In this document: positions 1 to 64,000 of the stretch, in pieces
How the letters are laid out: every line of letters starts with the position of its first letter
Position numbering within the stretch: the stretch's first letter is position 1
Source: an uncultured Prolixibacteraceae bacterium
GTDB lineage: Bacteria > Bacteroidota > Bacteroidia > Bacteroidales > Prolixibacteraceae
Length of the DNA: 64,000 nt
Assembly: GCA_913063265.1 (NCBI GenBank)
Contig: CAJXZG010000007.1
Coordinates: 1-64,000 of the forward strand
Reading direction: 5' to 3'
Notes under the pieces: model-generated
Databases searched by the model: none
What the model was told of the DNA's origin: nothing
What the model saw: only the letters and a program-made list of their open reading frames with translations
Made by a program: the position numbers and the translations under genes

Positions 1-27
1 TTATATTAACTATTAAAAATTCTTATT

Positions 28-993
28 ATGAGAAAGTCATTTGCATTTATTTCAATGATTATTGTGGCGGCATTTACAGCAGTGAATTTTACATCGTGTG
101 AAAAGGATGATCCCATTCCGGCTCCCACTGTAAAAATACTGGCAGATATTGATCCAAATGATCAGTACACTGTTATGCTCACCGTTCAGGCAACTGATGC
201 GGAATCGTATATGTGGAACTACGGTGACGGTGAAAGCGCCACAGTTTCAGGAAACCATTCCTATACATATGATGCTTCAGGGGATTACACGATTACTGTA
301 ACCGTTACCAACCAAACCGGAACAGCGTCAGCATCTGCAGATATTACTATTAATCCATCTATTCAGGAAATGTTGGCAGGTGTTGATGCTGCCGGTAAAG
401 AATGGGTTCTTTCAACAACTGCTTCAGCAGACGATGGAGTTGGACCGTTAGCAGAAACTGAGCTAATTGTTAATCTTCCGGTTGCGTTAGTTGGAGGTGA
501 CCTTTTAGGATATGTAAATTTACCGGAAGAATATGACAATGTTTTCACCTTTAAACCTGATGGCAGTTATACAGTCGACAATGTAAATGGACAAAACCTT
601 TGTACTGCTATAAAAGCCATTATGACTACTGGTGAGCCGGAACCGGGAAATAACTGGACGTATGGCGGTTTAGGTTTTGCCACAATGCCATATACAGTTG
701 ACGCAAGTGCTAAATGGAATGTAACAGAAGATGCAACAATTGCTTTTGCTGCTATGAGCGAAGATCCAACGAGTGGGGAAGCAAATCCTCCACTTACACC
801 GATGGATGTTAGTTACGAAGGTGTTACTCAACTTTCTATTTCAGAGAACGGTTATTTTGGAATTTTAGATTTGACGAATTATGTCATTATCAGATCCATT
901 TCACCGGACAAAATGCAGGTAGATATTATTGCACATACTACTGTTGCACAACCCTCAATTTTTGTTCGTGCTACAATGGTACCAAAAAAATAA
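28..993 (+). CDS. PKD-domain surface lipoprotein
   Basis: A 321-residue predicted lipoprotein. The signal peptide ends at a lipobox with Cys24 (FTSC) followed by acidic residues, as in exported Bacteroidota lipoproteins. A PKD/Ig-like domain spans about residues 35-110, with the characteristic WNYGDGES and YTYDASGDYTITVTV segments. The rest is beta-rich and unassigned. Proteins of this kind often sit behind SusC/SusD genes as glycan-binding surface proteins, but no SusC/D is visible because the gene lies at the window edge. Start chosen at the ATG that gives a full signal peptide. A strong terminator follows directly, so it is probably the last gene of an upstream operon. Lipoprotein and PKD calls are firm; glycan binding is inferred. 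Confidence 0.85.
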   Translation: MRKSFAFISMIIVAAFTAVNFTSCEKDDPIPAPTVKILADIDPNDQYTVMLTVQATDAESYMWNYGDGESATVSGNHSYTYDASGDYTITVTVTNQTGTASASADITINPSIQEMLAGVDAAGKEWVLSTTASADDGVGPLAETELIVNLPVALVGGDLLGYVNLPEEYDNVFTFKPDGSYTVDNVNGQNLCTAIKAIMTTGEPEPGNNWTYGGLGFATMPYTVDASAKWNVTEDATIAFAAMSEDPTSGEANPPLTPMDVSYEGVTQLSISENGYFGILDLTNYVIIRSISPDKMQVDIIAHTTVAQPSIFVRATMVPKK

Positions 994-1012
994 AGTTCCA
1001 GAGAGGAGATTT

Positions 1013-1053
1013 ATAAACTGCCGATACTCTGATTTCGGCAGTTTATCTTTTTT
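1013..1053 (+). terminator. Rho-independent terminator
   Basis: A perfect 12-bp inverted repeat (ATAAACTGCCGA at 1013-1024 and its complement at 1035-1046) with a 10-base loop, followed by six T from 1048. It separates the PKD lipoprotein gene from the GH5 gene. Confidence 0.88.
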
Positions 1054-1080
1054 ACATTTTCATTTAAAAACCATACTCCT

Positions 1081-2697
1081 ATGATTTTACGATATACAGT
1101 AATTCTGTTCATCGCGATGATGTTTTTTGCCTGTGGCGAAAGAGGAAAAGTGATGGAGAACAAGGGTTTTATACAGGTTAAGGATCAAAAATTCATTGAT
1201 CCACAAGGTCGTCAGGTACTTTTAAGCGGAATAAACTTTATCAGTAAAAATCCTGCTGAAAAATATATACCCCCTCAGGGAGTTGAAACATTTCAACAAT
1301 TCAAAAGCTGGGGATTTAATTGTATCCGTTTAGGGATAATTTGGGATGGTTTAGAACCGGAACCCGGAAAATACAACGAAGATTATCTTGCCGAAATTGA
1401 TAAAAGAATTCAGTGGGCGGCAGATAATGGAATATATGTTTTAATTGATATGCATCAGGATTTATATGGTGCCAAATTCTCTGATGGAGCACCCGACTGG
1501 GCCACGCTAGATGAAGGGAAAGATCATTATACCGGCGCAGTTTGGAGTGATTCTTATTTAATCAGCCCGGCTGTTCAAACTGCTTTCGATAATTTCTGGA
1601 AAAATAAGCCGGCATCCGATGGTATTGGTATTCAGGATCATTATGCAAATCTCTGGAAATACCTGGCAAAAAGATATTCAAAAAATACAACAGTAATTGG
1701 TTACGATATAATGAACGAACCTTTTATGGGTACTTCGGCAAATAAAATTATGCCTACGATGTTGGAAGCTTATGCCGAAATTTTAGTTCAGGAAACGGGT
1801 CAGGCTCCACCTACTGAGGAAGAATTGCTGATGATGTGGAGTGATGAAGAATCAAGGCTGGAAGCTTTAAATCTTATTTCAACCAGGGAGAAATATTCTA
1901 AAGTAGTCGATGCAATTTACAGCGATAATGCCTCTTTTGAGCGGAATGAATTACAATCTATGTACCAGAAAGTAGCTGATGCAATTCGGGAAGAGGACCA
2001 AAACCATATACTCTTTTTAAATCATAGTTATTTCTCAAATACAGGTGTTTCAACCGCAATTGAAACTACAAAATTAGCAGATGGAACAGTTGATAAACAA
2101 GTAGCTTATGCTGCTCATGGTTATGATCTGGTGGTTGATACTAAAGAAGTAGAAAATCCAAGTTATGAACGTGTTGAGTTTATTTTCGATAGAATTGCTG
2201 AAAGTGGAAAGAGAATGAATGTGCCCGTTTTAGTGGGCGAATGGGGAGCATTACATGGAAAATCATTAAAAATGGTAGAGACAGCACGACACCTGGTCGG
2301 CCTTCTGGAGAGTCATAAATTTAGTAACACTTATTGGGCTTTTTATAATAATATTGAAACATATTCCTATTTTAAGAATGCTATTATCAGGCCTTATCCA
2401 CAGCACATTTCAGGATCTTTAGTGGAGTATAATTATGATTTTAAAACCGGTGATTTTACTTGTATTTGGAATGAAACAGAACAAAGTAAGTCCCCTACAA
2501 TTATCTATGTACCTAATCTTAAACTATTATCAAAAGAGGATATTAAAACGACACCGTCCGCAGAACAAATTGTTTTTGAGTACAGCGATAAATCAAATGC
2601 AGGTAAACTTTTCATATCACCCGTAGGTGAGGATATTGTAAGGACAGTAAGCTTTTGTCTTCAAACCAGGAAAGGGGATGAAATCTCCATCCAATAA
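1081..2697 (+). CDS. GH5 family glycoside hydrolase lipoprotein (endoglycoceramidase-like)
   Basis: A 538-residue secreted lipoprotein (lipobox Cys18, FFAC) with a clan GH-A (beta/alpha)8 barrel. The GH5 acid/base is Glu213 in IMNEPF and the nucleophile is Glu387 in VLVGEWGAL. The stretch VLIDMHQDLYG...DGAPDWA resembles endoglycoceramidase-related GH5 members. The C-terminal ~90 residues form a small beta domain, also typical of that group. The likely reaction is retaining hydrolysis of a beta-linked glycan or glycoside outside the cytoplasm; the substrate cannot be read from sequence. It is followed after 39 bases by the GH99-like gene and probably co-transcribed. The preceding terminator implies its own promoter. 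Confidence 0.85.
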   Translation: MILRYTVILFIAMMFFACGERGKVMENKGFIQVKDQKFIDPQGRQVLLSGINFISKNPAEKYIPPQGVETFQQFKSWGFNCIRLGIIWDGLEPEPGKYNEDYLAEIDKRIQWAADNGIYVLIDMHQDLYGAKFSDGAPDWATLDEGKDHYTGAVWSDSYLISPAVQTAFDNFWKNKPASDGIGIQDHYANLWKYLAKRYSKNTTVIGYDIMNEPFMGTSANKIMPTMLEAYAEILVQETGQAPPTEEELLMMWSDEESRLEALNLISTREKYSKVVDAIYSDNASFERNELQSMYQKVADAIREEDQNHILFLNHSYFSNTGVSTAIETTKLADGTVDKQVAYAAHGYDLVVDTKEVENPSYERVEFIFDRIAESGKRMNVPVLVGEWGALHGKSLKMVETARHLVGLLESHKFSNTYWAFYNNIETYSYFKNAIIRPYPQHISGSLVEYNYDFKTGDFTCIWNETEQSKSPTIIYVPNLKLLSKEDIKTTPSAEQIVFEYSDKSNAGKLFISPVGEDIVRTVSFCLQTRKGDEISIQ

Positions 2698-2736
2698 TTA
2701 TAATTTCAGGAATTCAAATTATTTAGTTCAAAGCCA

Positions 2737-3843
2737 GTGATAAATCAATTCATTTATTCAATTGTATTTTTTTTTGCGTTCAATCTCAACGCCGGTGGCC
2801 AAAAAGAAATAAAAACCAATGTTGTAAATTACAAAGTTCATACATTTTATTATGGATGGTTTGGAAATCCTGAATTTGATGGAAAATATAATAACTGGAA
2901 CCACCAGATAATTCCGCACTGGATTGATACTACCTGGAATAATGCCGGCAGTTTCCCCGGTAATGATGATATTGGAGCAAACTATTATCCGGCCTTGGGA
3001 GCTTATAGTTCAAATAACCCCGATATTATTTCCAAACACATGGAATGGATCAAGGAAGCTGGAATTGGTGTTTTGGCTATTAGCTGGTGGGGACCAAATT
3101 CATTTACTGATAAATCTGTTTTGGCATATTTAAACCTGGCGCAACATTTTGGACTTAAAATTACTTTCCATGTAGAACCCGTTTATAAATCAGTAGAAGA
3201 ATTCAAAAAATTATTAGAGTATTTAGTTGAAAAATACAGCAATCATCCGGCATTATTTAAGTATCATGGAAAACCCATGTATTATATCTACGATTCGGGG
3301 AAAGTGAAATTTCATGAATGGAATAAGTTACTCAACGCTAACGGTGAGCTAAGTATTAGAAATACAAAACTCGATGCTGTTTTTATTGGCCATTGGGAAA
3401 GAAGGCTTGATGGCGAATTTATAATTAAATCAGCATTTGATGGTTTTTATACCTACTATGCCAGCGATGGATTTATGTATGGCTGCATCACTTCCAACTG
3501 GCCTGTATTGGCAAATTTTGCAAAAGAAAATGATTTGCTGTTTATTCCATGCCCGGGCCCGGGATATATCGACACCAGAATTAGACCCTGGAATACCAGA
3601 AATACTAAAGACCGTAATAATGGGAAATACTATGAGCAAATGTTTATGAATGCTGTAAAGCTGAATCCCGACTTTATAAGCATTACATCTTTTAATGAGT
3701 GGCATGAAGGCACCCAAATTGAGCCTGCCGTCCCGAAGTCAATATCAACTTTCACTTACAAAGATTATGGGAAGGAGACTAACCCTAAGTTTTATATCCA
3801 AAAAACGAGAGAATTAATAAATAAAATGAATCAAAAAGAATGA
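2737..3843 (+). CDS. GH99-like endo-mannosidase-type glycoside hydrolase
   Basis: A 368-residue secreted protein with a GTG start that gives a short hydrophobic signal segment ending near residue 20. The mature part opens with FYYGWFGNPEFDG...W.H, and the C-terminal block SFNEWHEGTQIEPA contains the two conserved GH99 glutamates (Glu321 and Glu324). AISWWG and HVEPVY also match the family. Known GH99 enzymes are endo-alpha-1,2-mannosidases or mannanases acting by a retaining mechanism with an epoxide intermediate; related GHL-type proteins act on other glycans. The length is normal. The GTG start is preferred because no ATG precedes the signal segment. The neighbouring GH5 suggests joint action on one substrate. 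Confidence 0.8.
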   Translation: MINQFIYSIVFFFAFNLNAGGQKEIKTNVVNYKVHTFYYGWFGNPEFDGKYNNWNHQIIPHWIDTTWNNAGSFPGNDDIGANYYPALGAYSSNNPDIISKHMEWIKEAGIGVLAISWWGPNSFTDKSVLAYLNLAQHFGLKITFHVEPVYKSVEEFKKLLEYLVEKYSNHPALFKYHGKPMYYIYDSGKVKFHEWNKLLNANGELSIRNTKLDAVFIGHWERRLDGEFIIKSAFDGFYTYYASDGFMYGCITSNWPVLANFAKENDLLFIPCPGPGYIDTRIRPWNTRNTKDRNNGKYYEQMFMNAVKLNPDFISITSFNEWHEGTQIEPAVPKSISTFTYKDYGKETNPKFYIQKTRELINKMNQKE

Positions 3844-4007
3844 GATTAAAAGCATAAAAATTTCAGACTTGTTGTTTTCAATTATAATCTAAAACCTCCT
3901 GGAATCGGTTAAATGAATATTCAAATAAATTACAGAACCGATGCTACAGAGCCAGAGAAACCACTTATAACATTGTTAAACTTGTTAAAAATGAACATAT
4001 CTAAATA

Positions 4008-4758
4008 ATAAAAACATGTCTTTTTCTGGTACTCTCTTTTTCCATATATGTAGAGATATCAGCTAAAAATGTGAATGTAAATGACTATGGAGCAATAGCC
4101 AATGACGAAATCGACGACAGTCAGGCCATTCAAAAGGCACTAAATGAAGCAGCGTTGGATGGTGGTGTTTGTATTATACCTGCAGGTAAATACCGTTTAA
4201 ACAAAGAATTAGTTGTTCCCAAAGGAGTTACGCTGAAAGGTAGTAGTGAAGTCACACCACACCCTTTTACCCCTGTTGCATCTGTATTAAATATTTATGC
4301 CGGGAAAGGGGATGTAAATGCGGCATCTGCCATTACCCTAAAATGGAATGCATCTGTAAAAAATATGATAATTAACTATCCGGAACAACAGCTTCCCAAT
4401 ATTATACCCTATCCATGGACAATTCAAATTGACGGGCAAATGTGCCAGGTACTTGACGTAACCATGACCAACCCATACATGGCAATTGATGCTGGCTCAA
4501 AAAGTAACGAGCTGCATTTCATAAGAAATGTGTATGCCTGTCCGTTAAAGATTGGTGTTTATGTCGACCAGTGTACCGATGTGGGAAGATTAGAGAATGT
4601 ACATTTTAACCCTAATTTTTGGAAACGGTCTACTCTGAAATCTGAATTGCCTGAAATTCCGGAAGGTTATAATGGTGGCAGAGAAGGCTTTCTTAACGAA
4701 TTTATTGCTTAACTACCTGCAGGAAAATCTGATGGGTTTTAGGTGCAGGCCAGTTTAA
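4008..4758 (+). pseudogene. Decayed right-handed beta-helix (pectate-lyase superfamily) gene
   Basis: The reading frame from 4071 encodes a clear pectate-lyase-superfamily N-terminus (VNDYGAIAND..DDSQAIQKAL, then IIPAGKYRL). It stops at 4712 after about 213 residues, well short of the usual 400 or more. Three lesions are visible. In-frame upstream codons from 4008 encode a signal-peptide-like KTCLFLVLSFSIYVEISA, but the expected ATG is ATA. At about 4700 the frame shifts: the +1 frame continues NLLLNYLQENLMGFR, which fits a family-like LxxYxxENLxGFR segment. That frame ends at 4758 with no further homologous sequence. A GTG at 4071 could start a truncated cytoplasmic product, but loss of function is more likely. 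Confidence 0.72.
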
Positions 4759-4949
4759 AATACTGCTTGCAACATACTAAAATCCGTTGGTTCCATTCCA
4801 GTTTCTTAACATTCAATTGGGTATGTTTCATATATTTTATATAAGATTCCTGTTTATCCCAACTATGGGTAATTCACCCCATTTATTTGGAAAATTGCTG
4901 CAAGGCGGAGAAATTTGGCTCATTCATTCACTATTAAAAATTATTTATT

Positions 4950-5321
4950 ATGAAAAAGTTTTTGTTATTTCTTTTTGTTACTACTCTGTTTGTAGGTTCC
5001 TTAAGTGCCGATAATAAAAATTCGGAATCCGGGTTAATCGGAGAATGGAAGTTTGAATGCCCCAGTGCCCCTTATGGTTATACTGCAGGTTCCATATTTG
5101 TTTTAAAAAAGGAAGGGAAACTTGAAGGATATGTAAAATTTTCTGACGGCTATAAAATTGATCTGAAAAATATTGATTTCTCAGAAAACACTTTTAAATC
5201 AGGAATTTATGTAGACTATGAGTACGTTGGTCTTAAAGCTACCCTTGATGGAACTAAAATGAAAGGTACTGCCAATTCGCCTGAAGGAGATTTATCATTC
5301 ACGGCAAATAAGGTGGAATAG
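4950..5321 (+). CDS. Small secreted beta-rich protein, function unknown
   Basis: A 123-residue protein with a type I signal peptide (cleavage near residue 20, after SLSA). The mature part begins with a segment reading LIGEWKFECPSAPYGYTAGS, followed by alternating strands and a conserved-looking C-terminal block (LKATLDGTKMKGTANSPEG). This layout is lipocalin/avidin-like: GxW near the N-terminus, then a small up-and-down barrel. No named family is assigned. It stands alone between a decayed lyase gene and an outer-membrane barrel gene. Start chosen at ATG 4950 because the signal peptide follows immediately. Confidence 0.7.
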   Translation: MKKFLLFLFVTTLFVGSLSADNKNSESGLIGEWKFECPSAPYGYTAGSIFVLKKEGKLEGYVKFSDGYKIDLKNIDFSENTFKSGIYVDYEYVGLKATLDGTKMKGTANSPEGDLSFTANKVE

Positions 5322-5648
5322 CTATATCTGACTAATCCTGTTTTGGGCTGTTTTTTCCTATTAAGTGAGAATGAAAACCAACATTTGCCTTTCAGGGAAA
5401 AAGCAAGAACCAAACAGGATAGTTTCCCTTGTAGATCTAAATCGCACCTTTATAAGTAAGACAGGAATTTAAATGACTCTACCTCCAGGCACTCTTTAAT
5501 CTTTTTGTCCTGTTGATTGATAACGACCAACTACGATTAATCCAATTAAAAAACATGCATCACACCCACACCAAATTGAAAATATTCTCTTTACAAAGAG
5601 AAGTTCATTTCAATTATGATACCGCTGCTATCATACAATTTTAATTAT
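5322..5648 (+). other. Intergenic region without recognised gene
   Basis: About 327 bases with no supported gene. A distant pair ATCCTGTTTTGG (near 5335) and CCAAACAGGAT (near 5410) is complementary but too far apart to be a convincing terminator. No clear TAnnTTTG box was found before the barrel gene. Confidence 0.5.
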
Positions 5649-6911
5649 ATGATAAAAACAGCGTTTTTATTTTTTTTCTGTCTTATTACTTTGGATATAT
5701 ACTGTCAGGATTCAGGAGAAATAGTTGGAAGTATCGATTCTATTCAGATTAAAAAAAATTGGCGGACCAAAGATCAAATTATTTTACAGGAGCTTCTGTT
5801 TAAGAAAGGTGATGCGTTTTCAGAAGAATCTTTGCAAAAATCGATTTCCAGGATATGGAATATCGGTAATTTTGCCAAGGTCGATTATACGCTGGACACT
5901 CTTGTGGCAGGGAGCTACATGATTACAATTATAGCAAAAGATGCTTTTACATTATTGCCCATTTTCTCATTTCATGGTAACCGTAACGATTATCAATTGG
6001 GTCTTGGTGTTAAGGATAATAATTTTTTAGGTCGGAATATATCCCTCGATCTGGTTGGGAATTTTGGAACAACCAGAAACGATTACCAATTAGGTATAAG
6101 CCTTCCCCGTCAGCTACTTTATAAAAATATGGTTTTAAGTTTCAATGCATCAAAAGGTATCGGGAAGAATTACACCTATGAAAATAATCTTAAGAATTCA
6201 GCAGTTGCCTTTCATAAGTGGAATATTTCGGGAAGTATTGGGAATCCCTACCATACCGATTACAAATATACTTTCTCACCTAATTTAAGTTGGAACTTAT
6301 TTCAACATAAAACCGATTCAACCTTATTAAAAGACGAGGAAGTTATACATCCGGATAACTACAAAATAAGCTACCTGTCCCTCTCGGTAAATGAATCGAT
6401 AGGATTGATAAATAGAATTAGGCATCAAAAAAACGGATATTCGGCATCAGTTGGTTTTGGTGTAGGAATTGGACTGGACAAGAACAGTCCTACATATACG
6501 GGTGTAGGCTTTAACGTAGCTTATTATAAATTATTAAACCGAATAATTGAGTTATCAGCTAAATTTTCTACCGGATATACCACTGCTACAAAATCGTCAC
6601 TTATTTATTATCTGGGGCCGGGTAATATCCGGGGGCTTTTAACCGGACAGGAATATGGGCAGGGTTATTATTCCGGATTAGTTAGTGCAGGGTTTACCTA
6701 TGTTTATCGCGATTGGTTTGCCCTTGAGCACAGTGTTTACAGTAATTTTGGGAAAGCCGGTGATAATTATTTTAATATGTACAGATCGGTTCCCCGGGTT
6801 TCATTAGGAACAGGAATTAAAATATGGATACCTCTTATTCCATGGCTAGAAGCCAGTGTTCATTTTTCCTGGCTAAAAGGAAATAATAATTGGTTCTATT
6901 TATCAATCTGA
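5649..6911 (+). CDS. Omp85/BamA-like outer-membrane beta-barrel with POTRA domain
   Basis: A 420-residue protein counted from ATG 5649. An upstream ATG at 5616 would add 11 residues before a perfectly good signal peptide (MIKTAFLFFFCLITLDIYCQ), so the inner start is preferred. Residues about 25-95 form one POTRA-like unit (KTKDQIILQELLFKKGDAF-like pattern, then ISRIWNIGNFAKV). The remainder is an amphipathic barrel of repeated aromatic strands. PGNIRGL near residue 330 corresponds to the (V/I)RGF/Y lid-loop motif of the Omp85 barrel. It is shorter than BamA and closer in size to single-POTRA surface-antigen (D15-like) proteins. The role is probably insertion or export of outer-membrane or surface proteins; its client is unknown. 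Confidence 0.8.
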   Translation: MIKTAFLFFFCLITLDIYCQDSGEIVGSIDSIQIKKNWRTKDQIILQELLFKKGDAFSEESLQKSISRIWNIGNFAKVDYTLDTLVAGSYMITIIAKDAFTLLPIFSFHGNRNDYQLGLGVKDNNFLGRNISLDLVGNFGTTRNDYQLGISLPRQLLYKNMVLSFNASKGIGKNYTYENNLKNSAVAFHKWNISGSIGNPYHTDYKYTFSPNLSWNLFQHKTDSTLLKDEEVIHPDNYKISYLSLSVNESIGLINRIRHQKNGYSASVGFGVGIGLDKNSPTYTGVGFNVAYYKLLNRIIELSAKFSTGYTTATKSSLIYYLGPGNIRGLLTGQEYGQGYYSGLVSAGFTYVYRDWFALEHSVYSNFGKAGDNYFNMYRSVPRVSLGTGIKIWIPLIPWLEASVHFSWLKGNNNWFYLSI

Positions 6912-6980
6912 TAGCAAAGGCTTTAATAAAAAACCATTTGTTCCTGTATTTTTATTATAGCAATTCCAGACCTTACATAA

Positions 6981-7352
6981 CACAAAACCGATTTTTATCT
7001 GTTTTTCAAAAAAGAAAAGGGTAACTATATAAAGAAATCGAATAAAAATCCGGGAAATTATTTATCCCCTCACAGGATAGGTTCATATAATACTAATAAT
7101 GATGGCATAGATGAAATACTTGCCGGAGCAACTATTGTGGATGAACAGGGAGAAGTCATCTGCCATTTAAATACTGACATAGTAAAACATTGGTATGAAG
7201 GTCATATTGACGGTATTGTAACTATGAAGCAAAATAAAAACAATATAAAATTAGCAAAGTTTATATCCGAAAATTATAAATTGTGTTTCAACTGCAAAAC
7301 CCCGATGTTATTTGGTGATTCCAAAAGTTTAATTATCAAAATGGGAAGCTAA
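6981..7352 (+). pseudogene. Remnant of a rhamnogalacturonan-lyase/FG-GAP type gene
   Basis: An open frame without a usable ATG runs from 6981 to the stop at 7352; the only internal start-like codon is GTG 7137. The translated segment SYNTNNDGIDEILAGATIVD followed by EQGEVI resembles the calcium-binding D-x-D-G-x-D-E-I repeat of PL11 rhamnogalacturonan lyases and FG-GAP propellers (DGKDEIVxGAxVxD). The usual GHGDALHVGDxDP continuation is replaced by GHIDGIVTM, and the sequence then loses similarity. The family is suggested by motif only. The fragment supports past loss of lyase genes from this locus. Confidence 0.5.
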
Positions 7353-7506
7353 AATAAGATAAATTTAATAAGCTCAAAACAGATTGTGTTAAGTAAAATG
7401 CAATTTCAGTCGGCGGACCGAGGCAGCATTTTTATTGCGCTGATTTATCAATCAAGTAAAAAGAATTTTTAGTTATTTTACCAAAGATTAAAACAATCCT
7501 GTAAAA

Positions 7507-8325
7507 TTGAAACTAACAAGGTTTATAAATAATCATTTCAGTCTACTTGACAAAAAAAAGGATCGCCTTCTTTTAATTATTACAGTATTTGTTTTCAGTG
7601 TAGCATTTCTTAACCTTTTTGTTCCATTTAATATTAATCGTTGGTATTCTGATTCAGGAATTATACAATTTCTGCGTCTATCCGGTTATGGTTTTGTAGT
7701 AAGCCTTGTCTTTTTATTCACACAATTTCCCTTAAGAAAATGGTTTAAACAAGAGCAATTCAAGATTAAATTTTACATTTTATGGCTGCTGATTGAAATA
7801 ATATTAATCAGCATGGTTTATATGTTTATGTATGGAAATCCTATCGGTAACTTTTTAAATGATTTTATTTTTTCAATTCGTTACACCGTTTTAGGCATAA
7901 TACTTCCCTATTCTTTTGCACTCATGATTATTTATTATAAAAAACAACGTGCGGAAATACATTCTCTAAGGGATAATATGAATATACCTTCTTCTGAAAA
8001 TCTTTTAAAATTAAGTGATGAAAAAAAACGGGTTAAATTTTCCGTTCTGACTTCAAGCATACTTTATCTGGAGGCGGCCGATAATTATGTGTATATTTAT
8101 TACACTGAAAACGGCAAAGTAAAAAGAGAGGTTTTGAGAAATTCCTTAAAAAATCTCGAAGAAAAACTAAAATCGGAGTCAATAATAAGGTGTCATCGTT
8201 CATACATAGTGAATTCCCGACAAATTGAATCTGTTAAAAAATCCGGAAAAAATCTTCGCCTTAAATTAAAACACTGCAATGAAACAATCCATGTTTCTCA
8301 AAAATACCAGTCGTTATTTCAGTAG
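7507..8325 (+). CDS. Membrane-anchored LytTR-family transcriptional regulator
   Basis: A 272-residue protein with a TTG start (no ATG is available before the first membrane segment). Four hydrophobic helices at about residues 22-42, 60-80, 90-112 and 120-142 are followed by a linker. A C-terminal LytTR DNA-binding domain spans about residues 165-270; it includes ILYLEAADNYVYIYY, REVLRNSLKNLEEKL and RCHRSYIVN, all typical of the fold. No receiver domain is present, so it is probably a one-component regulator driven by its membrane part or by an unseen partner. Targets are unknown; the neighbouring catabolic genes are candidates by position only. Confidence 0.88.
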   Translation: MKLTRFINNHFSLLDKKKDRLLLIITVFVFSVAFLNLFVPFNINRWYSDSGIIQFLRLSGYGFVVSLVFLFTQFPLRKWFKQEQFKIKFYILWLLIEIILISMVYMFMYGNPIGNFLNDFIFSIRYTVLGIILPYSFALMIIYYKKQRAEIHSLRDNMNIPSSENLLKLSDEKKRVKFSVLTSSILYLEAADNYVYIYYTENGKVKREVLRNSLKNLEEKLKSESIIRCHRSYIVNSRQIESVKKSGKNLRLKLKHCNETIHVSQKYQSLFQ

Positions 8326-8362
8326 ACAACATATTCATTTGAGTTGTTCGTCCCCGTGATGC

Positions 8363-8402
8363 GCAATTATATCATATTCATGCTATTTAACGATATAATT
8401 GC
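8363..8402. repeat. 11-bp inverted repeat downstream of LytTR gene
   Basis: GCAATTATATC at 8363-8373 is exactly complementary to GATATAATTGC at 8392-8402, with an 18-base spacer. No T-run follows, so it may be a weak terminator or a protein-binding palindrome. Confidence 0.45.
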
Positions 8403-8653
8403 TGCTAAATATTGTTGTGTACAACTTATACCCCGGTAGTTAAACACTAAATAATGTTCAGCAAGTAAAGCCATTGTTTTTATCACACCGTAAAAAGGTA
8501 AGTATTGTTTGGCAGAAAGCCTGCAAACTCAATCAGTTTTTCTTATAATCAGATTTCAAAAACAGTTGACTTTTTTATCTCGTTTCCAAAAAATGATTTA
8601 TAACAACAAAATATTATTCATTTTATGAATCAATACTTTGTTCTCATTTGAAC

Positions 8654-8661
8654 TATTTTTG
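8654..8661 (+). promoter_or_regulatory. Possible Bacteroidota -7 box
   Basis: TATTTTTG matches the TAnnTTTG consensus, about 85 bases before the ATG at 8747. No well-placed -33 TTTG was found, so this is only a candidate. Confidence 0.25.
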
Positions 8662-8746
8662 TATGTTAGAAAGAACATATTGAACTTTACTATGTAGTTA
8701 AAAGTTGCACTTTTACCATTTAAATAAAACCTAATAAAAAATCAGA

Positions 8747-11542
8747 ATGAAAAACACTATATTTTACTTACTTCCTCTTATCTTTTTTATTTCATGTACA
8801 TCCGGCTCTAAGAACGATCCCTGGATTGCGATGGCGCCTGCAGGCAGCCGTTATGTCGAAATTGATCATACCGGCGAAACCATAATCCCCAATGGAAGGA
8901 TATTAACACCTTCAGGTAAAAGTATCATTGTTGCACCGCATCCTTTCGGTCTGACACTTAGTCCCGATGGACAAACGGTTGTAACTGCCAATTCAGGAAC
9001 AAATCCATTGTCCATAACAATCATAAGGGATATTCTTTCCGAAAATCCTGAAATTCAACAAGTGCCACCGGGACCGGCAACCAATAAAGGAGTGCTTGCT
9101 TCTGTTTTTATGGGACTTGCAGTATCAAAAGATAACAGTCGGGTTTATGTGGCTGGAGGTCAGGAAAACTGCATTTATATGTTTGAACTGAAAACGGGTG
9201 CTGCGCTGGGCCGAATTGATTGTTCATTTGTCTCGGATGATGTAGACTATACCGACGGATATATTGGTGATCTTACATTATCGGAAGACGGGTTAAAACT
9301 ATATGCTGTAGACCAGATAGGATTTCGCATGTTGATAATCGATACAGAAAAAGAGGCACTTTTGCATAGTATTCCGGTAGGACGTTACCCATTTGGTATT
9401 TGTCTTTCACCGGATGAGAAAAAGGTTTATGTGGCAAATGTCGGGATGTTTGAATACAAAAGGATTGAGGGGATCACCAGAGAGAATATAAATGATAAAG
9501 CGTTAAAATATCCTGTATTTGCTTATGGGAGTGAGGCGATGAAAAATGGTTATGAAACGGAGGACAGCCTCAAAGTTCCCGGTCTTGGAGAGATGAATTC
9601 TCCGGAAGCATTTTCGGTATTTACGGTGAGTCTGGAAGATTCCGGGAATCCGCAAGTGATTGCCAAAACAAAAACAGGTCATTTGGTGGGAGCACCTGTT
9701 GAGGGGATTCCGGCTGTTGGAGGCGCCAGTCCGAATTCTTTGGCAGCAACGGATGAATACGTTTTTGTTACCAACGGAACCAACGATAATATTTCAGTAA
9801 TCTCCATTGAAAAAGATACAGTGGTACATACCATTTACATCAAACCTGATGATAGGATCAAACAGTTCAGAGGAGTCATTCCCTTTGGGTTGACTTTATC
9901 ACCTGATCAGAAAAGACTTTATGTTGCTTGTTCAGGAATAAATGCTGTTGCAGTAATTGATGTGAGTATATTAAAAGTTGTCGGTTATATTCCAACCGGT
10001 TGGTTTCCTTCCAAACTAAAGGTAAGCAAAGACGGTGAAAAACTGATTGTAGCCAATGCAAAGGGTTTTGGAAGCGGTCCCAATGGAGGAGCTGCGTTTG
10101 AGCGTGGAACAGAGGGAAGTTACATCGGATCTTTAATGAAAGGTACGGTGCAGGTGCTGAATATACCAAATGATGAAGAATTACAAGTGATGACTGATAA
10201 AGTAATAGCTAACAATTTTAACTTTCAACCGGCATCAGATACTCTTTTTCAATGGCGGAATAATAATCCGGTTCCCCTGTTTCCCGGAGAAAAAGAAAGT
10301 CCCATCAAACACATTGTTTTTATTTCAAAAGAGAACCGTACGTATGATGAGGTTTTCGGTCAGCTTGAAAATGGGAAAGGTGATCCGGGGTTGGCAAGAT
10401 ATGGCAAAGGGGCTTCTTTCAGAAACGCAAAAAATACATTGTCGGTTGAAAACGCCGATGTGATGATCAATCATCTGGAACTGGCCGGTGACTTTGCAAT
10501 TTCAGATAACTTTTATGTAGATTCAGATGTTTCTGCCGACGGGCACCGGTGGTTGGTAAATACCTATCCAAACGAGTGGACAGAGACCTGCACCGCTGCC
10601 AGTTATGGCGGTAACCGAAGTTTTAATTTTGATTCCAATGCCCCTGGAATATATGCCATGAACGGTGCAGCAGGAGCCATTTATCCGGAAGATTACAATG
10701 AGGCTGGATCAATGTGGGATCACCTGGAAAGAAATAATATTGATTTTTATAATTTCGGTTTCAGCATCATGTTTGAACCAGGGATTTATGATGAAAAATA
10801 CAAATACGAGGGCATACGTCATTACATCAATTACCCGCTTCCCAAACCCATCTGGGACCGTACATCCAAACAATATCCCACCTATAATATGGCTATCCCG
10901 GATCAATTCAGGGTCGACCAGTTTCAGAAAGAGTTTAATGAGAAATGGGTAAACGGACAAGACACTATGCCGGCGTTCATGACGGTAATCCTCCCAAATG
11001 ATCATGGTGCCGGAGACAGACCTGATGCGGGATATCCTTTCCGGGAAAGCTACATGGCCGATAATGATCTGGCAGTTGGACGAATTGTGGAATTTCTTTC
11101 GCACACAAGGTATTGGAAGAATATGCTAATAGTTATTACAGAAGATGATGCGCAAAACGGTGTCGACCACATTGATGCGCACCGAAGCCTTTTAATGGTT
11201 ATTTCTCCCTGGGTGAAACGAAATTATGTAAGCCATGTACACTATAGTTTTGGTAGTATTTTTAAAACATTCTGGAACATACTTGGCATGCCCTACCTTA
11301 ACCAGTACGATGCCGCAGCCAATGATCTGGCAGACTGTTTTAGCGATACATCCGACTACACTCCATACCTGGCCAAACAGGTGGATTCCGGAATTTTCAA
11401 TCCACAAAAGGCACTGGACCCATTTGATGAAAATTTTAACTGGAAAGCTCTGGATGAATCACCTGTGATGGATAATAAAGAAGATATGATCAGAGAAAGC
11501 AAGGAAAAAGACGAGTACAGGTTGGAAAACCGTGAAAAATAA
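8747..11542 (+). CDS. Beta-propeller/phosphoesterase fusion lipoprotein
   Basis: A 931-residue lipoprotein (lipobox Cys17, FISC). Residues about 60-470 contain repeated YVTN/lactonase-type propeller blades (FGLTLSPDGQTVVTAN, FGICLSPDEKKVYVAN, FGLTLSPDQKRLYVAC). Residues about 515-880 match the phosphoesterase/phospholipase-C-like alkaline-phosphatase superfamily: ISKENRTYDEVFGQ, NFYVDSDVSADGHRW, PNDHGAG, then ITEDDAQNGVDHIDAHR with metal-binding Asp/His residues. Proteins with this fusion are annotated as bifunctional YVTN/alkaline-phosphatase proteins; they probably remove or transfer phosphate outside the cytoplasm, with the propeller as a binding platform. The substrate is unknown. It stands as its own unit, 421 bases after the LytTR gene and 341 before the sulfatase gene. 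Confidence 0.85.
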   Translation: MKNTIFYLLPLIFFISCTSGSKNDPWIAMAPAGSRYVEIDHTGETIIPNGRILTPSGKSIIVAPHPFGLTLSPDGQTVVTANSGTNPLSITIIRDILSENPEIQQVPPGPATNKGVLASVFMGLAVSKDNSRVYVAGGQENCIYMFELKTGAALGRIDCSFVSDDVDYTDGYIGDLTLSEDGLKLYAVDQIGFRMLIIDTEKEALLHSIPVGRYPFGICLSPDEKKVYVANVGMFEYKRIEGITRENINDKALKYPVFAYGSEAMKNGYETEDSLKVPGLGEMNSPEAFSVFTVSLEDSGNPQVIAKTKTGHLVGAPVEGIPAVGGASPNSLAATDEYVFVTNGTNDNISVISIEKDTVVHTIYIKPDDRIKQFRGVIPFGLTLSPDQKRLYVACSGINAVAVIDVSILKVVGYIPTGWFPSKLKVSKDGEKLIVANAKGFGSGPNGGAAFERGTEGSYIGSLMKGTVQVLNIPNDEELQVMTDKVIANNFNFQPASDTLFQWRNNNPVPLFPGEKESPIKHIVFISKENRTYDEVFGQLENGKGDPGLARYGKGASFRNAKNTLSVENADVMINHLELAGDFAISDNFYVDSDVSADGHRWLVNTYPNEWTETCTAASYGGNRSFNFDSNAPGIYAMNGAAGAIYPEDYNEAGSMWDHLERNNIDFYNFGFSIMFEPGIYDEKYKYEGIRHYINYPLPKPIWDRTSKQYPTYNMAIPDQFRVDQFQKEFNEKWVNGQDTMPAFMTVILPNDHGAGDRPDAGYPFRESYMADNDLAVGRIVEFLSHTRYWKNMLIVITEDDAQNGVDHIDAHRSLLMVISPWVKRNYVSHVHYSFGSIFKTFWNILGMPYLNQYDAAANDLADCFSDTSDYTPYLAKQVDSGIFNPQKALDPFDENFNWKALDESPVMDNKEDMIRESKEKDEYRLENREK

Positions 11543-11883
11543 AGATTTCAGTACACAGATGGCTAAAATTTAAGTATAATGCTAAGTTCAGATAAAATGA
11601 AAGTCGCACAAAGTTTGAATGATTTGCAAATGACAACTTCGACTGGCTTTCAAAAGGTCACTTGTTGGATTACGGTATTATCTACTTGTGAATCATAAAC
11701 TTATATTTAATGCTAGTAGGTCTTTTTTTGATTTGTATCTTCAAATCTATATACTCAATTTCAACTCTTTCAAACCAACATTTTTTATTAGAATTTAAAT
11801 TCTGACATTTAATAATCGCAGATTAAATCAAGAAATAGAATTATAATATTTATATTCAAAATTGTAAAGACTAAACCAATAAA
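11543..11883 (+). other. Intergenic region upstream of the sulfatase cluster
   Basis: About 340 AT-rich bases with no supported gene. It presumably holds the promoter of the sulfatase/hydrolase run, but no exact TAnnTTTG box or clear hairpin was seen. Confidence 0.45.
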
Positions 11884-13329
11884 ATGAAAATCACAAGTAT
11901 AATCATATTCCTGCTCATTACTTTATCCACATATTTAACAGGATGCCGACTATCTGAAAACAAAAATGGAAATAATATAAAATCTCCAAATATTATTTTC
12001 TTTTTAGCCGATGACCAGGATAAATACGATTATGGATGTTATGGAAACAAAAAAGTATTTACCCCGGCAGTTGATCGTTTAGCCAAAGAGGGATTATTAT
12101 TTGAAAATGCCTTTACTGGTCAGGCCATTTGTGCGCCTAGCCGATCTCAGTTATACACAGGTAATTATCCTCTAAAAAATGGTTGTTTTATTAATCACAT
12201 CAAAACAAAAGAGGATCAAATAAGTGTAACAACTTACCTGAATGACCTTGGTTACGATGTTGTTCTTGCCGGGAAAAGTCACGTTGGCCCCAACAAAGTC
12301 TACAACTGGAGCCATGCCTGGAAACCTGAAAAAAAAGAGGGAGTCCCCAGGCCTTACCTTCCTTTAAATAAAATTGAAAACTTTTTCAAATCTGCAGAGA
12401 AACCTTTTTGTATGTTTATTACATCAGATTATCCACATGGTCCTTATTTTGATGTGGATGGGAAAACAGCAGATGATTTTAAATATTATCCTTTTAATCA
12501 AAGTGACTCCATAAATCCACAAAAAGTAAAACAAACTGCCGGGTATTACAGAAGTATTGAAGAAGACAATAAGCAGCTTGAAATAATACTTGACTGGGTA
12601 GATAAATATCTCGATAAAAACACCATATTTATTTACAGTGCCGATCATGGAAGAACGGGTAAATTTACAGTTTACGACCGTGGATTAAATGTACCGTTTG
12701 TAGTTCGCTGGCCAGGAGTTATCAAACCCAATTCCAAAACGGATGTGTTGATTCACTACACCGATGTGCTGCCGACCTTTATTGAACTTGCAGGTGGCAA
12801 ATCTCCCAAAACCATCGACGGAAAAAGCTTTGTTGAAGTTTTAAAAGGAAATCAATCTGAAATTCACGAATATGTTTATGGAGTTCAATCCAACCAAAAT
12901 ATTCAGCAAACAGCAGTTTTCCCGTCAAGAATGGTTCGAAATAAAAAGTACAAATACATCAGAAATTTCAACTCCATTGAAGTTGTTGAAAATAATCTGG
13001 GTGATAACGAATATGTTAACACATTTATTAAAATGGGTGCTGAAAAATTTATACACATCCCATTTGAAGAATTGTATGATATTGAAAATGATCCATTTGA
13101 AATGAACAACCTGGCCAAAGTGCCGCAATATGAAGAAACCAAAAAAGAATTAATAAAAGAAATGTATTACTGGATGAATGAACAGGGCGATTTCCTTGTA
13201 AAAGAAAATTATATGCCTCTTTTAAAACCTGTTCACAACCATCTCGACAAGACATCGAAATTTAAAAAAGTACCTAAAGAATTGGAAAATACCTTAAAAG
13301 AAGAAGATTATTTAATCCTTCATTATTAA
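11884..13329 (+). CDS. Sulfatase S1 family lipoprotein (sulfamidase-like)
   Basis: A 481-residue lipoprotein (Cys21). The N-terminal metal site is FLADDQDKYDYG. The formylglycine motif is C83-A-P-S-R followed by LYTG, the canonical CxPSR form. GKSHVGP supplies the conserved Lys-x-His, and SADHGRTGK the C-terminal Asp-His pair. The DDQ...YDYGCYG opening and short C-terminal domain resemble heparan N-sulfatase/sulfamidase-like S1 members. It probably removes sulfate groups from a glycan outside the cytoplasm after Cys83 is oxidised by an unseen maturase. It heads a tight run of catabolic genes; the next gene starts 11 bases downstream. Confidence 0.9.
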   Translation: MKITSIIIFLLITLSTYLTGCRLSENKNGNNIKSPNIIFFLADDQDKYDYGCYGNKKVFTPAVDRLAKEGLLFENAFTGQAICAPSRSQLYTGNYPLKNGCFINHIKTKEDQISVTTYLNDLGYDVVLAGKSHVGPNKVYNWSHAWKPEKKEGVPRPYLPLNKIENFFKSAEKPFCMFITSDYPHGPYFDVDGKTADDFKYYPFNQSDSINPQKVKQTAGYYRSIEEDNKQLEIILDWVDKYLDKNTIFIYSADHGRTGKFTVYDRGLNVPFVVRWPGVIKPNSKTDVLIHYTDVLPTFIELAGGKSPKTIDGKSFVEVLKGNQSEIHEYVYGVQSNQNIQQTAVFPSRMVRNKKYKYIRNFNSIEVVENNLGDNEYVNTFIKMGAEKFIHIPFEELYDIENDPFEMNNLAKVPQYEETKKELIKEMYYWMNEQGDFLVKENYMPLLKPVHNHLDKTSKFKKVPKELENTLKEEDYLILHY

Positions 13330-13340
13330 AAACTTTATCG

Positions 13341-14714
13341 ATGAAATTCATAAAACTTGTTTTTCTAACAGCGATATTAACAGCCTGTCAAAACGGTGTT
13401 GAATTTAAATCCAAATTGGATCAATATGGTGGTTGGAAAGCAAAAAAACTTACCAAAACCGGATTTTTCCATACCGAACACGATGGGGATCGATGGTGGT
13501 TTGTAACACCGGATGGCAATGCTTTTCTGTCATGGGGAATTAATCATTACCATGCCGGATGGTGGGCACAGAAATATAACCGTGAACATTGGAATAAAAC
13601 CTTTGGAGCTGAAAATATGCAGGACGAAAAGTGGGGACAAGGATTCAGAGAAGCTGCCATAAAAGATTTAAGTCGTCTTGGAATAAATACTTTGGGCTGG
13701 CACACTGATGCTCCAACTCTCACCGATAAGCCTTTTGGCGCTGTGTTTCCATACTTAAGAAGTTACAAACCAATCGTTTTGGATCATTACCGAAATCCGG
13801 AAGCAAAAGAATATCTGGATGTTTTTGCTCCGGAGTTTAAAAACAGATGTAAGGAAGAAGCTCAGAAAGCAGCTACCGATTATATTAATGACCCAATGCT
13901 GTTAGGTTATTGTATGTCTGATTGTCCAATATTCACAGACAAGGATATTCAATTTATGGGAGTAACCTCCTGGTCACGTGTTCTTCCCAATCTCGGTTTT
14001 GAGGCACCGGGAAAGAAGGTTTACGTGGAATTGATGCAGAAAAGATATTCTTCAATTAAAGATTTTAATTCAACGTACAACACTAACTTTTCTTCATGGA
14101 AAGAACTGGCCAAAACTGAGAACTGGAAAGAAAATACCGTACCAAAAAGTGATAACGAAAAAGTCGATAATGAAGCATTCACCCTGCTATGTGTTGATAA
14201 ATATTACGAGGTTGCCAAAGCTGAATTAATGGCTGTTGATTCCAACCATTTGTTCCTCGGCGATAAATTAAACGGAAATACCGATAATCTGGAAGCCGCT
14301 TTAGAAGTTGCTGCCAAATATGTAGATGTAATGGTTTACCAATTTTATGGTACTTTGGAACAACAGGAAACCTTGCTAAATAAGTTGGTTCCAACAGTTA
14401 AAGTACCATTTATGAATGGTGACATTGGTTTTTCAACACCTACCGAAATGATGCCAAATCCACATGGACCGCATGCTAAAGACCAGACTGAACGTGCGGT
14501 ATGGCTCAAAGAAAGTGTAAACACATGTTTTGCCCGACCAGAATTTATTGGCTGGCATATGTGTGGAATTATTGACACATGGAAGACAATGCCAACAAAA
14601 GAATATGCCCAGCATCAGGGATTAATGACTGTTACCGGGGAGTTTTATCCTGAGATGGAAGATGCGGTAAGAAATATAGCTGATAATATGTATAAAATTG
14701 CCAACACGAAATAA
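13341..14714 (+). CDS. Agarase-like TIM-barrel glycoside hydrolase lipoprotein
   Basis: A 457-residue lipoprotein (Cys16, LTAC). The opening GDRWWFVTPDGNAFLSWGINH matches the N-terminus of clan GH-A agarase-like enzymes (GH50/GH86/GH42 neighbourhood), which share WWFVxPxGxxFxSxG. Where those families carry the beta-4 acid/base (NE) this protein has CMSDCP with Asp194. Where they carry the beta-7 nucleophile it has NGDIGF with Asp361. Either a diverged subfamily uses Asp or the catalytic residues lie elsewhere. The last ~60 residues contain GWHMCGIIDTW, typical of the barrel end. No CAZy family is assigned with confidence. It sits between a sulfatase and a GHL6-like enzyme, consistent with a sulfated-glycan pathway. 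Confidence 0.7.
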   Translation: MKFIKLVFLTAILTACQNGVEFKSKLDQYGGWKAKKLTKTGFFHTEHDGDRWWFVTPDGNAFLSWGINHYHAGWWAQKYNREHWNKTFGAENMQDEKWGQGFREAAIKDLSRLGINTLGWHTDAPTLTDKPFGAVFPYLRSYKPIVLDHYRNPEAKEYLDVFAPEFKNRCKEEAQKAATDYINDPMLLGYCMSDCPIFTDKDIQFMGVTSWSRVLPNLGFEAPGKKVYVELMQKRYSSIKDFNSTYNTNFSSWKELAKTENWKENTVPKSDNEKVDNEAFTLLCVDKYYEVAKAELMAVDSNHLFLGDKLNGNTDNLEAALEVAAKYVDVMVYQFYGTLEQQETLLNKLVPTVKVPFMNGDIGFSTPTEMMPNPHGPHAKDQTERAVWLKESVNTCFARPEFIGWHMCGIIDTWKTMPTKEYAQHQGLMTVTGEFYPEMEDAVRNIADNMYKIANTK

Positions 14715-14732
14715 AACTAAAATACTTTCAAA

Positions 14733-16799
14733 ATGAAAAAACTAACAATAACACTAACTTTTATTATGGCTTTACTGAATATGATTAATGGCCAAAATTA
14801 TCCCCCTGTTCAGGAAGATTTAAGTACACGTCAGGTGCACCTCGATTTTCATACTTCAAAAGATTTGAAAAATATTGGGGCAAAATGGGATAAACAAGCC
14901 TGGCAAAATACCTTGAAAGATGCCAACGTAAATTCTATCAATATTTTTGGTAAAGGTCACCATGGATATTCTTACTATCCTACGAAGATTGGAACCGTAC
15001 ATCCTAATCTGGATTTCGATTTATTGGGACAACAAATTGAGGCTTGCCATGAAATTGGAGTAAAATGCCCGGTTTATTTTACCATTGGCTGGTCTGTACT
15101 TGATGCAGAACAACATCCGGAATGGATTATAAGGGATAAACAAGGAGAATCATCAGTATCACGAAGGACTAAAAATCTTAAAGAAAATGATCCCTTCCCA
15201 ACATTTACCTGGGACCTTTTAATGCCTGAGGGAGATTATTTGGATATTATTCTGGCACAAACTGAAGAACTCTGTAAAAACTACGATATTGATGGATTTT
15301 GGTTTGATATTATACCAATCAATATGCTAAACTATAACGAAAGTGCCAGAGCCCAGATGAAGAAAGCCGGTGTTAATATCGAAAATACGGAAGAGGTTGA
15401 AAAATTCCATATCGAAAAAATCAAACACTTTTTAAAATCAGCAAATGAAGTGGTGAAAAAATATGAACCTGATGCTTCCATCTTTTACAACTGGACTTCC
15501 CATCTCAGCCAAAGTTTTACATTCAAATATAAATTATACGAATACAATACTTCTGTTGATTTAGAGGATCTTCCAACCACATGGGATGGATACAATGTGT
15601 TTCCGATGCGTGCAAAATTCTTTGCCAACGAAGGTAAACCCATGACAGGGATGAGTGGTAAATTTCATACGGCATGGGGCGAGTTTGGTGGTTTTAAATA
15701 CCCAAATGCCTTAAAATATGAGGCATCTTCGATGATTGCTTTTGGAGCTAATGTAAACTTTGGCGATCAGCTGCATCCCAGTGGATTGTTAGATACAGAA
15801 ACCTATCGCAACCTAAAAGGTGTGTTCGAATATGTTGAACAAATAGAAGATTACGGTCATGGTGGACAGCATGAAGCACGGGTTGGATTATGGTTGGCAT
15901 ATGATAATAATACAGAACAAGCGACAAGTCTCTTACTCCTGGAAACACAAACAAATTATGTAGTTGCCAATAACATGAAAGACTGGTCGAACCTGGAGGT
16001 AATTGTTGTGCCAGGTACACCTTGTATCAATGCGGAAGATGCCTTACGTTTTGAGGAATTTATTCAAAATGAGGGCAAATTGCTGATGCTGGGAGAAGGT
16101 GCATTAAAAGCAGATAGAAAGAGTTTTGTTTTTGATGTTGGGGCAGAATTTGTTGAAAATGCAACTTATGACATTGACTACACGGTTGTTACTGACAAGC
16201 TTTCGAATAATGTTGTAAGTTCACCATTCTTAAATTACATGCCTGCCTTTAAGGTTGAACTTCACGATGGAACAGAAGTTTTGGCAAATATCAGGGAGCC
16301 CTATTTTAGTCGAACAAAAGCACATTATACATCTCATCAGAATACACCAAACCAACTGGAAAATGCAGATCATCCTGCTGTATTCCGAAAGGGAAATATC
16401 GTAGTAGCAACACATCCATTAGATAAATTATACCAGGATTACGGAGCTCAAATTCATCGCGAGCTTTTCAATAACATTCTAAACTTGTTGGTTGAAAGGC
16501 CAATGGTAACAGCAAATATTCCAAGCTGTGGTCGTCTGAATTTATTACACTTCCCTGAGAAAAACAGGTATGTTGCCCATCTTTTGTATGCTTCACCAAT
16601 TCAGCGCGGTAATGCGCAGGTTATAGATGATTTGCCTTATATACTAAATTCGGAAGTTACACTTGATGTTGAAAAGGATATCAAAAATGTGTACCTGATT
16701 CCCGGTAATGAAAAAGTGAATTTCAAAAAAGAGGGAAATAAAATTTATTTGACAATTCCCGAATTTAGTTGCCATAAAGCAGTAGTTTTTGAATATTAA
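14733..16799 (+). CDS. GHL6-like/alpha-fucosidase-type glycoside hydrolase
   Basis: A 688-residue secreted protein with a type I signal peptide (cleavage after INGQ, about residue 21). Residues about 30-370 form a TIM barrel of the hypothetical-glycosyl-hydrolase-6 type: RQVHLDFHTSKDLKNIGAKW, FGKGHHGYSYYPTKIGTVHP and DIDGFWFDIIP, where Asp192 is the probable nucleophile by analogy with GH29-like barrels. Residues about 390-570 resemble a beta-galactosidase trimerisation (class I amidotransferase-like) domain, and the C-terminus is a beta domain. Such proteins occur in polysaccharide loci and are thought to be exo-acting; the released sugar is unknown. Its stop lies upstream of the real start (16846) of the next sulfatase. 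Confidence 0.72.
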   Translation: MKKLTITLTFIMALLNMINGQNYPPVQEDLSTRQVHLDFHTSKDLKNIGAKWDKQAWQNTLKDANVNSINIFGKGHHGYSYYPTKIGTVHPNLDFDLLGQQIEACHEIGVKCPVYFTIGWSVLDAEQHPEWIIRDKQGESSVSRRTKNLKENDPFPTFTWDLLMPEGDYLDIILAQTEELCKNYDIDGFWFDIIPINMLNYNESARAQMKKAGVNIENTEEVEKFHIEKIKHFLKSANEVVKKYEPDASIFYNWTSHLSQSFTFKYKLYEYNTSVDLEDLPTTWDGYNVFPMRAKFFANEGKPMTGMSGKFHTAWGEFGGFKYPNALKYEASSMIAFGANVNFGDQLHPSGLLDTETYRNLKGVFEYVEQIEDYGHGGQHEARVGLWLAYDNNTEQATSLLLLETQTNYVVANNMKDWSNLEVIVVPGTPCINAEDALRFEEFIQNEGKLLMLGEGALKADRKSFVFDVGAEFVENATYDIDYTVVTDKLSNNVVSSPFLNYMPAFKVELHDGTEVLANIREPYFSRTKAHYTSHQNTPNQLENADHPAVFRKGNIVVATHPLDKLYQDYGAQIHRELFNNILNLLVERPMVTANIPSCGRLNLLHFPEKNRYVAHLLYASPIQRGNAQVIDDLPYILNSEVTLDVEKDIKNVYLIPGNEKVNFKKEGNKIYLTIPEFSCHKAVVFEY

Positions 16800-16845
16800 A
16801 ATAATAGGTAATCAAAATATTACTTTAACCGACAAATATATACTT

Positions 16846-18399
16846 ATGAGAATCTGTTTAATTATCCTTATTCTAACAGTACTGGCAAGCTGTTCTGAAA
16901 AAAAAGAAACCGTTAATCCAAACATAATTCTGGTTTTGGCTGATGACCTTGGGTATGGAGATGTAGGAGCATTCAATAACGAATGTAAAATTCCAACTCC
17001 TCACCTGGATAAACTGGCTGCTGACGGAATGATATTTACCGATGCACATACCTCGTCTTCGGTTTGTACACCAACCCGGTATGGCATTTTGACGGGTAGA
17101 TATAACTGGAGAACCAGACTAAAAGCCGGTGTATTAACCGGAAAATCAAAAGCATTGATTCCAAACGACAGAGCTACGATCGCATCTATGTTGAAAGAGG
17201 CAGGATATAATACCACTTTTATTGGGAAATGGCATCTTGGCTGGGATTGGGCTTTAACAGACAGCTCGAAATTTGGAGGTACAGGCTGGAATTTTACTGA
17301 TTTTGAGAATATTGATTTTAGCAAACCGGTTACCAATACACCCAACGATTTGGGATTTGATTATGCATACGGACACTGCGGTTCATTGGATATGGCTCCT
17401 TATGTTTATGTTGAAAATGGAAAAGTTACAGCACTCCCGGATACTGTAACCGTAGATACAGGTAAATATACCTGGTGGAGAAAAGGCCCGACAGGTGCCG
17501 ATTTTGTGCACGATGACGTTACACCTAATTTTTTCAGAAGGTCATTTGCCTTTATCAAGGAAAAAGCAAAAGAAGACAAACCCTTCTTTTTGTATTTGCC
17601 ATTGCCATCACCACATACGCCTATTTTACCCACTGAAGAATGGCAGGGAAAAAGTAAGCTAAATCCTTATGGAGATTTTGTGATGATGATAGATGATTAC
17701 ATAGGTAAACTTAATGAAGTATTAAAAGAAATCGGCATTGAAGATAATACACTGGTTATTTTCACCAGCGACAACGGTTGTTCACCTGAAGCAGATTTTG
17801 ATATTTTAGCGGGTAAAGGTCATCATCCAGGTTCTATTTTCAGGGGACATAAGGCTGATATTTTTGAAGGCGGGCACAGAGTTCCTTTTATCGTAAAATG
17901 GCCACTGAAAATTGCAAAAGAAAGTAAATCTGAAGAAACCATTTGCACCACAGATTTTATGGCAACCTTTGCTGAGATCGTTGGTCAAAAAATGGTTGAT
18001 AATCAAGGCGAAGACAGTTTTAGTTTACTTCCTCTTCTTGAACAAAGAAAATACAAACAACCTTTTAGAGAGGCTACAGTACATCATTCTGTTAACGGAA
18101 GTTTTGGCATCAGAAAAGGAGATTGGAAATTGATTATGTGTCCCGGTTCCGGAGGATGGAGTTTCCCTGCACCCGGAAAAAACAAAGAAATAATTCAAAC
18201 TTTACCTCCTATACAGCTATATAATTTAAAAAGTGATCCGGGTGAAACAATAAACCTTCACGAAGAGAATCTGGAAAAAGTCAATGAATTAAAATCGTTG
18301 CTCAAAAAATACATTACTGAAGGCAGAAGCACTCCAGGAGTTCCTCAAAAAAATGATTCAATAGATTTTGAATGGAAACAAATTGGATTTATAAACTAG
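16846..18399 (+). CDS. Arylsulfatase S1 family lipoprotein
   Basis: A 517-residue lipoprotein counted from ATG 16846, where a compact signal peptide (MRICLIILILTVLASC, Cys16) begins. A longer frame from 16789 would overlap the previous gene and place 19 non-signal residues in front, so it is not used. The metal site is VLADDLGYGDVGAF. The formylglycine motif is C74-T-P-T-R followed by YGILTG, a standard CxPxR form. GRYNWRTRLKAGVLTG, GKWHLGW and FTSDNGCSPEA are typical of arylsulfatase-A-like S1 subfamilies found in marine Bacteroidota. It probably desulfates oligosaccharides in the periplasm or on the surface. Confidence 0.92.
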   Translation: MRICLIILILTVLASCSEKKETVNPNIILVLADDLGYGDVGAFNNECKIPTPHLDKLAADGMIFTDAHTSSSVCTPTRYGILTGRYNWRTRLKAGVLTGKSKALIPNDRATIASMLKEAGYNTTFIGKWHLGWDWALTDSSKFGGTGWNFTDFENIDFSKPVTNTPNDLGFDYAYGHCGSLDMAPYVYVENGKVTALPDTVTVDTGKYTWWRKGPTGADFVHDDVTPNFFRRSFAFIKEKAKEDKPFFLYLPLPSPHTPILPTEEWQGKSKLNPYGDFVMMIDDYIGKLNEVLKEIGIEDNTLVIFTSDNGCSPEADFDILAGKGHHPGSIFRGHKADIFEGGHRVPFIVKWPLKIAKESKSEETICTTDFMATFAEIVGQKMVDNQGEDSFSLLPLLEQRKYKQPFREATVHHSVNGSFGIRKGDWKLIMCPGSGGWSFPAPGKNKEIIQTLPPIQLYNLKSDPGETINLHEENLEKVNELKSLLKKYITEGRSTPGVPQKNDSIDFEWKQIGFIN

Positions 18400-18400
18400 A

Positions 18401-18428
18401 ATTCGATGTAAAAGATTTATCATCGAAT
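18401..18428 (+). terminator. Possible hairpin between sulfatase genes
   Basis: ATTCGATG at 18401-18408 is complementary to CATCGAAT at 18421-18428, with a 12-base loop. The hairpin is AT-rich and no T-run follows, so it is at most a weak or processing terminator. Confidence 0.35.
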
Positions 18429-18496
18429 ATTTGAAGCAAATGATACTATTTGATAAAATCATTTTAGACCCTGAGAAATGATAAAATTTATCTGAA

Positions 18497-20038
18497 ATGA
18501 ATAAAAGACAAATAACTATAAGAAATGTAATCTACACTGTTCTGGTATCTATGATATTAGGTTCGTGTTCTGTCAAACCTGAACAAAAACCCAATATCGT
18601 ATTCATTTTTGCCGATGACCAATGTTATGATGCCATTCACGCCTTAGGATATAATTCTGAAATTATAACTCCCAATCTTGATAAACTTGCTGACAAAGGC
18701 ACAACTTTTACACATGCCTATAATATGGGAGCCTGGCAACCGGCTGTCTGCCTGGCTAGCCGGGCAATGTTAAATACAGGCCGCTATGTTTGGGACGCAG
18801 CAAGGTTCGACAATCTTGCTTCACAGGATTCCCTTGCCCAAAAAGGTGAAATGTGGTCACAATTAATGAAAAAGGCAGGATACGAAACTTACATGACCGG
18901 TAAATGGCATCTGAAAATAAAAGCTGACAGTGTTTTTGATCATGTGGTTCATGAACGTCCCGGAATGCCTCAGGATGAATTTCTTAAGAATTATTCCTCT
19001 CTTGTAAAAAAGTTAAAAGAAGAGTATAAACGAAGTGGCGATATTTCAGAATTATTACCCAATGGGTATAGCCGTCCTGCTTCAGAAGCCGATACAAGTT
19101 GGATGCCTTGGGACAAAAGTAATGGAGGTTTTTGGGAAGGCGGAACGCACTGGAGCGAAGTTCTTGGTAATGATGCCATCGGTTTTATCAATCGGGCAAA
19201 AGAAAAAGAAACACCGTTTTTTATGTACCTGGCATTTAATGCTCCGCACGATCCACGTCAATCACCAAAAGAATTTGTAGATATGTATCCGCTGGAGAAA
19301 ATTGAGGTTCCTGAAAGTTTTATTCCCGAATATCCCTATAAAGATGCTATTGGTTGCTCCCCGGTTTTGCGCGACGAGGCACTTGCCCCGTTTCCAAGAA
19401 CTGAATATTCAATTAAGGTAAACCGCCAGGAGTATTATGCAATCATCACACATATGGATGTTCAGATTGGCAGGATACTGGACGCCCTTGAAACGTCAGG
19501 AAAAGCAGATAACACCTACATATTTTTTACGGCTGATCATGGTTTAGCCGTCGGAAATCATGGTTTAGCCGGGAAACAAAATATGTATGATCATAGTATT
19601 CGACCTCCTTTACTGGTAGCCGGACCCGGAATTCCAGAGGGTGGAAGGATTTCTGCAGCGGTATATTTACAGGATATTATGGCTTCAAGTCTTGAAATTG
19701 CCGGAGTTCAAAAACCTGAATATGTTCGGTTTAATTCTTTTATGCCACTTATCAGAGGAGAAAGAACTGAGTCTTTATATCCTGCAATTTATGGATGTTA
19801 TACAGATGAACAACGTATGATTCGAAATGAAAATTTTAAACTTATTATATATCCAAAAATCAAAAAACTGAGATTATACGATATACAAAATGATCCTTTG
19901 GAACTGGTTGACCTAATTGATAAAAATGAATATGCTTCAATTGTTTCAGACCTATTGAAAGATTTTCAAAAACTACAAGTTGAATATGAAGATAATGTGA
20001 AGCTTGATAAAATTTATAATGACTACATTATTCAATAA
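18497..20038 (+). CDS. Sulfatase S1 family lipoprotein with CxASR motif
   Basis: A 513-residue lipoprotein (Cys24). The metal site is IFADDQCYDAIHALG. The maturation motif is C85-L-A-S-R followed by AMLNTG, so proline is replaced by alanine relative to CxPSR. Known sulfatase-maturing radical enzymes accept the (C/S)-x-(P/A)-x-R form, so the protein is probably still active. GKWHLKI and TADHGLAVGNHGLAGKQNMYDHS complete the active site. The NMGAW...VC opening is typical of choline-sulfatase-like or carrageenan-type S1 groups. It is the third sulfatase in the run and differs from the other two enough to suggest a different sulfate position. Confidence 0.9.
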   Translation: MNKRQITIRNVIYTVLVSMILGSCSVKPEQKPNIVFIFADDQCYDAIHALGYNSEIITPNLDKLADKGTTFTHAYNMGAWQPAVCLASRAMLNTGRYVWDAARFDNLASQDSLAQKGEMWSQLMKKAGYETYMTGKWHLKIKADSVFDHVVHERPGMPQDEFLKNYSSLVKKLKEEYKRSGDISELLPNGYSRPASEADTSWMPWDKSNGGFWEGGTHWSEVLGNDAIGFINRAKEKETPFFMYLAFNAPHDPRQSPKEFVDMYPLEKIEVPESFIPEYPYKDAIGCSPVLRDEALAPFPRTEYSIKVNRQEYYAIITHMDVQIGRILDALETSGKADNTYIFFTADHGLAVGNHGLAGKQNMYDHSIRPPLLVAGPGIPEGGRISAAVYLQDIMASSLEIAGVQKPEYVRFNSFMPLIRGERTESLYPAIYGCYTDEQRMIRNENFKLIIYPKIKKLRLYDIQNDPLELVDLIDKNEYASIVSDLLKDFQKLQVEYEDNVKLDKIYNDYIIQ

Positions 20039-20101
20039 AAAATACCGCGAAGCTATTTAAAAAAATTATCTTCGGCGCATAATAAGAAAACAGTTTAAAT
20101 A

Positions 20102-22120
20102 ATGTCAGCAAACAATAGATTTTTCACTATCATTTTCTTTATATCACTTTTCATTTCTGGAATCTTAAATGCCCAGAATTTAATTACAAATCCGGGCTTT
20201 GAAAACGGGATTACAGGTTGGGGAAGAAACATGAACAATGGAGCAATTGTGAGTTTTACAACCGATACAACTAATTCTCCTGAAGGAGAACAATATCTCA
20301 AATGTGTGGTTAGCAAGCTAGGTGCAAATGATTGGGATGTGCAGTTAAGATCAAATACATTTGCAGTAAATCAAAGCCATAAATACCGACTTACTTTTAA
20401 AGCAAAAAGCGAAACATCAGGAGCAGAACTTAAAGTTTATATTCAAAAGAATTCATGGATGGGAAAGAGTTTTACTTTAACTAATTCATGGAAAACCTAT
20501 ACCTACGAATTTTTCCCCAATGAAAACACCAAAGAGCTTAAATTCAACTTTGTAAAAATAACAAGTTACTTTGTTGATGATATTCTTATTGAAGATATAA
20601 CTCCGGTAAACAGTGATTATAACACACCTCCGAGTTGTGTAATTACAGCTCCCCATGTAAATGCATATTATAAAACAGAGAGTTCAGTAACGATTAATGC
20701 TTATGCCACTGATATTGGTGGTTCAGGCCTGCCCGGTGAAATTTCAAAAGTTGAATTTTTTGTTGATGAGAATAAAATTGGTGAAACATCTGAATCGTCT
20801 AACAACACATACAGCATTAATTGGGATGCTCAGGAAGTTGGAGAATATCGCATCACTGCAACGGCAACCGACCTGTCGGGCAAGAAATTTACTTCAGCAG
20901 GAGTACTTATTTCTGTTGGTACTAATGAAGTAAAAGAAATTGGATTAAGTGCCGGTAAAGGAAAGTACCTGGGTAATGTTTGTAGAAATGAAGGAATACA
21001 GGCCTCGTTTTTAAACTATTGGAATTCATCAACTTCGGGTAACGGAGGGAAATGGCAAACGGTTGAAAGAACCAGAGACAGAATGAACTGGACATTGGGA
21101 GACCAGGCATACAATCTCGCTAAAAACAATCATCTCCCGTATCGTTATCATACAATTGCATGGGGCAGTCAGTATCCCTATTGGATAAAAACATTATCCC
21201 CTGCCGATTTTCAGGAAGAAATGGAAGAGTTTATAAGTGCCATTGCAGAACGGTATCTTTATATCGACCAGATTGATGTAATCAATGAAGCATTGCCCGG
21301 ACATCAGGAAGATACCAAATACTTTATTAACGCATTAGGTGGAGCAGGAGAATCAGGCTATGACTGGGCAGTTTGGTTATTTAAAAAATCGCGTGAATAT
21401 TTTCCAAATGCCAAATTGATATTGAACGATTTTGCCATGGTGAACAGCAGCAGTAACATCCGTGAGCAACTTCTGCTGTTACAGGTTTTAAGGGATAGTG
21501 CATTGGTTGATGGATTTGGTGCGCAGGCACATACTTTTAACCTGGATAATATGACTGCAGGCGATCTTCAGAAAAACCTTGATTTGATGGCGACTGCAGG
21601 TATTCCATTATATATTACTGAAATGGATATGGAAGGCAAAAATACAGATGAAGCCTCTCAGTTAACAAGTTACAAAAACCTTTTCCCGGTTTTATGGGAG
21701 CATCCGGCTGTTGCAGGTATTACGTTGTGGGGGTATGTTTTCGACCAGATGTGGAAACCAAAAGCAGGGCTGGTTTATGCAGACGGCACGGAACGTCCGG
21801 GTATGATTTGGTTAAAAGATTACCTTGAGCAACAGGAAGATGTTGGTTATCCCTTAAAAAGTCAGACTACAACTTCTTCAGAGTTTATAACAAAGGAATT
21901 CAGCAATATTAAAGTTTATCCAAATCCGGCTCACCGAAACGTCACTGTTCGAAATTCATCCGATAAAGCAGAAAGGATTAGAATTTTTAATATTCATGGG
22001 CAGTTGGTGGATAATTTCGAGGTATCACCCAACTCAGATGTAAATCGAATTTTGGAAAGTGGAATGTATTTGGTTAAAATCAATGGTCTGAAGACTATCA
22101 AACTTTTAGTAAATGACTAA
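20102..22120 (+). CDS. GH10 endo-beta-1,4-xylanase-like enzyme with CBM and T9SS tail
   Basis: A 672-residue secreted multidomain enzyme. The signal peptide ends near residue 24. A CBM4/9-like carbohydrate-binding domain covers about 25-165 (NLITNPGFENGITGW). A bacterial Ig-like domain (about 175-275) follows with ISKVEFFVDENKIGE. The GH10 barrel covers about 280-590, with acid/base Glu396 in DVINEAL and nucleophile Glu507 in YITEMDMEG. The last ~70 residues are a type A T9SS sorting domain (IKVYPNPAHRNVTV ... GMYLVKI ... IKLLV), so the protein is probably exported by the type IX system to the surface. GH10 enzymes cleave internal beta-1,4 bonds of xylan or related glycans. It ends the enzyme run. 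Confidence 0.92.
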   Translation: MSANNRFFTIIFFISLFISGILNAQNLITNPGFENGITGWGRNMNNGAIVSFTTDTTNSPEGEQYLKCVVSKLGANDWDVQLRSNTFAVNQSHKYRLTFKAKSETSGAELKVYIQKNSWMGKSFTLTNSWKTYTYEFFPNENTKELKFNFVKITSYFVDDILIEDITPVNSDYNTPPSCVITAPHVNAYYKTESSVTINAYATDIGGSGLPGEISKVEFFVDENKIGETSESSNNTYSINWDAQEVGEYRITATATDLSGKKFTSAGVLISVGTNEVKEIGLSAGKGKYLGNVCRNEGIQASFLNYWNSSTSGNGGKWQTVERTRDRMNWTLGDQAYNLAKNNHLPYRYHTIAWGSQYPYWIKTLSPADFQEEMEEFISAIAERYLYIDQIDVINEALPGHQEDTKYFINALGGAGESGYDWAVWLFKKSREYFPNAKLILNDFAMVNSSSNIREQLLLLQVLRDSALVDGFGAQAHTFNLDNMTAGDLQKNLDLMATAGIPLYITEMDMEGKNTDEASQLTSYKNLFPVLWEHPAVAGITLWGYVFDQMWKPKAGLVYADGTERPGMIWLKDYLEQQEDVGYPLKSQTTTSSEFITKEFSNIKVYPNPAHRNVTVRNSSDKAERIRIFNIHGQLVDNFEVSPNSDVNRILESGMYLVKINGLKTIKLLVND

Positions 22121-22195
22121 ATTCCTGATTAATAGTTCCGAATTTTAGTAATCCTGAGAACTCGGTCAAATAAAAAACTGAACTTGCTTTAAAGA

Positions 22196-23071
22196 CTAAT
22201 GTATCACCCAGTACATCATTCCTCCTGTAAATTCCAGAGAGTCGAAATTGTATTGGCTCGCAATAAAATTAATGGGCAACATTTGAAAATAGTTTACATC
22301 TTGCCCATCTAATTTTGCAGGCACCCAGGCACCTTTAATATTTCCAAAGGCTTCCACCAAAATTCCATTTAGCGTTTGACTAATTCCCTGAACAATTCTC
22401 ACTCCTCCAATTTCCCCTTCTTTGGTAATTACCAATCCGATTATCATTTGGCCCTGTACCGTTAATAAATCGAAGTTAGCTTTTTTAATTGCCTGGCTGA
22501 TTTGCTGATGAATAAATCCCATTCCCGGTTCAAAACGGGGCTCAGAATCCACCGAATAAAAAATATCATCTACAATCTCTGTTCCATCAGGTTGCCAGTT
22601 TTTATTCGAAATTAACTCGTTGTTTTTATATTGCGAAACCGACCTTTTTGTACCATTTTCATAATATTCAACTACTTCACCATCCAGAATCAGTGGCACT
22701 TTTTGTTTGCTTTTACCTTTTCTTTTTATACCGTTTTTTGTTCTGTCGGTAAACTCAAAATAACCGTTTTCAAGAGCTTTGAATTCCCTCTCAACCTTTC
22801 CTGAAAAACTATTACCTTTCATTCGAATTTCAAAAATTGTATCACTGACAACCTTTATTTTTTCGTTGTAAATTTGTTGCCAACCATCTTCGGTTGATTT
22901 AAAAGTTTTTACCCTGATTTTATTTTTCCCTTTATAATCTACTGATTTCTTTAATACTTTTTTATCAGGATTTTCCATTCTACCATTCACTCCGTAATAA
23001 TAATCAGCATCTCTTTGTCCAGAGCTGAAAACAGGAATAAGGATTATGATAATAATAATAAGCTTTTTCAT
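22196..23071 (-). CDS. Secreted protein with TonB C-terminal-like domain
   Basis: A 291-residue protein with a signal peptide (MKKLIIIIIILIPVFSSG). Residues about 60-160 contain short strands of the MORN/antitoxin-like text pattern (GEVVEYYENGTKRSVSQYKN). Residues about 175-270 resemble the TonB C-terminal fold (MIIGLVITKEGEIGGVRIVQGI ... AWVPAKLDGQDV). There is no N-terminal membrane anchor or proline-rich linker, so it is not a classical TonB; Bacteroidota contain many such soluble relatives of unknown job. It is convergent with the GH10 gene. Confidence 0.72.
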   Translation of the reverse strand: MKKLIIIIIILIPVFSSGQRDADYYYGVNGRMENPDKKVLKKSVDYKGKNKIRVKTFKSTEDGWQQIYNEKIKVVSDTIFEIRMKGNSFSGKVEREFKALENGYFEFTDRTKNGIKRKGKSKQKVPLILDGEVVEYYENGTKRSVSQYKNNELISNKNWQPDGTEIVDDIFYSVDSEPRFEPGMGFIHQQISQAIKKANFDLLTVQGQMIIGLVITKEGEIGGVRIVQGISQTLNGILVEAFGNIKGAWVPAKLDGQDVNYFQMLPINFIASQYNFDSLEFTGGMMYWVIH

Positions 23072-23102
23072 TCGTCTATAATTGTCTTTTTTATTAATGT
23101 AA

Positions 23103-23160
23103 TCCCGATAATTATCGGGAGAATTCGCTTGTAATCATCCTTCTCCCGAGTTATTGGGAC
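23103..23160. repeat. REP-like palindrome pair
   Basis: TCCCGATAATTATCGGGA (23103-23120) is a perfect 18-bp palindrome. A second imperfect one, CCCGAGTTATTGGG, lies at about 23146-23159. Arms TCGGGAGAA (23115-23123) and TTCTCCCGA (23141-23149) are also complementary to each other. The CCCGAT core is the same as in the hairpins behind the permease genes further right, which points to a genome-wide palindromic repeat family. Confidence 0.75.
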
Positions 23161-23225
23161 TGGTTGTGTGAAAGACATTTTACATGCTCGTTTTATCTTC
23201 TCAACATTTTAAAAACAGCGTTAAC

Positions 23226-23837
23226 TTACAAATTTAGTGCCAGTTGCTCATCAAATAAACGAAACGATTTGCGATGAAATTTGCTTACGCCAAATTCTTT
23301 TATGGCATCACGATGTTGTTTTGTCGGGTAACCTTTATTTTTATCCCAACCATAGTTTGGGAAATCAAAATGTAGTTTTTCCATCAAATCGTCACGATAC
23401 GTTTTTGCCAAAACCGAAGCCGCTGCAATGGATAAAAATCTTCCGTCACCTTTAATCATACAGGTAAATGGTATTTTCGTTTGCGGCCTGAACCTGTTAC
23501 CATCAATCAATAAATGTTCGGGTTGAATTTTTAGTTTTTGCACAGCACGATTCATGGCTAAAAAAGAAGCATTTAAAATATTTACCTCATCAATTTCCTC
23601 ATTGGTAACAGATTCAACTGCCCATGCCAGAGCTTCTTTTTCTATTACGGGCCTGAGCGACTTTCGTTGTTTTTCAGTAAGTACTTTGGAATCGTTTAAA
23701 ATTTCATTGTCAAAATCAAAGGGAAGTATAACTGCTGCAGCAACTACTGGTCCTGCCAAACAACCACGACCAGCTTCATCGCAGCCTGCTTCTATGATGT
23801 TTTGTTTATAAAAAGGAAGTAATTTAGACTTTGTCAT
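23226..23837 (-). CDS. rnhB: Ribonuclease HII
   Basis: A 203-residue enzyme of normal RNase HII length. Near the N-terminus is [16 protein letters not shown] with the catalytic Asp20-Glu21 pair. LLIDGNRF supplies a third carboxylate region, and [13 protein letters not shown] is the conserved helix. It removes RNA from RNA/DNA hybrids in the cytoplasm, including single ribonucleotides and primers. It lies 15 bases downstream of the glycosyltransferase gene on the same strand and is probably co-transcribed with it. Confidence 0.97.
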
Positions 23838-23852
23838 TTTTTGCTTCCGTCA

Positions 23853-24980
23853 TTATTCATACAATGCACGTTTTACACTCTCCCAAAGCAATCTTGCAGT
23901 TTCGTCCCAGCTGAATTTCTTTTTTTGTTCAAATCCTTTTTTTATCAATTCTTTTCTTAGCTCCTTGTCCTCGGCAAGTTTTACCATTGCTGCAGTAACC
24001 TGGTCAATTTTCATTGGATCGGCATAAATTACAGCATCCCCGCCCACTTCCGGAATTGATGTCGTATTTGAACAAATTACCGGAATTCCTGCTGTCATAG
24101 CTTCCACAATTGGAATACCAAAACCTTCGAAAAAAGGAACAAAAGTGAGTGCAAGCGCTGCACCAAAGATATCGTGCAACTCCCTTGTTTCCACCCTTCC
24201 GGTAAACACAACATCTTCCTTGTATTTCATATTTTCGTATGTCTCGAAAATATCTCCGGTTTTGTGCATTTCTCCACCAACAATCACCAGCTTTATGTTG
24301 TTTTTTGTATCGCTTTTAAAAGCATCGAAAGCATTTAGCAAACCACTTACATTTTTTCGTGGGTGTAATGCTCCTACAAAAAGGAAGTATTCTTCTCCTC
24401 TTGAAATCCTGTTTCTTATTTTAATTTTTTCATCCTCTTCCAGTGGTTCGAAAATCTGGTTAATTCCGTCGTAAACCACATCAATCTTATCGTAACTCAG
24501 TTTAAACGAACGGGCAATATCTTCTTTGGAATAAAAAGATACGGTAGCTATTCGTTTTGCTTTTCTGGCAAAGCGGGGAAAAAAGAAATTATAGTATTTG
24601 GCAATCAGCCATGGTAAATCTTCAGGCCGGTGCACAAAATTTATATCATGTATTACTGCCAGTTGCGGCACCTTCGTTCGTAGTGATAAATAACCATCGG
24701 GTGATAAAAACAGGTCGACCTTGTATTTTTTTAAAATCTTCGGAATCCTGAAATCAAACCAGATATAAAACAACAAAGGGTGACGTGCTTGCGGGCCAAT
24801 AACAACCGGAGTTACGTTTTCAGAAAAGATATAATCAGGATTATATGGCCTGTCAAAAATAAAAATAAACTCATGTTCCGGATGGTTTCTGGTCATCCTT
24901 AGCAAGGTTTCATAGGTAAACCAGCCAATTCCTTCAAGTTTGCCTTTCTGCAATAAACGTGTATTTACAGCAATCCTCAT
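23853..24980 (-). CDS. Glycosyltransferase family 4 (GT-B)
   Basis: A 375-residue cytoplasmic enzyme counted from the start at 24980, where MRIAVNTRLLQKGKLEGIGW opens a GT-B N-terminal fold. A start at 25067 would add 29 residues and overlap the divergent gene, so it is rejected. FVGALHPRKNV opens the C-terminal donor domain, and FFEGFGIPIVEAMTAGIPVI carries the E-x7-E nucleotide-sugar motif of GT4 retaining enzymes. It probably adds a hexose to a lipid-linked surface polysaccharide. The divergent FkbM and flippase genes support a surface-glycan role. Confidence 0.9.
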   Translation of the reverse strand: MRIAVNTRLLQKGKLEGIGWFTYETLLRMTRNHPEHEFIFIFDRPYNPDYIFSENVTPVVIGPQARHPLLFYIWFDFRIPKILKKYKVDLFLSPDGYLSLRTKVPQLAVIHDINFVHRPEDLPWLIAKYYNFFFPRFARKAKRIATVSFYSKEDIARSFKLSYDKIDVVYDGINQIFEPLEEDEKIKIRNRISRGEEYFLFVGALHPRKNVSGLLNAFDAFKSDTKNNIKLVIVGGEMHKTGDIFETYENMKYKEDVVFTGRVETRELHDIFGAALALTFVPFFEGFGIPIVEAMTAGIPVICSNTTSIPEVGGDAVIYADPMKIDQVTAAMVKLAEDKELRKELIKKGFEQKKKFSWDETARLLWESVKRALYE

Positions 24981-25011
24981 AACGAAGGTGAAAATAGAAA
25001 TTATTTTCTGA

Positions 25012-25019
25012 TATCTTTG
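25012..25019 (+). promoter_or_regulatory. Candidate -7 promoter box of the FkbM gene
   Basis: TATCTTTG exactly matches TAnnTTTG and lies 19 bases before the ATG at 25038, in the 57-base gap between divergent genes. A clear -33 TTTG is not evident. Confidence 0.5.
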
Positions 25020-25037
25020 CCCCAAAGTTAGAAGTAA

Positions 25038-25778
25038 ATGAAGACTTTCGTAAAATATATACTGCAAAAATCACTTGGCCTGAAAACCTATTTATACGTT
25101 TTTGCACGATTTATTATTGTGAAACTGAGATGGGATAAAAACGAAAAAGATTTTTTCTATTTTCTCGGGCTCATACCGGACAATGGATTAATACTGGATT
25201 TGGGAGCGAATATTGGTGTAACAAGTTATCATTTGTCCAAAAACAAACCCAACAGTTCCATCCTTTCCTTTGAACCACTAACCCTGAATATGGATACTCT
25301 GAAACGTATAAAAAAAAGATTCAATCTAAATAACGTTACAGAATATCAGGTTGCCGTTGGAGAGGAAAAAGGAAGTCTTGAAATGGTAATGCCGGTAATA
25401 AACGATGTTCCGATGCATGGATTAAGCCATGTAATTCACGAAGAAAACACAGAAATGAACGAAGGATTCAAATATAATGTTCCGGTGGTATGTTTAGACG
25501 AATTCGAACCTATTCAGAATTCAAAAAAAAGGGTAACTGCTCTTAAAATAGACGTAGAGAATTTTGAATACTTTGTGTTAAAGGGAGGTGAACGCTTAAT
25601 AGCTGAAAATAAACCAGTCATATATTGCGAATTGTGGGATAACGAAAACAGAACAAAATGTATTGAACTTTTAAGTAATCATGGTTATACGGCTCAGGTT
25701 CTTCAAAAAGATGAATTGGTTCCATTTGAAAAAGCAAAAGTCGAAAAACACAATTTCTTTTTTCTTCCCGGTAATTGA
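25038..25778 (+). CDS. FkbM-family methyltransferase
   Basis: A 246-residue protein. The SAM-binding loop is LILDLGANIGVTSYHLSK (about residues 50-67). FEPLTLNMDTLK and ALKIDVENFEYFVLKGGERL are the hallmark FkbM segments. The family methylates hydroxyl groups of sugars or polyketides using S-adenosylmethionine. The genes on either side encode a glycosyltransferase and a flippase, so a sugar in a surface polysaccharide is the likely substrate. The ATG start follows a promoter-like box and gives the full fold. Confidence 0.9.
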   Translation: MKTFVKYILQKSLGLKTYLYVFARFIIVKLRWDKNEKDFFYFLGLIPDNGLILDLGANIGVTSYHLSKNKPNSSILSFEPLTLNMDTLKRIKKRFNLNNVTEYQVAVGEEKGSLEMVMPVINDVPMHGLSHVIHEENTEMNEGFKYNVPVVCLDEFEPIQNSKKRVTALKIDVENFEYFVLKGGERLIAENKPVIYCELWDNENRTKCIELLSNHGYTAQVLQKDELVPFEKAKVEKHNFFFLPGN

Positions 25779-25816
25779 ATCTATACCAAAAACTGATAAA
25801 AAACGTTATTCTTTAC

Positions 25817-25848
25817 TGAATAAAGCGCTACTTTTATAGCTTTATTCA
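25817..25848 (+). terminator. Hairpin after FkbM gene
   Basis: TGAATAAAGC (25817-25826) pairs perfectly with GCTTTATTCA (25839-25848) around a 12-base loop. No T-run follows, so termination would be partial; the flippase gene begins 16 bases later. Confidence 0.45.
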
Positions 25849-25864
25849 ATTAACCAAAAAGCTT

Positions 25865-27313
25865 TTGAAAAGAAAATTTGTTACCAATCTTATATTACTC
25901 GTAACTCTCAATCTGCTTATTAAACCATTTTGGATTCTTGGAATCGACCGCTCTGTGCAAAATTTAGTTGGTGATGAAAGTTATGGGATGTATTTTGCCC
26001 TTTTTAATTTCTCATTGCTTTTGAATATTATTTTGGATGTTGGTATTACCAATTTTAATAATAAAAATATTGCCCAAAATAATTCTTTATTAAACAAACA
26101 TCTTTCCAATATAGTTGGATTAAAATTTACACTGGCCATTGTTTATGCCATTTTTAGTTTAGTTACTGCAACAATTATTGGTTACGATAAAATTCAGATT
26201 CACCTGCTCCTCTTTCTGATTTTTAACCAGTTTTTGATATCGTTTACGCTGTATCTTCGATCGAACATTAGCGGATTACACCTGTTTAGGACTGATAGTT
26301 TGCTGTCGGTTCTCGATAGAAGCTTAATGATAATCATTTGCGGAATTCTTTTATACTCCAACTTTTTTAAAGATCATTTTACGATAGAATGGTTTGTTTA
26401 TGCTCAAACTGCAGCCTATGTACTTACCACAGTTATTACTTTTTTTATCGTCCTTCAAAAATCAGGAAAAATAAATATCAGATTCAGCCCTAAATTTTTT
26501 ATCGCTTTCCTTAGAAAATCCTATCCCTATGCTTTGCTAATATTATTGATGTCGTTCTATAACCGCATTGACGGAGTTATGTTGGAACGTATGCTTCCTG
26601 ATGCATTAGGCAAACAACAGGCTGGCATCTATGCCCAGGCATTTCGTTTACTCGATGCAGTTTCAATGTTTGGTGTATTGGTAGCTGGATTATTATTGCC
26701 CATTTTTGCTAAAATGATAAAAGAACGCGAACCTTTATCTTCAATGATTAAACTATCCTTTACTTTTCTTTTTGTAACAGCTGTGATTGTTGCCGTTTCC
26801 AGCGGATTTTACAATTTCGAAATTATGGATATTTTGTACCATTCCAATACAGAACATTCATCGGGTATCCTGGGGATTTTAATGACCGGTTTTATTGGTA
26901 TTGCCACAACTTATGTTTTTGGAACATTGCTTACGGCTAACGGAAGTATGAAACAACTGAATATTATGGCGTTCATAGGTATGATTATCAATGTTTCGCT
27001 CAACCTTGTATTGATTCCTAAATATCAGGCTTTTGGTTCGGCTTATGCAAGTTTGTGCACCCAAATAATTACCGCACTGGCACAGGTTATATTAGCCACC
27101 ATTATTTTTAAGCTAAAACCAGATTTTATCTTTATTCTGAAACTGGTTGCCTTTGTAAGCATAACCATTGGTTTGGCAATGGTTTCAAAAATTTTTAATA
27201 ACTGGTTTATCGGTTACCTGTTTTTACTTTCCGGCGCTGCACTGCTTTCTTTCATTTTAAGGTTGTTCCACATTAAAGATTTGATTAAGTTGCTTCCGCC
27301 AAAACAGTTATGA
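25865..27313 (+). CDS. Wzx-type oligosaccharide flippase
   Basis: A 482-residue integral membrane protein with a TTG start and about 12-14 hydrophobic helices, the layout of the polysaccharide-biosynthesis branch of the MOP (multidrug/oligosaccharide-lipid/polysaccharide exporter) superfamily. Recognisable parts are NIILDVGITNFNNKNIA near the N-terminus, SYPYALLILLMSFYNRIDGVML in the middle and LNLVLIPKYQAFGSAYASL near the C-terminus; the last is a typical Wzx/MurJ-like turn. It probably moves lipid-linked sugar units across the inner membrane. Its last four bases overlap the start of the DUF3267 gene. Confidence 0.88.
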   Translation: MKRKFVTNLILLVTLNLLIKPFWILGIDRSVQNLVGDESYGMYFALFNFSLLLNIILDVGITNFNNKNIAQNNSLLNKHLSNIVGLKFTLAIVYAIFSLVTATIIGYDKIQIHLLLFLIFNQFLISFTLYLRSNISGLHLFRTDSLLSVLDRSLMIIICGILLYSNFFKDHFTIEWFVYAQTAAYVLTTVITFFIVLQKSGKINIRFSPKFFIAFLRKSYPYALLILLMSFYNRIDGVMLERMLPDALGKQQAGIYAQAFRLLDAVSMFGVLVAGLLLPIFAKMIKEREPLSSMIKLSFTFLFVTAVIVAVSSGFYNFEIMDILYHSNTEHSSGILGILMTGFIGIATTYVFGTLLTANGSMKQLNIMAFIGMIINVSLNLVLIPKYQAFGSAYASLCTQIITALAQVILATIIFKLKPDFIFILKLVAFVSITIGLAMVSKIFNNWFIGYLFLLSGAALLSFILRLFHIKDLIKLLPPKQL

Positions 27314-27942
27314 AAAATCCGACAATCATTGAATTACAAAACTCCGATAAATATGAGTTGATTGCTCAGTTAAACCATCGGCAAATTAAGGAATTTGTGA
27401 TTGATCAATTGTCAGAGGGAGGATGGTTAATAAAGTCTTATATGGTGTACCAGGTATTGATGATTTTAATTGGTGTATTTTTCCTTGTAAGAAGTATTAT
27501 TGATGCTTTTCAAGGATTTTTGGCTCCCATATATTATACTTTTGCCGCTTTGTTTTTTTGTTTTTCCGTATTAATCGTCATTCACGAACTTCTTCATGGA
27601 ACTGCATTAAAATTTATAGGAGCACCAAAAGTTACTTATGGAGCATACTTAAAAAAATTCATTTTTTATGCAGAAGCTGATCAGTTTGTAATCAATAAAA
27701 AACAGTTTGCCGCGGTGGCACTTACCCCGCTGCTGACTATAAAACTTATTACTATAACAGGAATAATAATTCTGGTAAACCAACCGGCTTATTATTTTCC
27801 ACTTATAATTATGTGTGCCCACAGCCTGTTTTGTGCAGGTGATATTGGATTACTTTCAGTTTTTTATAAATACGGAAGATCAGAGATTTATACTTTTGAT
27901 GTGAAGTCTGATAAAACCAGTTTTTTTTTCAAAACAAGGTAA
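27310..27942 (+). CDS. DUF3267 putative membrane zincin peptidase
   Basis: A 210-residue membrane protein with about four hydrophobic helices. VIVIHELLHGTALKFIG contains an HExxH zinc motif inside a helix, and a downstream acidic residue (EADQF) may be the third ligand; this is the DUF3267 layout. Substrate unknown. The 4-base overlap with the flippase gene implies translational coupling. Its end is 2 bases from the end of the convergent histidine kinase gene. Confidence 0.85.
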   Translation: MKNPTIIELQNSDKYELIAQLNHRQIKEFVIDQLSEGGWLIKSYMVYQVLMILIGVFFLVRSIIDAFQGFLAPIYYTFAALFFCFSVLIVIHELLHGTALKFIGAPKVTYGAYLKKFIFYAEADQFVINKKQFAAVALTPLLTIKLITITGIIILVNQPAYYFPLIIMCAHSLFCAGDIGLLSVFYKYGRSEIYTFDVKSDKTSFFFKTR

Positions 27943-27944
27943 TG

Positions 27945-29297
27945 TTAGAAATTCAAAATTGCCGTTGTTTGTTTACCGGGAGTAGAAAAAATCTTCAAAC
28001 TTCCGCCGTGCATTTGCATAATTTGCCTTGAGATACTTAATCCAATTCCTGACCCTTTTTCCTTGGTCGTAAAAAATGGAATAAATATCTTATCCAAAAG
28101 ATCCTCAGCAATTCCCGGTCCGTTATCGATAACATGGATTTGTGGCCTTCCGCTCTCAGTCAACAAAGAAACTATTCTGACTTTGGCATTTTGATTATCT
28201 GTATTGGCCTGAAAAGCATTTTTTACCAGGTTAATTAAAACTTGAGAAATCTGTTTTTCATCAGCAAATATTTCCAGTTCTTCCGGTTTAACCTCAAAAC
28301 TAACATCTATTTTTTCCGCATTTGGCAATGAGCCGGATAAAATAATTATATTTTCTATGAGGTTTTTTATGGCAAAAGTTTTTTTCTCTGGTTTTGGCAA
28401 ACGGGTTAGCTTTCTGTACGATTCTACAAAAGATATCAATCCTTTGCCCTGTTCTTTAATCACCTCCAATCCACGAATTGTGGTATCTATCGTTTTTTCA
28501 TCTATTTCTTGTGGTGAAATTGGTTTATCCTTTTTGTAAAAATACCCGGCCAAACTTTCCGAAAGTGAAGTTACCGGAGTAATGGAGTTCATTATTTCGT
28601 GCATCATAACACGAATTAATTTACGCCAGGATTCTATTTCTTTTTGGTCGAGTTCGTTTTTTATGTCCTGTACCGAAATCAGAATTAGCTCCTTTTTATT
28701 TGAAACAAATGTCGTTGCTTTCATTAGCAATTGTATAACTCCGTTAGAGTTGCTCAACGTGACAAGTTTTTGTTCTGAGGGTTGAATATTTTTGACAGAG
28801 ACAAACAGCTTTTGATCAATCTTTTGCAGCTGATTGAGATGGGTTAAAACATCTAGTTTAAATAGTTTTTTTACCAGCGAATTAGCATGCAGAACAAATC
28901 CATTTTCATCATAGGTAAGCAGTCCAGTAGCAGCATGTTCCATCAAAGCTCTAAAATATTGTTCCTGCTGCTGATTCTCAATTTTAATTTGCTGAACCTG
29001 GTGGTTAACCCGGTTTAGACTTTTATTAAGCTCAAGTATAGTTTTATCTCCCGATTTTTCAGGAAAAGAAAGTGTTGAATCCTCGTTTTTTATTGCGTCG
29101 AAAAAATAAAATAGACGCCGGTTTGTTTTATTTAAAAAATGAATCAGATTAAAGGTTTGAAATAAAATAATAAGCATCGGAACTATTGCCAGTACATAAT
29201 AATCTTTTTTAAAGATCATCCATCCCAGACCCATTGAAACAAAAAGAAGCAGAAGTACACGAATCAGTATTTGTATGTACAGATTTTTACTAATCAT
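27945..29297 (-). CDS. NtrY-like sensor histidine kinase
   Basis: A 450-residue inner-membrane sensor. Two close N-terminal helices (about 8-28 and 33-50) leave almost no periplasmic loop. A PAS-like region follows (about 105-210, FRALMEHAATGLLTYDENGFVLHAN). The phospho-acceptor His233 is in MMHEIMNSITP, and the ATPase domain shows NLVKNAFQAN, IHVIDNGPGIAEDLL and GSGIGLSISRQIM. The combination is typical of NtrY/AtoS-like kinases that pair with NtrC-type regulators. It overlaps the regulator gene by 4 bases, so the pair is translated together. Confidence 0.95.
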   Translation of the reverse strand: MISKNLYIQILIRVLLLLFVSMGLGWMIFKKDYYVLAIVPMLIILFQTFNLIHFLNKTNRRLFYFFDAIKNEDSTLSFPEKSGDKTILELNKSLNRVNHQVQQIKIENQQQEQYFRALMEHAATGLLTYDENGFVLHANSLVKKLFKLDVLTHLNQLQKIDQKLFVSVKNIQPSEQKLVTLSNSNGVIQLLMKATTFVSNKKELILISVQDIKNELDQKEIESWRKLIRVMMHEIMNSITPVTSLSESLAGYFYKKDKPISPQEIDEKTIDTTIRGLEVIKEQGKGLISFVESYRKLTRLPKPEKKTFAIKNLIENIIILSGSLPNAEKIDVSFEVKPEELEIFADEKQISQVLINLVKNAFQANTDNQNAKVRIVSLLTESGRPQIHVIDNGPGIAEDLLDKIFIPFFTTKEKGSGIGLSISRQIMQMHGGSLKIFSTPGKQTTAILNF

Positions 29298-30658
29298 AAT
29301 CCGTATTTTTTAATCTTGTTATACAGTGTTTGGCGGGTTACACCCAGTTTATCGGCAGCTAAACTCATATTACCGGAACTTTTTTCAATTGCCTTTATTA
29401 TCATTTGTTTTTCCATCTCTTCAATGGTCAGTTCAGTTTCATCAAATTTTCCTGAAAGAACAGGACGCAGGAAAAAATCATCTGGTTTCAAAATTGACGT
29501 ATCGGCCAAAATCACTGCTTTTTCCATAGTGTGCTGAAGCTCCCGAATGTTTCCCGGCCATTGATAATTTAAAAGTTTTTCCTGTGCGGCCTGATTAATT
29601 TTCATTCCTCCCTTTTCATATTTTGAAGCATACTTCTTAAGAAAAAAATCAGCCAAAACAATAATATCATTTCCTCTTTCGCGCAAAGGTGGAACCTCAA
29701 TCTGAATGGTGTTAATGCGGTATAACAGATCTTCGCGAAACAAACCTTCATGAACCATCTCCTGCAAATTTTTATTGGTTGCACAAACCAGCCTGATATC
29801 AACCGGGATTGATTGGTCAGATCCCAATCTCATAAATTTTCTGTTTTGAATGGCTGTCAAAAGTTTGGCCTGCAAATGAACTGAAAGGTTTCCTATCTCG
29901 TCTAAAAACAAAGTGCCTTTATTTGCCGTTTCAAACTTTCCTGCCCTGTTTTCCCTGGCATCTGTAAAAGCTCCCTTAACATGCCCGAACAATTCACTTT
30001 CAAATAAGGTTTCACTTACTGCACCCATATCAACACTTACCATCACTTCATTATTTCGAAGCGACAAGCGATGAATTTCCCGGGCTATTAGCTCCTTCCC
30101 TGTTCCATTTTCTCCTGTAATCAAAATATTTGCGTTGGTTTTTGCCACTTTTCGTACGATATTCATTACTCGTATTAATTGCGGTGAAGTTCCGATAATG
30201 TATTTTTGGTCACGATTAAGCTCTTCTTTTAGACTTTTTTCCTTAAGTCTTAAATGACCAACTTCTTTTTTCGAAAAGCTGAGTTGAACAGCAGATTTTA
30301 TGGTAGCCAACAATTTACTGTTATCCCATGGCTTAGATATAAAATCTGTGGCTCCCTGTTTTAATGCCTTAACTGCTAATTCAACATCGCTGTAGGCAGT
30401 TATTAATACAACGGATATATCGGGATTGCTTTTATTAATTTGTCCTAACCAATATAATCCTTCGTTTCCCGTGTTTATCCCGGCCTGAAAATTCATATCC
30501 AAAATCACAACGCTGTAATCTCCATTACGCAATTCTTCCGGAATTTGATTGGGATTACTAATTCCTTTTACTTTATCAAATTCACTCCCAAGTAAAATTT
30601 CCAGTGTACTTAAGATACTTTTATTGTCATCAACAATTAATATATTTCCTTTTGGCAT
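29294..30658 (-). CDS. NtrC-family sigma-54-dependent response regulator
   Basis: A 454-residue regulator. The receiver domain has phospho-acceptor Asp54 in VVILDMNF. The AAA+ domain has Walker [11 protein letters not shown] and the sigma-54 contact loop GAFTDA (a common variant of GAFTGA), followed by [10 protein letters not shown] Fis-type helix-turn-helix lies at the C-terminus ([20 protein letters not shown]). It activates RNA polymerase carrying sigma-54 when phosphorylated by the adjacent kinase. The divergent TolC operon has a matching -24/-12 promoter and an upstream palindrome, so it is the probable target. Confidence 0.96.
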
Positions 30659-30733
30659 GATTTAAAAATTTAGCATGGAGTTGAAGAAAAAGAGGCTGTA
30701 GTAAAACATTCATATTTATTCGACAAACTTTTT

Positions 30734-30748
30734 TAGTGAATTTCACTA
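30734..30748. promoter_or_regulatory. Candidate enhancer palindrome for the NtrC-type regulator
   Basis: TAGTGAATTTCACTA has 7-base perfectly complementary arms around a central T. It lies about 160 bases upstream of the -24/-12 element, in the range where NtrC-type activators bind. No second copy was identified by eye. Confidence 0.5.
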
Positions 30749-30891
30749 CTCAAATACCAAATTCCAAAATTAATGTATAGAAAATCCAATGCAAACAGTT
30801 TGTCAAATATTTTTACACATGCTTGTAAATTATTTTAACAAAACTAAAAATAAAACAAATTCCAAGCACTCATTTACAGTCACTTACGATA

Positions 30892-30908
30892 TTGGCACTA
30901 TAATGGCT
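30892..30908 (+). promoter_or_regulatory. Sigma-54-type promoter of the TolC operon
   Basis: TTGGCAC-TATAA-TGGCT has the required GG (30894) and GC (30906) separated by exactly 10 bases, and the -24 part matches TGGCAC perfectly. Transcription would begin near 30918, about 19 bases before the TolC ATG. The neighbouring NtrC-type activator supports the call. Confidence 0.72.
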
Positions 30909-30936
30909 TATAACAAAACAAATCAAACCAAAGAAA

Positions 30937-32304
30937 ATGCAATTCAAGTTTTTAGTATCTACTATGTTTTTTGTTCTTGGGATATACGAATTTTCTTTAG
31001 CCCAACAATCCTGGGATTTAAATCAATGTATTTCGTATGCGATAGAGAACAACATTAAATTAAAAGAACAGGATATTTTAAACCAATTAGTTTCAGAAGA
31101 TTTAAGTCAATCTAAGCGTGATCTTTTACCCGGAGTAAGTGCTTCTACACAGGCCGGTATGAATTATGGCCGGTCGATTGACCCAAATACAAACAGGTAT
31201 ATTACCAACCAGTTTTTTAGTAATTCATACAGTTTCAATACTTCCATTTCAGTTTTTGAAGGATTCAGGCTTCAAAATCAAATAAAGTATCACAAATTCA
31301 GAAAACAGATTTCAGAATACAATCAGCTAAATGCAATCGATGACCTGGCTTTTACGGTTATGACTTCTTTTTTCGATGTAATTTATTACGAGGGAATGCT
31401 TGAGATTGCAAAGGAACAGGTTGAAACTTCCAAATTAAATTTAAAAACTGTTGAACGTCAGGTTGAAGTTGGATTAAAAGCAAAATCGGATTTACTTGAA
31501 ATGCGGGCCAATCTCGAACGTGAAGAGTTAAACAGAATTCAGATTGAAAACAGCAGGAAAACAGCTCTTTTACAACTCAAACAGCAAATGAATTATGTTT
31601 CGCCGGAAGATATGATTCTTACCGATGAACAGGATTTGGTATTTCAGGAAACAATTTCAAATCCAGACGAACTGTTTGAACAGTTTACTAACTGGTCGCC
31701 TTACTACAAATCTTTGGAGGCCAACCTCAAAGCCACAGAAAAAAGTCTTTCTATTAATCGTGCCCGTTTATACCCATCGTTATTTGCTTCCGGAGGAATG
31801 AACACAGGTTATTCAGAAACCAATAGGGCAGAAAACGGACAGGTAATTAAGTTTGGCGAACAGTTTGTAAACAACCGAAATCAGTATTTCGGAGCTTCAA
31901 TAAACATTCCGGTTTTTACTAAATGGGCATTAAGATCAAATGTTAAAAAGGCAAAGCTGGATATAGAACAGGCAAAAACTTATCTTGAAGATGAAAAACA
32001 AAAATTATTTTTTGAAATGGCGAATGATCTGACAGATCTTGAAGCACTTTATCAGGAATACAATCAGTATAAAAAAAGAAGTGAAGTAGATGAACTTGCA
32101 TTTAAAGCTGCAGAGAAAAAGTTTGAACAAGGCCTGATTAATGTGATTGAATTTTATATTGCCAAAAACAGGTTGGCGACTACAAACAGTCAGGTGCTTC
32201 GTGCAAGATTACAGTGGGATATAAAAATGAAAACACTGAATTTTTATAAAGGACAGCGTTTTTGGGAAACTGAAAACAGTTTGCAGTCTCAGTTTTCAGA
32301 ATAG
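30937..32304 (+). CDS. TolC-family outer-membrane efflux protein
   Basis: A 455-residue outer-membrane channel subunit. The signal peptide ends near residue 22 (EFSLAQ). The two-fold OEP repeat is visible: long helices around 30-210 and 260-440, with barrel strands such as YSFNTSISVFEGFRLQNQI and YFGASINIPVFTKWALRS. It would form a trimeric outer-membrane duct for the adaptor and ABC components encoded next. First gene of the operon, 18 bases downstream of the predicted sigma-54 start. Confidence 0.93.
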   Translation: MQFKFLVSTMFFVLGIYEFSLAQQSWDLNQCISYAIENNIKLKEQDILNQLVSEDLSQSKRDLLPGVSASTQAGMNYGRSIDPNTNRYITNQFFSNSYSFNTSISVFEGFRLQNQIKYHKFRKQISEYNQLNAIDDLAFTVMTSFFDVIYYEGMLEIAKEQVETSKLNLKTVERQVEVGLKAKSDLLEMRANLEREELNRIQIENSRKTALLQLKQQMNYVSPEDMILTDEQDLVFQETISNPDELFEQFTNWSPYYKSLEANLKATEKSLSINRARLYPSLFASGGMNTGYSETNRAENGQVIKFGEQFVNNRNQYFGASINIPVFTKWALRSNVKKAKLDIEQAKTYLEDEKQKLFFEMANDLTDLEALYQEYNQYKKRSEVDELAFKAAEKKFEQGLINVIEFYIAKNRLATTNSQVLRARLQWDIKMKTLNFYKGQRFWETENSLQSQFSE

Positions 32305-32370
32305 ACAAAAATTAAACAGCATAGTTTGGGCACCTTGCCTCAGACTCTTTGCACATAGACGGTATTTATT

Positions 32371-33627
32371 ATGGGAATGGACAGAAAAATTGAAAAGAAA
32401 AAGGGAATAAGAACCAAACATTTGATTTGGATATTCGGTGGACTGGTATTCGCCTTTCTGATTTTTAAAGTAGTTACCAGCAGTAACGGGAGTATTTATC
32501 GTACAGATAAAGACAAACTTACCATTAGTCAGGTGGAAGAAGGTCTTTTTAACGATTACATAACTGTAATTGGTCAGGTGGAACCTATTACTACTATTTT
32601 TTTGGATGTGGAAGAAGGGGGAAAAGTGGAAGAGATTTTTATTGAAGAAGGTGAAATGGTAAAAAAAGGCGATGTTATCTTACGGCTTAAAAACAACGAT
32701 TTGAATACCACCATTATGAATATTGAATCTCAAATGGCATATCACTCCAACGAGCTTAGAAATACACAAATTAGCATTGAACAACAGGAAATTTACAACA
32801 GAAGAGCTAAGTTGCAAATTGATCTGGCTGTAGTTCAGGCACGAAGAAAATACAATCAATACGAAACATTGTTTAAAGACGATTTAATTGCAAAGGAAGA
32901 ATATTTACAGGCCAAAGAAGATTATGAGTTATCATTAAAAGAACAGGAGCTTACTTATGAGAAGTTAATTCAGGATTCAATTTTCAGATCCAATCAAAAA
33001 GAAAATATGGATGAAAGTCTTGAAAATATGCGCCAAAACCTGATAATGGCCCGTCGCAGACTTGAAAATCTGAATGTAAAAGCTCCTGCCGATGGACAAC
33101 TGGGATTGTTAAATGCAGAAATTGGTGAATCAATTTCCAGGGGGCAAAGACTCGGAATGGTTCATATATTAACCGATTTTAAAATAAAAGCACTTATAGA
33201 CGAACATTATATTGACCGGGTAAAACGTAATCTTTCAGCATCGTTTGAACGAAATAATACCGATTACACATTGAATGTTAAAAAAGTGTATCCGGAAGTA
33301 AGGGAAGGACAATTTGAAATAGACATGATTTTTACAAGTCAAAAGCCTGAAAATATAAGAACCGGGCAAACCTATCACACAAAACTGGAACTGGGAGAAT
33401 CAGAAGAAGCTGTGTTGGTGCCAAAAGGCGGATTTTTCCAGAGTACAGGAGGCCAGTGGATTTATGTATTAAATGAAACAGGCAGTGAAGCAGAAAAACG
33501 CAGCATTAGAATTGGGAAACAAAATCCTCAATTTTACGAAGTTCTGGAAGGATTAAAAAACGGGGAAAGAGTAATTACCTCAAGCTACGATTTGTTTGGA
33601 GACAACGATAAAATTGTGTTTAAATAG
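32371..33627 (+). CDS. HlyD/MacA-like periplasmic adaptor (membrane fusion protein)
   Basis: A 418-residue protein with one N-terminal membrane helix (about 20-40). A biotinyl-lipoyl-like hairpin follows (VEEGGKVEEIFIEEGEMVKKGDVILRL). A long coiled coil runs to about residue 230, then NVKAPADGQLGLLNAEIGESI closes the lipoyl half, and a beta-barrel and membrane-proximal domain end the protein. It bridges inner-membrane ABC permeases and the TolC-like channel. ATG 32371 is used; an ATG two codons later is equally possible. Confidence 0.92.
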   Translation: MGMDRKIEKKKGIRTKHLIWIFGGLVFAFLIFKVVTSSNGSIYRTDKDKLTISQVEEGLFNDYITVIGQVEPITTIFLDVEEGGKVEEIFIEEGEMVKKGDVILRLKNNDLNTTIMNIESQMAYHSNELRNTQISIEQQEIYNRRAKLQIDLAVVQARRKYNQYETLFKDDLIAKEEYLQAKEDYELSLKEQELTYEKLIQDSIFRSNQKENMDESLENMRQNLIMARRRLENLNVKAPADGQLGLLNAEIGESISRGQRLGMVHILTDFKIKALIDEHYIDRVKRNLSASFERNNTDYTLNVKKVYPEVREGQFEIDMIFTSQKPENIRTGQTYHTKLELGESEEAVLVPKGGFFQSTGGQWIYVLNETGSEAEKRSIRIGKQNPQFYEVLEGLKNGERVITSSYDLFGDNDKIVFK

Positions 33628-33629
33628 AA

Positions 33630-33803
33630 GCCCCTCCCGGCCTCCCCGAGGGGAGGAGAAAGAGAGAAAAACCTCTCCCTAACCCTCTCCAAAGGAGAGG
33701 GAATAAGAAAGAAAAGAAATAAAAAAACATGCCATTAATTTTGAAATATTAACTTAAAAAATAGCACTCCTTGTCCTCCACCCAGGGGGAGTTAGAGGGG
33801 GCT
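33630..33803. repeat. Cluster of hairpin repeats resembling the ends of the DUF559 elements
   Basis: Three units are visible. Near 33641-33656 is a hairpin CCTCCCC-GA-GGGGAGG. At 33671-33701 is ACCTCTCCCTAACC followed by a hairpin CCCTCTCC-AAA-GGAGAGGG. At 33773-33803 is a unit ending GTTAGAGGGGGCT in opposite orientation. Each has a short hairpin plus a flanking pyrimidine-CCCC/TAA or TTA-GGGG block, the same plan as the inverted ends of the two DUF559 elements downstream. No gene lies between them. Confidence 0.65.
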
Positions 33804-33815
33804 GAAAATCTTATC

Positions 33816-34514
33816 ATGATACGTACAACAGACTTAACAAAAGTATTTCGCACAGAAGAAATCGAAACAAGTGCGCTAAATAAGGTAAATCTTCATATCC
33901 AAAAAGGAGAATTCGCTGCCATTATGGGGCCATCGGGTTGTGGTAAATCAACCTTACTAAACATAATAGGCTTACTCGACAATCCTACATCCGGCGAATA
34001 TTACTTTGATGGCCAGGAAGTTGGCAATTTAAAAGAACGGAATCGTACTCAGCTTCGTAAAGGAAACATCGGATTTGTTTTCCAGAGTTTTAACCTTATC
34101 GACGAATTGAATGTGTACGAAAATGTGGAGTTACCCTTAATTTACCTGAAGTTAAAAGCACGCGAGAGAAAAGAGATGGTGGAGAAAGTTCTGGAACGTA
34201 TGAAAATTGCACATCGTGCCAAACATTTTCCGCAACAACTTTCGGGAGGACAACAGCAACGTGTAGCAATAGCAAGGGCAGTTGTGGCAAATCCAAAACT
34301 AATTCTTGCTGATGAGCCAACCGGTAACCTTGATTCAAAAAACGGCCTTGAGGTAATGAACCTTTTAACAGAGCTAAACAGGGAAGGAACCACTATTGTA
34401 ATGGTAACTCACTCTCAACACGACTCAGAATTTGCTCACCGTGTTATTAATCTGTTTGACGGAATGATTATTACAGAAGAAGTTAAAAAGGAAATGGGTG
34501 AGATACTTCTTTAA
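33816..34514 (+). CDS. ABC transporter ATP-binding protein (LolD/MacB type)
   Basis: A 232-residue ATPase counted from ATG 33816 ([21 protein letters not shown]). A TTG at 33771 would put repeat-derived residues in front and is rejected. Walker A is [10 protein letters not shown], the signature [14 protein letters not shown] and Walker [14 protein letters not shown], followed by the switch His in MVTHSQHD. This is the o228/LolD subgroup that powers FtsX/MacB-type permeases. It is the only ATPase gene in the window, while ten permease genes follow, so several permeases may share it. Confidence 0.95.
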
Positions 34515-34562
34515 AAATCACATTGTACGATAAAGGAGGAACCGATTTAAATTGCTATTTAG

Positions 34563-36905
34563 ATGTTTAAGCTAATAATACAAAGCGTTACAAAAGGATT
34601 CAAAAAAAACAGGCTTGATTTTTTTATCAATCTTTTTGGTCTTTCTATAGCTATGTTAGTTTTTATTAGCATTTCAGTTTATGTGAAAAACGAATTGAGT
34701 TTTGACAAACATCATAAAAATGGCGAGCAGATTTTCAGGTTAACCACATCGCTAACTTCACCAAACGGACAAGAAACCAACATGGCTTTGGCCAATACAG
34801 CTTTTGCACATATTCTGAAAAATTCAGTTCCGGAGGTGGAAGAAATTATATGCGTTGACATTGGTGGCGAATACACCCTATCTTACAAAGATTATGAGTT
34901 TAGGAACCTCAATATTCGCGCAGCTTCTCCTTCTATTTTTGATGTGTTTACGTACCCGGTAATTGAGGGTTCGGTTGATGAATTTCTTAAAGAACCAAAT
35001 ACAATTGTACTTACGGAATCATTATCAAAAAAGATTTTTAGAGATACCCCACCTCTAGGGGAAATTGTAACCATCGATAAAGCGGAATATACAGTAAACG
35101 GGATTATCAAAGATTTACCTTCAAATACCGATTTACAATTTTCAGCGCTGTTTTATTCCGAAGTAAATGGCTCTGAAGAATTGGTGGACTGGGGTGAATA
35201 CTTTGTTTACTGCAAGTTAAATACCTCCCAACCCAGGATTCTGGAAACTAAAATCCATGAATTAACCCAGGAGAATTATGCAGCTATTTTGGAACAAATT
35301 GGTGGATTTACTTTGAGCCACAATTTGCAGGCTTTACAAGAAATTCATTTCGACAATACCCTGCTTGCAGATACTCCAAAGGGCAACAAAAAAATGGTTT
35401 ATCTGTTTGCTGTAGTTGCTGTTATTATTCTTATTATAGCTGCTATTAACTATATCAACCTGAGTATTGCCCAACTTAAAAAAAGACATCAGGAATTATC
35501 CATTCGTAAAATTATTGGGTGTGGTCGTAAATGTATTCTGTTTCATGTATTGAGTGAATCGATTATAAACTTCATTTTTTCTTCTTTAGTTGCCCTGCTG
35601 ATATCGGTTTTGCTTTTACCGTTTATCAATAATCTTTTTGACAAACAGTTTACCATTCAATCATTAGTATCACAGTTGATTCCAATGTCCCTGATTTTTA
35701 TTGTTGCCGGATTATTATCAGGAATTTACCCGGCATACAAAATAAACAGATTGGAAAATGATAAACAACATTCATTCAGCACTTTTGGGAAAGTACTGGT
35801 TACCTTCCAGAATGGGATCTCAGTAATAATGATTGCTGCTATTTTTCTGTTGGGAAAACAGGTTCAGTTTATGAAAAACCACGATTTGGGTCTGGGTATA
35901 AACAAAGATCAAATAGTGGCCATTAACCTTCCATTTGAATATGAAAAGTTTCCCGGAACAGAAACGTTGCGACAGGAATTTTCGGGTTTAACAGGAATTA
36001 ATTTTTTGGCGTTCGGTGGAGGAGGAACCAATCTGGGGCAGACTGACCACTGGATGAAAGCCATAATGATAGTTGAAAACGATAAGGGAGAAGAAATTCA
36101 ATTTGTAGTCAACCAGCCAAGAGTAGATAAAAATTACATGGAACTTTTTGGTATCAGGTTGAAGGAAGGAAGAATTTTTGATCCTACGAGCGAATTCGAC
36201 AAAAACTGGGGAGTAATTATCAATTCTACTTATGCGAAAACAATGGGTTGGGAAAATCCTGTTGGTAAAAAAATCTCCGATGAATCTGACCACGAAGTAA
36301 TAGGTGTTGTTGAAGATTTTCATTTCGATGCACTTTATAATCCTATTGAGCCACTGTCGTTTCAGTTGCTTGAAGATAATCCTGCTTTTATGTTTGCATC
36401 TATTGAGCCGCAATACCTGAAACAGATTAAGAATCATTGGAACCAAACCTTTGAAGACATTCCGTTTGAATACAGTTTCGTAGATGAACATTTTAATACA
36501 CTGTATCACAAAAATGAAAAAGAAATGACCATCTTTTCTTATATGACTCTTATTGCAATTTTTATCTCGTGTCTGGGATTGTATGGTTTGGCCTCACATT
36601 TCACCCTTAACAAAACCAAAGAAATAGGTATTCGTAAAGCGAACGGGGCCGAAGTAAAAGAGATTCTGATGATGCTTAACAAAGACTTTATAAAGTGGGT
36701 GCTTATTGCCTTTGTAATTGCGTGTCCAATAGCATATTACATCATGAATAAATGGCTTGAAAATTTTGCTTATAAAACTTCCATAAGCTGGTGGATATTT
36801 GCATTGGCCGGTATCCTGTCTTTAGGAATTGCAATGTTAACGGTTTCGTGGCAATCGTGGCGTGCAGCGACAAGAAATCCGGTCGAAGCACTTCGATACG
36901 AATAG
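34563..36905 (+). CDS. FtsX/MacB-type ABC permease, copy 1
   Basis: A 780-residue inner-membrane protein of the double FtsX layout found in Bacteroidota. One N-terminal helix (about 18-40) precedes a MacB-type periplasmic core (about 45-270). Helices about 278-300, 325-352, 372-395 and 412-432 come next, then a second periplasmic core (about 440-655), and final helices near 665-688, 715-735 and 748-772. The ending EIGIRKANGAEVKEIL ... NPVEALRYE is the family signature. Such permeases power MacAB-like extrusion or lipoprotein release without a substrate channel of their own. It lies 48 bases after the ATPase gene. A hairpin and second tail follow the stop. Confidence 0.93.
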   Translation: MFKLIIQSVTKGFKKNRLDFFINLFGLSIAMLVFISISVYVKNELSFDKHHKNGEQIFRLTTSLTSPNGQETNMALANTAFAHILKNSVPEVEEIICVDIGGEYTLSYKDYEFRNLNIRAASPSIFDVFTYPVIEGSVDEFLKEPNTIVLTESLSKKIFRDTPPLGEIVTIDKAEYTVNGIIKDLPSNTDLQFSALFYSEVNGSEELVDWGEYFVYCKLNTSQPRILETKIHELTQENYAAILEQIGGFTLSHNLQALQEIHFDNTLLADTPKGNKKMVYLFAVVAVIILIIAAINYINLSIAQLKKRHQELSIRKIIGCGRKCILFHVLSESIINFIFSSLVALLISVLLLPFINNLFDKQFTIQSLVSQLIPMSLIFIVAGLLSGIYPAYKINRLENDKQHSFSTFGKVLVTFQNGISVIMIAAIFLLGKQVQFMKNHDLGLGINKDQIVAINLPFEYEKFPGTETLRQEFSGLTGINFLAFGGGGTNLGQTDHWMKAIMIVENDKGEEIQFVVNQPRVDKNYMELFGIRLKEGRIFDPTSEFDKNWGVIINSTYAKTMGWENPVGKKISDESDHEVIGVVEDFHFDALYNPIEPLSFQLLEDNPAFMFASIEPQYLKQIKNHWNQTFEDIPFEYSFVDEHFNTLYHKNEKEMTIFSYMTLIAIFISCLGLYGLASHFTLNKTKEIGIRKANGAEVKEILMMLNKDFIKWVLIAFVIACPIAYYIMNKWLENFAYKTSISWWIFALAGILSLGIAMLTVSWQSWRAATRNPVEALRYE

Positions 36906-36963
36906 TAAGAAGTGCGGAGATCCCGACCGGAGCGTCGGGGTGGAGGCCTTAAGATATGAATGA
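36882..36963 (+). repeat. Duplicated permease gene tail around a hairpin, unit 1
   Basis: The real tail (VEALRYE and stop) is at 36882-36905. Then come a hairpin GCACTTC...GAAGTGC spanning the stop, a second hairpin CCCGA-N8-TCGGG at 36922-36939, and a second tail coding VEALRYE and stop at 36940-36963. Offset 58 bases. The frame before the second tail reads DP-DRSVG-VEALRYE. Confidence 0.85.
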
Positions 36964-36966
36964 TAA

Positions 36967-37432
36967 TTCACCCCAAACTCCTGAAGGGGATTTAAGAAAA
37001 CAAGTATGAGTATAAATGAAAATGTTTCAATGTTTTACAATGCCAAACCTCAAATTTTTGAGAGGGCAAGAAATATGCGTAAGAATATGACAGAGACAGA
37101 ATTGTTGCTTTGGGAGAAACTGAAAGGTAAAAAGATCTTAGGATTGCGTTTCCGGCCTCAACATCCGATTGACATTTTCATTGCTGATTTCTATTGTCAT
37201 CCAATACAATTGGTGATTGAAGTAGATGGGGGAATTCATAAATCAAAAGACCAGAAAGAATATGATTTAGGCAGAACTGCAGAATTGAATTACTTGGGAA
37301 TTGAAGTTGTACGGTTTACCAATGATGAAATTGAAAAAGACTTAAATAAAGTAATAAAAACCATTAAAAGGAAATGCCTTACACGTCAATCAGAGATTAG
37401 GGAAAGTCCCCTTCAGGGGATTTAGGGGTGAA
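36967..37432 (+). mobile_element. Putative DUF559 element with hairpin-bearing inverted ends, copy 1
   Basis: The left end begins TTCACCCC and contains CCTGAAGGGG. The right end, read in reverse, begins TTCACCCCTAAATCCCC and contains CCCCTGAAGGGG. The ends are thus imperfect inverted repeats of about 28 bases, each with its own hairpin, and they enclose one DUF559 gene. The element starts 4 bases after the second permease tail. No target duplication could be proven by eye. Confidence 0.6.
37006..37425 (+). CDS. DUF559 (Vsr-like) endonuclease-domain protein, copy 1
   Basis: A 139-residue protein of the DUF559 group, related in fold to very-short-patch-repair nucleases. The opening half has RKNMTETELLLWEKLKGKK. 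The candidate active site is FIADFYCH (Asp61) followed by IEVDGGIHKS with Glu72, Asp74 and His78, a PD-(D/E)xK-like arrangement. The last residues (SPLQGI) and the stop are encoded inside the right inverted end of the surrounding element. It is about 84% identical by hand count to the second copy at 39885. Nuclease activity is inferred from fold; a role in moving or fixing the element is a hypothesis. Confidence 0.88.
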   Translation: MSINENVSMFYNAKPQIFERARNMRKNMTETELLLWEKLKGKKILGLRFRPQHPIDIFIADFYCHPIQLVIEVDGGIHKSKDQKEYDLGRTAELNYLGIEVVRFTNDEIEKDLNKVIKTIKRKCLTRQSEIRESPLQGI

Positions 37433-37498
37433 ATGTTGTAGGGCAGCTGCTATAAATCTGTTTGAATCTTTTGAAAAACAAACAAAATATACCATGGA

Positions 37499-39784
37499 AT
37501 GAACAACTTAAAAATATATTTCAGGAACCTGGTGAAAAACAAAGTTTTTTCAACTATAACCATTGGAAGTTTTGCGGTAAGTATTGCCATTATTATTATT
37601 CTGATTTCGTTTTTGGTTTCAGAGTTTAGCTACGATAAGGACATAAGAAATATTGATAATATTTATCGTCTTAAAGCTTCGGAAAATGGAGCTTCAATCC
37701 CCGAACAATCACGAAATTTGATCTTAGCTGATATCCCTGAAATTGATGCTGTTTCTAATTTTGCAATTAATCGTGAACCAATTGTTTATCAACAAAATAG
37801 TTTTAGTGCAAAAGTTATCAATTCCGACGAGGATTTGTTTTCTATATTGCCAATTGAATTTGTGATTGGAAGTTCTGAAGATATTTTCAGTAACAAACGA
37901 AATATTGTAATTACCGAGAGTCTATCACAAAAAATATTCGGAAATGAAAATCCGCTTGGAAAAGTTTTAAATATTTCACACAAGGAAGACGCACAAGTAG
38001 TGGCTCTTATTAGGGATTTTCCTGACAAAAGTACACTCAATGGTGATTTAATATGCTCAACTGATTTAAAAATTCGTTATTCAAGAAGTTGTTATAACGA
38101 AGAATGCACGTATTTCTATAAAACAATAATACGATTACAAAATGGGGCATCTGCATACGAAGTTAGCAACAAAATCGCTTCGGTAATTCCCAAAATCAAT
38201 GAACACGATAATAATATATATTCGCTAACTCCTTATGAAAATGTGTATTTTGACACATCTTTGAGTCACGATGATCTTCAACACGCAAATATTAAATTAA
38301 TACGTTTATTGATTTGGTTAACCCTTGCTTTACTTCTTCTTTCGATTTTTAATTACATCAATCTTTCAATTGCGCAAAACACTACCCGTTTAAAAGAATT
38401 TGGTGTAAAACAAACTTTAGGAGCCTGTAATAAAAATGTTTTTGTTCAGTTTTTTGGAGAAGCATTTTTGACTACATTTTTTGCTACTAAACTTGCCCTT
38501 TTAATTGCATATCTTATTCAACCTGTATTTATCGAATTATTTGGCAAACATTTTATAATTAGCAATCTGTTTATTTCTCCGCAAAACATTTTAATTGGAA
38601 TTTTTCTTCTTGGAATTGTTTCTGTTTTTTCGGCCATTTACCCGGCTTCCCTGGCAACAAAAGTTGAGGCCAAAGATTTGCTTCAAAAAAAGACCGGAGC
38701 GAAATCAAAGGGAATAGATATCCGTAAATCGTTGAATGTAATTCAGTTTGCAGCAACCATCTCAATTCTGGTGTCGCTGATTGTAATCACCCGTCAGATT
38801 GAATATGCAAAAACAAAAGATTTAGGATTTAGTACAGAGCAACTCGTTAGAATTCCGGTACACTGGCAAGCCAGTGATAAAATAGATGTATTAGTTAACG
38901 AAGTTACTTCCATTTCTGGAGTAAAAAATTCCTGTTACTCTCACGGAACTCCCGGGGGAATCTGGAATTACAGTCAGAATGAAGAATTTGGTAAAATTTC
39001 AGTGATTTCGAGTGATAAAAATTTTATCGAAACTTTTGGACTATCGGTTATTGAAGGACGAAACTTTTTTAATGGCGAGCAAAACCGTGTATGCCTGATT
39101 AATAAAAAGGCGATGGAACAAGCGGGCTGGGAAAGCTTTGAAGGCAAAAATATGTTTGGCTATGAAATTGTCGGTTTAATGGATGATTTTCATTACGAAA
39201 ACATGTATAATCAAATTGGAGGTTTAATGGTTAATAACGACAATGATGTTTCACATCTTACCGTCCGTCTGCTACCGGGCAATACATTAAACATATTAGC
39301 CGAAATTGAAAAAGCATATAAAAAAGTTTTGCCTGATTATGAATTTTCATTTCAGTTTTACGACGAATATTTAGACGGAATGTATCAACAAGAAGAAAAG
39401 CGTGCTGCATCCATTCGCATAATTGCAATCATCGCCATTTTTATTTCATGTATTGGTTTAATAGGGCTTGTTGAATTTTCAACAAAAAACAGAATAAAAG
39501 AAATCGGTATCCGCAAAGTAAACGGAGCCAAAATTTCTGAGATACTAGCCATGCTGAATAAGGACTTTATAAAATGGGTAACCATTGCTTTTGTAATTGC
39601 CTGCCCAATTGCATACTACACCATGAATAAATGGTTGGAGAACTTTGCTTATAAAACAAGTTTAAGCTGGTGGGTATTTGCATTGGCCGGTATCCTGACC
39701 TTAAGTATTGCAATGTTAACGGTTTCGTGGCAATCGTGGCATGCAGCGACAAGAAATCCGGTCGAAGCACTTCGATACGAATAG
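37499..39784 (+). CDS. FtsX/MacB-type ABC permease, copy 2
   Basis: 761 residues, the shortest of the ten because the first periplasmic core is reduced. The first helix is TITIGSFAVSIAIIIILISF (about 20-42), and later helices fall near 268-288, 310-335, 355-378 and 402-420. The second half ends KEIGIRKVNGAKISEIL, then MNKWLENFAYKTSLSWWVF. Its final ~120 bases and the following hairpin are almost identical to copy 1 (one or two mismatches), whereas the periplasmic domains differ strongly. This points to exchange or gene conversion limited to the 3' end. The second DUF559 element follows. Confidence 0.92.
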   Translation: MNNLKIYFRNLVKNKVFSTITIGSFAVSIAIIIILISFLVSEFSYDKDIRNIDNIYRLKASENGASIPEQSRNLILADIPEIDAVSNFAINREPIVYQQNSFSAKVINSDEDLFSILPIEFVIGSSEDIFSNKRNIVITESLSQKIFGNENPLGKVLNISHKEDAQVVALIRDFPDKSTLNGDLICSTDLKIRYSRSCYNEECTYFYKTIIRLQNGASAYEVSNKIASVIPKINEHDNNIYSLTPYENVYFDTSLSHDDLQHANIKLIRLLIWLTLALLLLSIFNYINLSIAQNTTRLKEFGVKQTLGACNKNVFVQFFGEAFLTTFFATKLALLIAYLIQPVFIELFGKHFIISNLFISPQNILIGIFLLGIVSVFSAIYPASLATKVEAKDLLQKKTGAKSKGIDIRKSLNVIQFAATISILVSLIVITRQIEYAKTKDLGFSTEQLVRIPVHWQASDKIDVLVNEVTSISGVKNSCYSHGTPGGIWNYSQNEEFGKISVISSDKNFIETFGLSVIEGRNFFNGEQNRVCLINKKAMEQAGWESFEGKNMFGYEIVGLMDDFHYENMYNQIGGLMVNNDNDVSHLTVRLLPGNTLNILAEIEKAYKKVLPDYEFSFQFYDEYLDGMYQQEEKRAASIRIIAIIAIFISCIGLIGLVEFSTKNRIKEIGIRKVNGAKISEILAMLNKDFIKWVTIAFVIACPIAYYTMNKWLENFAYKTSLSWWVFALAGILTLSIAMLTVSWQSWHAATRNPVEALRYE

Positions 39785-39842
39785 TAAGAAGTGCGGAGAT
39801 CCCGACCGGAGCGTCGGGGTGGAGGCGTTGCGATACGAATAG
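39761..39842 (+). repeat. Duplicated permease gene tail around a hairpin, unit 2
   Basis: Real tail at 39761-39784, identical in sequence to unit 1. The same hairpins follow, then a second VEALRYE tail at 39819-39842 with different synonymous codons (GCG, TTG, CGA, TAC) from unit 1. Offset 58 bases. Confidence 0.85.
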
Positions 39843-39845
39843 TGT

Positions 39846-40314
39846 TTCACCCCAAACCCCTGAAGGGGCTTAAAGAATAAAAGCATGAATATAAATGATA
39901 ATGTTTCAATGTTTTATAATGCCAAACCTCAAATCTTTGAGAAAGCAAAAAGCATGCGTAAAAATATGACAAGCGCAGAATTATTGCTATGGGAAAAACT
40001 TAAAGGTAAAAAGGTTCTGGGATTACGTTTTCGACCACAACATCCGATAGATATTTTTATTGCTGACTTTTATTGTCATCCGATTAAATTAGTAATTGAA
40101 GTAGATGGAGGAATTCATAAATCAAAAGATCAAAAAGAATACGATTTAGGCAGAACAGCAGAACTAAATTATCTGAAAATTGAGGTAATAAGATTTACCA
40201 ATGAAGAAGTTGAAAAAGACATGAGACAAGTAATAGAAACTATAAAACAGAAATGCCTGTTACGTCAATCGGAGATACAACCAAGTCCCCTTTAGGGGAT
40301 TTAGGGGGGGAAAT
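39846..40314 (+). mobile_element. Putative DUF559 element with hairpin-bearing inverted ends, copy 2
   Basis: The left end TTCACCCCAAACCCC with hairpin CCCCTGAAGGGG begins 3 bases after the second permease tail. The right end carries hairpin CCCCTTTAGGGG and a TTTAGGGGGG block. Length about 469, matching copy 1 within a few bases. The right boundary is uncertain by one or two bases. Confidence 0.58.
39885..40295 (+). CDS. DUF559 (Vsr-like) endonuclease-domain protein, copy 2
   Basis: A 136-residue homologue of the gene at 37006. Asp61, Glu72, Asp74 and His78 of the candidate nuclease site are all kept. Most substitutions are conservative (I/V, K/R, D/E), which suggests the protein was under selection after duplication or that both copies arrived as functional units. 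The stop codon falls inside the right-end hairpin block, three residues earlier than in copy 1. It is preceded by AGAATAAAAGC with no strong ribosome-binding site, as is usual here. Confidence 0.88.
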   Translation: MNINDNVSMFYNAKPQIFEKAKSMRKNMTSAELLLWEKLKGKKVLGLRFRPQHPIDIFIADFYCHPIKLVIEVDGGIHKSKDQKEYDLGRTAELNYLKIEVIRFTNEEVEKDMRQVIETIKQKCLLRQSEIQPSPL

Positions 40315-40390
40315 AAAGGCAATCTATAGTGTGAAACCTATTAAACTGGAGCCGCTTAAGGTATCTGAGCAAACTTTTAAACTAAAAACA

Positions 40391-42784
40391 ATGAGACTTT
40401 TAAATATCAAATTAGCTATTAGAAATGCCTTAAAAGACAGGGTTTTGTCCTTCGCCAAGTTATTTGGCTTAAGCATTTCTTTTGCAATTATTTTGTTTGC
40501 AGTAGCTTACGTTTATTATGAAACTAGTTTCGATAAGTTTGTCCCGGACCATAAAAAAATTTACAGATGTTTAATGCAGGGACAGCTAAACGGTAATGAT
40601 GCTGATTTTGCAGTAACAAGTTCTAAAATGGCAAAGGTTGTATTGGCTGAAATACCCGAAATTACTGAGGTTGTACGATTGGCAACCAGAGGAGAAGCGA
40701 GTATAAACTACAATACAGAAACCATTGAAATGGGAACCCTGTTTTTTGCTGATCCTGAATTTTTTAGCTTTTTCGATTTCAAAATTTATAAAAATACAGA
40801 TAATCCGTTTGAGTCGCCCGACAATATAAGTATTGCAGAAAGTGTTGCCAGACAATATTTTGGTTCACCACAGGAGGCATTGGGAAAAGTAGTTCAACTG
40901 CGTGGTCAGAATAGTGTGATTACAGGAGTTTTTGAAGATTTACCTTCCAACTTTCATTTACAAACCAAAATAATTCAGTCTATTGATGAGATTAATCCAC
41001 ACCTGGATGGCTGGGGTTCACAAAACTATTATACTTATATAAAAACGAGTTCTGATATATCAGACTTAGACGATCTGAATTTCAAACTTACCAAAACTGT
41101 TTATTCACATTACGATGATGGTATAGACGGAGCGTCTGCAACAAACTGGGAAGATTTAAAATACGCAGAAAATACCCATATCTTTTTTAATGCCGAACCA
41201 TTAACAGATATACATTTTGGTAAACATAGGTTTGATCCGGCAATAACATCGAACAAAATTTATGTTTACGGTGCAATTATTCTTGCAGTTTTAATCCTGC
41301 TAATATCCTCATTCAATTTTATAAACCTTACCATTGCCAATTTATCTACACGGGTTAAAGAAATAGGAATCCGTAAAACCAATGGTGCTGCAAACAAACA
41401 AATTACCCAACAGTTTATTTTCGAATCAGTATGGTTTTGGGTAACAGGATTTGGTATTGCAATAATGCTCTACTATTTTGGGGAAACTCCGTTGAACAGA
41501 TTTCTTGGGTTAGAAGTAAATATTGAAGATAAAACTGTAGTACTTCTACTTATATTCATTTTTGCCGGACTTTTAATTTTTAACCTGATTACCAATATTC
41601 TGCCTGTAACTTTTTTTTCAAGAAAAGAAACATTGCATCTGATTAAAAAAGAAAGCACTGAAAAACATAATTCTCTTTTAAAAGATGGTTTTGTAGTCCT
41701 GCAATTTGTACTTTCTGCTTTAATTATCCTCTGTTCCATTTTTGTGCAAAAACAGATAAATTACATGGTAAACAAAGAACGTGGCTACGACAAAGAAAAT
41801 ATAATCACCATGTCGATGTGGAGTATGGCTCCTGAGACCCGAAGAACATTTATTGAAGAGATATCAAAACATTCAGCAATTCTGTCGGTCTCTACCAGTG
41901 ATGTTTATTTTGGTTACGATCCAAGTATGAATGGTGCCTTTTTTGAGACAGTTGAAAATGAGAATTATTTCCACACCAGTATTTTGCCGGTAGATGTTAA
42001 GTTCTTCAATACATTTAATATTCAGCTAAAAGAAGGAAGATTTTTTGATAAAGAACGACAAACCGATTTTCAAGCTGCTTTATTAAATGAAACAGCTGCA
42101 AATGAATATAGAAAAGAGGGATCGTTAATTGGGAAAAAACTGCATATCGATGGCACTAATTATGATATTATAGGAATTGTTAAAGACTTTAATTATCGCT
42201 CGTTGTATCATGCTTTACAACCACTTGTAATTACGAGAATTGAAAATCTGGGTAATGTTTTTGTTAAAGTTCGTGGCAATCAAATCCCTGTAGCATTAGA
42301 ACTTATACGAAATCAAAGAAAAGAACTGGGATTAATGAAACCACTGCAATATTCTTTTCATGATGATATAATTGCCGGACACTATTTAAAAGACCAGCAG
42401 GCAAAAAAAATGTTACTCTTTTTGTCTTTTATTTCTGTATTAATAGCTTGTGTAGGCTTATATGCTATCAGTTTTTTTAGCATTATTAAACGAACCAAGG
42501 AAATTGGAATTCGTAAAGTAAACGGTGCAAAGGTTTCCGAAATCTTAAAAATGCTCAACAAAGACTTTGTTACATGGGTAGCCATTGCATTTGTAATTGC
42601 TTGTCCTATTGCGTACTATACCATGAATAAATGGCTTGAAAATTTTGCCTACAAAACCAATTTAAGCTGGTGGATATTTGCATTGGCAGGAATCCTGGCT
42701 TTAGGTATTGCAACGTTAACGGTTTCGTGGCAATCGTGGCGTGCAGCGACAAAAAATCCGGTCGAAGCACTTCGATACGAATAG
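40391..42784 (+). CDS. FtsX/MacB-type ABC permease, copy 3
   Basis: 797 residues from ATG 40391 (MRLLNIKLAIRNALKDRVLS). An ATG at 40253 would add 46 residues read out of the DUF559 element end and is not used. The first helix lies near 22-42 (LFGLSISFAIILFAVAYVYY). The central FtsX segment reads LSTRVKEIGIRKTNGAANKQI, so both halves keep the signature. The end SWWIFALAGILALGIATLTV ... KNPVEALRYE is again nearly identical to copies 1 and 2 at the DNA level over the last 60 bases. Confidence 0.92.
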   Translation: MRLLNIKLAIRNALKDRVLSFAKLFGLSISFAIILFAVAYVYYETSFDKFVPDHKKIYRCLMQGQLNGNDADFAVTSSKMAKVVLAEIPEITEVVRLATRGEASINYNTETIEMGTLFFADPEFFSFFDFKIYKNTDNPFESPDNISIAESVARQYFGSPQEALGKVVQLRGQNSVITGVFEDLPSNFHLQTKIIQSIDEINPHLDGWGSQNYYTYIKTSSDISDLDDLNFKLTKTVYSHYDDGIDGASATNWEDLKYAENTHIFFNAEPLTDIHFGKHRFDPAITSNKIYVYGAIILAVLILLISSFNFINLTIANLSTRVKEIGIRKTNGAANKQITQQFIFESVWFWVTGFGIAIMLYYFGETPLNRFLGLEVNIEDKTVVLLLIFIFAGLLIFNLITNILPVTFFSRKETLHLIKKESTEKHNSLLKDGFVVLQFVLSALIILCSIFVQKQINYMVNKERGYDKENIITMSMWSMAPETRRTFIEEISKHSAILSVSTSDVYFGYDPSMNGAFFETVENENYFHTSILPVDVKFFNTFNIQLKEGRFFDKERQTDFQAALLNETAANEYRKEGSLIGKKLHIDGTNYDIIGIVKDFNYRSLYHALQPLVITRIENLGNVFVKVRGNQIPVALELIRNQRKELGLMKPLQYSFHDDIIAGHYLKDQQAKKMLLFLSFISVLIACVGLYAISFFSIIKRTKEIGIRKVNGAKVSEILKMLNKDFVTWVAIAFVIACPIAYYTMNKWLENFAYKTNLSWWIFALAGILALGIATLTVSWQSWRAATKNPVEALRYE

Positions 42785-42842
42785 CAAGAAGTGCCGTGAT
42801 CCCGACCGAAGCGTCGGGATGGAAGCGTTGAGATATGAATAG
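42761..42842 (+). repeat. Duplicated permease gene tail around a hairpin, unit 3
   Basis: Real tail 42761-42784 (same sequence as units 1 and 2), a hairpin with 7-base arms ATCCCGA/TCGGGAT, then a second tail MEALRYE and stop at 42819-42842. Offset 58 bases. Confidence 0.85.
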
Positions 42843-42894
42843 GAAATAATAAAAATATGAAAACCATTTTTCAAAATACAAAAATGAATAAGGA

Positions 42895-45213
42895 ATGAAC
42901 CAATTAAAAACGATTTATAGAGGATTAAAAAGAAATCGTTTAAATAGTTCAGTAATAATGCTGAGCATGGCTATTGGTATGGCTTGTTTTTTCCTGATTG
43001 TTTTGTTTATAAACAGGGAATTTAAACCTGAAGCATTTAATCCGGACAAACAAAGAACTTATGCCTTGCAAAGTGATAATCCTTTTGGTAATGAGGTCGG
43101 AGCTGGCTCAAAAATGATGCATTGCCGGGAAGGATCTGTAGAATACATGCAGGAAAACTTTGAAGAAATAGAAAGCTTTTGCCGGCTTTGGCATATTAGC
43201 GGCAAACGTATTGTTGTAAACCGCAACACATATTTTGATAACCCAACAATATTAAGTGCCTCAGAAAACTTTTTCGACTTCTTCAATTATAATCTTGTTA
43301 CCAATAACTCACAAGATGTTCTAAAAACAAAAAATGATATTGCAATTTCCGAAGATTTGGCAATCAAATATTTTGGAGAAAAATTTCCAATAGGGAAATC
43401 GATTCTACTTGGTTCTGGCAAGGGCGAGATAGAGTATTTTGTTAGTGGTGTTTTTGAAAGACCTTTGGAAACTACCCAAATTAGTTTCGATATGGTTACC
43501 CTTTTTAATGGAAAAGATAGTCGCTGTTATGTAAAGCTGGACGCGCCTCAAAGCAAACAAAAATTGGAAAATGAGTTTAAACGCCTTAAAGCAGACATCC
43601 CCTCCATTAACGATGGAACTCCTTCGCAATATTACCTGCAGGAAATGAATGATGCTTATTTCAGCACGATACGTAATGCCAAATTTGAAGCATCTCGTGA
43701 TAAATCTGATTTATGGATTGCCCTGGCCATTGCTTTTATCATTATTGGAATTGCCGTTTTTAATTACCTAAACCTGTTAAGAAATCGATTAAACGATAAC
43801 ATTAAATCTTACACAATTAGTCGAATTCAGGGTGCTGCAAATAAAGATTTGGTTTATAATTTTTTAATGGAAACTTTTGGTATGTTATTAATTTCGTTTT
43901 CATTAGGTCTTGTTCTTATGAACGTATTATTGCCGTTCTTTAACCAACTGTTAGCTACAAACCTTTCGTTTCAAATTTTTACCCGGCCAAATAGTTTTCT
44001 CCTGTTCATCTTATTTATGTCTGTGCTTCTTGTTATATCTTATTTGTTTGCATTTGTTCATGTTAAAACCCGGCTTTCAACTGTCAATATTAAAGGTAAA
44101 GCACGCTCAACACGCCGATTACCGATTATGAGTATTATACAACTTGCTGCAATGGTAATTCTTGTAATTTGCTCATCTGTTGTTGTTAAACAAATACAGT
44201 TTATAAACAATAAAGAAATTGGACTAGATAAAAATGTGATTGAGATTAGAATTCCTTCATCGCACAGCAGTAAAACAAGCGTATTTAAAGAAAACCTTTC
44301 AGCAAATCCGAATGTTTCCGGGTTTTCATTAACAACAGCATCTCCATTACTGGAACACTGGATTTTGGCGCTTCACTATGAAGAAAACGGCTCAAAACAA
44401 TCATATTACCCTTGCGGATTTACCGGTGATGAGAATTACTTAAAGACACTTGGAATTAACATTCTTGATGGTGAAAATTTTTCAGGAAATCCAGAAACAG
44501 ACAAAAGGAAATGTCTTGTAAACAAATCGTTCGCAAGCTTATTCCCAAACCGGGAGTTAATTGGAAATCCCATGCCCGGAAACGAAGAAACACTGATTAT
44601 TGGTATAGTTGAAGATTTTCATTTTTCAAGCTTAAAAAAGATTGTAGAGCCGGCCTATATTGCATTTAATAATTCAGGGCCTCAAATTTTGGTAAAGCCG
44701 GTAAAAGGAAAAGAAAATGAAGTTAAAGCTTCAATAGGGGCAATTTGGGAAAACCTCATCCCTGACTTTCCTCCGTACATTGAAAATATGAATGTGCGTT
44801 ACCAGTATTTGCATGCTGAAAATGAACGTTTTATTCAGCTGATTGGGGCTTGTTGTTTAATCAGTATTTTATTATCAATGATGGGATTATTTGCTCTTTC
44901 GGTTGACAATTGTATTAAAAGAATAAAAGAAATAGGTATACGAAAAGTAAACGGGGCTAAAATCCCTGAAATACTTACATTGCTTAATATTGACTTTATA
45001 AAATGGGTGGGCATTGCTTTTGTATTAGCTTGCCCCATTGCGTATTTTACCATGAATAAATGGCTTGAAAATTTTGCTTACAAAACTACCTTAAGCTGGT
45101 GGATATTTACCATTTCCGGAATTTTAGCTTTAGGTATTGCAGTACTGACTGTTAGCTGGCAAAGCTGGCGGGCAGCGACAAAAAATCCTGTCGAAGCACT
45201 TCGATACGAATAG
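42895..45213 (+). CDS. FtsX/MacB-type ABC permease, copy 4
   Basis: 772 residues. The first helix is IMLSMAIGMACFFLIVLFIN (about 22-41). The first FtsX half is diverged: IKSYTISRIQGAANKDLVYN replaces the usual KEIGIRK motif, so this half may be less active in coupling to the ATPase. The second half is typical (KRIKEIGIRKVNGAKIPEIL). Its last 24 bases equal those of copies 1-3, although the codons just upstream (ACTGTTAGCTGG against ACGGTTTCGTGG) do not. Confidence 0.92.
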   Translation: MNQLKTIYRGLKRNRLNSSVIMLSMAIGMACFFLIVLFINREFKPEAFNPDKQRTYALQSDNPFGNEVGAGSKMMHCREGSVEYMQENFEEIESFCRLWHISGKRIVVNRNTYFDNPTILSASENFFDFFNYNLVTNNSQDVLKTKNDIAISEDLAIKYFGEKFPIGKSILLGSGKGEIEYFVSGVFERPLETTQISFDMVTLFNGKDSRCYVKLDAPQSKQKLENEFKRLKADIPSINDGTPSQYYLQEMNDAYFSTIRNAKFEASRDKSDLWIALAIAFIIIGIAVFNYLNLLRNRLNDNIKSYTISRIQGAANKDLVYNFLMETFGMLLISFSLGLVLMNVLLPFFNQLLATNLSFQIFTRPNSFLLFILFMSVLLVISYLFAFVHVKTRLSTVNIKGKARSTRRLPIMSIIQLAAMVILVICSSVVVKQIQFINNKEIGLDKNVIEIRIPSSHSSKTSVFKENLSANPNVSGFSLTTASPLLEHWILALHYEENGSKQSYYPCGFTGDENYLKTLGINILDGENFSGNPETDKRKCLVNKSFASLFPNRELIGNPMPGNEETLIIGIVEDFHFSSLKKIVEPAYIAFNNSGPQILVKPVKGKENEVKASIGAIWENLIPDFPPYIENMNVRYQYLHAENERFIQLIGACCLISILLSMMGLFALSVDNCIKRIKEIGIRKVNGAKIPEILTLLNIDFIKWVGIAFVLACPIAYFTMNKWLENFAYKTTLSWWIFTISGILALGIAVLTVSWQSWRAATKNPVEALRYE

Positions 45214-45271
45214 TGAGAAGTGTGAAGATCCCGATAGCATCGTCGGGATGAAAGTACTTGGGTATGAATAA
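45190..45271 (+). repeat. Duplicated permease gene tail around a hairpin, unit 4
   Basis: Real tail 45190-45213, then a hairpin ATCCCGA-TAGCATCG-TCGGGAT, then a diverged second tail MKVLGYE and stop at 45248-45271. Offset 58 bases. Confidence 0.82.
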
Positions 45272-45298
45272 ACTAACATAAACAATAAGTTTTAAACG

Positions 45299-47641
45299 AT
45301 GATAAAACATTTTATATTAATAGCCTGGAGAAATATTACAAGAAGAAAAACACTTTCTTTTATTCAGATAATGTGTCTTTCGGTCGGGCTGGCTGCATTT
45401 ATCCTGGTTGCCCGATATGTACAGTATGAAAAAGACTACGATAAATTCAATGTGAATTTTGACCGTATTTATCGAACACAGACATACCGAATAGATGACC
45501 GCACTGATGAATCAAGAGCTGTGGTGGTTCCATTAGCCAAATACATTCGGGAAAATATACCGGAAGCTGAAAATGCTATTGTAACCAATGAAGTTTGGAA
45601 TGAATATCTCTCATCGGATGATGAACATGTTTATAAAGAACAAAAGGGATTTTTTGCTCCTTCAGATATTTTTGAAATGTTCTCATTTAACCTGATTAGA
45701 GGAAATAAAAAGGATGTTTTGGATCAACCCAATTCAATTGTTTTAAGCCAAACCATGGCTGAAAAATATTTCCCGGGTGAGGATGCTATGGGAAAAACCA
45801 TTTTCGACGAGCAAAAACAAAAATTGCTGGTAACCGGAATTATGGAAGATGTGCCGGAACAGTCAACCATCGATGCCAGTTATTTTAGATCAAACTCTGG
45901 TTTATTAAAGAGACATGGCGAAAACTGGTATAACAGTTCGTTCGAAATTTATGTTTTATTAAAACCTAATGTTTCGGCAGAAACGGTAAATACCAAAATA
46001 GAAAATGTTATAAGGAAATTTGATAAAGACTCGAAACAAGCTGTATTTCTTCAACCCTTGAGCAGATTACATCTTAAAGAATTTGTTCGCGACGATAGGG
46101 GTTCAATAATTTATTTCTTTTCTTTTATTGGTATTTTAACTCTTTTACTCGCATGTGTAAGTTTTATGAACCTAACCACCTCCTTTTCTACCATGCGCTC
46201 GGTTGAAATTGGAGTTCGTAAAGTATCGGGAAGTAACAGAAATATTATTCGTTTTCAGTTTTTAATTGAGGCAATTCTAATTGCTTTTATATCGCTAACA
46301 TTTGCAATAATTTTTTCCTACCTGTTATTGCCGTTGTTTAACACTGTAGTTAACCGAAATATTGAATTACAACTTTTGAGTAATCCAATATTTATTTTAT
46401 TCCTGGTTGCGGCTGTATTAATTACAGGATTTATCGGAGGCAGCTACCCTGCTTTGTTTATATCGAGGCTAAAACCGGTTAATGTATTAAAGGGAAGAAA
46501 TTCATTTAAAAAAGGCAGAATAAGAGGACTCACTGCAATGGTATATCTTCAGTTTATACTTTCTGTAGTACTCTTAACATCCAGCATTTGGATGTATAAG
46601 CAGGTTACTTTTCTTAAAAATAAAGACCTGGGGTATAAAAAAGAAAATCTGTTGCATTGTAAACTTCCGGGTGTGGAAACCAATATTTCCTACCAGCAGG
46701 TACGTCAGCGCATTCTGGAAAATCCCGGCATCGAAGATATGTCTATTTCTATAAATTCTCCATTACATTCAAGCTGGGGTTCCCGTGTTCAGTATGAAGA
46801 AGGTCCAACCGATGACCATAGCTATGGGCGATGGAACGAAGCCTGTGAGAATTTTGTAAATACATTGAGTTTAAAAGTAGTACAGGGAAGAAACTTTTCT
46901 GACAGTTATTCTGCCGAAAACAAAAACTGTTTAATCAATGAAACAGCGGTCAAACATTTTGGGTGGGATGATCCGATTGGAAAATGGATTGAAATGAATG
47001 GAGAACGTTATACGGTAGTGGGAGTGCTAAAGGATTTTAACAACGATGATGTACATAATCCAATAATCCCTTACATTTTATTGTATCGCGACAGTGGATT
47101 TGGCAATATTAATGATCTCACATTTAAAGTTAATCCGAATACAACAATCAGCAGTTTGGATCATATTAATTCAGTTCTAAAAGAAACCTTTCCAAATGTT
47201 CTGTTTGAAGTAAACGGTTACGATGTTGGAACTTATCGCCTGGCACTCGAAATATGGACCAGCGCAAAAAACACATTTGCATTTTTTACTGTACTTGCTG
47301 TTATAATTGCAGCAATGGGTTTGTTTGGTCTTGTGGTTTTTGCCTCACAGAGAAGAGTGAAAGAAATTGGAATCAGAAAAGTACAGGGAGCCAGAGCCGA
47401 ACAAATATTGCCACTAATTACCAAACAATTTGTAGTTTTGGTTGTAGCGGCTAATGTTATTGCTTATCCATTGGCACGTATGCTTGAGAATGTAACACCG
47501 GGAGCCTTCAAATACCAGTTTACACTTGTAGACATACTAACAGTTTTGGCTATCTCCGTATTTGTGACTTTGGCATCCAGTGGTTATCAGGCGCTCAGAG
47601 CCTCGCAGTTAAATCCGGTTGAAGCATTACGATATGAATAA
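45299..47641 (+). CDS. FtsX/MacB-type ABC permease, copy 5 (divergent subgroup)
   Basis: 780 residues. Helix 1 is IQIMCLSVGLAAFILVARYV (about 22-42). This copy belongs to another branch: the first motif is SVEIGVRKVSGSNRNIIRFQ, and the second is KEIGIRKVQGARAEQILPLI followed by VVLVVAANVIAYPLARML instead of the IKWVxIAFVIACPIAYY found in its neighbours. It ends NPVEALRYE but has neither the hairpin nor the second tail after the stop. It may have joined the array separately. Confidence 0.92.
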   Translation: MIKHFILIAWRNITRRKTLSFIQIMCLSVGLAAFILVARYVQYEKDYDKFNVNFDRIYRTQTYRIDDRTDESRAVVVPLAKYIRENIPEAENAIVTNEVWNEYLSSDDEHVYKEQKGFFAPSDIFEMFSFNLIRGNKKDVLDQPNSIVLSQTMAEKYFPGEDAMGKTIFDEQKQKLLVTGIMEDVPEQSTIDASYFRSNSGLLKRHGENWYNSSFEIYVLLKPNVSAETVNTKIENVIRKFDKDSKQAVFLQPLSRLHLKEFVRDDRGSIIYFFSFIGILTLLLACVSFMNLTTSFSTMRSVEIGVRKVSGSNRNIIRFQFLIEAILIAFISLTFAIIFSYLLLPLFNTVVNRNIELQLLSNPIFILFLVAAVLITGFIGGSYPALFISRLKPVNVLKGRNSFKKGRIRGLTAMVYLQFILSVVLLTSSIWMYKQVTFLKNKDLGYKKENLLHCKLPGVETNISYQQVRQRILENPGIEDMSISINSPLHSSWGSRVQYEEGPTDDHSYGRWNEACENFVNTLSLKVVQGRNFSDSYSAENKNCLINETAVKHFGWDDPIGKWIEMNGERYTVVGVLKDFNNDDVHNPIIPYILLYRDSGFGNINDLTFKVNPNTTISSLDHINSVLKETFPNVLFEVNGYDVGTYRLALEIWTSAKNTFAFFTVLAVIIAAMGLFGLVVFASQRRVKEIGIRKVQGARAEQILPLITKQFVVLVVAANVIAYPLARMLENVTPGAFKYQFTLVDILTVLAISVFVTLASSGYQALRASQLNPVEALRYE

Positions 47642-47727
47642 TTACTTTCAAAATAAAAATGAATTAAATTGAAATAAAAGTTCCAGTAACATAAATATAA
47701 TTAGTCAAACTTTAAAAAATCAGGATA

Positions 47728-48732
47728 ATGAGAATCAAAATGAACTTTAAAGAACATACAGTAAGATTAATGCTTATTGTTTCTGTGTTAAGCATGGGAG
47801 TTGTGGAGATTGGTACAGCTCAAACCATAACTAAAAAATTTGATATGAATCAGCCCGGCACGCTGTTGTGCTCATCTTCGGGTGGAAGTGTTACGGTTGA
47901 TGCACATGAAAAAAATGAAGTAATTGTACAGGCATTTGTACGTAAAAAAGGAGAAGTTTTATCGCCAAACGATTCTGATTTGGAAGAAGTTTTGGAAGGA
48001 TTTGATTTGATAATTAAAAAAAATGGAACCGAAATTACTGCAAAAGCTCATCGAAAAAACCGTGGCAAATTCTGGAACAACACCGGAATCTATTTTACGG
48101 TAATTGTTCCTCATGAGATGTCCTGCGATGTTTCATCTAGCGGTGGAAGTGTTAAAATTTCAGGTGTTGAAGGAACTCACGACTTCTCAAGCAGTGGAGG
48201 AAGTGTTAAACTTGAAAATACTGCAGGAACCACAACAGCCAAATCTTCCGGAGGCAGTGTAAGTGCATACAAACATAAAGGAGATATTAAATTAAGTTCA
48301 AGCGGAGGCAGTGTTACTTTGGACAAAGCAAAAGGAAGTGTATATGCACACAGCTCAGGCGGTAGCGTAAAACTAAAAAATATTGCCGGAGATATTGATG
48401 CTCACAGTAGCGGAGGAGGTGTTTATGTTAGCGGTGAAGCGCCAATGGTAAAAGCCAAATCCAGCGGGGGCCCGGTAAAAGTCGACATCAGCAATGTAAG
48501 CAAAGAATTACACCTGGTTTCAAGCGGAGGAAGTGTGGATGCTGTAATTTACCAGGGAGACAAGTTAGGTATGAATCTCGATTTAGGTGCTTCAGGCAGG
48601 GTAAATATCGACCTTTACGATTTCTCCGGAAAATCTGAAAAAAGCAGAATTAAAGGAACAATGAACAATGGTGGAATCCCGGTTTATATGAGAGCTTCAG
48701 GAGGAAGTGTTAATGTTCAGTTCGAGGATTAA
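47728..48732 (+). CDS. DUF4097-like secreted SSGGSV-repeat protein
   Basis: A 334-residue exported protein; the signal peptide ends near residue 32 (GTAQ). From residue about 50 it carries ten SSGGSV-like units (variants SSGGGV, SSGGPV, RASGGSV), most spaced 17-20 residues apart, each starting a strand such as SVKISGVEG or SVTLDKAKG. This is the DUF4097/DUF2807-like right-handed beta-solenoid plan (putative adhesin or envelope-stress-linked protein). The codons of the repeats vary, so the protein rather than the DNA is conserved. Its place inside the permease array suggests a partner or substrate of export, but this is inference. Confidence 0.85.
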   Translation: MRIKMNFKEHTVRLMLIVSVLSMGVVEIGTAQTITKKFDMNQPGTLLCSSSGGSVTVDAHEKNEVIVQAFVRKKGEVLSPNDSDLEEVLEGFDLIIKKNGTEITAKAHRKNRGKFWNNTGIYFTVIVPHEMSCDVSSSGGSVKISGVEGTHDFSSSGGSVKLENTAGTTTAKSSGGSVSAYKHKGDIKLSSSGGSVTLDKAKGSVYAHSSGGSVKLKNIAGDIDAHSSGGGVYVSGEAPMVKAKSSGGPVKVDISNVSKELHLVSSGGSVDAVIYQGDKLGMNLDLGASGRVNIDLYDFSGKSEKSRIKGTMNNGGIPVYMRASGGSVNVQFED

Positions 48733-48814
48733 ATGAATGAATTACAAATAACATAACTTTTAAAACGGTGCTCCAAAGGCAATACTAAACTAAAAACGTT
48801 AACCGAAAATTTAT

Positions 48815-51211
48815 ATGTTGAAAATTATTTTTCTTTCTGCATTCAGAAGTCTGTTAAAATATAAGCAGATGAGCCTGATTAATTTGCTCGGGTTGGTAAT
48901 CGGGCTCACATCCTTTTTATTTTCTGCTTATTACATTGTATATGAGTTTTCGTATGATTCATTTTTTGAAAAATCTGAAAATATATATCGTATTAATTTT
49001 GAAGTAAAAAAGCAGGGAGAACAAATATATAATGGTGCCAAGTCTCCTTTGGCCCTGCGTTATACCATAAAAGAACAAATTCCTGATATAGAAGCGAATG
49101 GCTGTTCATATTTTGAAAAGTGCCAGGTATTATACGAAGATACTTATTTTGCAAATCAGGATTTTTTATGGGTTTCTGAAGATTTTGAGAAAGTATTTCC
49201 ACTCGAAATGATTGAAGGTTATGCCGATTATTCAGCACCACGCCTGGGAATTATTTCTGAAACGGCGGCCAAAGCCCTTTTCCACAATACAAATCCTATC
49301 GGGAAAATTATGGAGGTTAATGGCGAAATGCCGATAGAAATAACAGGTATTTTTAAAGATTTACCATCCAACACTCATCTTAATGCACAGTATTTTGTGT
49401 CCTACAAAACCTGGGTTGAGATGGGTGTAATCAATGAAGAACAAGATTGGTATGGCGGATGGTGGAATTATGTGAAACTAAAGGACAAAACATCAGCGGA
49501 ACAAACACTCGAAAAGATAAATGGATTTGTAGATTCACACATGGCTTTCCTTGCTGATGATAACCGTACAGCATCTTTTTCTCTTCAACCCTTAAAAGAA
49601 TTGCACTACATACAGGGTATTGAAGGCGAAATGGGCGCGAATACAAATTACTCCTCCCTGGTTAATCTGATATTAATTGCATTGTTAACCGTATTTATTG
49701 CGTGGATAAACTATGTAAATCTGTCGACAGCACATGCACAAACCAGATCACTGCAAATTGCCATGCGTAAACTTATTGGAGCAACGAACCTGCATGTCTG
49801 GTATCAATCACTGGCCGAAAGTATCATTTTAAATTTAGGAGCTCTTTTTATATCCTTTGGAATATACTTTTTGTTCAAAAACTCTTTTGCAGACTTATTT
49901 AATATTCCACTAAAACAGGCGTACATCCCACACGGATATATATTTCTAATATTGTTTGCACTTGTTTTTGCCGGTATACTTTTTTCAAGTCTTTATTATG
50001 CAGTGTCACTTTCCAGAATCAAATCTCTTTCACAACAGGGAAAAAATAAAAAGGGCAAATTTCAAAAAGGCCTGGTTATGGTACAAATGGCTTTGTCAGT
50101 TCTTTTTCTGATAAGCACCATTGTTGTTTATAAACAAATTAATTACATGAAAAAGAAAGACCTGGGCATTGAGCTAAATGGTGTTGTTGTATGTACCGGC
50201 CCTGCTTCTCTTAACCCTGACCCTCAAAAAAGACAAAAGTACCAGGCTTTTAAAAATGAAGTACTCGGATATGCAGGTTTTGAATCGGTTACCTTTAATT
50301 ATTTTGTTCCCGGGATGGAACCTCCCGGACTGGTACATTCCGAATTCCGAAATCCTGCAAAGGGAGTTGTTTCAGGTACAATATTCTACGAGAACAACGG
50401 AGATGACGGACTTTTAAATACGTACAAAATCAAATTACTTGCCGGGAAAAATTTTAGTCTTGCACAAAATCAAAATTACAACAAGATTATAATAAACGAA
50501 ACGGCAATGTCCATTCTTGGATTTAACAATCCGGAGGAAGCAATCGGAAACCGAATTTACCGGCAAGGCGATACAACACGATTAGAAGTTCTGGGTGTGG
50601 TAGCTGATTTTCATAATGAAGGTTTACAGAAACCCATTTACCCCATTGTGTGGAACAATTATTACCCGAGAGAATTTGGATATTTTGCAGTCAGGGTTAA
50701 CACAAAAAATGCACAGGAAACCATTGCTCAATTGCAGGAAATTTGGGACAGGCATTATAAAAAAGATAAGTTCGATTTTGTTTTTGCCAACCAACAATTT
50801 AATCAACAATATGAATCTGAAAGTCGTTACAGCACATTTTTTATCTGGCTTACTTTTTTGTCGATTTCTATTGCTTCAATCGGATTGTATGGTTTAATTC
50901 TGTATTACCTGGATAAACGGAATAAAGAAATAAGTCTTCGAAAAGTAAATGGCGCCAGTATTGCCCAGATTGTAATAATGCTAAACAAAGACTTTGTAAA
51001 ATGGGTGGCTATTGCTTTTGTAATTGCAAGCCCGGTTGCATATTTCACAACCAATAAATGGCTTGAAAATTTTGCTTTTAAAACCAATTTAAACTGGTGG
51101 ATATTTATGGTGGCCGGTGCACTTACTTTGGGAATTGCATTGTTCACAGTGAGTTGGCAAAGTTGGCGAGCCTCAACGAGGAATCCTGTTGAGGCACTCA
51201 GATATGAGTGA
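48815..51211 (+). CDS. FtsX/MacB-type ABC permease, copy 6
   Basis: 798 residues. Helix 1 is INLLGLVIGLTSFLFSAYYI (about 21-41). The first FtsX half reads SLQIAMRKLIGATNLHVWYQ and the second NKEISLRKVNGASIAQIVIM. The first periplasmic core is typical (ALFHNTNPIGKIMEVNGE, then EITGIFKDLPSNTHLNAQYF). It ends STRNPVEALRYE with TGA, followed by an in-frame remnant of a second tail. Confidence 0.92.
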   Translation: MLKIIFLSAFRSLLKYKQMSLINLLGLVIGLTSFLFSAYYIVYEFSYDSFFEKSENIYRINFEVKKQGEQIYNGAKSPLALRYTIKEQIPDIEANGCSYFEKCQVLYEDTYFANQDFLWVSEDFEKVFPLEMIEGYADYSAPRLGIISETAAKALFHNTNPIGKIMEVNGEMPIEITGIFKDLPSNTHLNAQYFVSYKTWVEMGVINEEQDWYGGWWNYVKLKDKTSAEQTLEKINGFVDSHMAFLADDNRTASFSLQPLKELHYIQGIEGEMGANTNYSSLVNLILIALLTVFIAWINYVNLSTAHAQTRSLQIAMRKLIGATNLHVWYQSLAESIILNLGALFISFGIYFLFKNSFADLFNIPLKQAYIPHGYIFLILFALVFAGILFSSLYYAVSLSRIKSLSQQGKNKKGKFQKGLVMVQMALSVLFLISTIVVYKQINYMKKKDLGIELNGVVVCTGPASLNPDPQKRQKYQAFKNEVLGYAGFESVTFNYFVPGMEPPGLVHSEFRNPAKGVVSGTIFYENNGDDGLLNTYKIKLLAGKNFSLAQNQNYNKIIINETAMSILGFNNPEEAIGNRIYRQGDTTRLEVLGVVADFHNEGLQKPIYPIVWNNYYPREFGYFAVRVNTKNAQETIAQLQEIWDRHYKKDKFDFVFANQQFNQQYESESRYSTFFIWLTFLSISIASIGLYGLILYYLDKRNKEISLRKVNGASIAQIVIMLNKDFVKWVAIAFVIASPVAYFTTNKWLENFAFKTNLNWWIFMVAGALTLGIALFTVSWQSWRASTRNPVEALRYE

Positions 51212-51259
51212 CGAAATCCTGATGCCATCGTCGGGATGGAAGTGCTCAGGTATGAATAA
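51188..51259 (+). repeat. Duplicated permease gene tail around a hairpin, unit 6
   Basis: Real tail 51188-51211 with a small hairpin CACTC-AGATAT-GAGTG over the stop. After the TGA the same frame continues RNP-DAIVG-MEVLRYE and a stop at 51259. This is exactly the RNP-VEALRYE ending interrupted by five codons of hairpin. Offset 48 bases. Confidence 0.85.
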
Positions 51260-51330
51260 TGAATCCTCATATTAGAGTTTCAACAGAAAAACAATTAAAC
51301 AAAATGTGATTTATATTTAAACTGAAAGTC

Positions 51331-53691
51331 ATGATAAAAGAATATTTAAAATCAGGAATGCGGAATTTAATATCCAACAAGATATTTACTGTAATCAATA
51401 TATTAGGACTGGCAATTGGATTGGTAAGCTCACTTCTTATTTTTACATGGGTGAATAATGAACTGAGTTATGACAAGTTTCATACAAATGCACCACAGTT
51501 GTGCCGTTTAATCGGCAATGATGCCGTAAATTCCCCTGAACCACTGGCACCTGTACTTATCGATGAGTTCCCGGAAATTATAAATGCTTCGCGATTTCGA
51601 TTACTTCCGCAAAGTAAACTGGAATTTGAAAAAACAATTTTTGAAACCAGGCCTGCAGCAATCGACAATTCATTTTTTGAAATGTTTTCATTCAATTTTA
51701 TTAAAGGCGATAAAGAAACAGCGTTACAGTCTCCGTCATCAATGGTGGTCAGCCAAAGTTTTGCATCTCGCATTTTTGGCGAGAATGAACCACTTGGGAA
51801 ACCGGTATCGATACTTTTTTACGGACAGGTAATGGAATTTTATGTTTCAGCAATTGTTGATGATTTACCTCATAATTCACATATCCACCCTGAATGTTAT
51901 GTTTCAATTTATGATTTTGTGAACAAGCTTTATGGAGGAGAATTAAGCGAGTGGTCCGACTGGTCGGCAGTAACCTATGTCCAGATTCCTGAAAATATTG
52001 ACAAAACAGGGATGGAAGAAAAAATAAGCAATTGTGTTTTATCGCACACAAACAATAACTCCGACTATAAGGTTCAGGAAATTCAGCCTGTTACAAAAAT
52101 TCACCTGAGCTCAGGCTTTAAAAACGAATATGCAGATTGCCGTGATATAAAATACGTTTACATCTTTTCTGTTATCGCATTTTTTATTTTACTGATTGCA
52201 TGTATTAATTATGCTAACAATACTATTTCCGCAGCAATGAAAAGACTGAAAGAGATAGGAATCAGAAAGGTAATCGGAGCTACACGAACTGTCTTGATTA
52301 AACAATTGTCCGTCGAATCGATTCTGGTTCTTTTTATTGCTTCAGTTATCGCTTTTGCCGTGCTTTCATTTTCTACACCATTTTTTGAAGATTTAACCGG
52401 AAGTGACCTCTCTTTTTTTCCTTTCGAAATAATTATACTGTTTCTTTCAATATCCATTGTAATACTGGGAATCATTGTCGGCATCTTTCAAACTACCTAT
52501 TTTTTATCGTTTAAAACAATCACAGTTTTACAGGCAAGAATAAGGGTTCCAAACAAGCGAATTTCAGGGAAAGCCATTTTAACCACCATACAGTTTGCCC
52601 TGGCAATAATTATAATAATAGGGGCAATTGGAGTAAAAAAGCAAATATATCATGTTCAGAACCTGGACCTTGGATTTGAAGAAGAAAACCTGGTATATTT
52701 TCCTTTAATGAATAATTCAAACGAGAATATACAGCTTCTAAAAAACGAGCTGCTTACAAATCCCAACATTTTAAGTGTGACTTCAGGGCACCTGCTAACA
52801 GCCTTAAATAAACAAAATTCCAGCTCAATTAACTGGACCGGCAAAAATCCGGAAGAGGTGTATTATGCCAATATACATCGTGTGGATTTTGATTTTCAAA
52901 AAACATACGGCGCAGAAATGGCAGATGGCAGATTTTTTTCTGAAGAACTGGCAAGCGATAAATCATCGGCATTTATCCTGAATGAATCTGCGGTAAAAAC
53001 CTTTAACATGGAATCACCGGTAGGCAAAAATTTTTCGCTGTGGGGAAGGGATGGCAGAATTATCGGAGTAATAAAGGATTACCATTATGAAACTGCACAT
53101 AACATGGTTTCTCCGGCAGTTTTATGGATGAATACAGAGGTGAGTTTTCCTAAGCATGAAACCATAACAATGCGAATCCGGCCTGAAAACCTTCACAACA
53201 CTCTACAATTTGCTCAGAATATAATTGAAGAACATAACATGGGCTACAAATCAGAATATTATTTCCTGGATTCTTCATTTGAAAATGCATACACAGCAGA
53301 ACAGCGTTTTTCAAAAATAATGAACGTAGCATCTCTGCTGGCGATTTTTATATCATGTATAGGATTATTCGCACTTATAACTTTTGCAGTAAGAAAACGC
53401 ATTAAGGAAATTGGCATTCGTAAAGTAAATGGAGCATCTGAAATTACAATTATGAGCATTTTGTCGAAGGATATTGTAAAATGGGTTCTAGTAGCACTTG
53501 TAGTAGCCACACCGGTTTCATATTATGTTATGACCAGGTGGCTTGAAAATTTTGCTTATAAAACCACACTAAGCTGGTGGATTTTTGCCCTCGCAGGATT
53601 ATTAACCTTAGGAATCGCATTACTTACTGTTTCATTTCAGTCATGGAAAGCTGCCACAAGGAATCCGATCGAAGCACTCAGATATGAGTGA
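51331..53691 (+). CDS. FtsX/MacB-type ABC permease, copy 7
   Basis: 786 residues. Helix 1 is INILGLAIGLVSSLLIFTWV (about 21-41). The first FtsX half is well kept (MKRLKEIGIRKVIGATRTVL), as is the second (RKRIKEIGIRKVNGASEITI). The final helix ends LLTVSFQSWKAATRNPIEALRYE, with Ile for Val in the tail. The SFQSWKAA ending is shared with copy 9, which suggests these two are closer to each other. Confidence 0.92.
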   Translation: MIKEYLKSGMRNLISNKIFTVINILGLAIGLVSSLLIFTWVNNELSYDKFHTNAPQLCRLIGNDAVNSPEPLAPVLIDEFPEIINASRFRLLPQSKLEFEKTIFETRPAAIDNSFFEMFSFNFIKGDKETALQSPSSMVVSQSFASRIFGENEPLGKPVSILFYGQVMEFYVSAIVDDLPHNSHIHPECYVSIYDFVNKLYGGELSEWSDWSAVTYVQIPENIDKTGMEEKISNCVLSHTNNNSDYKVQEIQPVTKIHLSSGFKNEYADCRDIKYVYIFSVIAFFILLIACINYANNTISAAMKRLKEIGIRKVIGATRTVLIKQLSVESILVLFIASVIAFAVLSFSTPFFEDLTGSDLSFFPFEIIILFLSISIVILGIIVGIFQTTYFLSFKTITVLQARIRVPNKRISGKAILTTIQFALAIIIIIGAIGVKKQIYHVQNLDLGFEEENLVYFPLMNNSNENIQLLKNELLTNPNILSVTSGHLLTALNKQNSSSINWTGKNPEEVYYANIHRVDFDFQKTYGAEMADGRFFSEELASDKSSAFILNESAVKTFNMESPVGKNFSLWGRDGRIIGVIKDYHYETAHNMVSPAVLWMNTEVSFPKHETITMRIRPENLHNTLQFAQNIIEEHNMGYKSEYYFLDSSFENAYTAEQRFSKIMNVASLLAIFISCIGLFALITFAVRKRIKEIGIRKVNGASEITIMSILSKDIVKWVLVALVVATPVSYYVMTRWLENFAYKTTLSWWIFALAGLLTLGIALLTVSFQSWKAATRNPIEALRYE

Positions 53692-53739
53692 AGAAATCCC
53701 GATAGCATCGTCGGGATGAAAGCTTTAAAGTATAAATAG
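53668..53739 (+). repeat. Duplicated permease gene tail around a hairpin, unit 7
   Basis: Real tail 53668-53691, then in the same frame RNP-DSIVG-MKALKYK and a stop at 53739. The inserted codons form the hairpin ATCCCGA...TCGGGAT. Offset 48 bases. The second tail is more worn than in units 1-3. Confidence 0.84.
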
Positions 53740-53814
53740 CTTTTTATTCAGAACCGAATAAAGGAAAATCCATCAATGATCAACTTAAAACAATAAATTA
53801 AATTACCAGAAACC

Positions 53815-56136
53815 ATGAAACTAATTTCTTATTTTACATCCTTTTTTTATAGGAAAAAGCCTAACAGGTATGTAAATATTATAGGCCTGACCGTGGCATT
53901 TGCTGTCTTTATTTTTATCCTTCTTTTTGTTAATAATGAATTGAATTTTGACAAATTTGTTGCAAACGGCGACAGGATATTCCGCATTGAAGAAGGAGAA
54001 TTCAACCAGGTACCTTCAGCAATAAGCAAATTGGCTAAACAGAATCTCGACGAAATAGAAAACACTGCTACCGTTAAATCCTTTGATAACCATTGGATAA
54101 GTTACAACAAAAATATCTTCGAAATAGAAGACTTTTGTTTTACTGAGAATTCATTTTTCAAGATATTTCCGATTCCATTTGTAGTGGGAAATCCGGAAAC
54201 CGCCCTCGACGCACCATTTAAAATTGTGTTATCTGAAACCCTTGCAAAGAATATATTTGGCAGTAAAAATCCGATCGGGGAGCTCGTGAACTTTAAAAAT
54301 GAAGATTATTATACCGTAACAGGTGTAATAAAAGACCTTCCTGATTTTCATCTACCTGTTAAAGCCATTGCCTCTTACAAATCGCTTGAGTCAAGATACA
54401 ATTTACCTGAATATAATTGGTACTGGGGACTGGTAACATATGTGATGTTAAAAGAAAAACAGAATCCCGATATGGTTGAAGAAAAACTGAATGTTCTATT
54501 AAACGAAAAAAATGAACAATGGGAAGCCAATGGCAGCTCTGTTTTTTTCAGGCCATTTAACGATATTTATCTGTCAAACGATACATATGGGAACGATGAA
54601 ACCAAACACGGGAATGCCTCTTTGCTTATCATTTTAACAGTTATAGGTGTTTTTATTGTATTAATTGCAAGTGTTAATTATATAAACCTTTCTGTTTCTT
54701 ATGGAATTCGTAAGTCAAATGACCTAATTGTTCGGAGGATTTTGGGTAGTACAAAGCGAAATTTTATATTCAGCCAAATCCTCCAGTCATGTTTATCGAT
54801 TTTTATATCAATATTACTGGCTTTCAGCATCGTTTCAGTTTTTCTTAATTCTTTTGAGAGTTTAATAGGAAAAGAACTTAATGTTGCATCATTCATTAGT
54901 ATAAAAAATGCCTTCATTTTAATTACGGTGATTCTGACTTTATCCATAATTTATGGCTTATTGCCGGCATTAATTTTACTAAAAGTCAATTCGTTTCAAT
55001 CGGTAAAAAGTTCCCTGGTCAACACAAAACATTCAGGTTTTAATTCAACCCTTGTCATATTTCAATATGCACTTTCCATAATTCTTATTTGTGGAACGAT
55101 TATAACGTATAAACAACTTAATTATATCAAGAAAAGCGATCTCGGATTTAATAAAGATCAGGTTGTGAGTATAGAATTAACTCCCGAGTTGAAAAAAAAT
55201 CCCGAAAGGTTTAAAGAAGAATTAGCAGAAAATTCAAACATACTAGGTGTTTCTTTTGCTTCCAATAACATTACGCAGTTTAATGAATATGCGCTGGGTT
55301 TTTCCATTGATAACCATGTTCATATTTTTAATAGCGCATTAATCGATCCTGAATTTATTCCATTAATGGAATTTAACCTGATTCAGGGAGAAAATTTTTC
55401 CCTGAATAAAAAAAGCTTGATGACTGAAGGATATATTGCCAATGAAACAGCATGGAATATTTTAAAAAACTCATCATTAAAAGATAAGAATTATGAATTG
55501 GACAACAGAATATTAATAGGGGTTATAAAGGATTTTCATTTTGAATCATTTCATACCAGGGTAAATCCTTTGATATTTTATGGTGGTAACAATGAAAATT
55601 ACAACAATGCTTTTGTTAAACTTACAGGTGGAAATATAAGCCAGGCAATAACACATATCGAAAATACATTTGAAGAATTAGATCCTGAAAGCTTATGTAA
55701 ATACCATTTTGTCAACGATGCTGTGAATAACATGTATCATTCTGAAAATGTAATGTCCCGATTACTGGGGATCTTTACCCTGATTGCAATCTTTATCGCG
55801 GGAATTGGAATAATTTCACTTTCAGCCCTGACGATAGAATCCCGTATTAAAGAAATAGGAATACGAAAAGTTAATGGAGCAAAAGTATCAACCTTGTTGT
55901 CAATGTTAAACAAGAATTATATTAAGTGGGTTCTTATTGCCTTTGTTATATCTGTTCCCGTTTCGTGGTTTATAATGAATAAATGGTTAAGCAACTTTAT
56001 GTACAAAACCGAACTGAATTGGTGGTTATTTGCCCTGGCAGGGATGTTGGCTTTGGGAATTGCTTTACTTACAGTAAGCTGGCAAAGCTGGCAGGCAGCA
56101 ACAAGGAATCCTGTGGATGCTCTGAAGTATGAATAA
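53815..56136 (+). CDS. FtsX/MacB-type ABC permease, copy 8
   Basis: 773 residues. Helix 1 is VNIIGLTVAFAVFIFILLFV (about 19-39). The first FtsX half is diverged (SYGIRKSNDLIVRRILGSTK) while the second is standard (ESRIKEIGIRKVNGAKVSTL). The tail reads NPVDALKYE, with Asp and Lys replacing Glu and Arg, and no hairpin or second tail follows the TAA. Confidence 0.92.
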   Translation: MKLISYFTSFFYRKKPNRYVNIIGLTVAFAVFIFILLFVNNELNFDKFVANGDRIFRIEEGEFNQVPSAISKLAKQNLDEIENTATVKSFDNHWISYNKNIFEIEDFCFTENSFFKIFPIPFVVGNPETALDAPFKIVLSETLAKNIFGSKNPIGELVNFKNEDYYTVTGVIKDLPDFHLPVKAIASYKSLESRYNLPEYNWYWGLVTYVMLKEKQNPDMVEEKLNVLLNEKNEQWEANGSSVFFRPFNDIYLSNDTYGNDETKHGNASLLIILTVIGVFIVLIASVNYINLSVSYGIRKSNDLIVRRILGSTKRNFIFSQILQSCLSIFISILLAFSIVSVFLNSFESLIGKELNVASFISIKNAFILITVILTLSIIYGLLPALILLKVNSFQSVKSSLVNTKHSGFNSTLVIFQYALSIILICGTIITYKQLNYIKKSDLGFNKDQVVSIELTPELKKNPERFKEELAENSNILGVSFASNNITQFNEYALGFSIDNHVHIFNSALIDPEFIPLMEFNLIQGENFSLNKKSLMTEGYIANETAWNILKNSSLKDKNYELDNRILIGVIKDFHFESFHTRVNPLIFYGGNNENYNNAFVKLTGGNISQAITHIENTFEELDPESLCKYHFVNDAVNNMYHSENVMSRLLGIFTLIAIFIAGIGIISLSALTIESRIKEIGIRKVNGAKVSTLLSMLNKNYIKWVLIAFVISVPVSWFIMNKWLSNFMYKTELNWWLFALAGMLALGIALLTVSWQSWQAATRNPVDALKYE

Positions 56137-56152
56137 AAGCGACAAAAAAACA

Positions 56153-56174
56153 TACAGTACTGTAAATATATTTG
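56153..56174 (+). promoter_or_regulatory. Palindrome and -7-like box before copy 9
   Basis: TACAGTACTGTA (56153-56164) is a perfect 12-base palindrome and is followed by TATATTTG (56167-56174), which fits TAnnTTTG. This could be an internal promoter with an operator for the last four genes. No -33 box is evident, and the ATG is about 180 bases away. Confidence 0.28.
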
Positions 56175-56354
56175 ACACTCTTACTTAATCAAAATAAACA
56201 TAAAATTCTCATAATCTGACAATTAAAACAATGGCATCAAATTAGAATAACATTTATACTTTAATAGTATTAAAGGATAAATTTGAAATATATAACATTT
56301 AGAAACAGCTTTCAAAATGTAACATTTCACAATTCAATCCGACATTATTTTGCC

Positions 56355-58703
56355 ATGAAACATCAACTAAAAATCACACTAGCCAACATCAGAAAATCAA
56401 GGCACACATCTGCTTTGAACCTGATTGGACTCAGCAGCGCTTTTGCAGCATTTATCCTTATCATGCTATATGTATGGAATGAATACCAGTTCGATCGGTA
56501 TCATGAAAATGCTGAAAACATTTACAGGGTTGAGTTCAAGGACCCGGAAGGTAGTAAAACCGGTGTATTTCTTCTTGGACCAACAGGAGAAACCCTGGTT
56601 AATGAATTTTCAAACATTGTTAATTCAACAACCTACATGCCGTGGGGAAAATGGGGAGAGCAGCCCTTCTCCTATGAAAGTAATACAGGAATTCACCGAA
56701 GTTATGAAGATTATGCATTTGCCGATGAACATTTAACAGAAGTTTTCACATTCGATTTTATTTGTGGTCCTGAGCAACCTTTGTACAATAATGAGACGGC
56801 AATGGTGAACGAAACTTTTGCCAGAAAGGCCTGGAAAGATGAAGATCCTCTCGGAAAGACAATCAATACAGGTGGAAATAAATATACGGTTACAGCAGTA
56901 TTCAGAGACCTGCCCGAAAACAGCATTTTCACCAGTCCTATTATTTTAAAAATTCCGACAGACGGTTTTATTGGCGAAGCACGTAAAAGCTGGAATGTAA
57001 CCAATTACCCACAATTTATCAAAACCACAAAAGGTACGAATGCTGAAGAACTGAGTACAATGATAAACGAAATATCTTCTGTACCTTCAAGATATCGTTT
57101 TTTCGATAATGGTAAGACAATGGCAGAAATTGTTGCCCGACCTATCAGCGAGCTTAGGTTTACAAAAGAAGTTGCTGAAAACCCATTATTTGGAACCAAT
57201 AACAAGATGTTTGTCGATTCTCTTTTTATTGTTGGTATTCTGATCATTCTTGTGGCTATGATTAACTACATCAATTTTGCTACAGCACATTTGCCCAAGC
57301 GGATGAAGACCTTTAACATCAACCGAATAATTGGAAGCAGCAAGTGGAATTCGGCGGAACAGATGATGCTCGAAACTATCCTTCTGTATACTATGGCATT
57401 TGTTATTGCCCTTACATTGGCATACTATCTCAACAAATCATTTTCTGTACCCGTTTTGGGCTATCAAATTCCATTCGAAAAAAATGTATTTGTGCTTGTC
57501 ACATCAGCCATTATCGCTTTAGTTGGTGCATTTATAGCGGGAATCTATCCGGCAATCGTCAGTACTACAGGAAAACCCATTCAATCATTAAAGAAAACCC
57601 AGAGCGGTATAAATGAAAACCTGAGAGGTACATTTACTGTATTTCAATTTGCCGCAACAATAGCATTACTTGTTTCTACACTTACCGTGATTAAGCAGGT
57701 TCGCTTTATGGAAAATACCGATCTGGGATTTAACAAAGAACATACTTTTGTACTGCCTATGTTCACTGAAATCAAGGATAATTATTCAACATTTGAAAAT
57801 GAAATTCTTGCAAGCCCTCATATTAAACAAATGACCTGTTCGAGAGCGGTTCCCGGACGAGGTCAGGAGGCAAATGTGTTTACGGTTGATGATCAAAGAT
57901 GTGCCGTTTACGATTGGGCGGTAGGAGACGGTTATATGGAAATGATGGACTTTGATATTATTGAAGGCCGTGGATTTCATAAAAATAGTGAGGCCGATAA
58001 AGGGAATTTCATTTGCAATGAAACAGCTGCCAAAAAATATAACTGGAAACTGGGAACCAAAATAAACGACAAACAGATCGTGGGTATAATGAAAGATTTC
58101 AATTTAGTTTCTTTAAGGGAAACCATTGAACCCTTTGTATTTCACAAAGCATATTCATTGGATGAAACCAGAACTATTAGTTTGAAACTGAATGGAAATA
58201 ACACCAAAGAAGCACTTGCAGATATAAAAACTGCTTTTGAAAAGTTTTGTCCTGAAATTCCGTTTAAGGGGCATTTTCTCGACGATGAGCTGAATATGCT
58301 TTATGCGAAAGAGAGTCAACAATCCAAACTGATCACCTTTTTTAGCATATTGTCTGCCATTGTTTCCATGCTTGGCATTCTGGGACTTTCTATTTTCATG
58401 TGTCAGCAGAAAATCAAAGAGATTGGCATACGTAAAGTAAACGGTGCGAAAATTTCTGAAGTATTGATAATGTTGAATAAAAGTTTTGTAAAATGGGTTC
58501 TTATTGCATTTTGCCTGGCAACTCCAATCGCAGTCTGGTTGATGAAACAATGGCTGAACAATTTTACATTCAAAACAGAATTAAACTGGTGGCTTTTTGC
58601 CATTGCCGGATTTGTAGCATTGGCGATAGCCCTGTTAACGGTATCCTTTCAGTCGTGGAAGGCCGCTGCAAGAAACCCTGTTGAGGCACTCAGGTATGAA
58701 TGA
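56355..58703 (+). CDS. FtsX/MacB-type ABC permease, copy 9
   Basis: 782 residues from ATG 56355 (MKHQLKITLANIRKSRHTSA). A TTG at 56283 would add 24 residues without family similarity. Helix 1 is LIGLSSAFAAFILIMLYVWN (about 23-43). The first FtsX half is degenerate (PKRMKTFNINRIIGSSKWNS) and the second is normal (KEIGIRKVNGAKISEVL). The tail is RNPVEALRYE with TGA. Confidence 0.9.
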   Translation: MKHQLKITLANIRKSRHTSALNLIGLSSAFAAFILIMLYVWNEYQFDRYHENAENIYRVEFKDPEGSKTGVFLLGPTGETLVNEFSNIVNSTTYMPWGKWGEQPFSYESNTGIHRSYEDYAFADEHLTEVFTFDFICGPEQPLYNNETAMVNETFARKAWKDEDPLGKTINTGGNKYTVTAVFRDLPENSIFTSPIILKIPTDGFIGEARKSWNVTNYPQFIKTTKGTNAEELSTMINEISSVPSRYRFFDNGKTMAEIVARPISELRFTKEVAENPLFGTNNKMFVDSLFIVGILIILVAMINYINFATAHLPKRMKTFNINRIIGSSKWNSAEQMMLETILLYTMAFVIALTLAYYLNKSFSVPVLGYQIPFEKNVFVLVTSAIIALVGAFIAGIYPAIVSTTGKPIQSLKKTQSGINENLRGTFTVFQFAATIALLVSTLTVIKQVRFMENTDLGFNKEHTFVLPMFTEIKDNYSTFENEILASPHIKQMTCSRAVPGRGQEANVFTVDDQRCAVYDWAVGDGYMEMMDFDIIEGRGFHKNSEADKGNFICNETAAKKYNWKLGTKINDKQIVGIMKDFNLVSLRETIEPFVFHKAYSLDETRTISLKLNGNNTKEALADIKTAFEKFCPEIPFKGHFLDDELNMLYAKESQQSKLITFFSILSAIVSMLGILGLSIFMCQQKIKEIGIRKVNGAKISEVLIMLNKSFVKWVLIAFCLATPIAVWLMKQWLNNFTFKTELNWWLFAIAGFVALAIALLTVSFQSWKAAARNPVEALRYE

Positions 58704-58745
58704 CGACATCCGAATCCCTGTGTATTGAAGGCACTGCGTTACGAG
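58680..58745 (+). repeat. Duplicated permease gene tail, unit 9
   Basis: Real tail 58680-58703, then a remnant coding LKALRYE at 58725-58745 with its stop lost. The hairpin between is decayed (ATCCGAATCCCTGTGTATTG). Offset 45 bases. Confidence 0.7.
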
Positions 58746-58880
58746 AAGGTTCCTATTATTTTTCAAAAGAAGAACCAGATTGCTGCCATTTTAAATCCGA
58801 CTTCCATTTTGACAATAAAGAATTAAAAAACATAATAAATATTAGTAGAAAACCATTTCAATAAAATAAAAAAAATAGCC

Positions 58881-59636
58881 ATGAAACGAATGAACCTGTT
58901 TGTTGTTGCAATCTTTATTGCATTAACTGCTTTTACAAAAACCTATCAGATTGATGAAAAACATCATCATGTTTCAGAAAGCCAATCCATTCTTGTTGAT
59001 GTTTCGCATGGACAAAAATTCTGGAACGATCCAGAGACTATGATTAGTGGTGATTTTAACCGCGTAAATTACCTGAACGATGAACTGGCAAAATCTGTAG
59101 AATCCCTGCATGCCAAAATTGAATTCATACATAATGAAATCGATACAGATAAATTGAGGGTTTGTGATGCCCTGTTTATTCATGTACCAACTTCGCAATA
59201 TACTCAATCCGAAATTAAAGCCATCAACTATTATCTTGAAAAAGGAGGTTCCTTATTCCTGGTTATGGAGGTGGATTACTGGTCAACACTTGAGCAAAGC
59301 AATGTTAATGACCTGATTGAACCTTTTGGATTGAAGTTTGGTGATCAGATCGATGATCCTACATCTGGGGGGCATACCAAAGCCGGGAATATTACCAGAA
59401 AGGCATTGAAAATACCCTTCCATGGTGGCAGAATCATTGAAGGTGGCATTCCATTTTGCTACAGCGATCATAACAACGAAAATGTGTTTGGGGTCTCTAA
59501 AGAACTAAAAAGTGGTGGAAAAATAATTGCAATGGGAGAAGCCATGGTATCGTTGTTCATGACCAGCTGGAACGGAGTTGATGGATATGAATGCAGTGAT
59601 TTCATGCACTATGCTTTTCATTATTTGCTGAATTGA
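58881..59636 (+). CDS. DUF4350-like secreted protein
   Basis: A 251-residue protein with a signal peptide (about residues 1-20, FIALTAFTKT). The core begins SQSILVDVSHGQKFWNDPE, then DALFIHVPTSQYTQSEIKAI and YYLEKGGSLFLVMEVDYWS. This is a class-I-amidotransferase-like flavodoxin fold of the DUF4350/GldG-IFT52 kind, without an obvious catalytic Cys. The end GGKIIAMGEAMVSLFMTSWN also fits. Relatives are found with ABC exporters, which matches its position between two permeases. The function is unknown. A decayed relative lies after copy 10 at 63706. Confidence 0.72.
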   Translation: MKRMNLFVVAIFIALTAFTKTYQIDEKHHHVSESQSILVDVSHGQKFWNDPETMISGDFNRVNYLNDELAKSVESLHAKIEFIHNEIDTDKLRVCDALFIHVPTSQYTQSEIKAINYYLEKGGSLFLVMEVDYWSTLEQSNVNDLIEPFGLKFGDQIDDPTSGGHTKAGNITRKALKIPFHGGRIIEGGIPFCYSDHNNENVFGVSKELKSGGKIIAMGEAMVSLFMTSWNGVDGYECSDFMHYAFHYLLN

Positions 59637-59681
59637 TCATGTCATAAACGAATAAACCTGTTATAAATAAAAATCAATCCC

Positions 59682-61178
59682 ATGAAAATGAAATCCATAC
59701 TCTTTTTGAACATTATCTGTATATGTTTCCAGAATGCTTTTGCACAGGAAGCCCAAACGATTAACGACACCATTTATTCTGAAGTTTTAAATGAAGAAAG
59801 GGAAATCACCATCAAACTTCCTGTTTCATATGATCAGGAATCCAATGAAAAATACGATGTAATTTATCTTACCGACGGAGAATGGAATGAATATCCATTT
59901 TCCTTCATTTATAAATTCGCTCAAGACGAAAGCTATGTCCCACCGGCAATCATTGTTTCGGTTAAGAATAAATACATTGACGGAGCCAACCAGAGAGACC
60001 GTGATTTTCTGCCTGTAAAAGTACCCCAACCGGCCATATCGGGTGGAGCAGATAATTTTCTGGATTTTCTTGAGCAGGAACTAATGCCATATATCAACAC
60101 AAATTATAAAACCAACGGTCACAATTCATTATACGGCCATTCATATGGTGGACTTTTTACTGCCTATGCCTTGCTTACCAGACCGGCAGTGTTTGATTAC
60201 TATTATGCCACCGACCCTGCATTCTGGTTCAACGATGAATATATCATTCAACTTGCAGGAGAAAAGCTTGAGTCGCTTCCACCAGGAAAAGTTTTCTGGG
60301 TTGCCGGGATCACCGAAAGTCATAAAGGAATGAAGATTGACAAAATGGATTCGGTTTTGCAGGCAAAAGCACCTGAAAACCTCCATTGGAAAGTTGTTAC
60401 CTATCCCAATGAAAAACATAATTCGGTGCGCCTTAAAGCCATGTACGATGGTATCAAATATGTATATTCAGGCTATACCACCTCTCCGATGATGATTCAC
60501 CCAATGGGCGGTACACTTATGCCTGACTCTGCAATAGGTATCTTTATACAAAATCAGGGCAATGCCAGATATACCCTGGACGGAAGTACACCCACTTCTG
60601 AATCAATGGGTATCAGGTCTCTTGATGAAATAAAAGGACCTGTACAATTAAGCGTTAAATCCTTTTCGACCAGCGGTAGGTATGACCATCTTATAAGCGA
60701 AGAATTCAAAACCGGAGAAGCTGTAAAATCTGTAAAAAAAACACGCAAAGCAGAAGCGGGTGGACTCCGTTACTCCTTTTACAAAGGCAGCTTTGAGAAA
60801 ATCCCGGATTTCGATGATATGAAACCTGAACAAAAAGGTATTGCCAACGATACATTCAGAATAAGCAAGTTGGGAGATACTGATTTGGCCTGTTTGTTCG
60901 AAGGATATCTGGAAATCGACCAAACAGGAAATTATATCTTTTTTCTTCGCTCAGATGATGGGTCCAGGTTGTACATCAACGAGCAATTAATCATCAATAA
61001 TGACGGAATAAAAACCCAACCTGAACCCAAATCGTATGTCGTTCCACTTGAAGTAGGATTCCATCAAATTAGGATTGAATATTTTCAATATAAAGATGGA
61101 AAGGATTTTAGTCTGCGCTATGTGAAGCCTAATAGGTATCAGTCAGAACGCATACCCAATAGTAAATTATACCATTGA
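59682..61178 (+). CDS. Secreted alpha/beta-hydrolase esterase with CHB_HEX and PA14 domains
   Basis: A 498-residue exported protein (signal peptide to FAQ near residue 22). Residues about 25-270 are an esterase-D/Fes-type alpha/beta hydrolase with nucleophile Ser154 in YGHSYGGLFTAY. Residues about 275-350 resemble a chitobiase C-terminal domain (ARYTLDGSTPTSE). Residues about 360-498 form a PA14-like domain (GYLEIDQTGNYIFFLRSDDG). The two C-terminal domains probably bind carbohydrate. An ester-bearing envelope or glycan substrate is likely. It precedes permease copy 10 by 18 bases and is probably co-transcribed with it. Confidence 0.85.
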   Translation: MKMKSILFLNIICICFQNAFAQEAQTINDTIYSEVLNEEREITIKLPVSYDQESNEKYDVIYLTDGEWNEYPFSFIYKFAQDESYVPPAIIVSVKNKYIDGANQRDRDFLPVKVPQPAISGGADNFLDFLEQELMPYINTNYKTNGHNSLYGHSYGGLFTAYALLTRPAVFDYYYATDPAFWFNDEYIIQLAGEKLESLPPGKVFWVAGITESHKGMKIDKMDSVLQAKAPENLHWKVVTYPNEKHNSVRLKAMYDGIKYVYSGYTTSPMMIHPMGGTLMPDSAIGIFIQNQGNARYTLDGSTPTSESMGIRSLDEIKGPVQLSVKSFSTSGRYDHLISEEFKTGEAVKSVKKTRKAEAGGLRYSFYKGSFEKIPDFDDMKPEQKGIANDTFRISKLGDTDLACLFEGYLEIDQTGNYIFFLRSDDGSRLYINEQLIINNDGIKTQPEPKSYVVPLEVGFHQIRIEYFQYKDGKDFSLRYVKPNRYQSERIPNSKLYH

Positions 61179-61196
61179 CCAATTAAATCATAAGCT

Positions 61197-63605
61197 GTGT
61201 TTCAATTTATCCTGACATTTTATCGAAAATATCTCCTGCGGAATAAGCTGAACATCCTGAATATAGCAGGAATGGCTTTTGGGATGTTCACATTTATGTT
61301 CATTTATTTTTATGTTTACTGCGAAAGCAATTACGATCAGTTTTTCGATAACAGCAAAAACATCTATCATGTTTCATTGAATATTCATCGCAATGGGGAA
61401 GATTTGTTGTACTCAAACACCCCTATCAGGCTTGCAGAGGAGGCAAAAGATGAAATTCCGGGAATAAAATCCACAGCACTATACAGTTCTGTTTTAGAAA
61501 CTGTTATTGCCAGAATTGGAGAAGAAACATTTTTAAAACCTGAAGTTTTTTATGTCAATTCCGAATTCTTCGATGTGTTTAGTTATAAATCCATTGAGGG
61601 AAATTTGAGCAATGCCCTTTCCGGACCGGGTAAAGCTGTTTTGACCCAAAGTGCCGCGCAAAAATACTTTGGAACAAGCGAAGCGCTGGGAAAGCAAATG
61701 GAAATTCTTCACAGCGATAAAGCACCTCTGTTGGTCACGGTATGTGCAATCATCGAAGACCTTCCCGCAAACAGCAACATCCATTTTGAAGTAGCCTGTC
61801 ATAAAGATGATTACATTGGTTTAATCGGGGATTTTTTCGACAACTGGTATTTTAAAATTAGTCAGTCATATATTGAATTGTATGAGCATGTGGAGCCCGA
61901 TGAAGTTTTGGGTTCCCTGAATAAGCTGATTGATAAAAACATGAATGACCATAGCAATGCAAATGCTGATATCGTAACAGCAAATCTTGAAAGAATAAAA
62001 GAAAAACATTTCCAAAGGAATTATACGCTACAACATCCATCTGAAAAATTTATAAGCAGAAGCTCTCTCATAATTCTTATATCTGTTGGATTCATAACCT
62101 TGATTATATCATGCCTGAATTTTATCAATTTTATGGTTTTTCAAAGTACCAAATACTTGCGGGAAATTTGTATCAGAAAGGTTAATGGCTCCGGAAAGTC
62201 AAGATTATTTCTCATGCTTCTGAAAGAATCATTATTGCTGTCACTGATCCCAATGCTGCTATCCTATCTGTTCTTCAGAATAGTATCCAATGGTTTGTAT
62301 CAGCAGTTTGGATTTACTGTAAACACCATTGAAATAAATTCATCAAAGTTCTGGTTAATCCTTTTCTTCATACTTTTGGGTAGTGCACTGATCTCAACAA
62401 TCTATCCAATGATCAGGTTAACGATAGCTCAACCTGTACAACTTTTGCAAACGACCAGAAACAACAATAAGGGATTCAAAAAAAGTGCTGGTTTGTTTAC
62501 GATCATTCAGTTGTCATTGTCAGTCATCCTGATCTCAGGCATCTTCCTTATCAACAGGCAAATAACCTACATCAATGAACAAAATATTGGATTTGACAAG
62601 GATAAAATACTGGTATTTGCAGCTCCAATTGCAGAAAGCAACATTGCCTACCTTGAAAAAATGGATGTGTTTAAGAATGAGGCAAAAAAAATTCCGGGTG
62701 TTCATGCACTATCGGCCTCCGCTTCAATTCCCGGAGAAAAACTGATTACCTATGATTTTGGTTTAAAAAACAAGGCAGAATCCATGAATAAGTACCTCGG
62801 GCTTTCAGCAGATGAAGATTTTTTTGAAACTTATGGGATCAAGTTATTGGCAGGAAAAAGCTTCTCTCAAAATCCTGAACTGAGAAACAAGGAAATCATC
62901 ATCAATAAAGCCTTGTGTGAAAGACTTGGATTTAATAGTTACGATGAGGCTATTGGGCAGGAAGTCAATCTGAAAAGCGGAATTATTGCCGGTGTTGTTG
63001 AGAATTACAACCATCTGTCGCTGCATCAGGAAACCAAACCCCTGCTTTTTGAATACAATTTAAACCGGCTGGGCTATTTTTCAGTTAACATTGGCCAAAA
63101 AAACCGAAAAGAAAACATTGCAGCACTTAAAGTACTTTGGGATCAAACATTTATGAACAGTCCCTTTCAGTATTCATACCTGTCTGACAGACTTAATCAA
63201 CAATACATCAATGAAAGCAGGCTTGTAAAGATCACATTCCTGTTTACCGTTGTTGCCCTGATCATTACTTTTTTGGGAATCATCATCACCAGTATAAATT
63301 TATCAGGTTTAAGAACAAAAGAGATAGGAATACGTAAGGTGAATGGTGCAAGAATCTCACAGATTGTTGCAATGCTAAACAGTGATATTATCATCTGGGT
63401 TGCAATCGCCATTGTTTTTGCAACTCCTGTTGCCCTGCTCCTGATGAATAATTGGCTCGAAAATTTTGCTTATCAGACAGAAATTGCTTGGTGGATTATC
63501 CCGATTTCAAGTATAGGAGTTTTAGGATTAGCATTGTTCACTGTAAGTATTTACAACTGGTTGGCAGCGACCAGGAATCCTGTCGAAGCTCTCCGATACG
63601 AATAG
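61197..63605 (+). CDS. FtsX/MacB-type ABC permease, copy 10
   Basis: 802 residues with a GTG start. Helix 1 is LNIAGMAFGMFTFMFIYFYV (about 21-41). The first FtsX half is TKYLREICIRKVNGSGKSRL and the second TKEIGIRKVNGARISQIVAM. The last helix is followed by a tail NPVEALRYE preceded by ISIYNWLAATR, where the others have VSWQSWRAATR. It ends the intact array. Confidence 0.91.
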   Translation: MFQFILTFYRKYLLRNKLNILNIAGMAFGMFTFMFIYFYVYCESNYDQFFDNSKNIYHVSLNIHRNGEDLLYSNTPIRLAEEAKDEIPGIKSTALYSSVLETVIARIGEETFLKPEVFYVNSEFFDVFSYKSIEGNLSNALSGPGKAVLTQSAAQKYFGTSEALGKQMEILHSDKAPLLVTVCAIIEDLPANSNIHFEVACHKDDYIGLIGDFFDNWYFKISQSYIELYEHVEPDEVLGSLNKLIDKNMNDHSNANADIVTANLERIKEKHFQRNYTLQHPSEKFISRSSLIILISVGFITLIISCLNFINFMVFQSTKYLREICIRKVNGSGKSRLFLMLLKESLLLSLIPMLLSYLFFRIVSNGLYQQFGFTVNTIEINSSKFWLILFFILLGSALISTIYPMIRLTIAQPVQLLQTTRNNNKGFKKSAGLFTIIQLSLSVILISGIFLINRQITYINEQNIGFDKDKILVFAAPIAESNIAYLEKMDVFKNEAKKIPGVHALSASASIPGEKLITYDFGLKNKAESMNKYLGLSADEDFFETYGIKLLAGKSFSQNPELRNKEIIINKALCERLGFNSYDEAIGQEVNLKSGIIAGVVENYNHLSLHQETKPLLFEYNLNRLGYFSVNIGQKNRKENIAALKVLWDQTFMNSPFQYSYLSDRLNQQYINESRLVKITFLFTVVALIITFLGIIITSINLSGLRTKEIGIRKVNGARISQIVAMLNSDIIIWVAIAIVFATPVALLLMNNWLENFAYQTEIAWWIIPISSIGVLGLALFTVSIYNWLAATRNPVEALRYE

Positions 63606-63654
63606 AGGATCGATAGATTCCGAATCTTCCTGGATTAATGCACTCTGAAACAAG
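63582..63654 (+). repeat. Duplicated permease gene tail, unit 10 (decayed)
   Basis: Real tail 63582-63605, then ATTCCGAATCTTCCTGGATT in place of the hairpin, then INAL-stop-NK at 63634-63654 where VEALRYE is expected. Offset 52 bases. The most degraded member of the series. Confidence 0.55.
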
Positions 63655-63705
63655 AGTTCAAAATACTTATTTTATGAAATATTAAAAAACAAAAAAACTA
63701 AAATA

Positions 63706-63896
63706 GTGTTAATCGTTAGCTGTATTTCAATTACAGGCCTGACAAATCCATTACAAACAAAAGAGAATCATAAATCTTCAAATCCAATCCATACAATCCT
63801 TATAGTTATATCACATGAAAGAAATTCTGAAACAATCCTGAATCAATGACGGAAGGCGATATTAACCGTATTAAATATCTGACCGTGAATTTATGA
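63706..63896 (+). pseudogene. Decayed relative of the DUF4350-like gene
   Basis: A frame without ATG from 63706 reads a signal-like LIVSCISITGLTNP and then HTILIVISHERNSETILNQ before a stop at 63849. This parallels the intact gene at 58881 (SQSILVDVSHGQKFWNDPE). In the next frame, 63846-63896 reads MTEGDINRIKYLTVNL, matching MISGDFNRVNYLNDEL of the intact gene at the expected place. A frameshift and early stops are thus present. The remaining bases to 64000 hold no recognised feature. The order permease, worn tail, DUF4350-like gene is the same here as after copy 9, which supports a segmental duplication. Confidence 0.6.
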
Positions 63897-64000
63897 ATGA
63901 TGTTTTGATGTGGTTACTGAACTAGCCCAATGAGTAGCTGAGTTAAATTAGTAAGTACCTATAATAAAATTAATTAGTAAAAAGAAGTGATCGGATTTTT

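Follow-up and report, generated by a model that had tools for sequence, protein, structure and literature searches.

The window analyzed here, a stretch of 64,000 nucleotides from an uncultured Prolixibacteraceae bacterium, contains ten large permease genes, all oriented in one direction (Table 1). MacB_PCD and FtsX domains are present in all three of the permeases tested, and the best NCBIfam match of these three proteins is ADOP (TIGR03434). Because their scores were 193-230 bits against a cut-off of 622, the host permeases are relatives, not members, of ADOP by that cut-off. The order tail, stop codon, hairpin, second tail is clear at six of the ten genes (3' of stops 36905, 39784, 42784, 45213, 51211 and 53691). 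The original prediction, made from this sequence alone, had counted eight genes with a hairpin and a second tail; of the remaining two, the copy at 63582 is degraded and that at 58680 is doubtful, being an in-frame relic (RHPNPCVLKALRYE) without a hairpin that scores at the level of a bare tail. The tail residues it quoted were right, as was its reading, in units 6 and 7, of the post-stop frame as RNP-D(A/S)IVG-MxxLxYx. The units ending at 47641 and 56136 have ordinary tails. Six matches to CCCGAN{3,30}TCGGG occur in the window where 0.39 would be expected, and five of these are at permease ends. A search of the window's own genome with ATCCCGATAGCATCGTCGGGAT, allowing up to 3 mismatches, gave three matches, all at permease ends.

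Table 1. Permease ends, inserts and neighbouring genes in the window. New and old tail denote the first and second tail, as supported by the empty-site comparisons in the text; bits are covariance-model scores.
Feature	Position	Strand	Remarks
Unit 1 permease	34563-36905	+	MacB_PCD and FtsX; nearest NCBIfam ADOP, below cut-off
Unit 1, new tail VEALRYE and stop	36882-36905	+	36888-36894 pair with the post-stop arm (hairpin 1)
Unit 1, remainder of insert	36906-36939	+	hairpin-1 arm GAAGTGC, spacer, hairpin 2 CCCGACCGGAGCGTCGGG
Unit 1, old tail VEALRYE	36940-36963	+	beyond the stop
DUF559 endonuclease gene	37006-37425	+	immediate 3' neighbour of unit 1
Unit 2	39761-39842	+	new tail 39761-39784, hairpins to 39818, old tail 39819-39842; 77.3 bits
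DUF559 endonuclease gene	39885-40295	+	immediate 3' neighbour of unit 2
Unit 3	42761-42842	+	new tail 42761-42784, hairpins to 42818; 74.8 bits
Unit 3, old tail MEALRYE	42819-42842	+	
Unit 4	45190-45271	+	new tail 45190-45213, hairpins to 45247; 72.7 bits
Unit 4, old tail MKVLGYE	45248-45271	+	
Unit 5, ordinary permease tail	47618-47641	+	without insert; folding z-score 0.08
Unit 6 permease	48815-51211	+	MacB_PCD and FtsX; nearest NCBIfam ADOP, below cut-off
Unit 6, short form	51188-51259	+	new tail 51188-51211, self-folding CACTCA/TGAGTG; 51.1 bits
Unit 6, old tail MEVLRYE	51236-51259	+	hairpin 2 to 51235
Unit 7, short form	53668-53739	+	new tail 53668-53691, hairpin 2 to 53715; 55.3 bits
Unit 7, old tail MKALKYK	53716-53739	+	
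Unit 8, ordinary permease tail	56113-56136	+	without insert; folding z-score 0.58
Unit 9, doubtful relic	58680-58748	+	second tail LKALRYE, without hairpin; 23.6 bits
Unit 10, degraded copy	63582-63645	+	second tail shrunk to INAL; 37.5 bits

The insert is about 45-65 nt long, contains two hairpins and codes for a new tail with its stop codon. The predicted insertion stood, but not the single palindrome first proposed as the insert: the first of the two hairpins is formed by the new coding tail itself, paired with bases around or after its stop. First tails fall into several codon types (CACTCAGATATGAGTGA; CACTTCGATACGARTAG; CTCTCCGATATGAATAG; CATTAAGATACGAATAG; CCTTACGGTATGAGTAA), and in every one of them the Ala-Leu-Arg codons pair with bases around or after the stop. 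In an alignment of 29 sequences, picked and aligned by hand, both partners change in 7 of 15 pairs (29 cells), 95.0% of the cells pair, and none of 500 shuffles was as high. The coding bases that change on both sides of hairpin 1 are synonymous. A test on held-out sequences, which used 19 of the 47 and long forms only, had 110 of 133 hairpin-1 pairs formed, against a mean of 97.8 in shuffles, 2 of 2000 of which reached that count; several copies had unmatched hairpin-1 arms, and among the failures are copies whose first tail is of a type differing from that of its arm. Folded as single-stranded DNA, five copies from the window had z-scores of -2.97 to -4.87, compared with the values near zero for the two empty ends in Table 1. 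Three typed copies gave -3.18, -1.22 and -4.75, the second of which folds no better than its shuffles (28 of 200). Almost every combination of hairpin-1 type with hairpin-2 type occurs, and such nearly free combining is odd for one inherited unit.

Nothing other than the tail is encoded by the insert, which contains no integrase. Its ends, TTGAG and TCGGG(A/G), are not inverted repeats when read by eye, and the criteria for a MITE are not met. No target duplication was seen at the junctions read by eye, where the ambiguity is one T at most. The insert does meet the criteria for an element that restores a gene end, in that the gene is intact and its end stands as a direct repeat at either border.

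Permease ends were then surveyed in the genus, which by inference is Draconibacterium, of the marine Bacteroidota. Sixty stretches were fetched, from which 255 and later 306 permease ends were parsed; the 255 remained from 262 profile matches after removal of 5 incomplete matches and 2 at edges. The structure is present at 73 of the 306 ends, on stretches from 22 Draconibacterium genomes. It should be noted that this is not a random sample, as arrays were picked among the matches listed and from element matches. In the 255 ends, which come from 21 genomes, a second tail of top score lies 10-130 nt after the stop in 37; an interval placed further 3' gave 1 of 255, and shuffles predict 0.15. For second tails of the next score, the three figures are 13, 3 and 2.6. 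Tails of class B were found in NZ_CAJXYQ010000001.1 (uncultured Draconibacterium), Draconibacterium sediminis JN14CK-3 and a Mariniphaga MAG. When 393 genomes of the order were searched under strict filters (E <= 1e-4), four matched, two of them outside the genus (G273, on the other strand and read by eye, and G364), both at permease ends.

Copies of the tail-coding form were counted with a covariance model at a cut-off of 33 bits, which was set by eye because weaker matches looked like bare tails; the sequences used to build the model match it (model R1) by construction. The fetched arrays contain 79 distinct matches of at least 33 bits, overlapping third copies being left out: 73 at permease first tails, 4 tandem copies, in which the element has re-inserted beside itself, and 2 permease-tail relics beside other genes. 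Outside the arrays the genus yielded 22 further matches (E <= 1e-4), comprising 19 permease C-termini (four of them pieces of 21-60 residues), 2 tandem copies and 1 non-tail repeat, G029:C1:1083807, the one match away from any permease. Patterns for two hairpin-2 types gave 28 matches, of which 27 lie in arrays or at permease ends elsewhere, counting one 3' of a non-permease gene (G011:C120:60159); the single exception is G008:C1:5375090, and looser hairpin-2 palindromes occur elsewhere too. Where examined, then, the tail-coding form is confined to ends or remnants of this permease family.

The original prediction had called for orthologous permease ends lacking the hairpin to be sought, and for the two tails to be compared with the gene tree. 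Such empty ends exist. Gene bodies and 3' ends differ in their history, so that choosing orthologues by best protein match alone proved misleading; clean junctions were obtained by matching both neighbouring genes. The arrays have recurring end genes with variable middles, and gene order within them is reshuffled. At junction family 4>14, genome G010 is empty while G025 and G005 are filled, with different element types; at 3>11, G002 and G010 are empty and G025 is filled. Identity of the empty tail to the downstream tail is 22/22 (G025) and 21/22 (G005) at 4>14 and 21/22 at 3>11, and to the upstream tail 17/22, 14/22 and 16/22, respectively. Downstream flanks are identical at 144/149 positions in both 4>14 comparisons and at 139/149 in 3>11, and over the last 30 nt of the upstream gene filled and empty copies agree at 93, 90 and 97%. 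Three further comparisons do not discriminate: G030 at 4>14 (old tail 14/22, new tail 15/22), G008 at 52>28 (15/22 and 19/22) and G010 at 0>3 (15/22 and 14/22, with an unrelated flank, 41/80). The mixed junctions 5>0 and 1>6 were left out of these six comparisons. In the three informative comparisons the empty tail has 21-22 of 22 positions in common with the downstream tail and 14-17 with the upstream tail; this supports the view that the downstream tail is the old one and that the upstream tail arrived with the insert. Single sites do not fix the direction of insertion, because a deletion between the two tails could also yield an empty site. That elements of different type fill one and the same junction suggests repeated gain.

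The boundary of the insert was examined column by column in 73 filled and 202 clean empty genes, leaving out the remaining 31 of the 306 parsed. From -66 to -26 the lowest p value was 0.01, at -40. The third base of the Pro codon (-25) showed V = 0.28, and that of the Val codon (-22) showed V = 0.54 (p = 2.6e-17), with later synonymous sites following. Filled and empty genes hence differ sharply from the Val third base onward, more weakly at the Pro third base and hardly before that, which indicates that the insert brings the tail and supports the original proposal of a palindromic element carrying its own replacement tail. The two tails also differ in preservation. In the 67 readable cases (6 of the 73 were dropped), the residues E, L, R, Y and E are invariant in the new tail, while the old tail retains them in 56, 60, 51, 61 and 59 cases; resemblance to the tail had played a part in the choice of both sets. 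We do not favour read-through at the first stop, since conserved residues are lost in the second tail and not in the first.

To follow the spread of the inserts we compared genes within genomes. Outside the window's own genome there are 27 same-genome gene pairs with elements at least 80% identical. Agreement at their upstream third positions is 0.47 against a background of 0.50 from -27 to -57, and 0.60 against 0.54 from -87 to -207, while their tails agree at 0.77 against 0.49. The seven such pairs in the window's own genome (six among units 1-4, and unit 6 with unit 7) have upstream agreement of 0.88 against 0.44. Because the 3' gene ends, too, are common to units 1-4, we conclude that duplication or gene conversion spread these copies inside the window. 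The alternative put forward in the original prediction, duplication and gene conversion of one restored gene, is therefore retained for the spread of units 1-4 within this genome. Between orthologues the filling differs in 5 of 15 pairs at least 97% identical and in 35 of 87 pairs at 90-97%; many of the filled/empty differences between near-identical genes are accompanied by a different next gene. Presence of the insert hardly follows gene ancestry, and element types are common to several permease gene families. Matching downstream flanks behind unrelated upstream permeases had hinted at whole-gene, integron-like cassettes; this model was dropped, as gene order reflects short insertions between unchanged neighbours together with a separate reshuffling of gene bodies.

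Strict confinement of the repeat to permease ends was also abandoned, for repeats with the same ends occur elsewhere. The G029 exception mentioned above has the same build with a different hairpin 1. A strict pattern, TTGAR-N10..26-GAAATCCCGA-N4..10-TCGGG, gave 43 rows representing 41 places in 15 of 37 genomes; 11 of these places are tail-coding and 30 have no tail. Tail-coding and dispersed forms have the ends TTGAG..CGAAATCC..TCGGG in common. After identical contexts were merged, leaving 29 distinct non-tail contexts (one of the 11 tail-coding places is also missing from this analysis), the left flank ends in AAG in 26 of 29 and the right flank is (A/G)GCAAAAG in 17 of 29. In 23 of 29, the non-tail hairpin 1 forms a stem of 4 bp or more (mean best stem 4.03, shuffled 3.23), for example CAGC/GCTG, TCCGT/ACGGA and CCGAT/ATCGG. 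With TTGAG..TCGGGA taken out, AAAAG^GCAAAAG remains (^ marks the junction), and in permease ends the same element ends are met as CCNG^TTGAGGC; the two forms thus have ends and build in common, and the permease target resembles the left end of the element. Many non-tail copies give VE..RNPDRSVG when translated in the frame of the Val codon, the frame also of RNPDSIVG in the window, which makes an in-frame start conceivable. The assignment of the tail-coding insert to a wider dispersed repeat family rests on these shared sequence ends and not on any observed conversion of one form into the other. The REP criterion of dispersal at many unrelated sites is met by the wider family, not by the tail-coding form. 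That the insert is the tail-coding form of a dispersed repeat was a point beyond the reach of the original prediction.

We think it probable, with some reserve, that a tail-coding subfamily of a mobile repeat inserts at permease ends and that gene conversion spreads the copies further. The Draconibacterium repeats consist of TTGAG, hairpin 1, a CGAAATCC-like spacer, hairpin 2 ending in TCGGG, and then A or G, most strict-pattern copies being located within AAAAG^GCAAAAG-type sequence. In the subfamily, of about 45-65 nt, the recoded hairpin 1 would form the end of permease genes of FtsX/MacB type (ADOP-like), and the element would enter NP^VEALRYE-stop at the Val codon or beside it (CCNG^TTGAGGC), where the target itself starts with the left end of the element. 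The insert provides synonymous last codons and a stop, leaving the gene whole and the old tail 3' of hairpin 2, where the displaced ending decays. Insertion, replacement of the tail, the fossil old tail, the covarying hairpins, tandem re-insertion and the ends common to both forms are all shown by the data. We infer that the mobile entity is a discrete DNA unit whose ends are fixed and which goes in after a G and without target duplication; that the hairpins are the recognised feature, perhaps in single-stranded DNA; and that an unidentified mover acts in trans. The enzyme was not found, and the movement itself is inferred, not observed. Tandem re-insertion at the same point would stack copies, and gene conversion between paralogues, as in units 1-4, would add to the spread. 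Hairpin 1 would have to pair and also encode a working gene end, and these two needs would lead to the synonymous covariation. A more specific version, which we offer tentatively and would put slightly below an even chance, is a gene-homing subfamily of the dispersed repeat in which hairpin 1 is recoded under coding and pairing constraint, copies stack and hairpins are swapped as modules.

It might be argued that no mobile element is involved, and that short-tract gene conversion and unequal recombination of paralogous 3' ends suffice, the hairpins being passive. The upstream bases common to units 1-4 and the reshuffled gene order in the arrays fit this, and the association of the Pro third base with filling indicates that exchanges sometimes start left of the insert. 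Outside the window's own genome, however, pairs with the same element are at background immediately beside the tail, orthology with an empty gene runs to the insertion point, and repeats that share the element's ends occur at unrelated sites; a covarying hairpin 1 is not predicted either, and we consider conversion alone unlikely. We likewise judge it improbable that a REP-like or PATE-like element is moved by a host Y1/HUH (RAYT-type) transposase cutting at the hairpin feet. Two hairpins near both ends would suit such an enzyme, as would insertion behind a G that leaves no visible target duplication; Y1_Tnp genes occur in 35 of 37 genomes, two of them directly 3' of permease stops. Against it, 11 loci read by eye among 30 fetched Y1_Tnp loci have mainly other palindromes (L124 has CCCCGACCTACAGTCGGGG), the spacer-plus-hairpin-2 motif is in none of the 30 fetched, out of many more, with only four stray CGAAATCC, and G036 has well-formed elements yet one weak Y1 match at 91% completeness.

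A selected RNA structure at the gene end, regulatory or mRNA-stabilising, with the second tail incidental, would fit the covarying stems, which would be transcribed with the gene. But the structure is at only 73 of 306 permease ends and differs in 5 of the 15 pairs of orthologues at least 97% identical, the second tail is left unexplained, and Rfam has no match at gathering score anywhere in the window; this reading has very little likelihood in our view. Old tandem duplication of the gene tail, with both copies diverging along the gene tree, accounts for the homology of the two tails and can scarcely be maintained otherwise. The original prediction had named it as the conclusion if no empty sites existed and both tails diverged with the gene tree. 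It is contradicted by the empty orthologous sites, by insert presence that hardly tracks gene ancestry, and by element types that cross gene families; in three of the six comparisons the downstream tail is the old one, and the other three do not discriminate. Insertion of a tail-coding mobile repeat remains the preferred reading. With replicate insertions, empty sites, fossil tails, covarying hairpins and a dispersed sister form, the movement of tiny hairpin repeats becomes testable, as does the way in which one of them becomes fitted to a coding target. At some gene ends, moreover, an inserted hairpin and not codon choice can account for the synonymous codons.

Several known systems invite comparison. 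The Rickettsia palindromic elements add residues in frame to many genes. As here, the palindromes lie within coding sequence and the protein stays usable; unlike them, the present insert replaces the tail, closes it with a stop and is found in one gene family. Double-hairpin elements were reportedly described by Paquin in 2000. The GC-rich mobile clusters of mitochondria, in the partial account available, are hairpins of tens of nucleotides without genes whose mechanism of movement is unsettled (PMC4478555). They are similar in size to the insert and differ in being organellar and, in that portion of the source, without a coding tail (PMC4478555). REP elements, as far as the accessible part of one report goes, are small palindromic repeats often 3' of genes, as is the case here; CGTC repeats are reported in Bacteroidetes, and GTAG REPs often supply the TAG stop of flanking ORFs (PMC3733652). 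By analogy, and without sequence comparison to the CGTC families, the dispersed form may be called REP-like. Unlike the REPs in the sections available, a subfamily here encodes seven codons of one gene family and lies at its ends (PMC3733652), and unlike the REP/RAYT pairing, no matching RAYT was found here among the Y1 loci scanned. Within the literature consulted, part of it available only in excerpt, we found no hairpin element free of genes that carries the coding tail of one gene family. The closest parallel concerns the gene end itself: prophage e14, according to the available extract, provides icd with the last part of its reading frame on insertion and leaves a stump behind (PMC6379469). 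There too the 3' end of a protein gene is restored by the insert and the displaced end remains, e14 being, in the same extract, a prophage with site-specific integration and the insert here a gene-free segment of about 45-65 nt (PMC6379469). Unlike e14, the insert has many paralogous targets per genome and re-inserts in tandem. The tail-restoring insertion known from prophages thus appears here shrunk to about 50 nt, free of genes and spread across many paralogues per genome; if the gene-homing version is true, the repeat would be mobile DNA without genes whose homing depends on carrying the coding tail of its target.

The DUF559-type endonuclease genes found in permease arrays may be mobile and potential cutters of nearby DNA. 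Both such genes in the window are preceded by a hairpin, CACCCCAAAC..CCTGAAGGGG, and arrays of six compared genomes of the same genus, inferred to be Draconibacterium (G002, G011, G020, G021, G025 and G029) also hold genes of this type, as judged by sequence likeness only. At one further locus, L107 (G032:C301:172614), a lone permease C-terminal fragment has a DUF559-like reading frame ahead of it, an arrangement that would fit insertion of the DUF559-like gene into the 3' end of a permease. Genes for Y1 transposases (RAYT-type) were likewise located in the arrays, and the palindrome GTCGCGTAGCGAC lies ahead of the one in G005.

Coordinates of features in the window and in compared genomes (G, genome; C, contig; L, locus)
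Feature	Location	Strand	Setting
DUF559-type endonuclease gene	window 37006-37425	+	directly behind element
DUF559-type endonuclease gene	window 39885-40295	+	directly behind element
Y1 transposase (RAYT-type) gene	G005:C6:141280-141624		in array, directly behind permease stop
Y1 transposase (RAYT-type) gene	G006:C1:1842836-1843180		in array, directly behind permease stop
Hypervariable permease array, example	G031:C1:3391000-3470600
Hypervariable permease array, example	G014:C1:1275000-1333300
Elements with nested CCTGCCTGCGGTAGGCAGG-type palindrome	L175 (G006), near C1:1848600 and 1853600
Element with nested CCTGCCTGCGGTAGGCAGG-type palindrome	L268 (G011)

The permease arrays of the genus are hypervariable, the largest containing more than 30 permeases, and several are bounded by recurring end genes. 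Within them, the permease gene bodies and their 3' ends differ in history.

Some elements themselves have the palindrome CCTGCCTGCGGTAGGCAGG, or a near copy, nested between the stop and AATCC. Elsewhere, a repeat-like sequence, TTGAAGCGAAGCGGAAATCCCGATGAAATCGGGA, lies in frame within an ORF (L166, G017:C11:34991), where its translation is LKRSGNPDEIGS. Several genomes share a conserved intergenic stretch, GTYGAACK-AATCCCGAT...ATCGGGATA (L202, L241, L245, L246 and L247), which could represent either a structured RNA not yet described or a further repeat.
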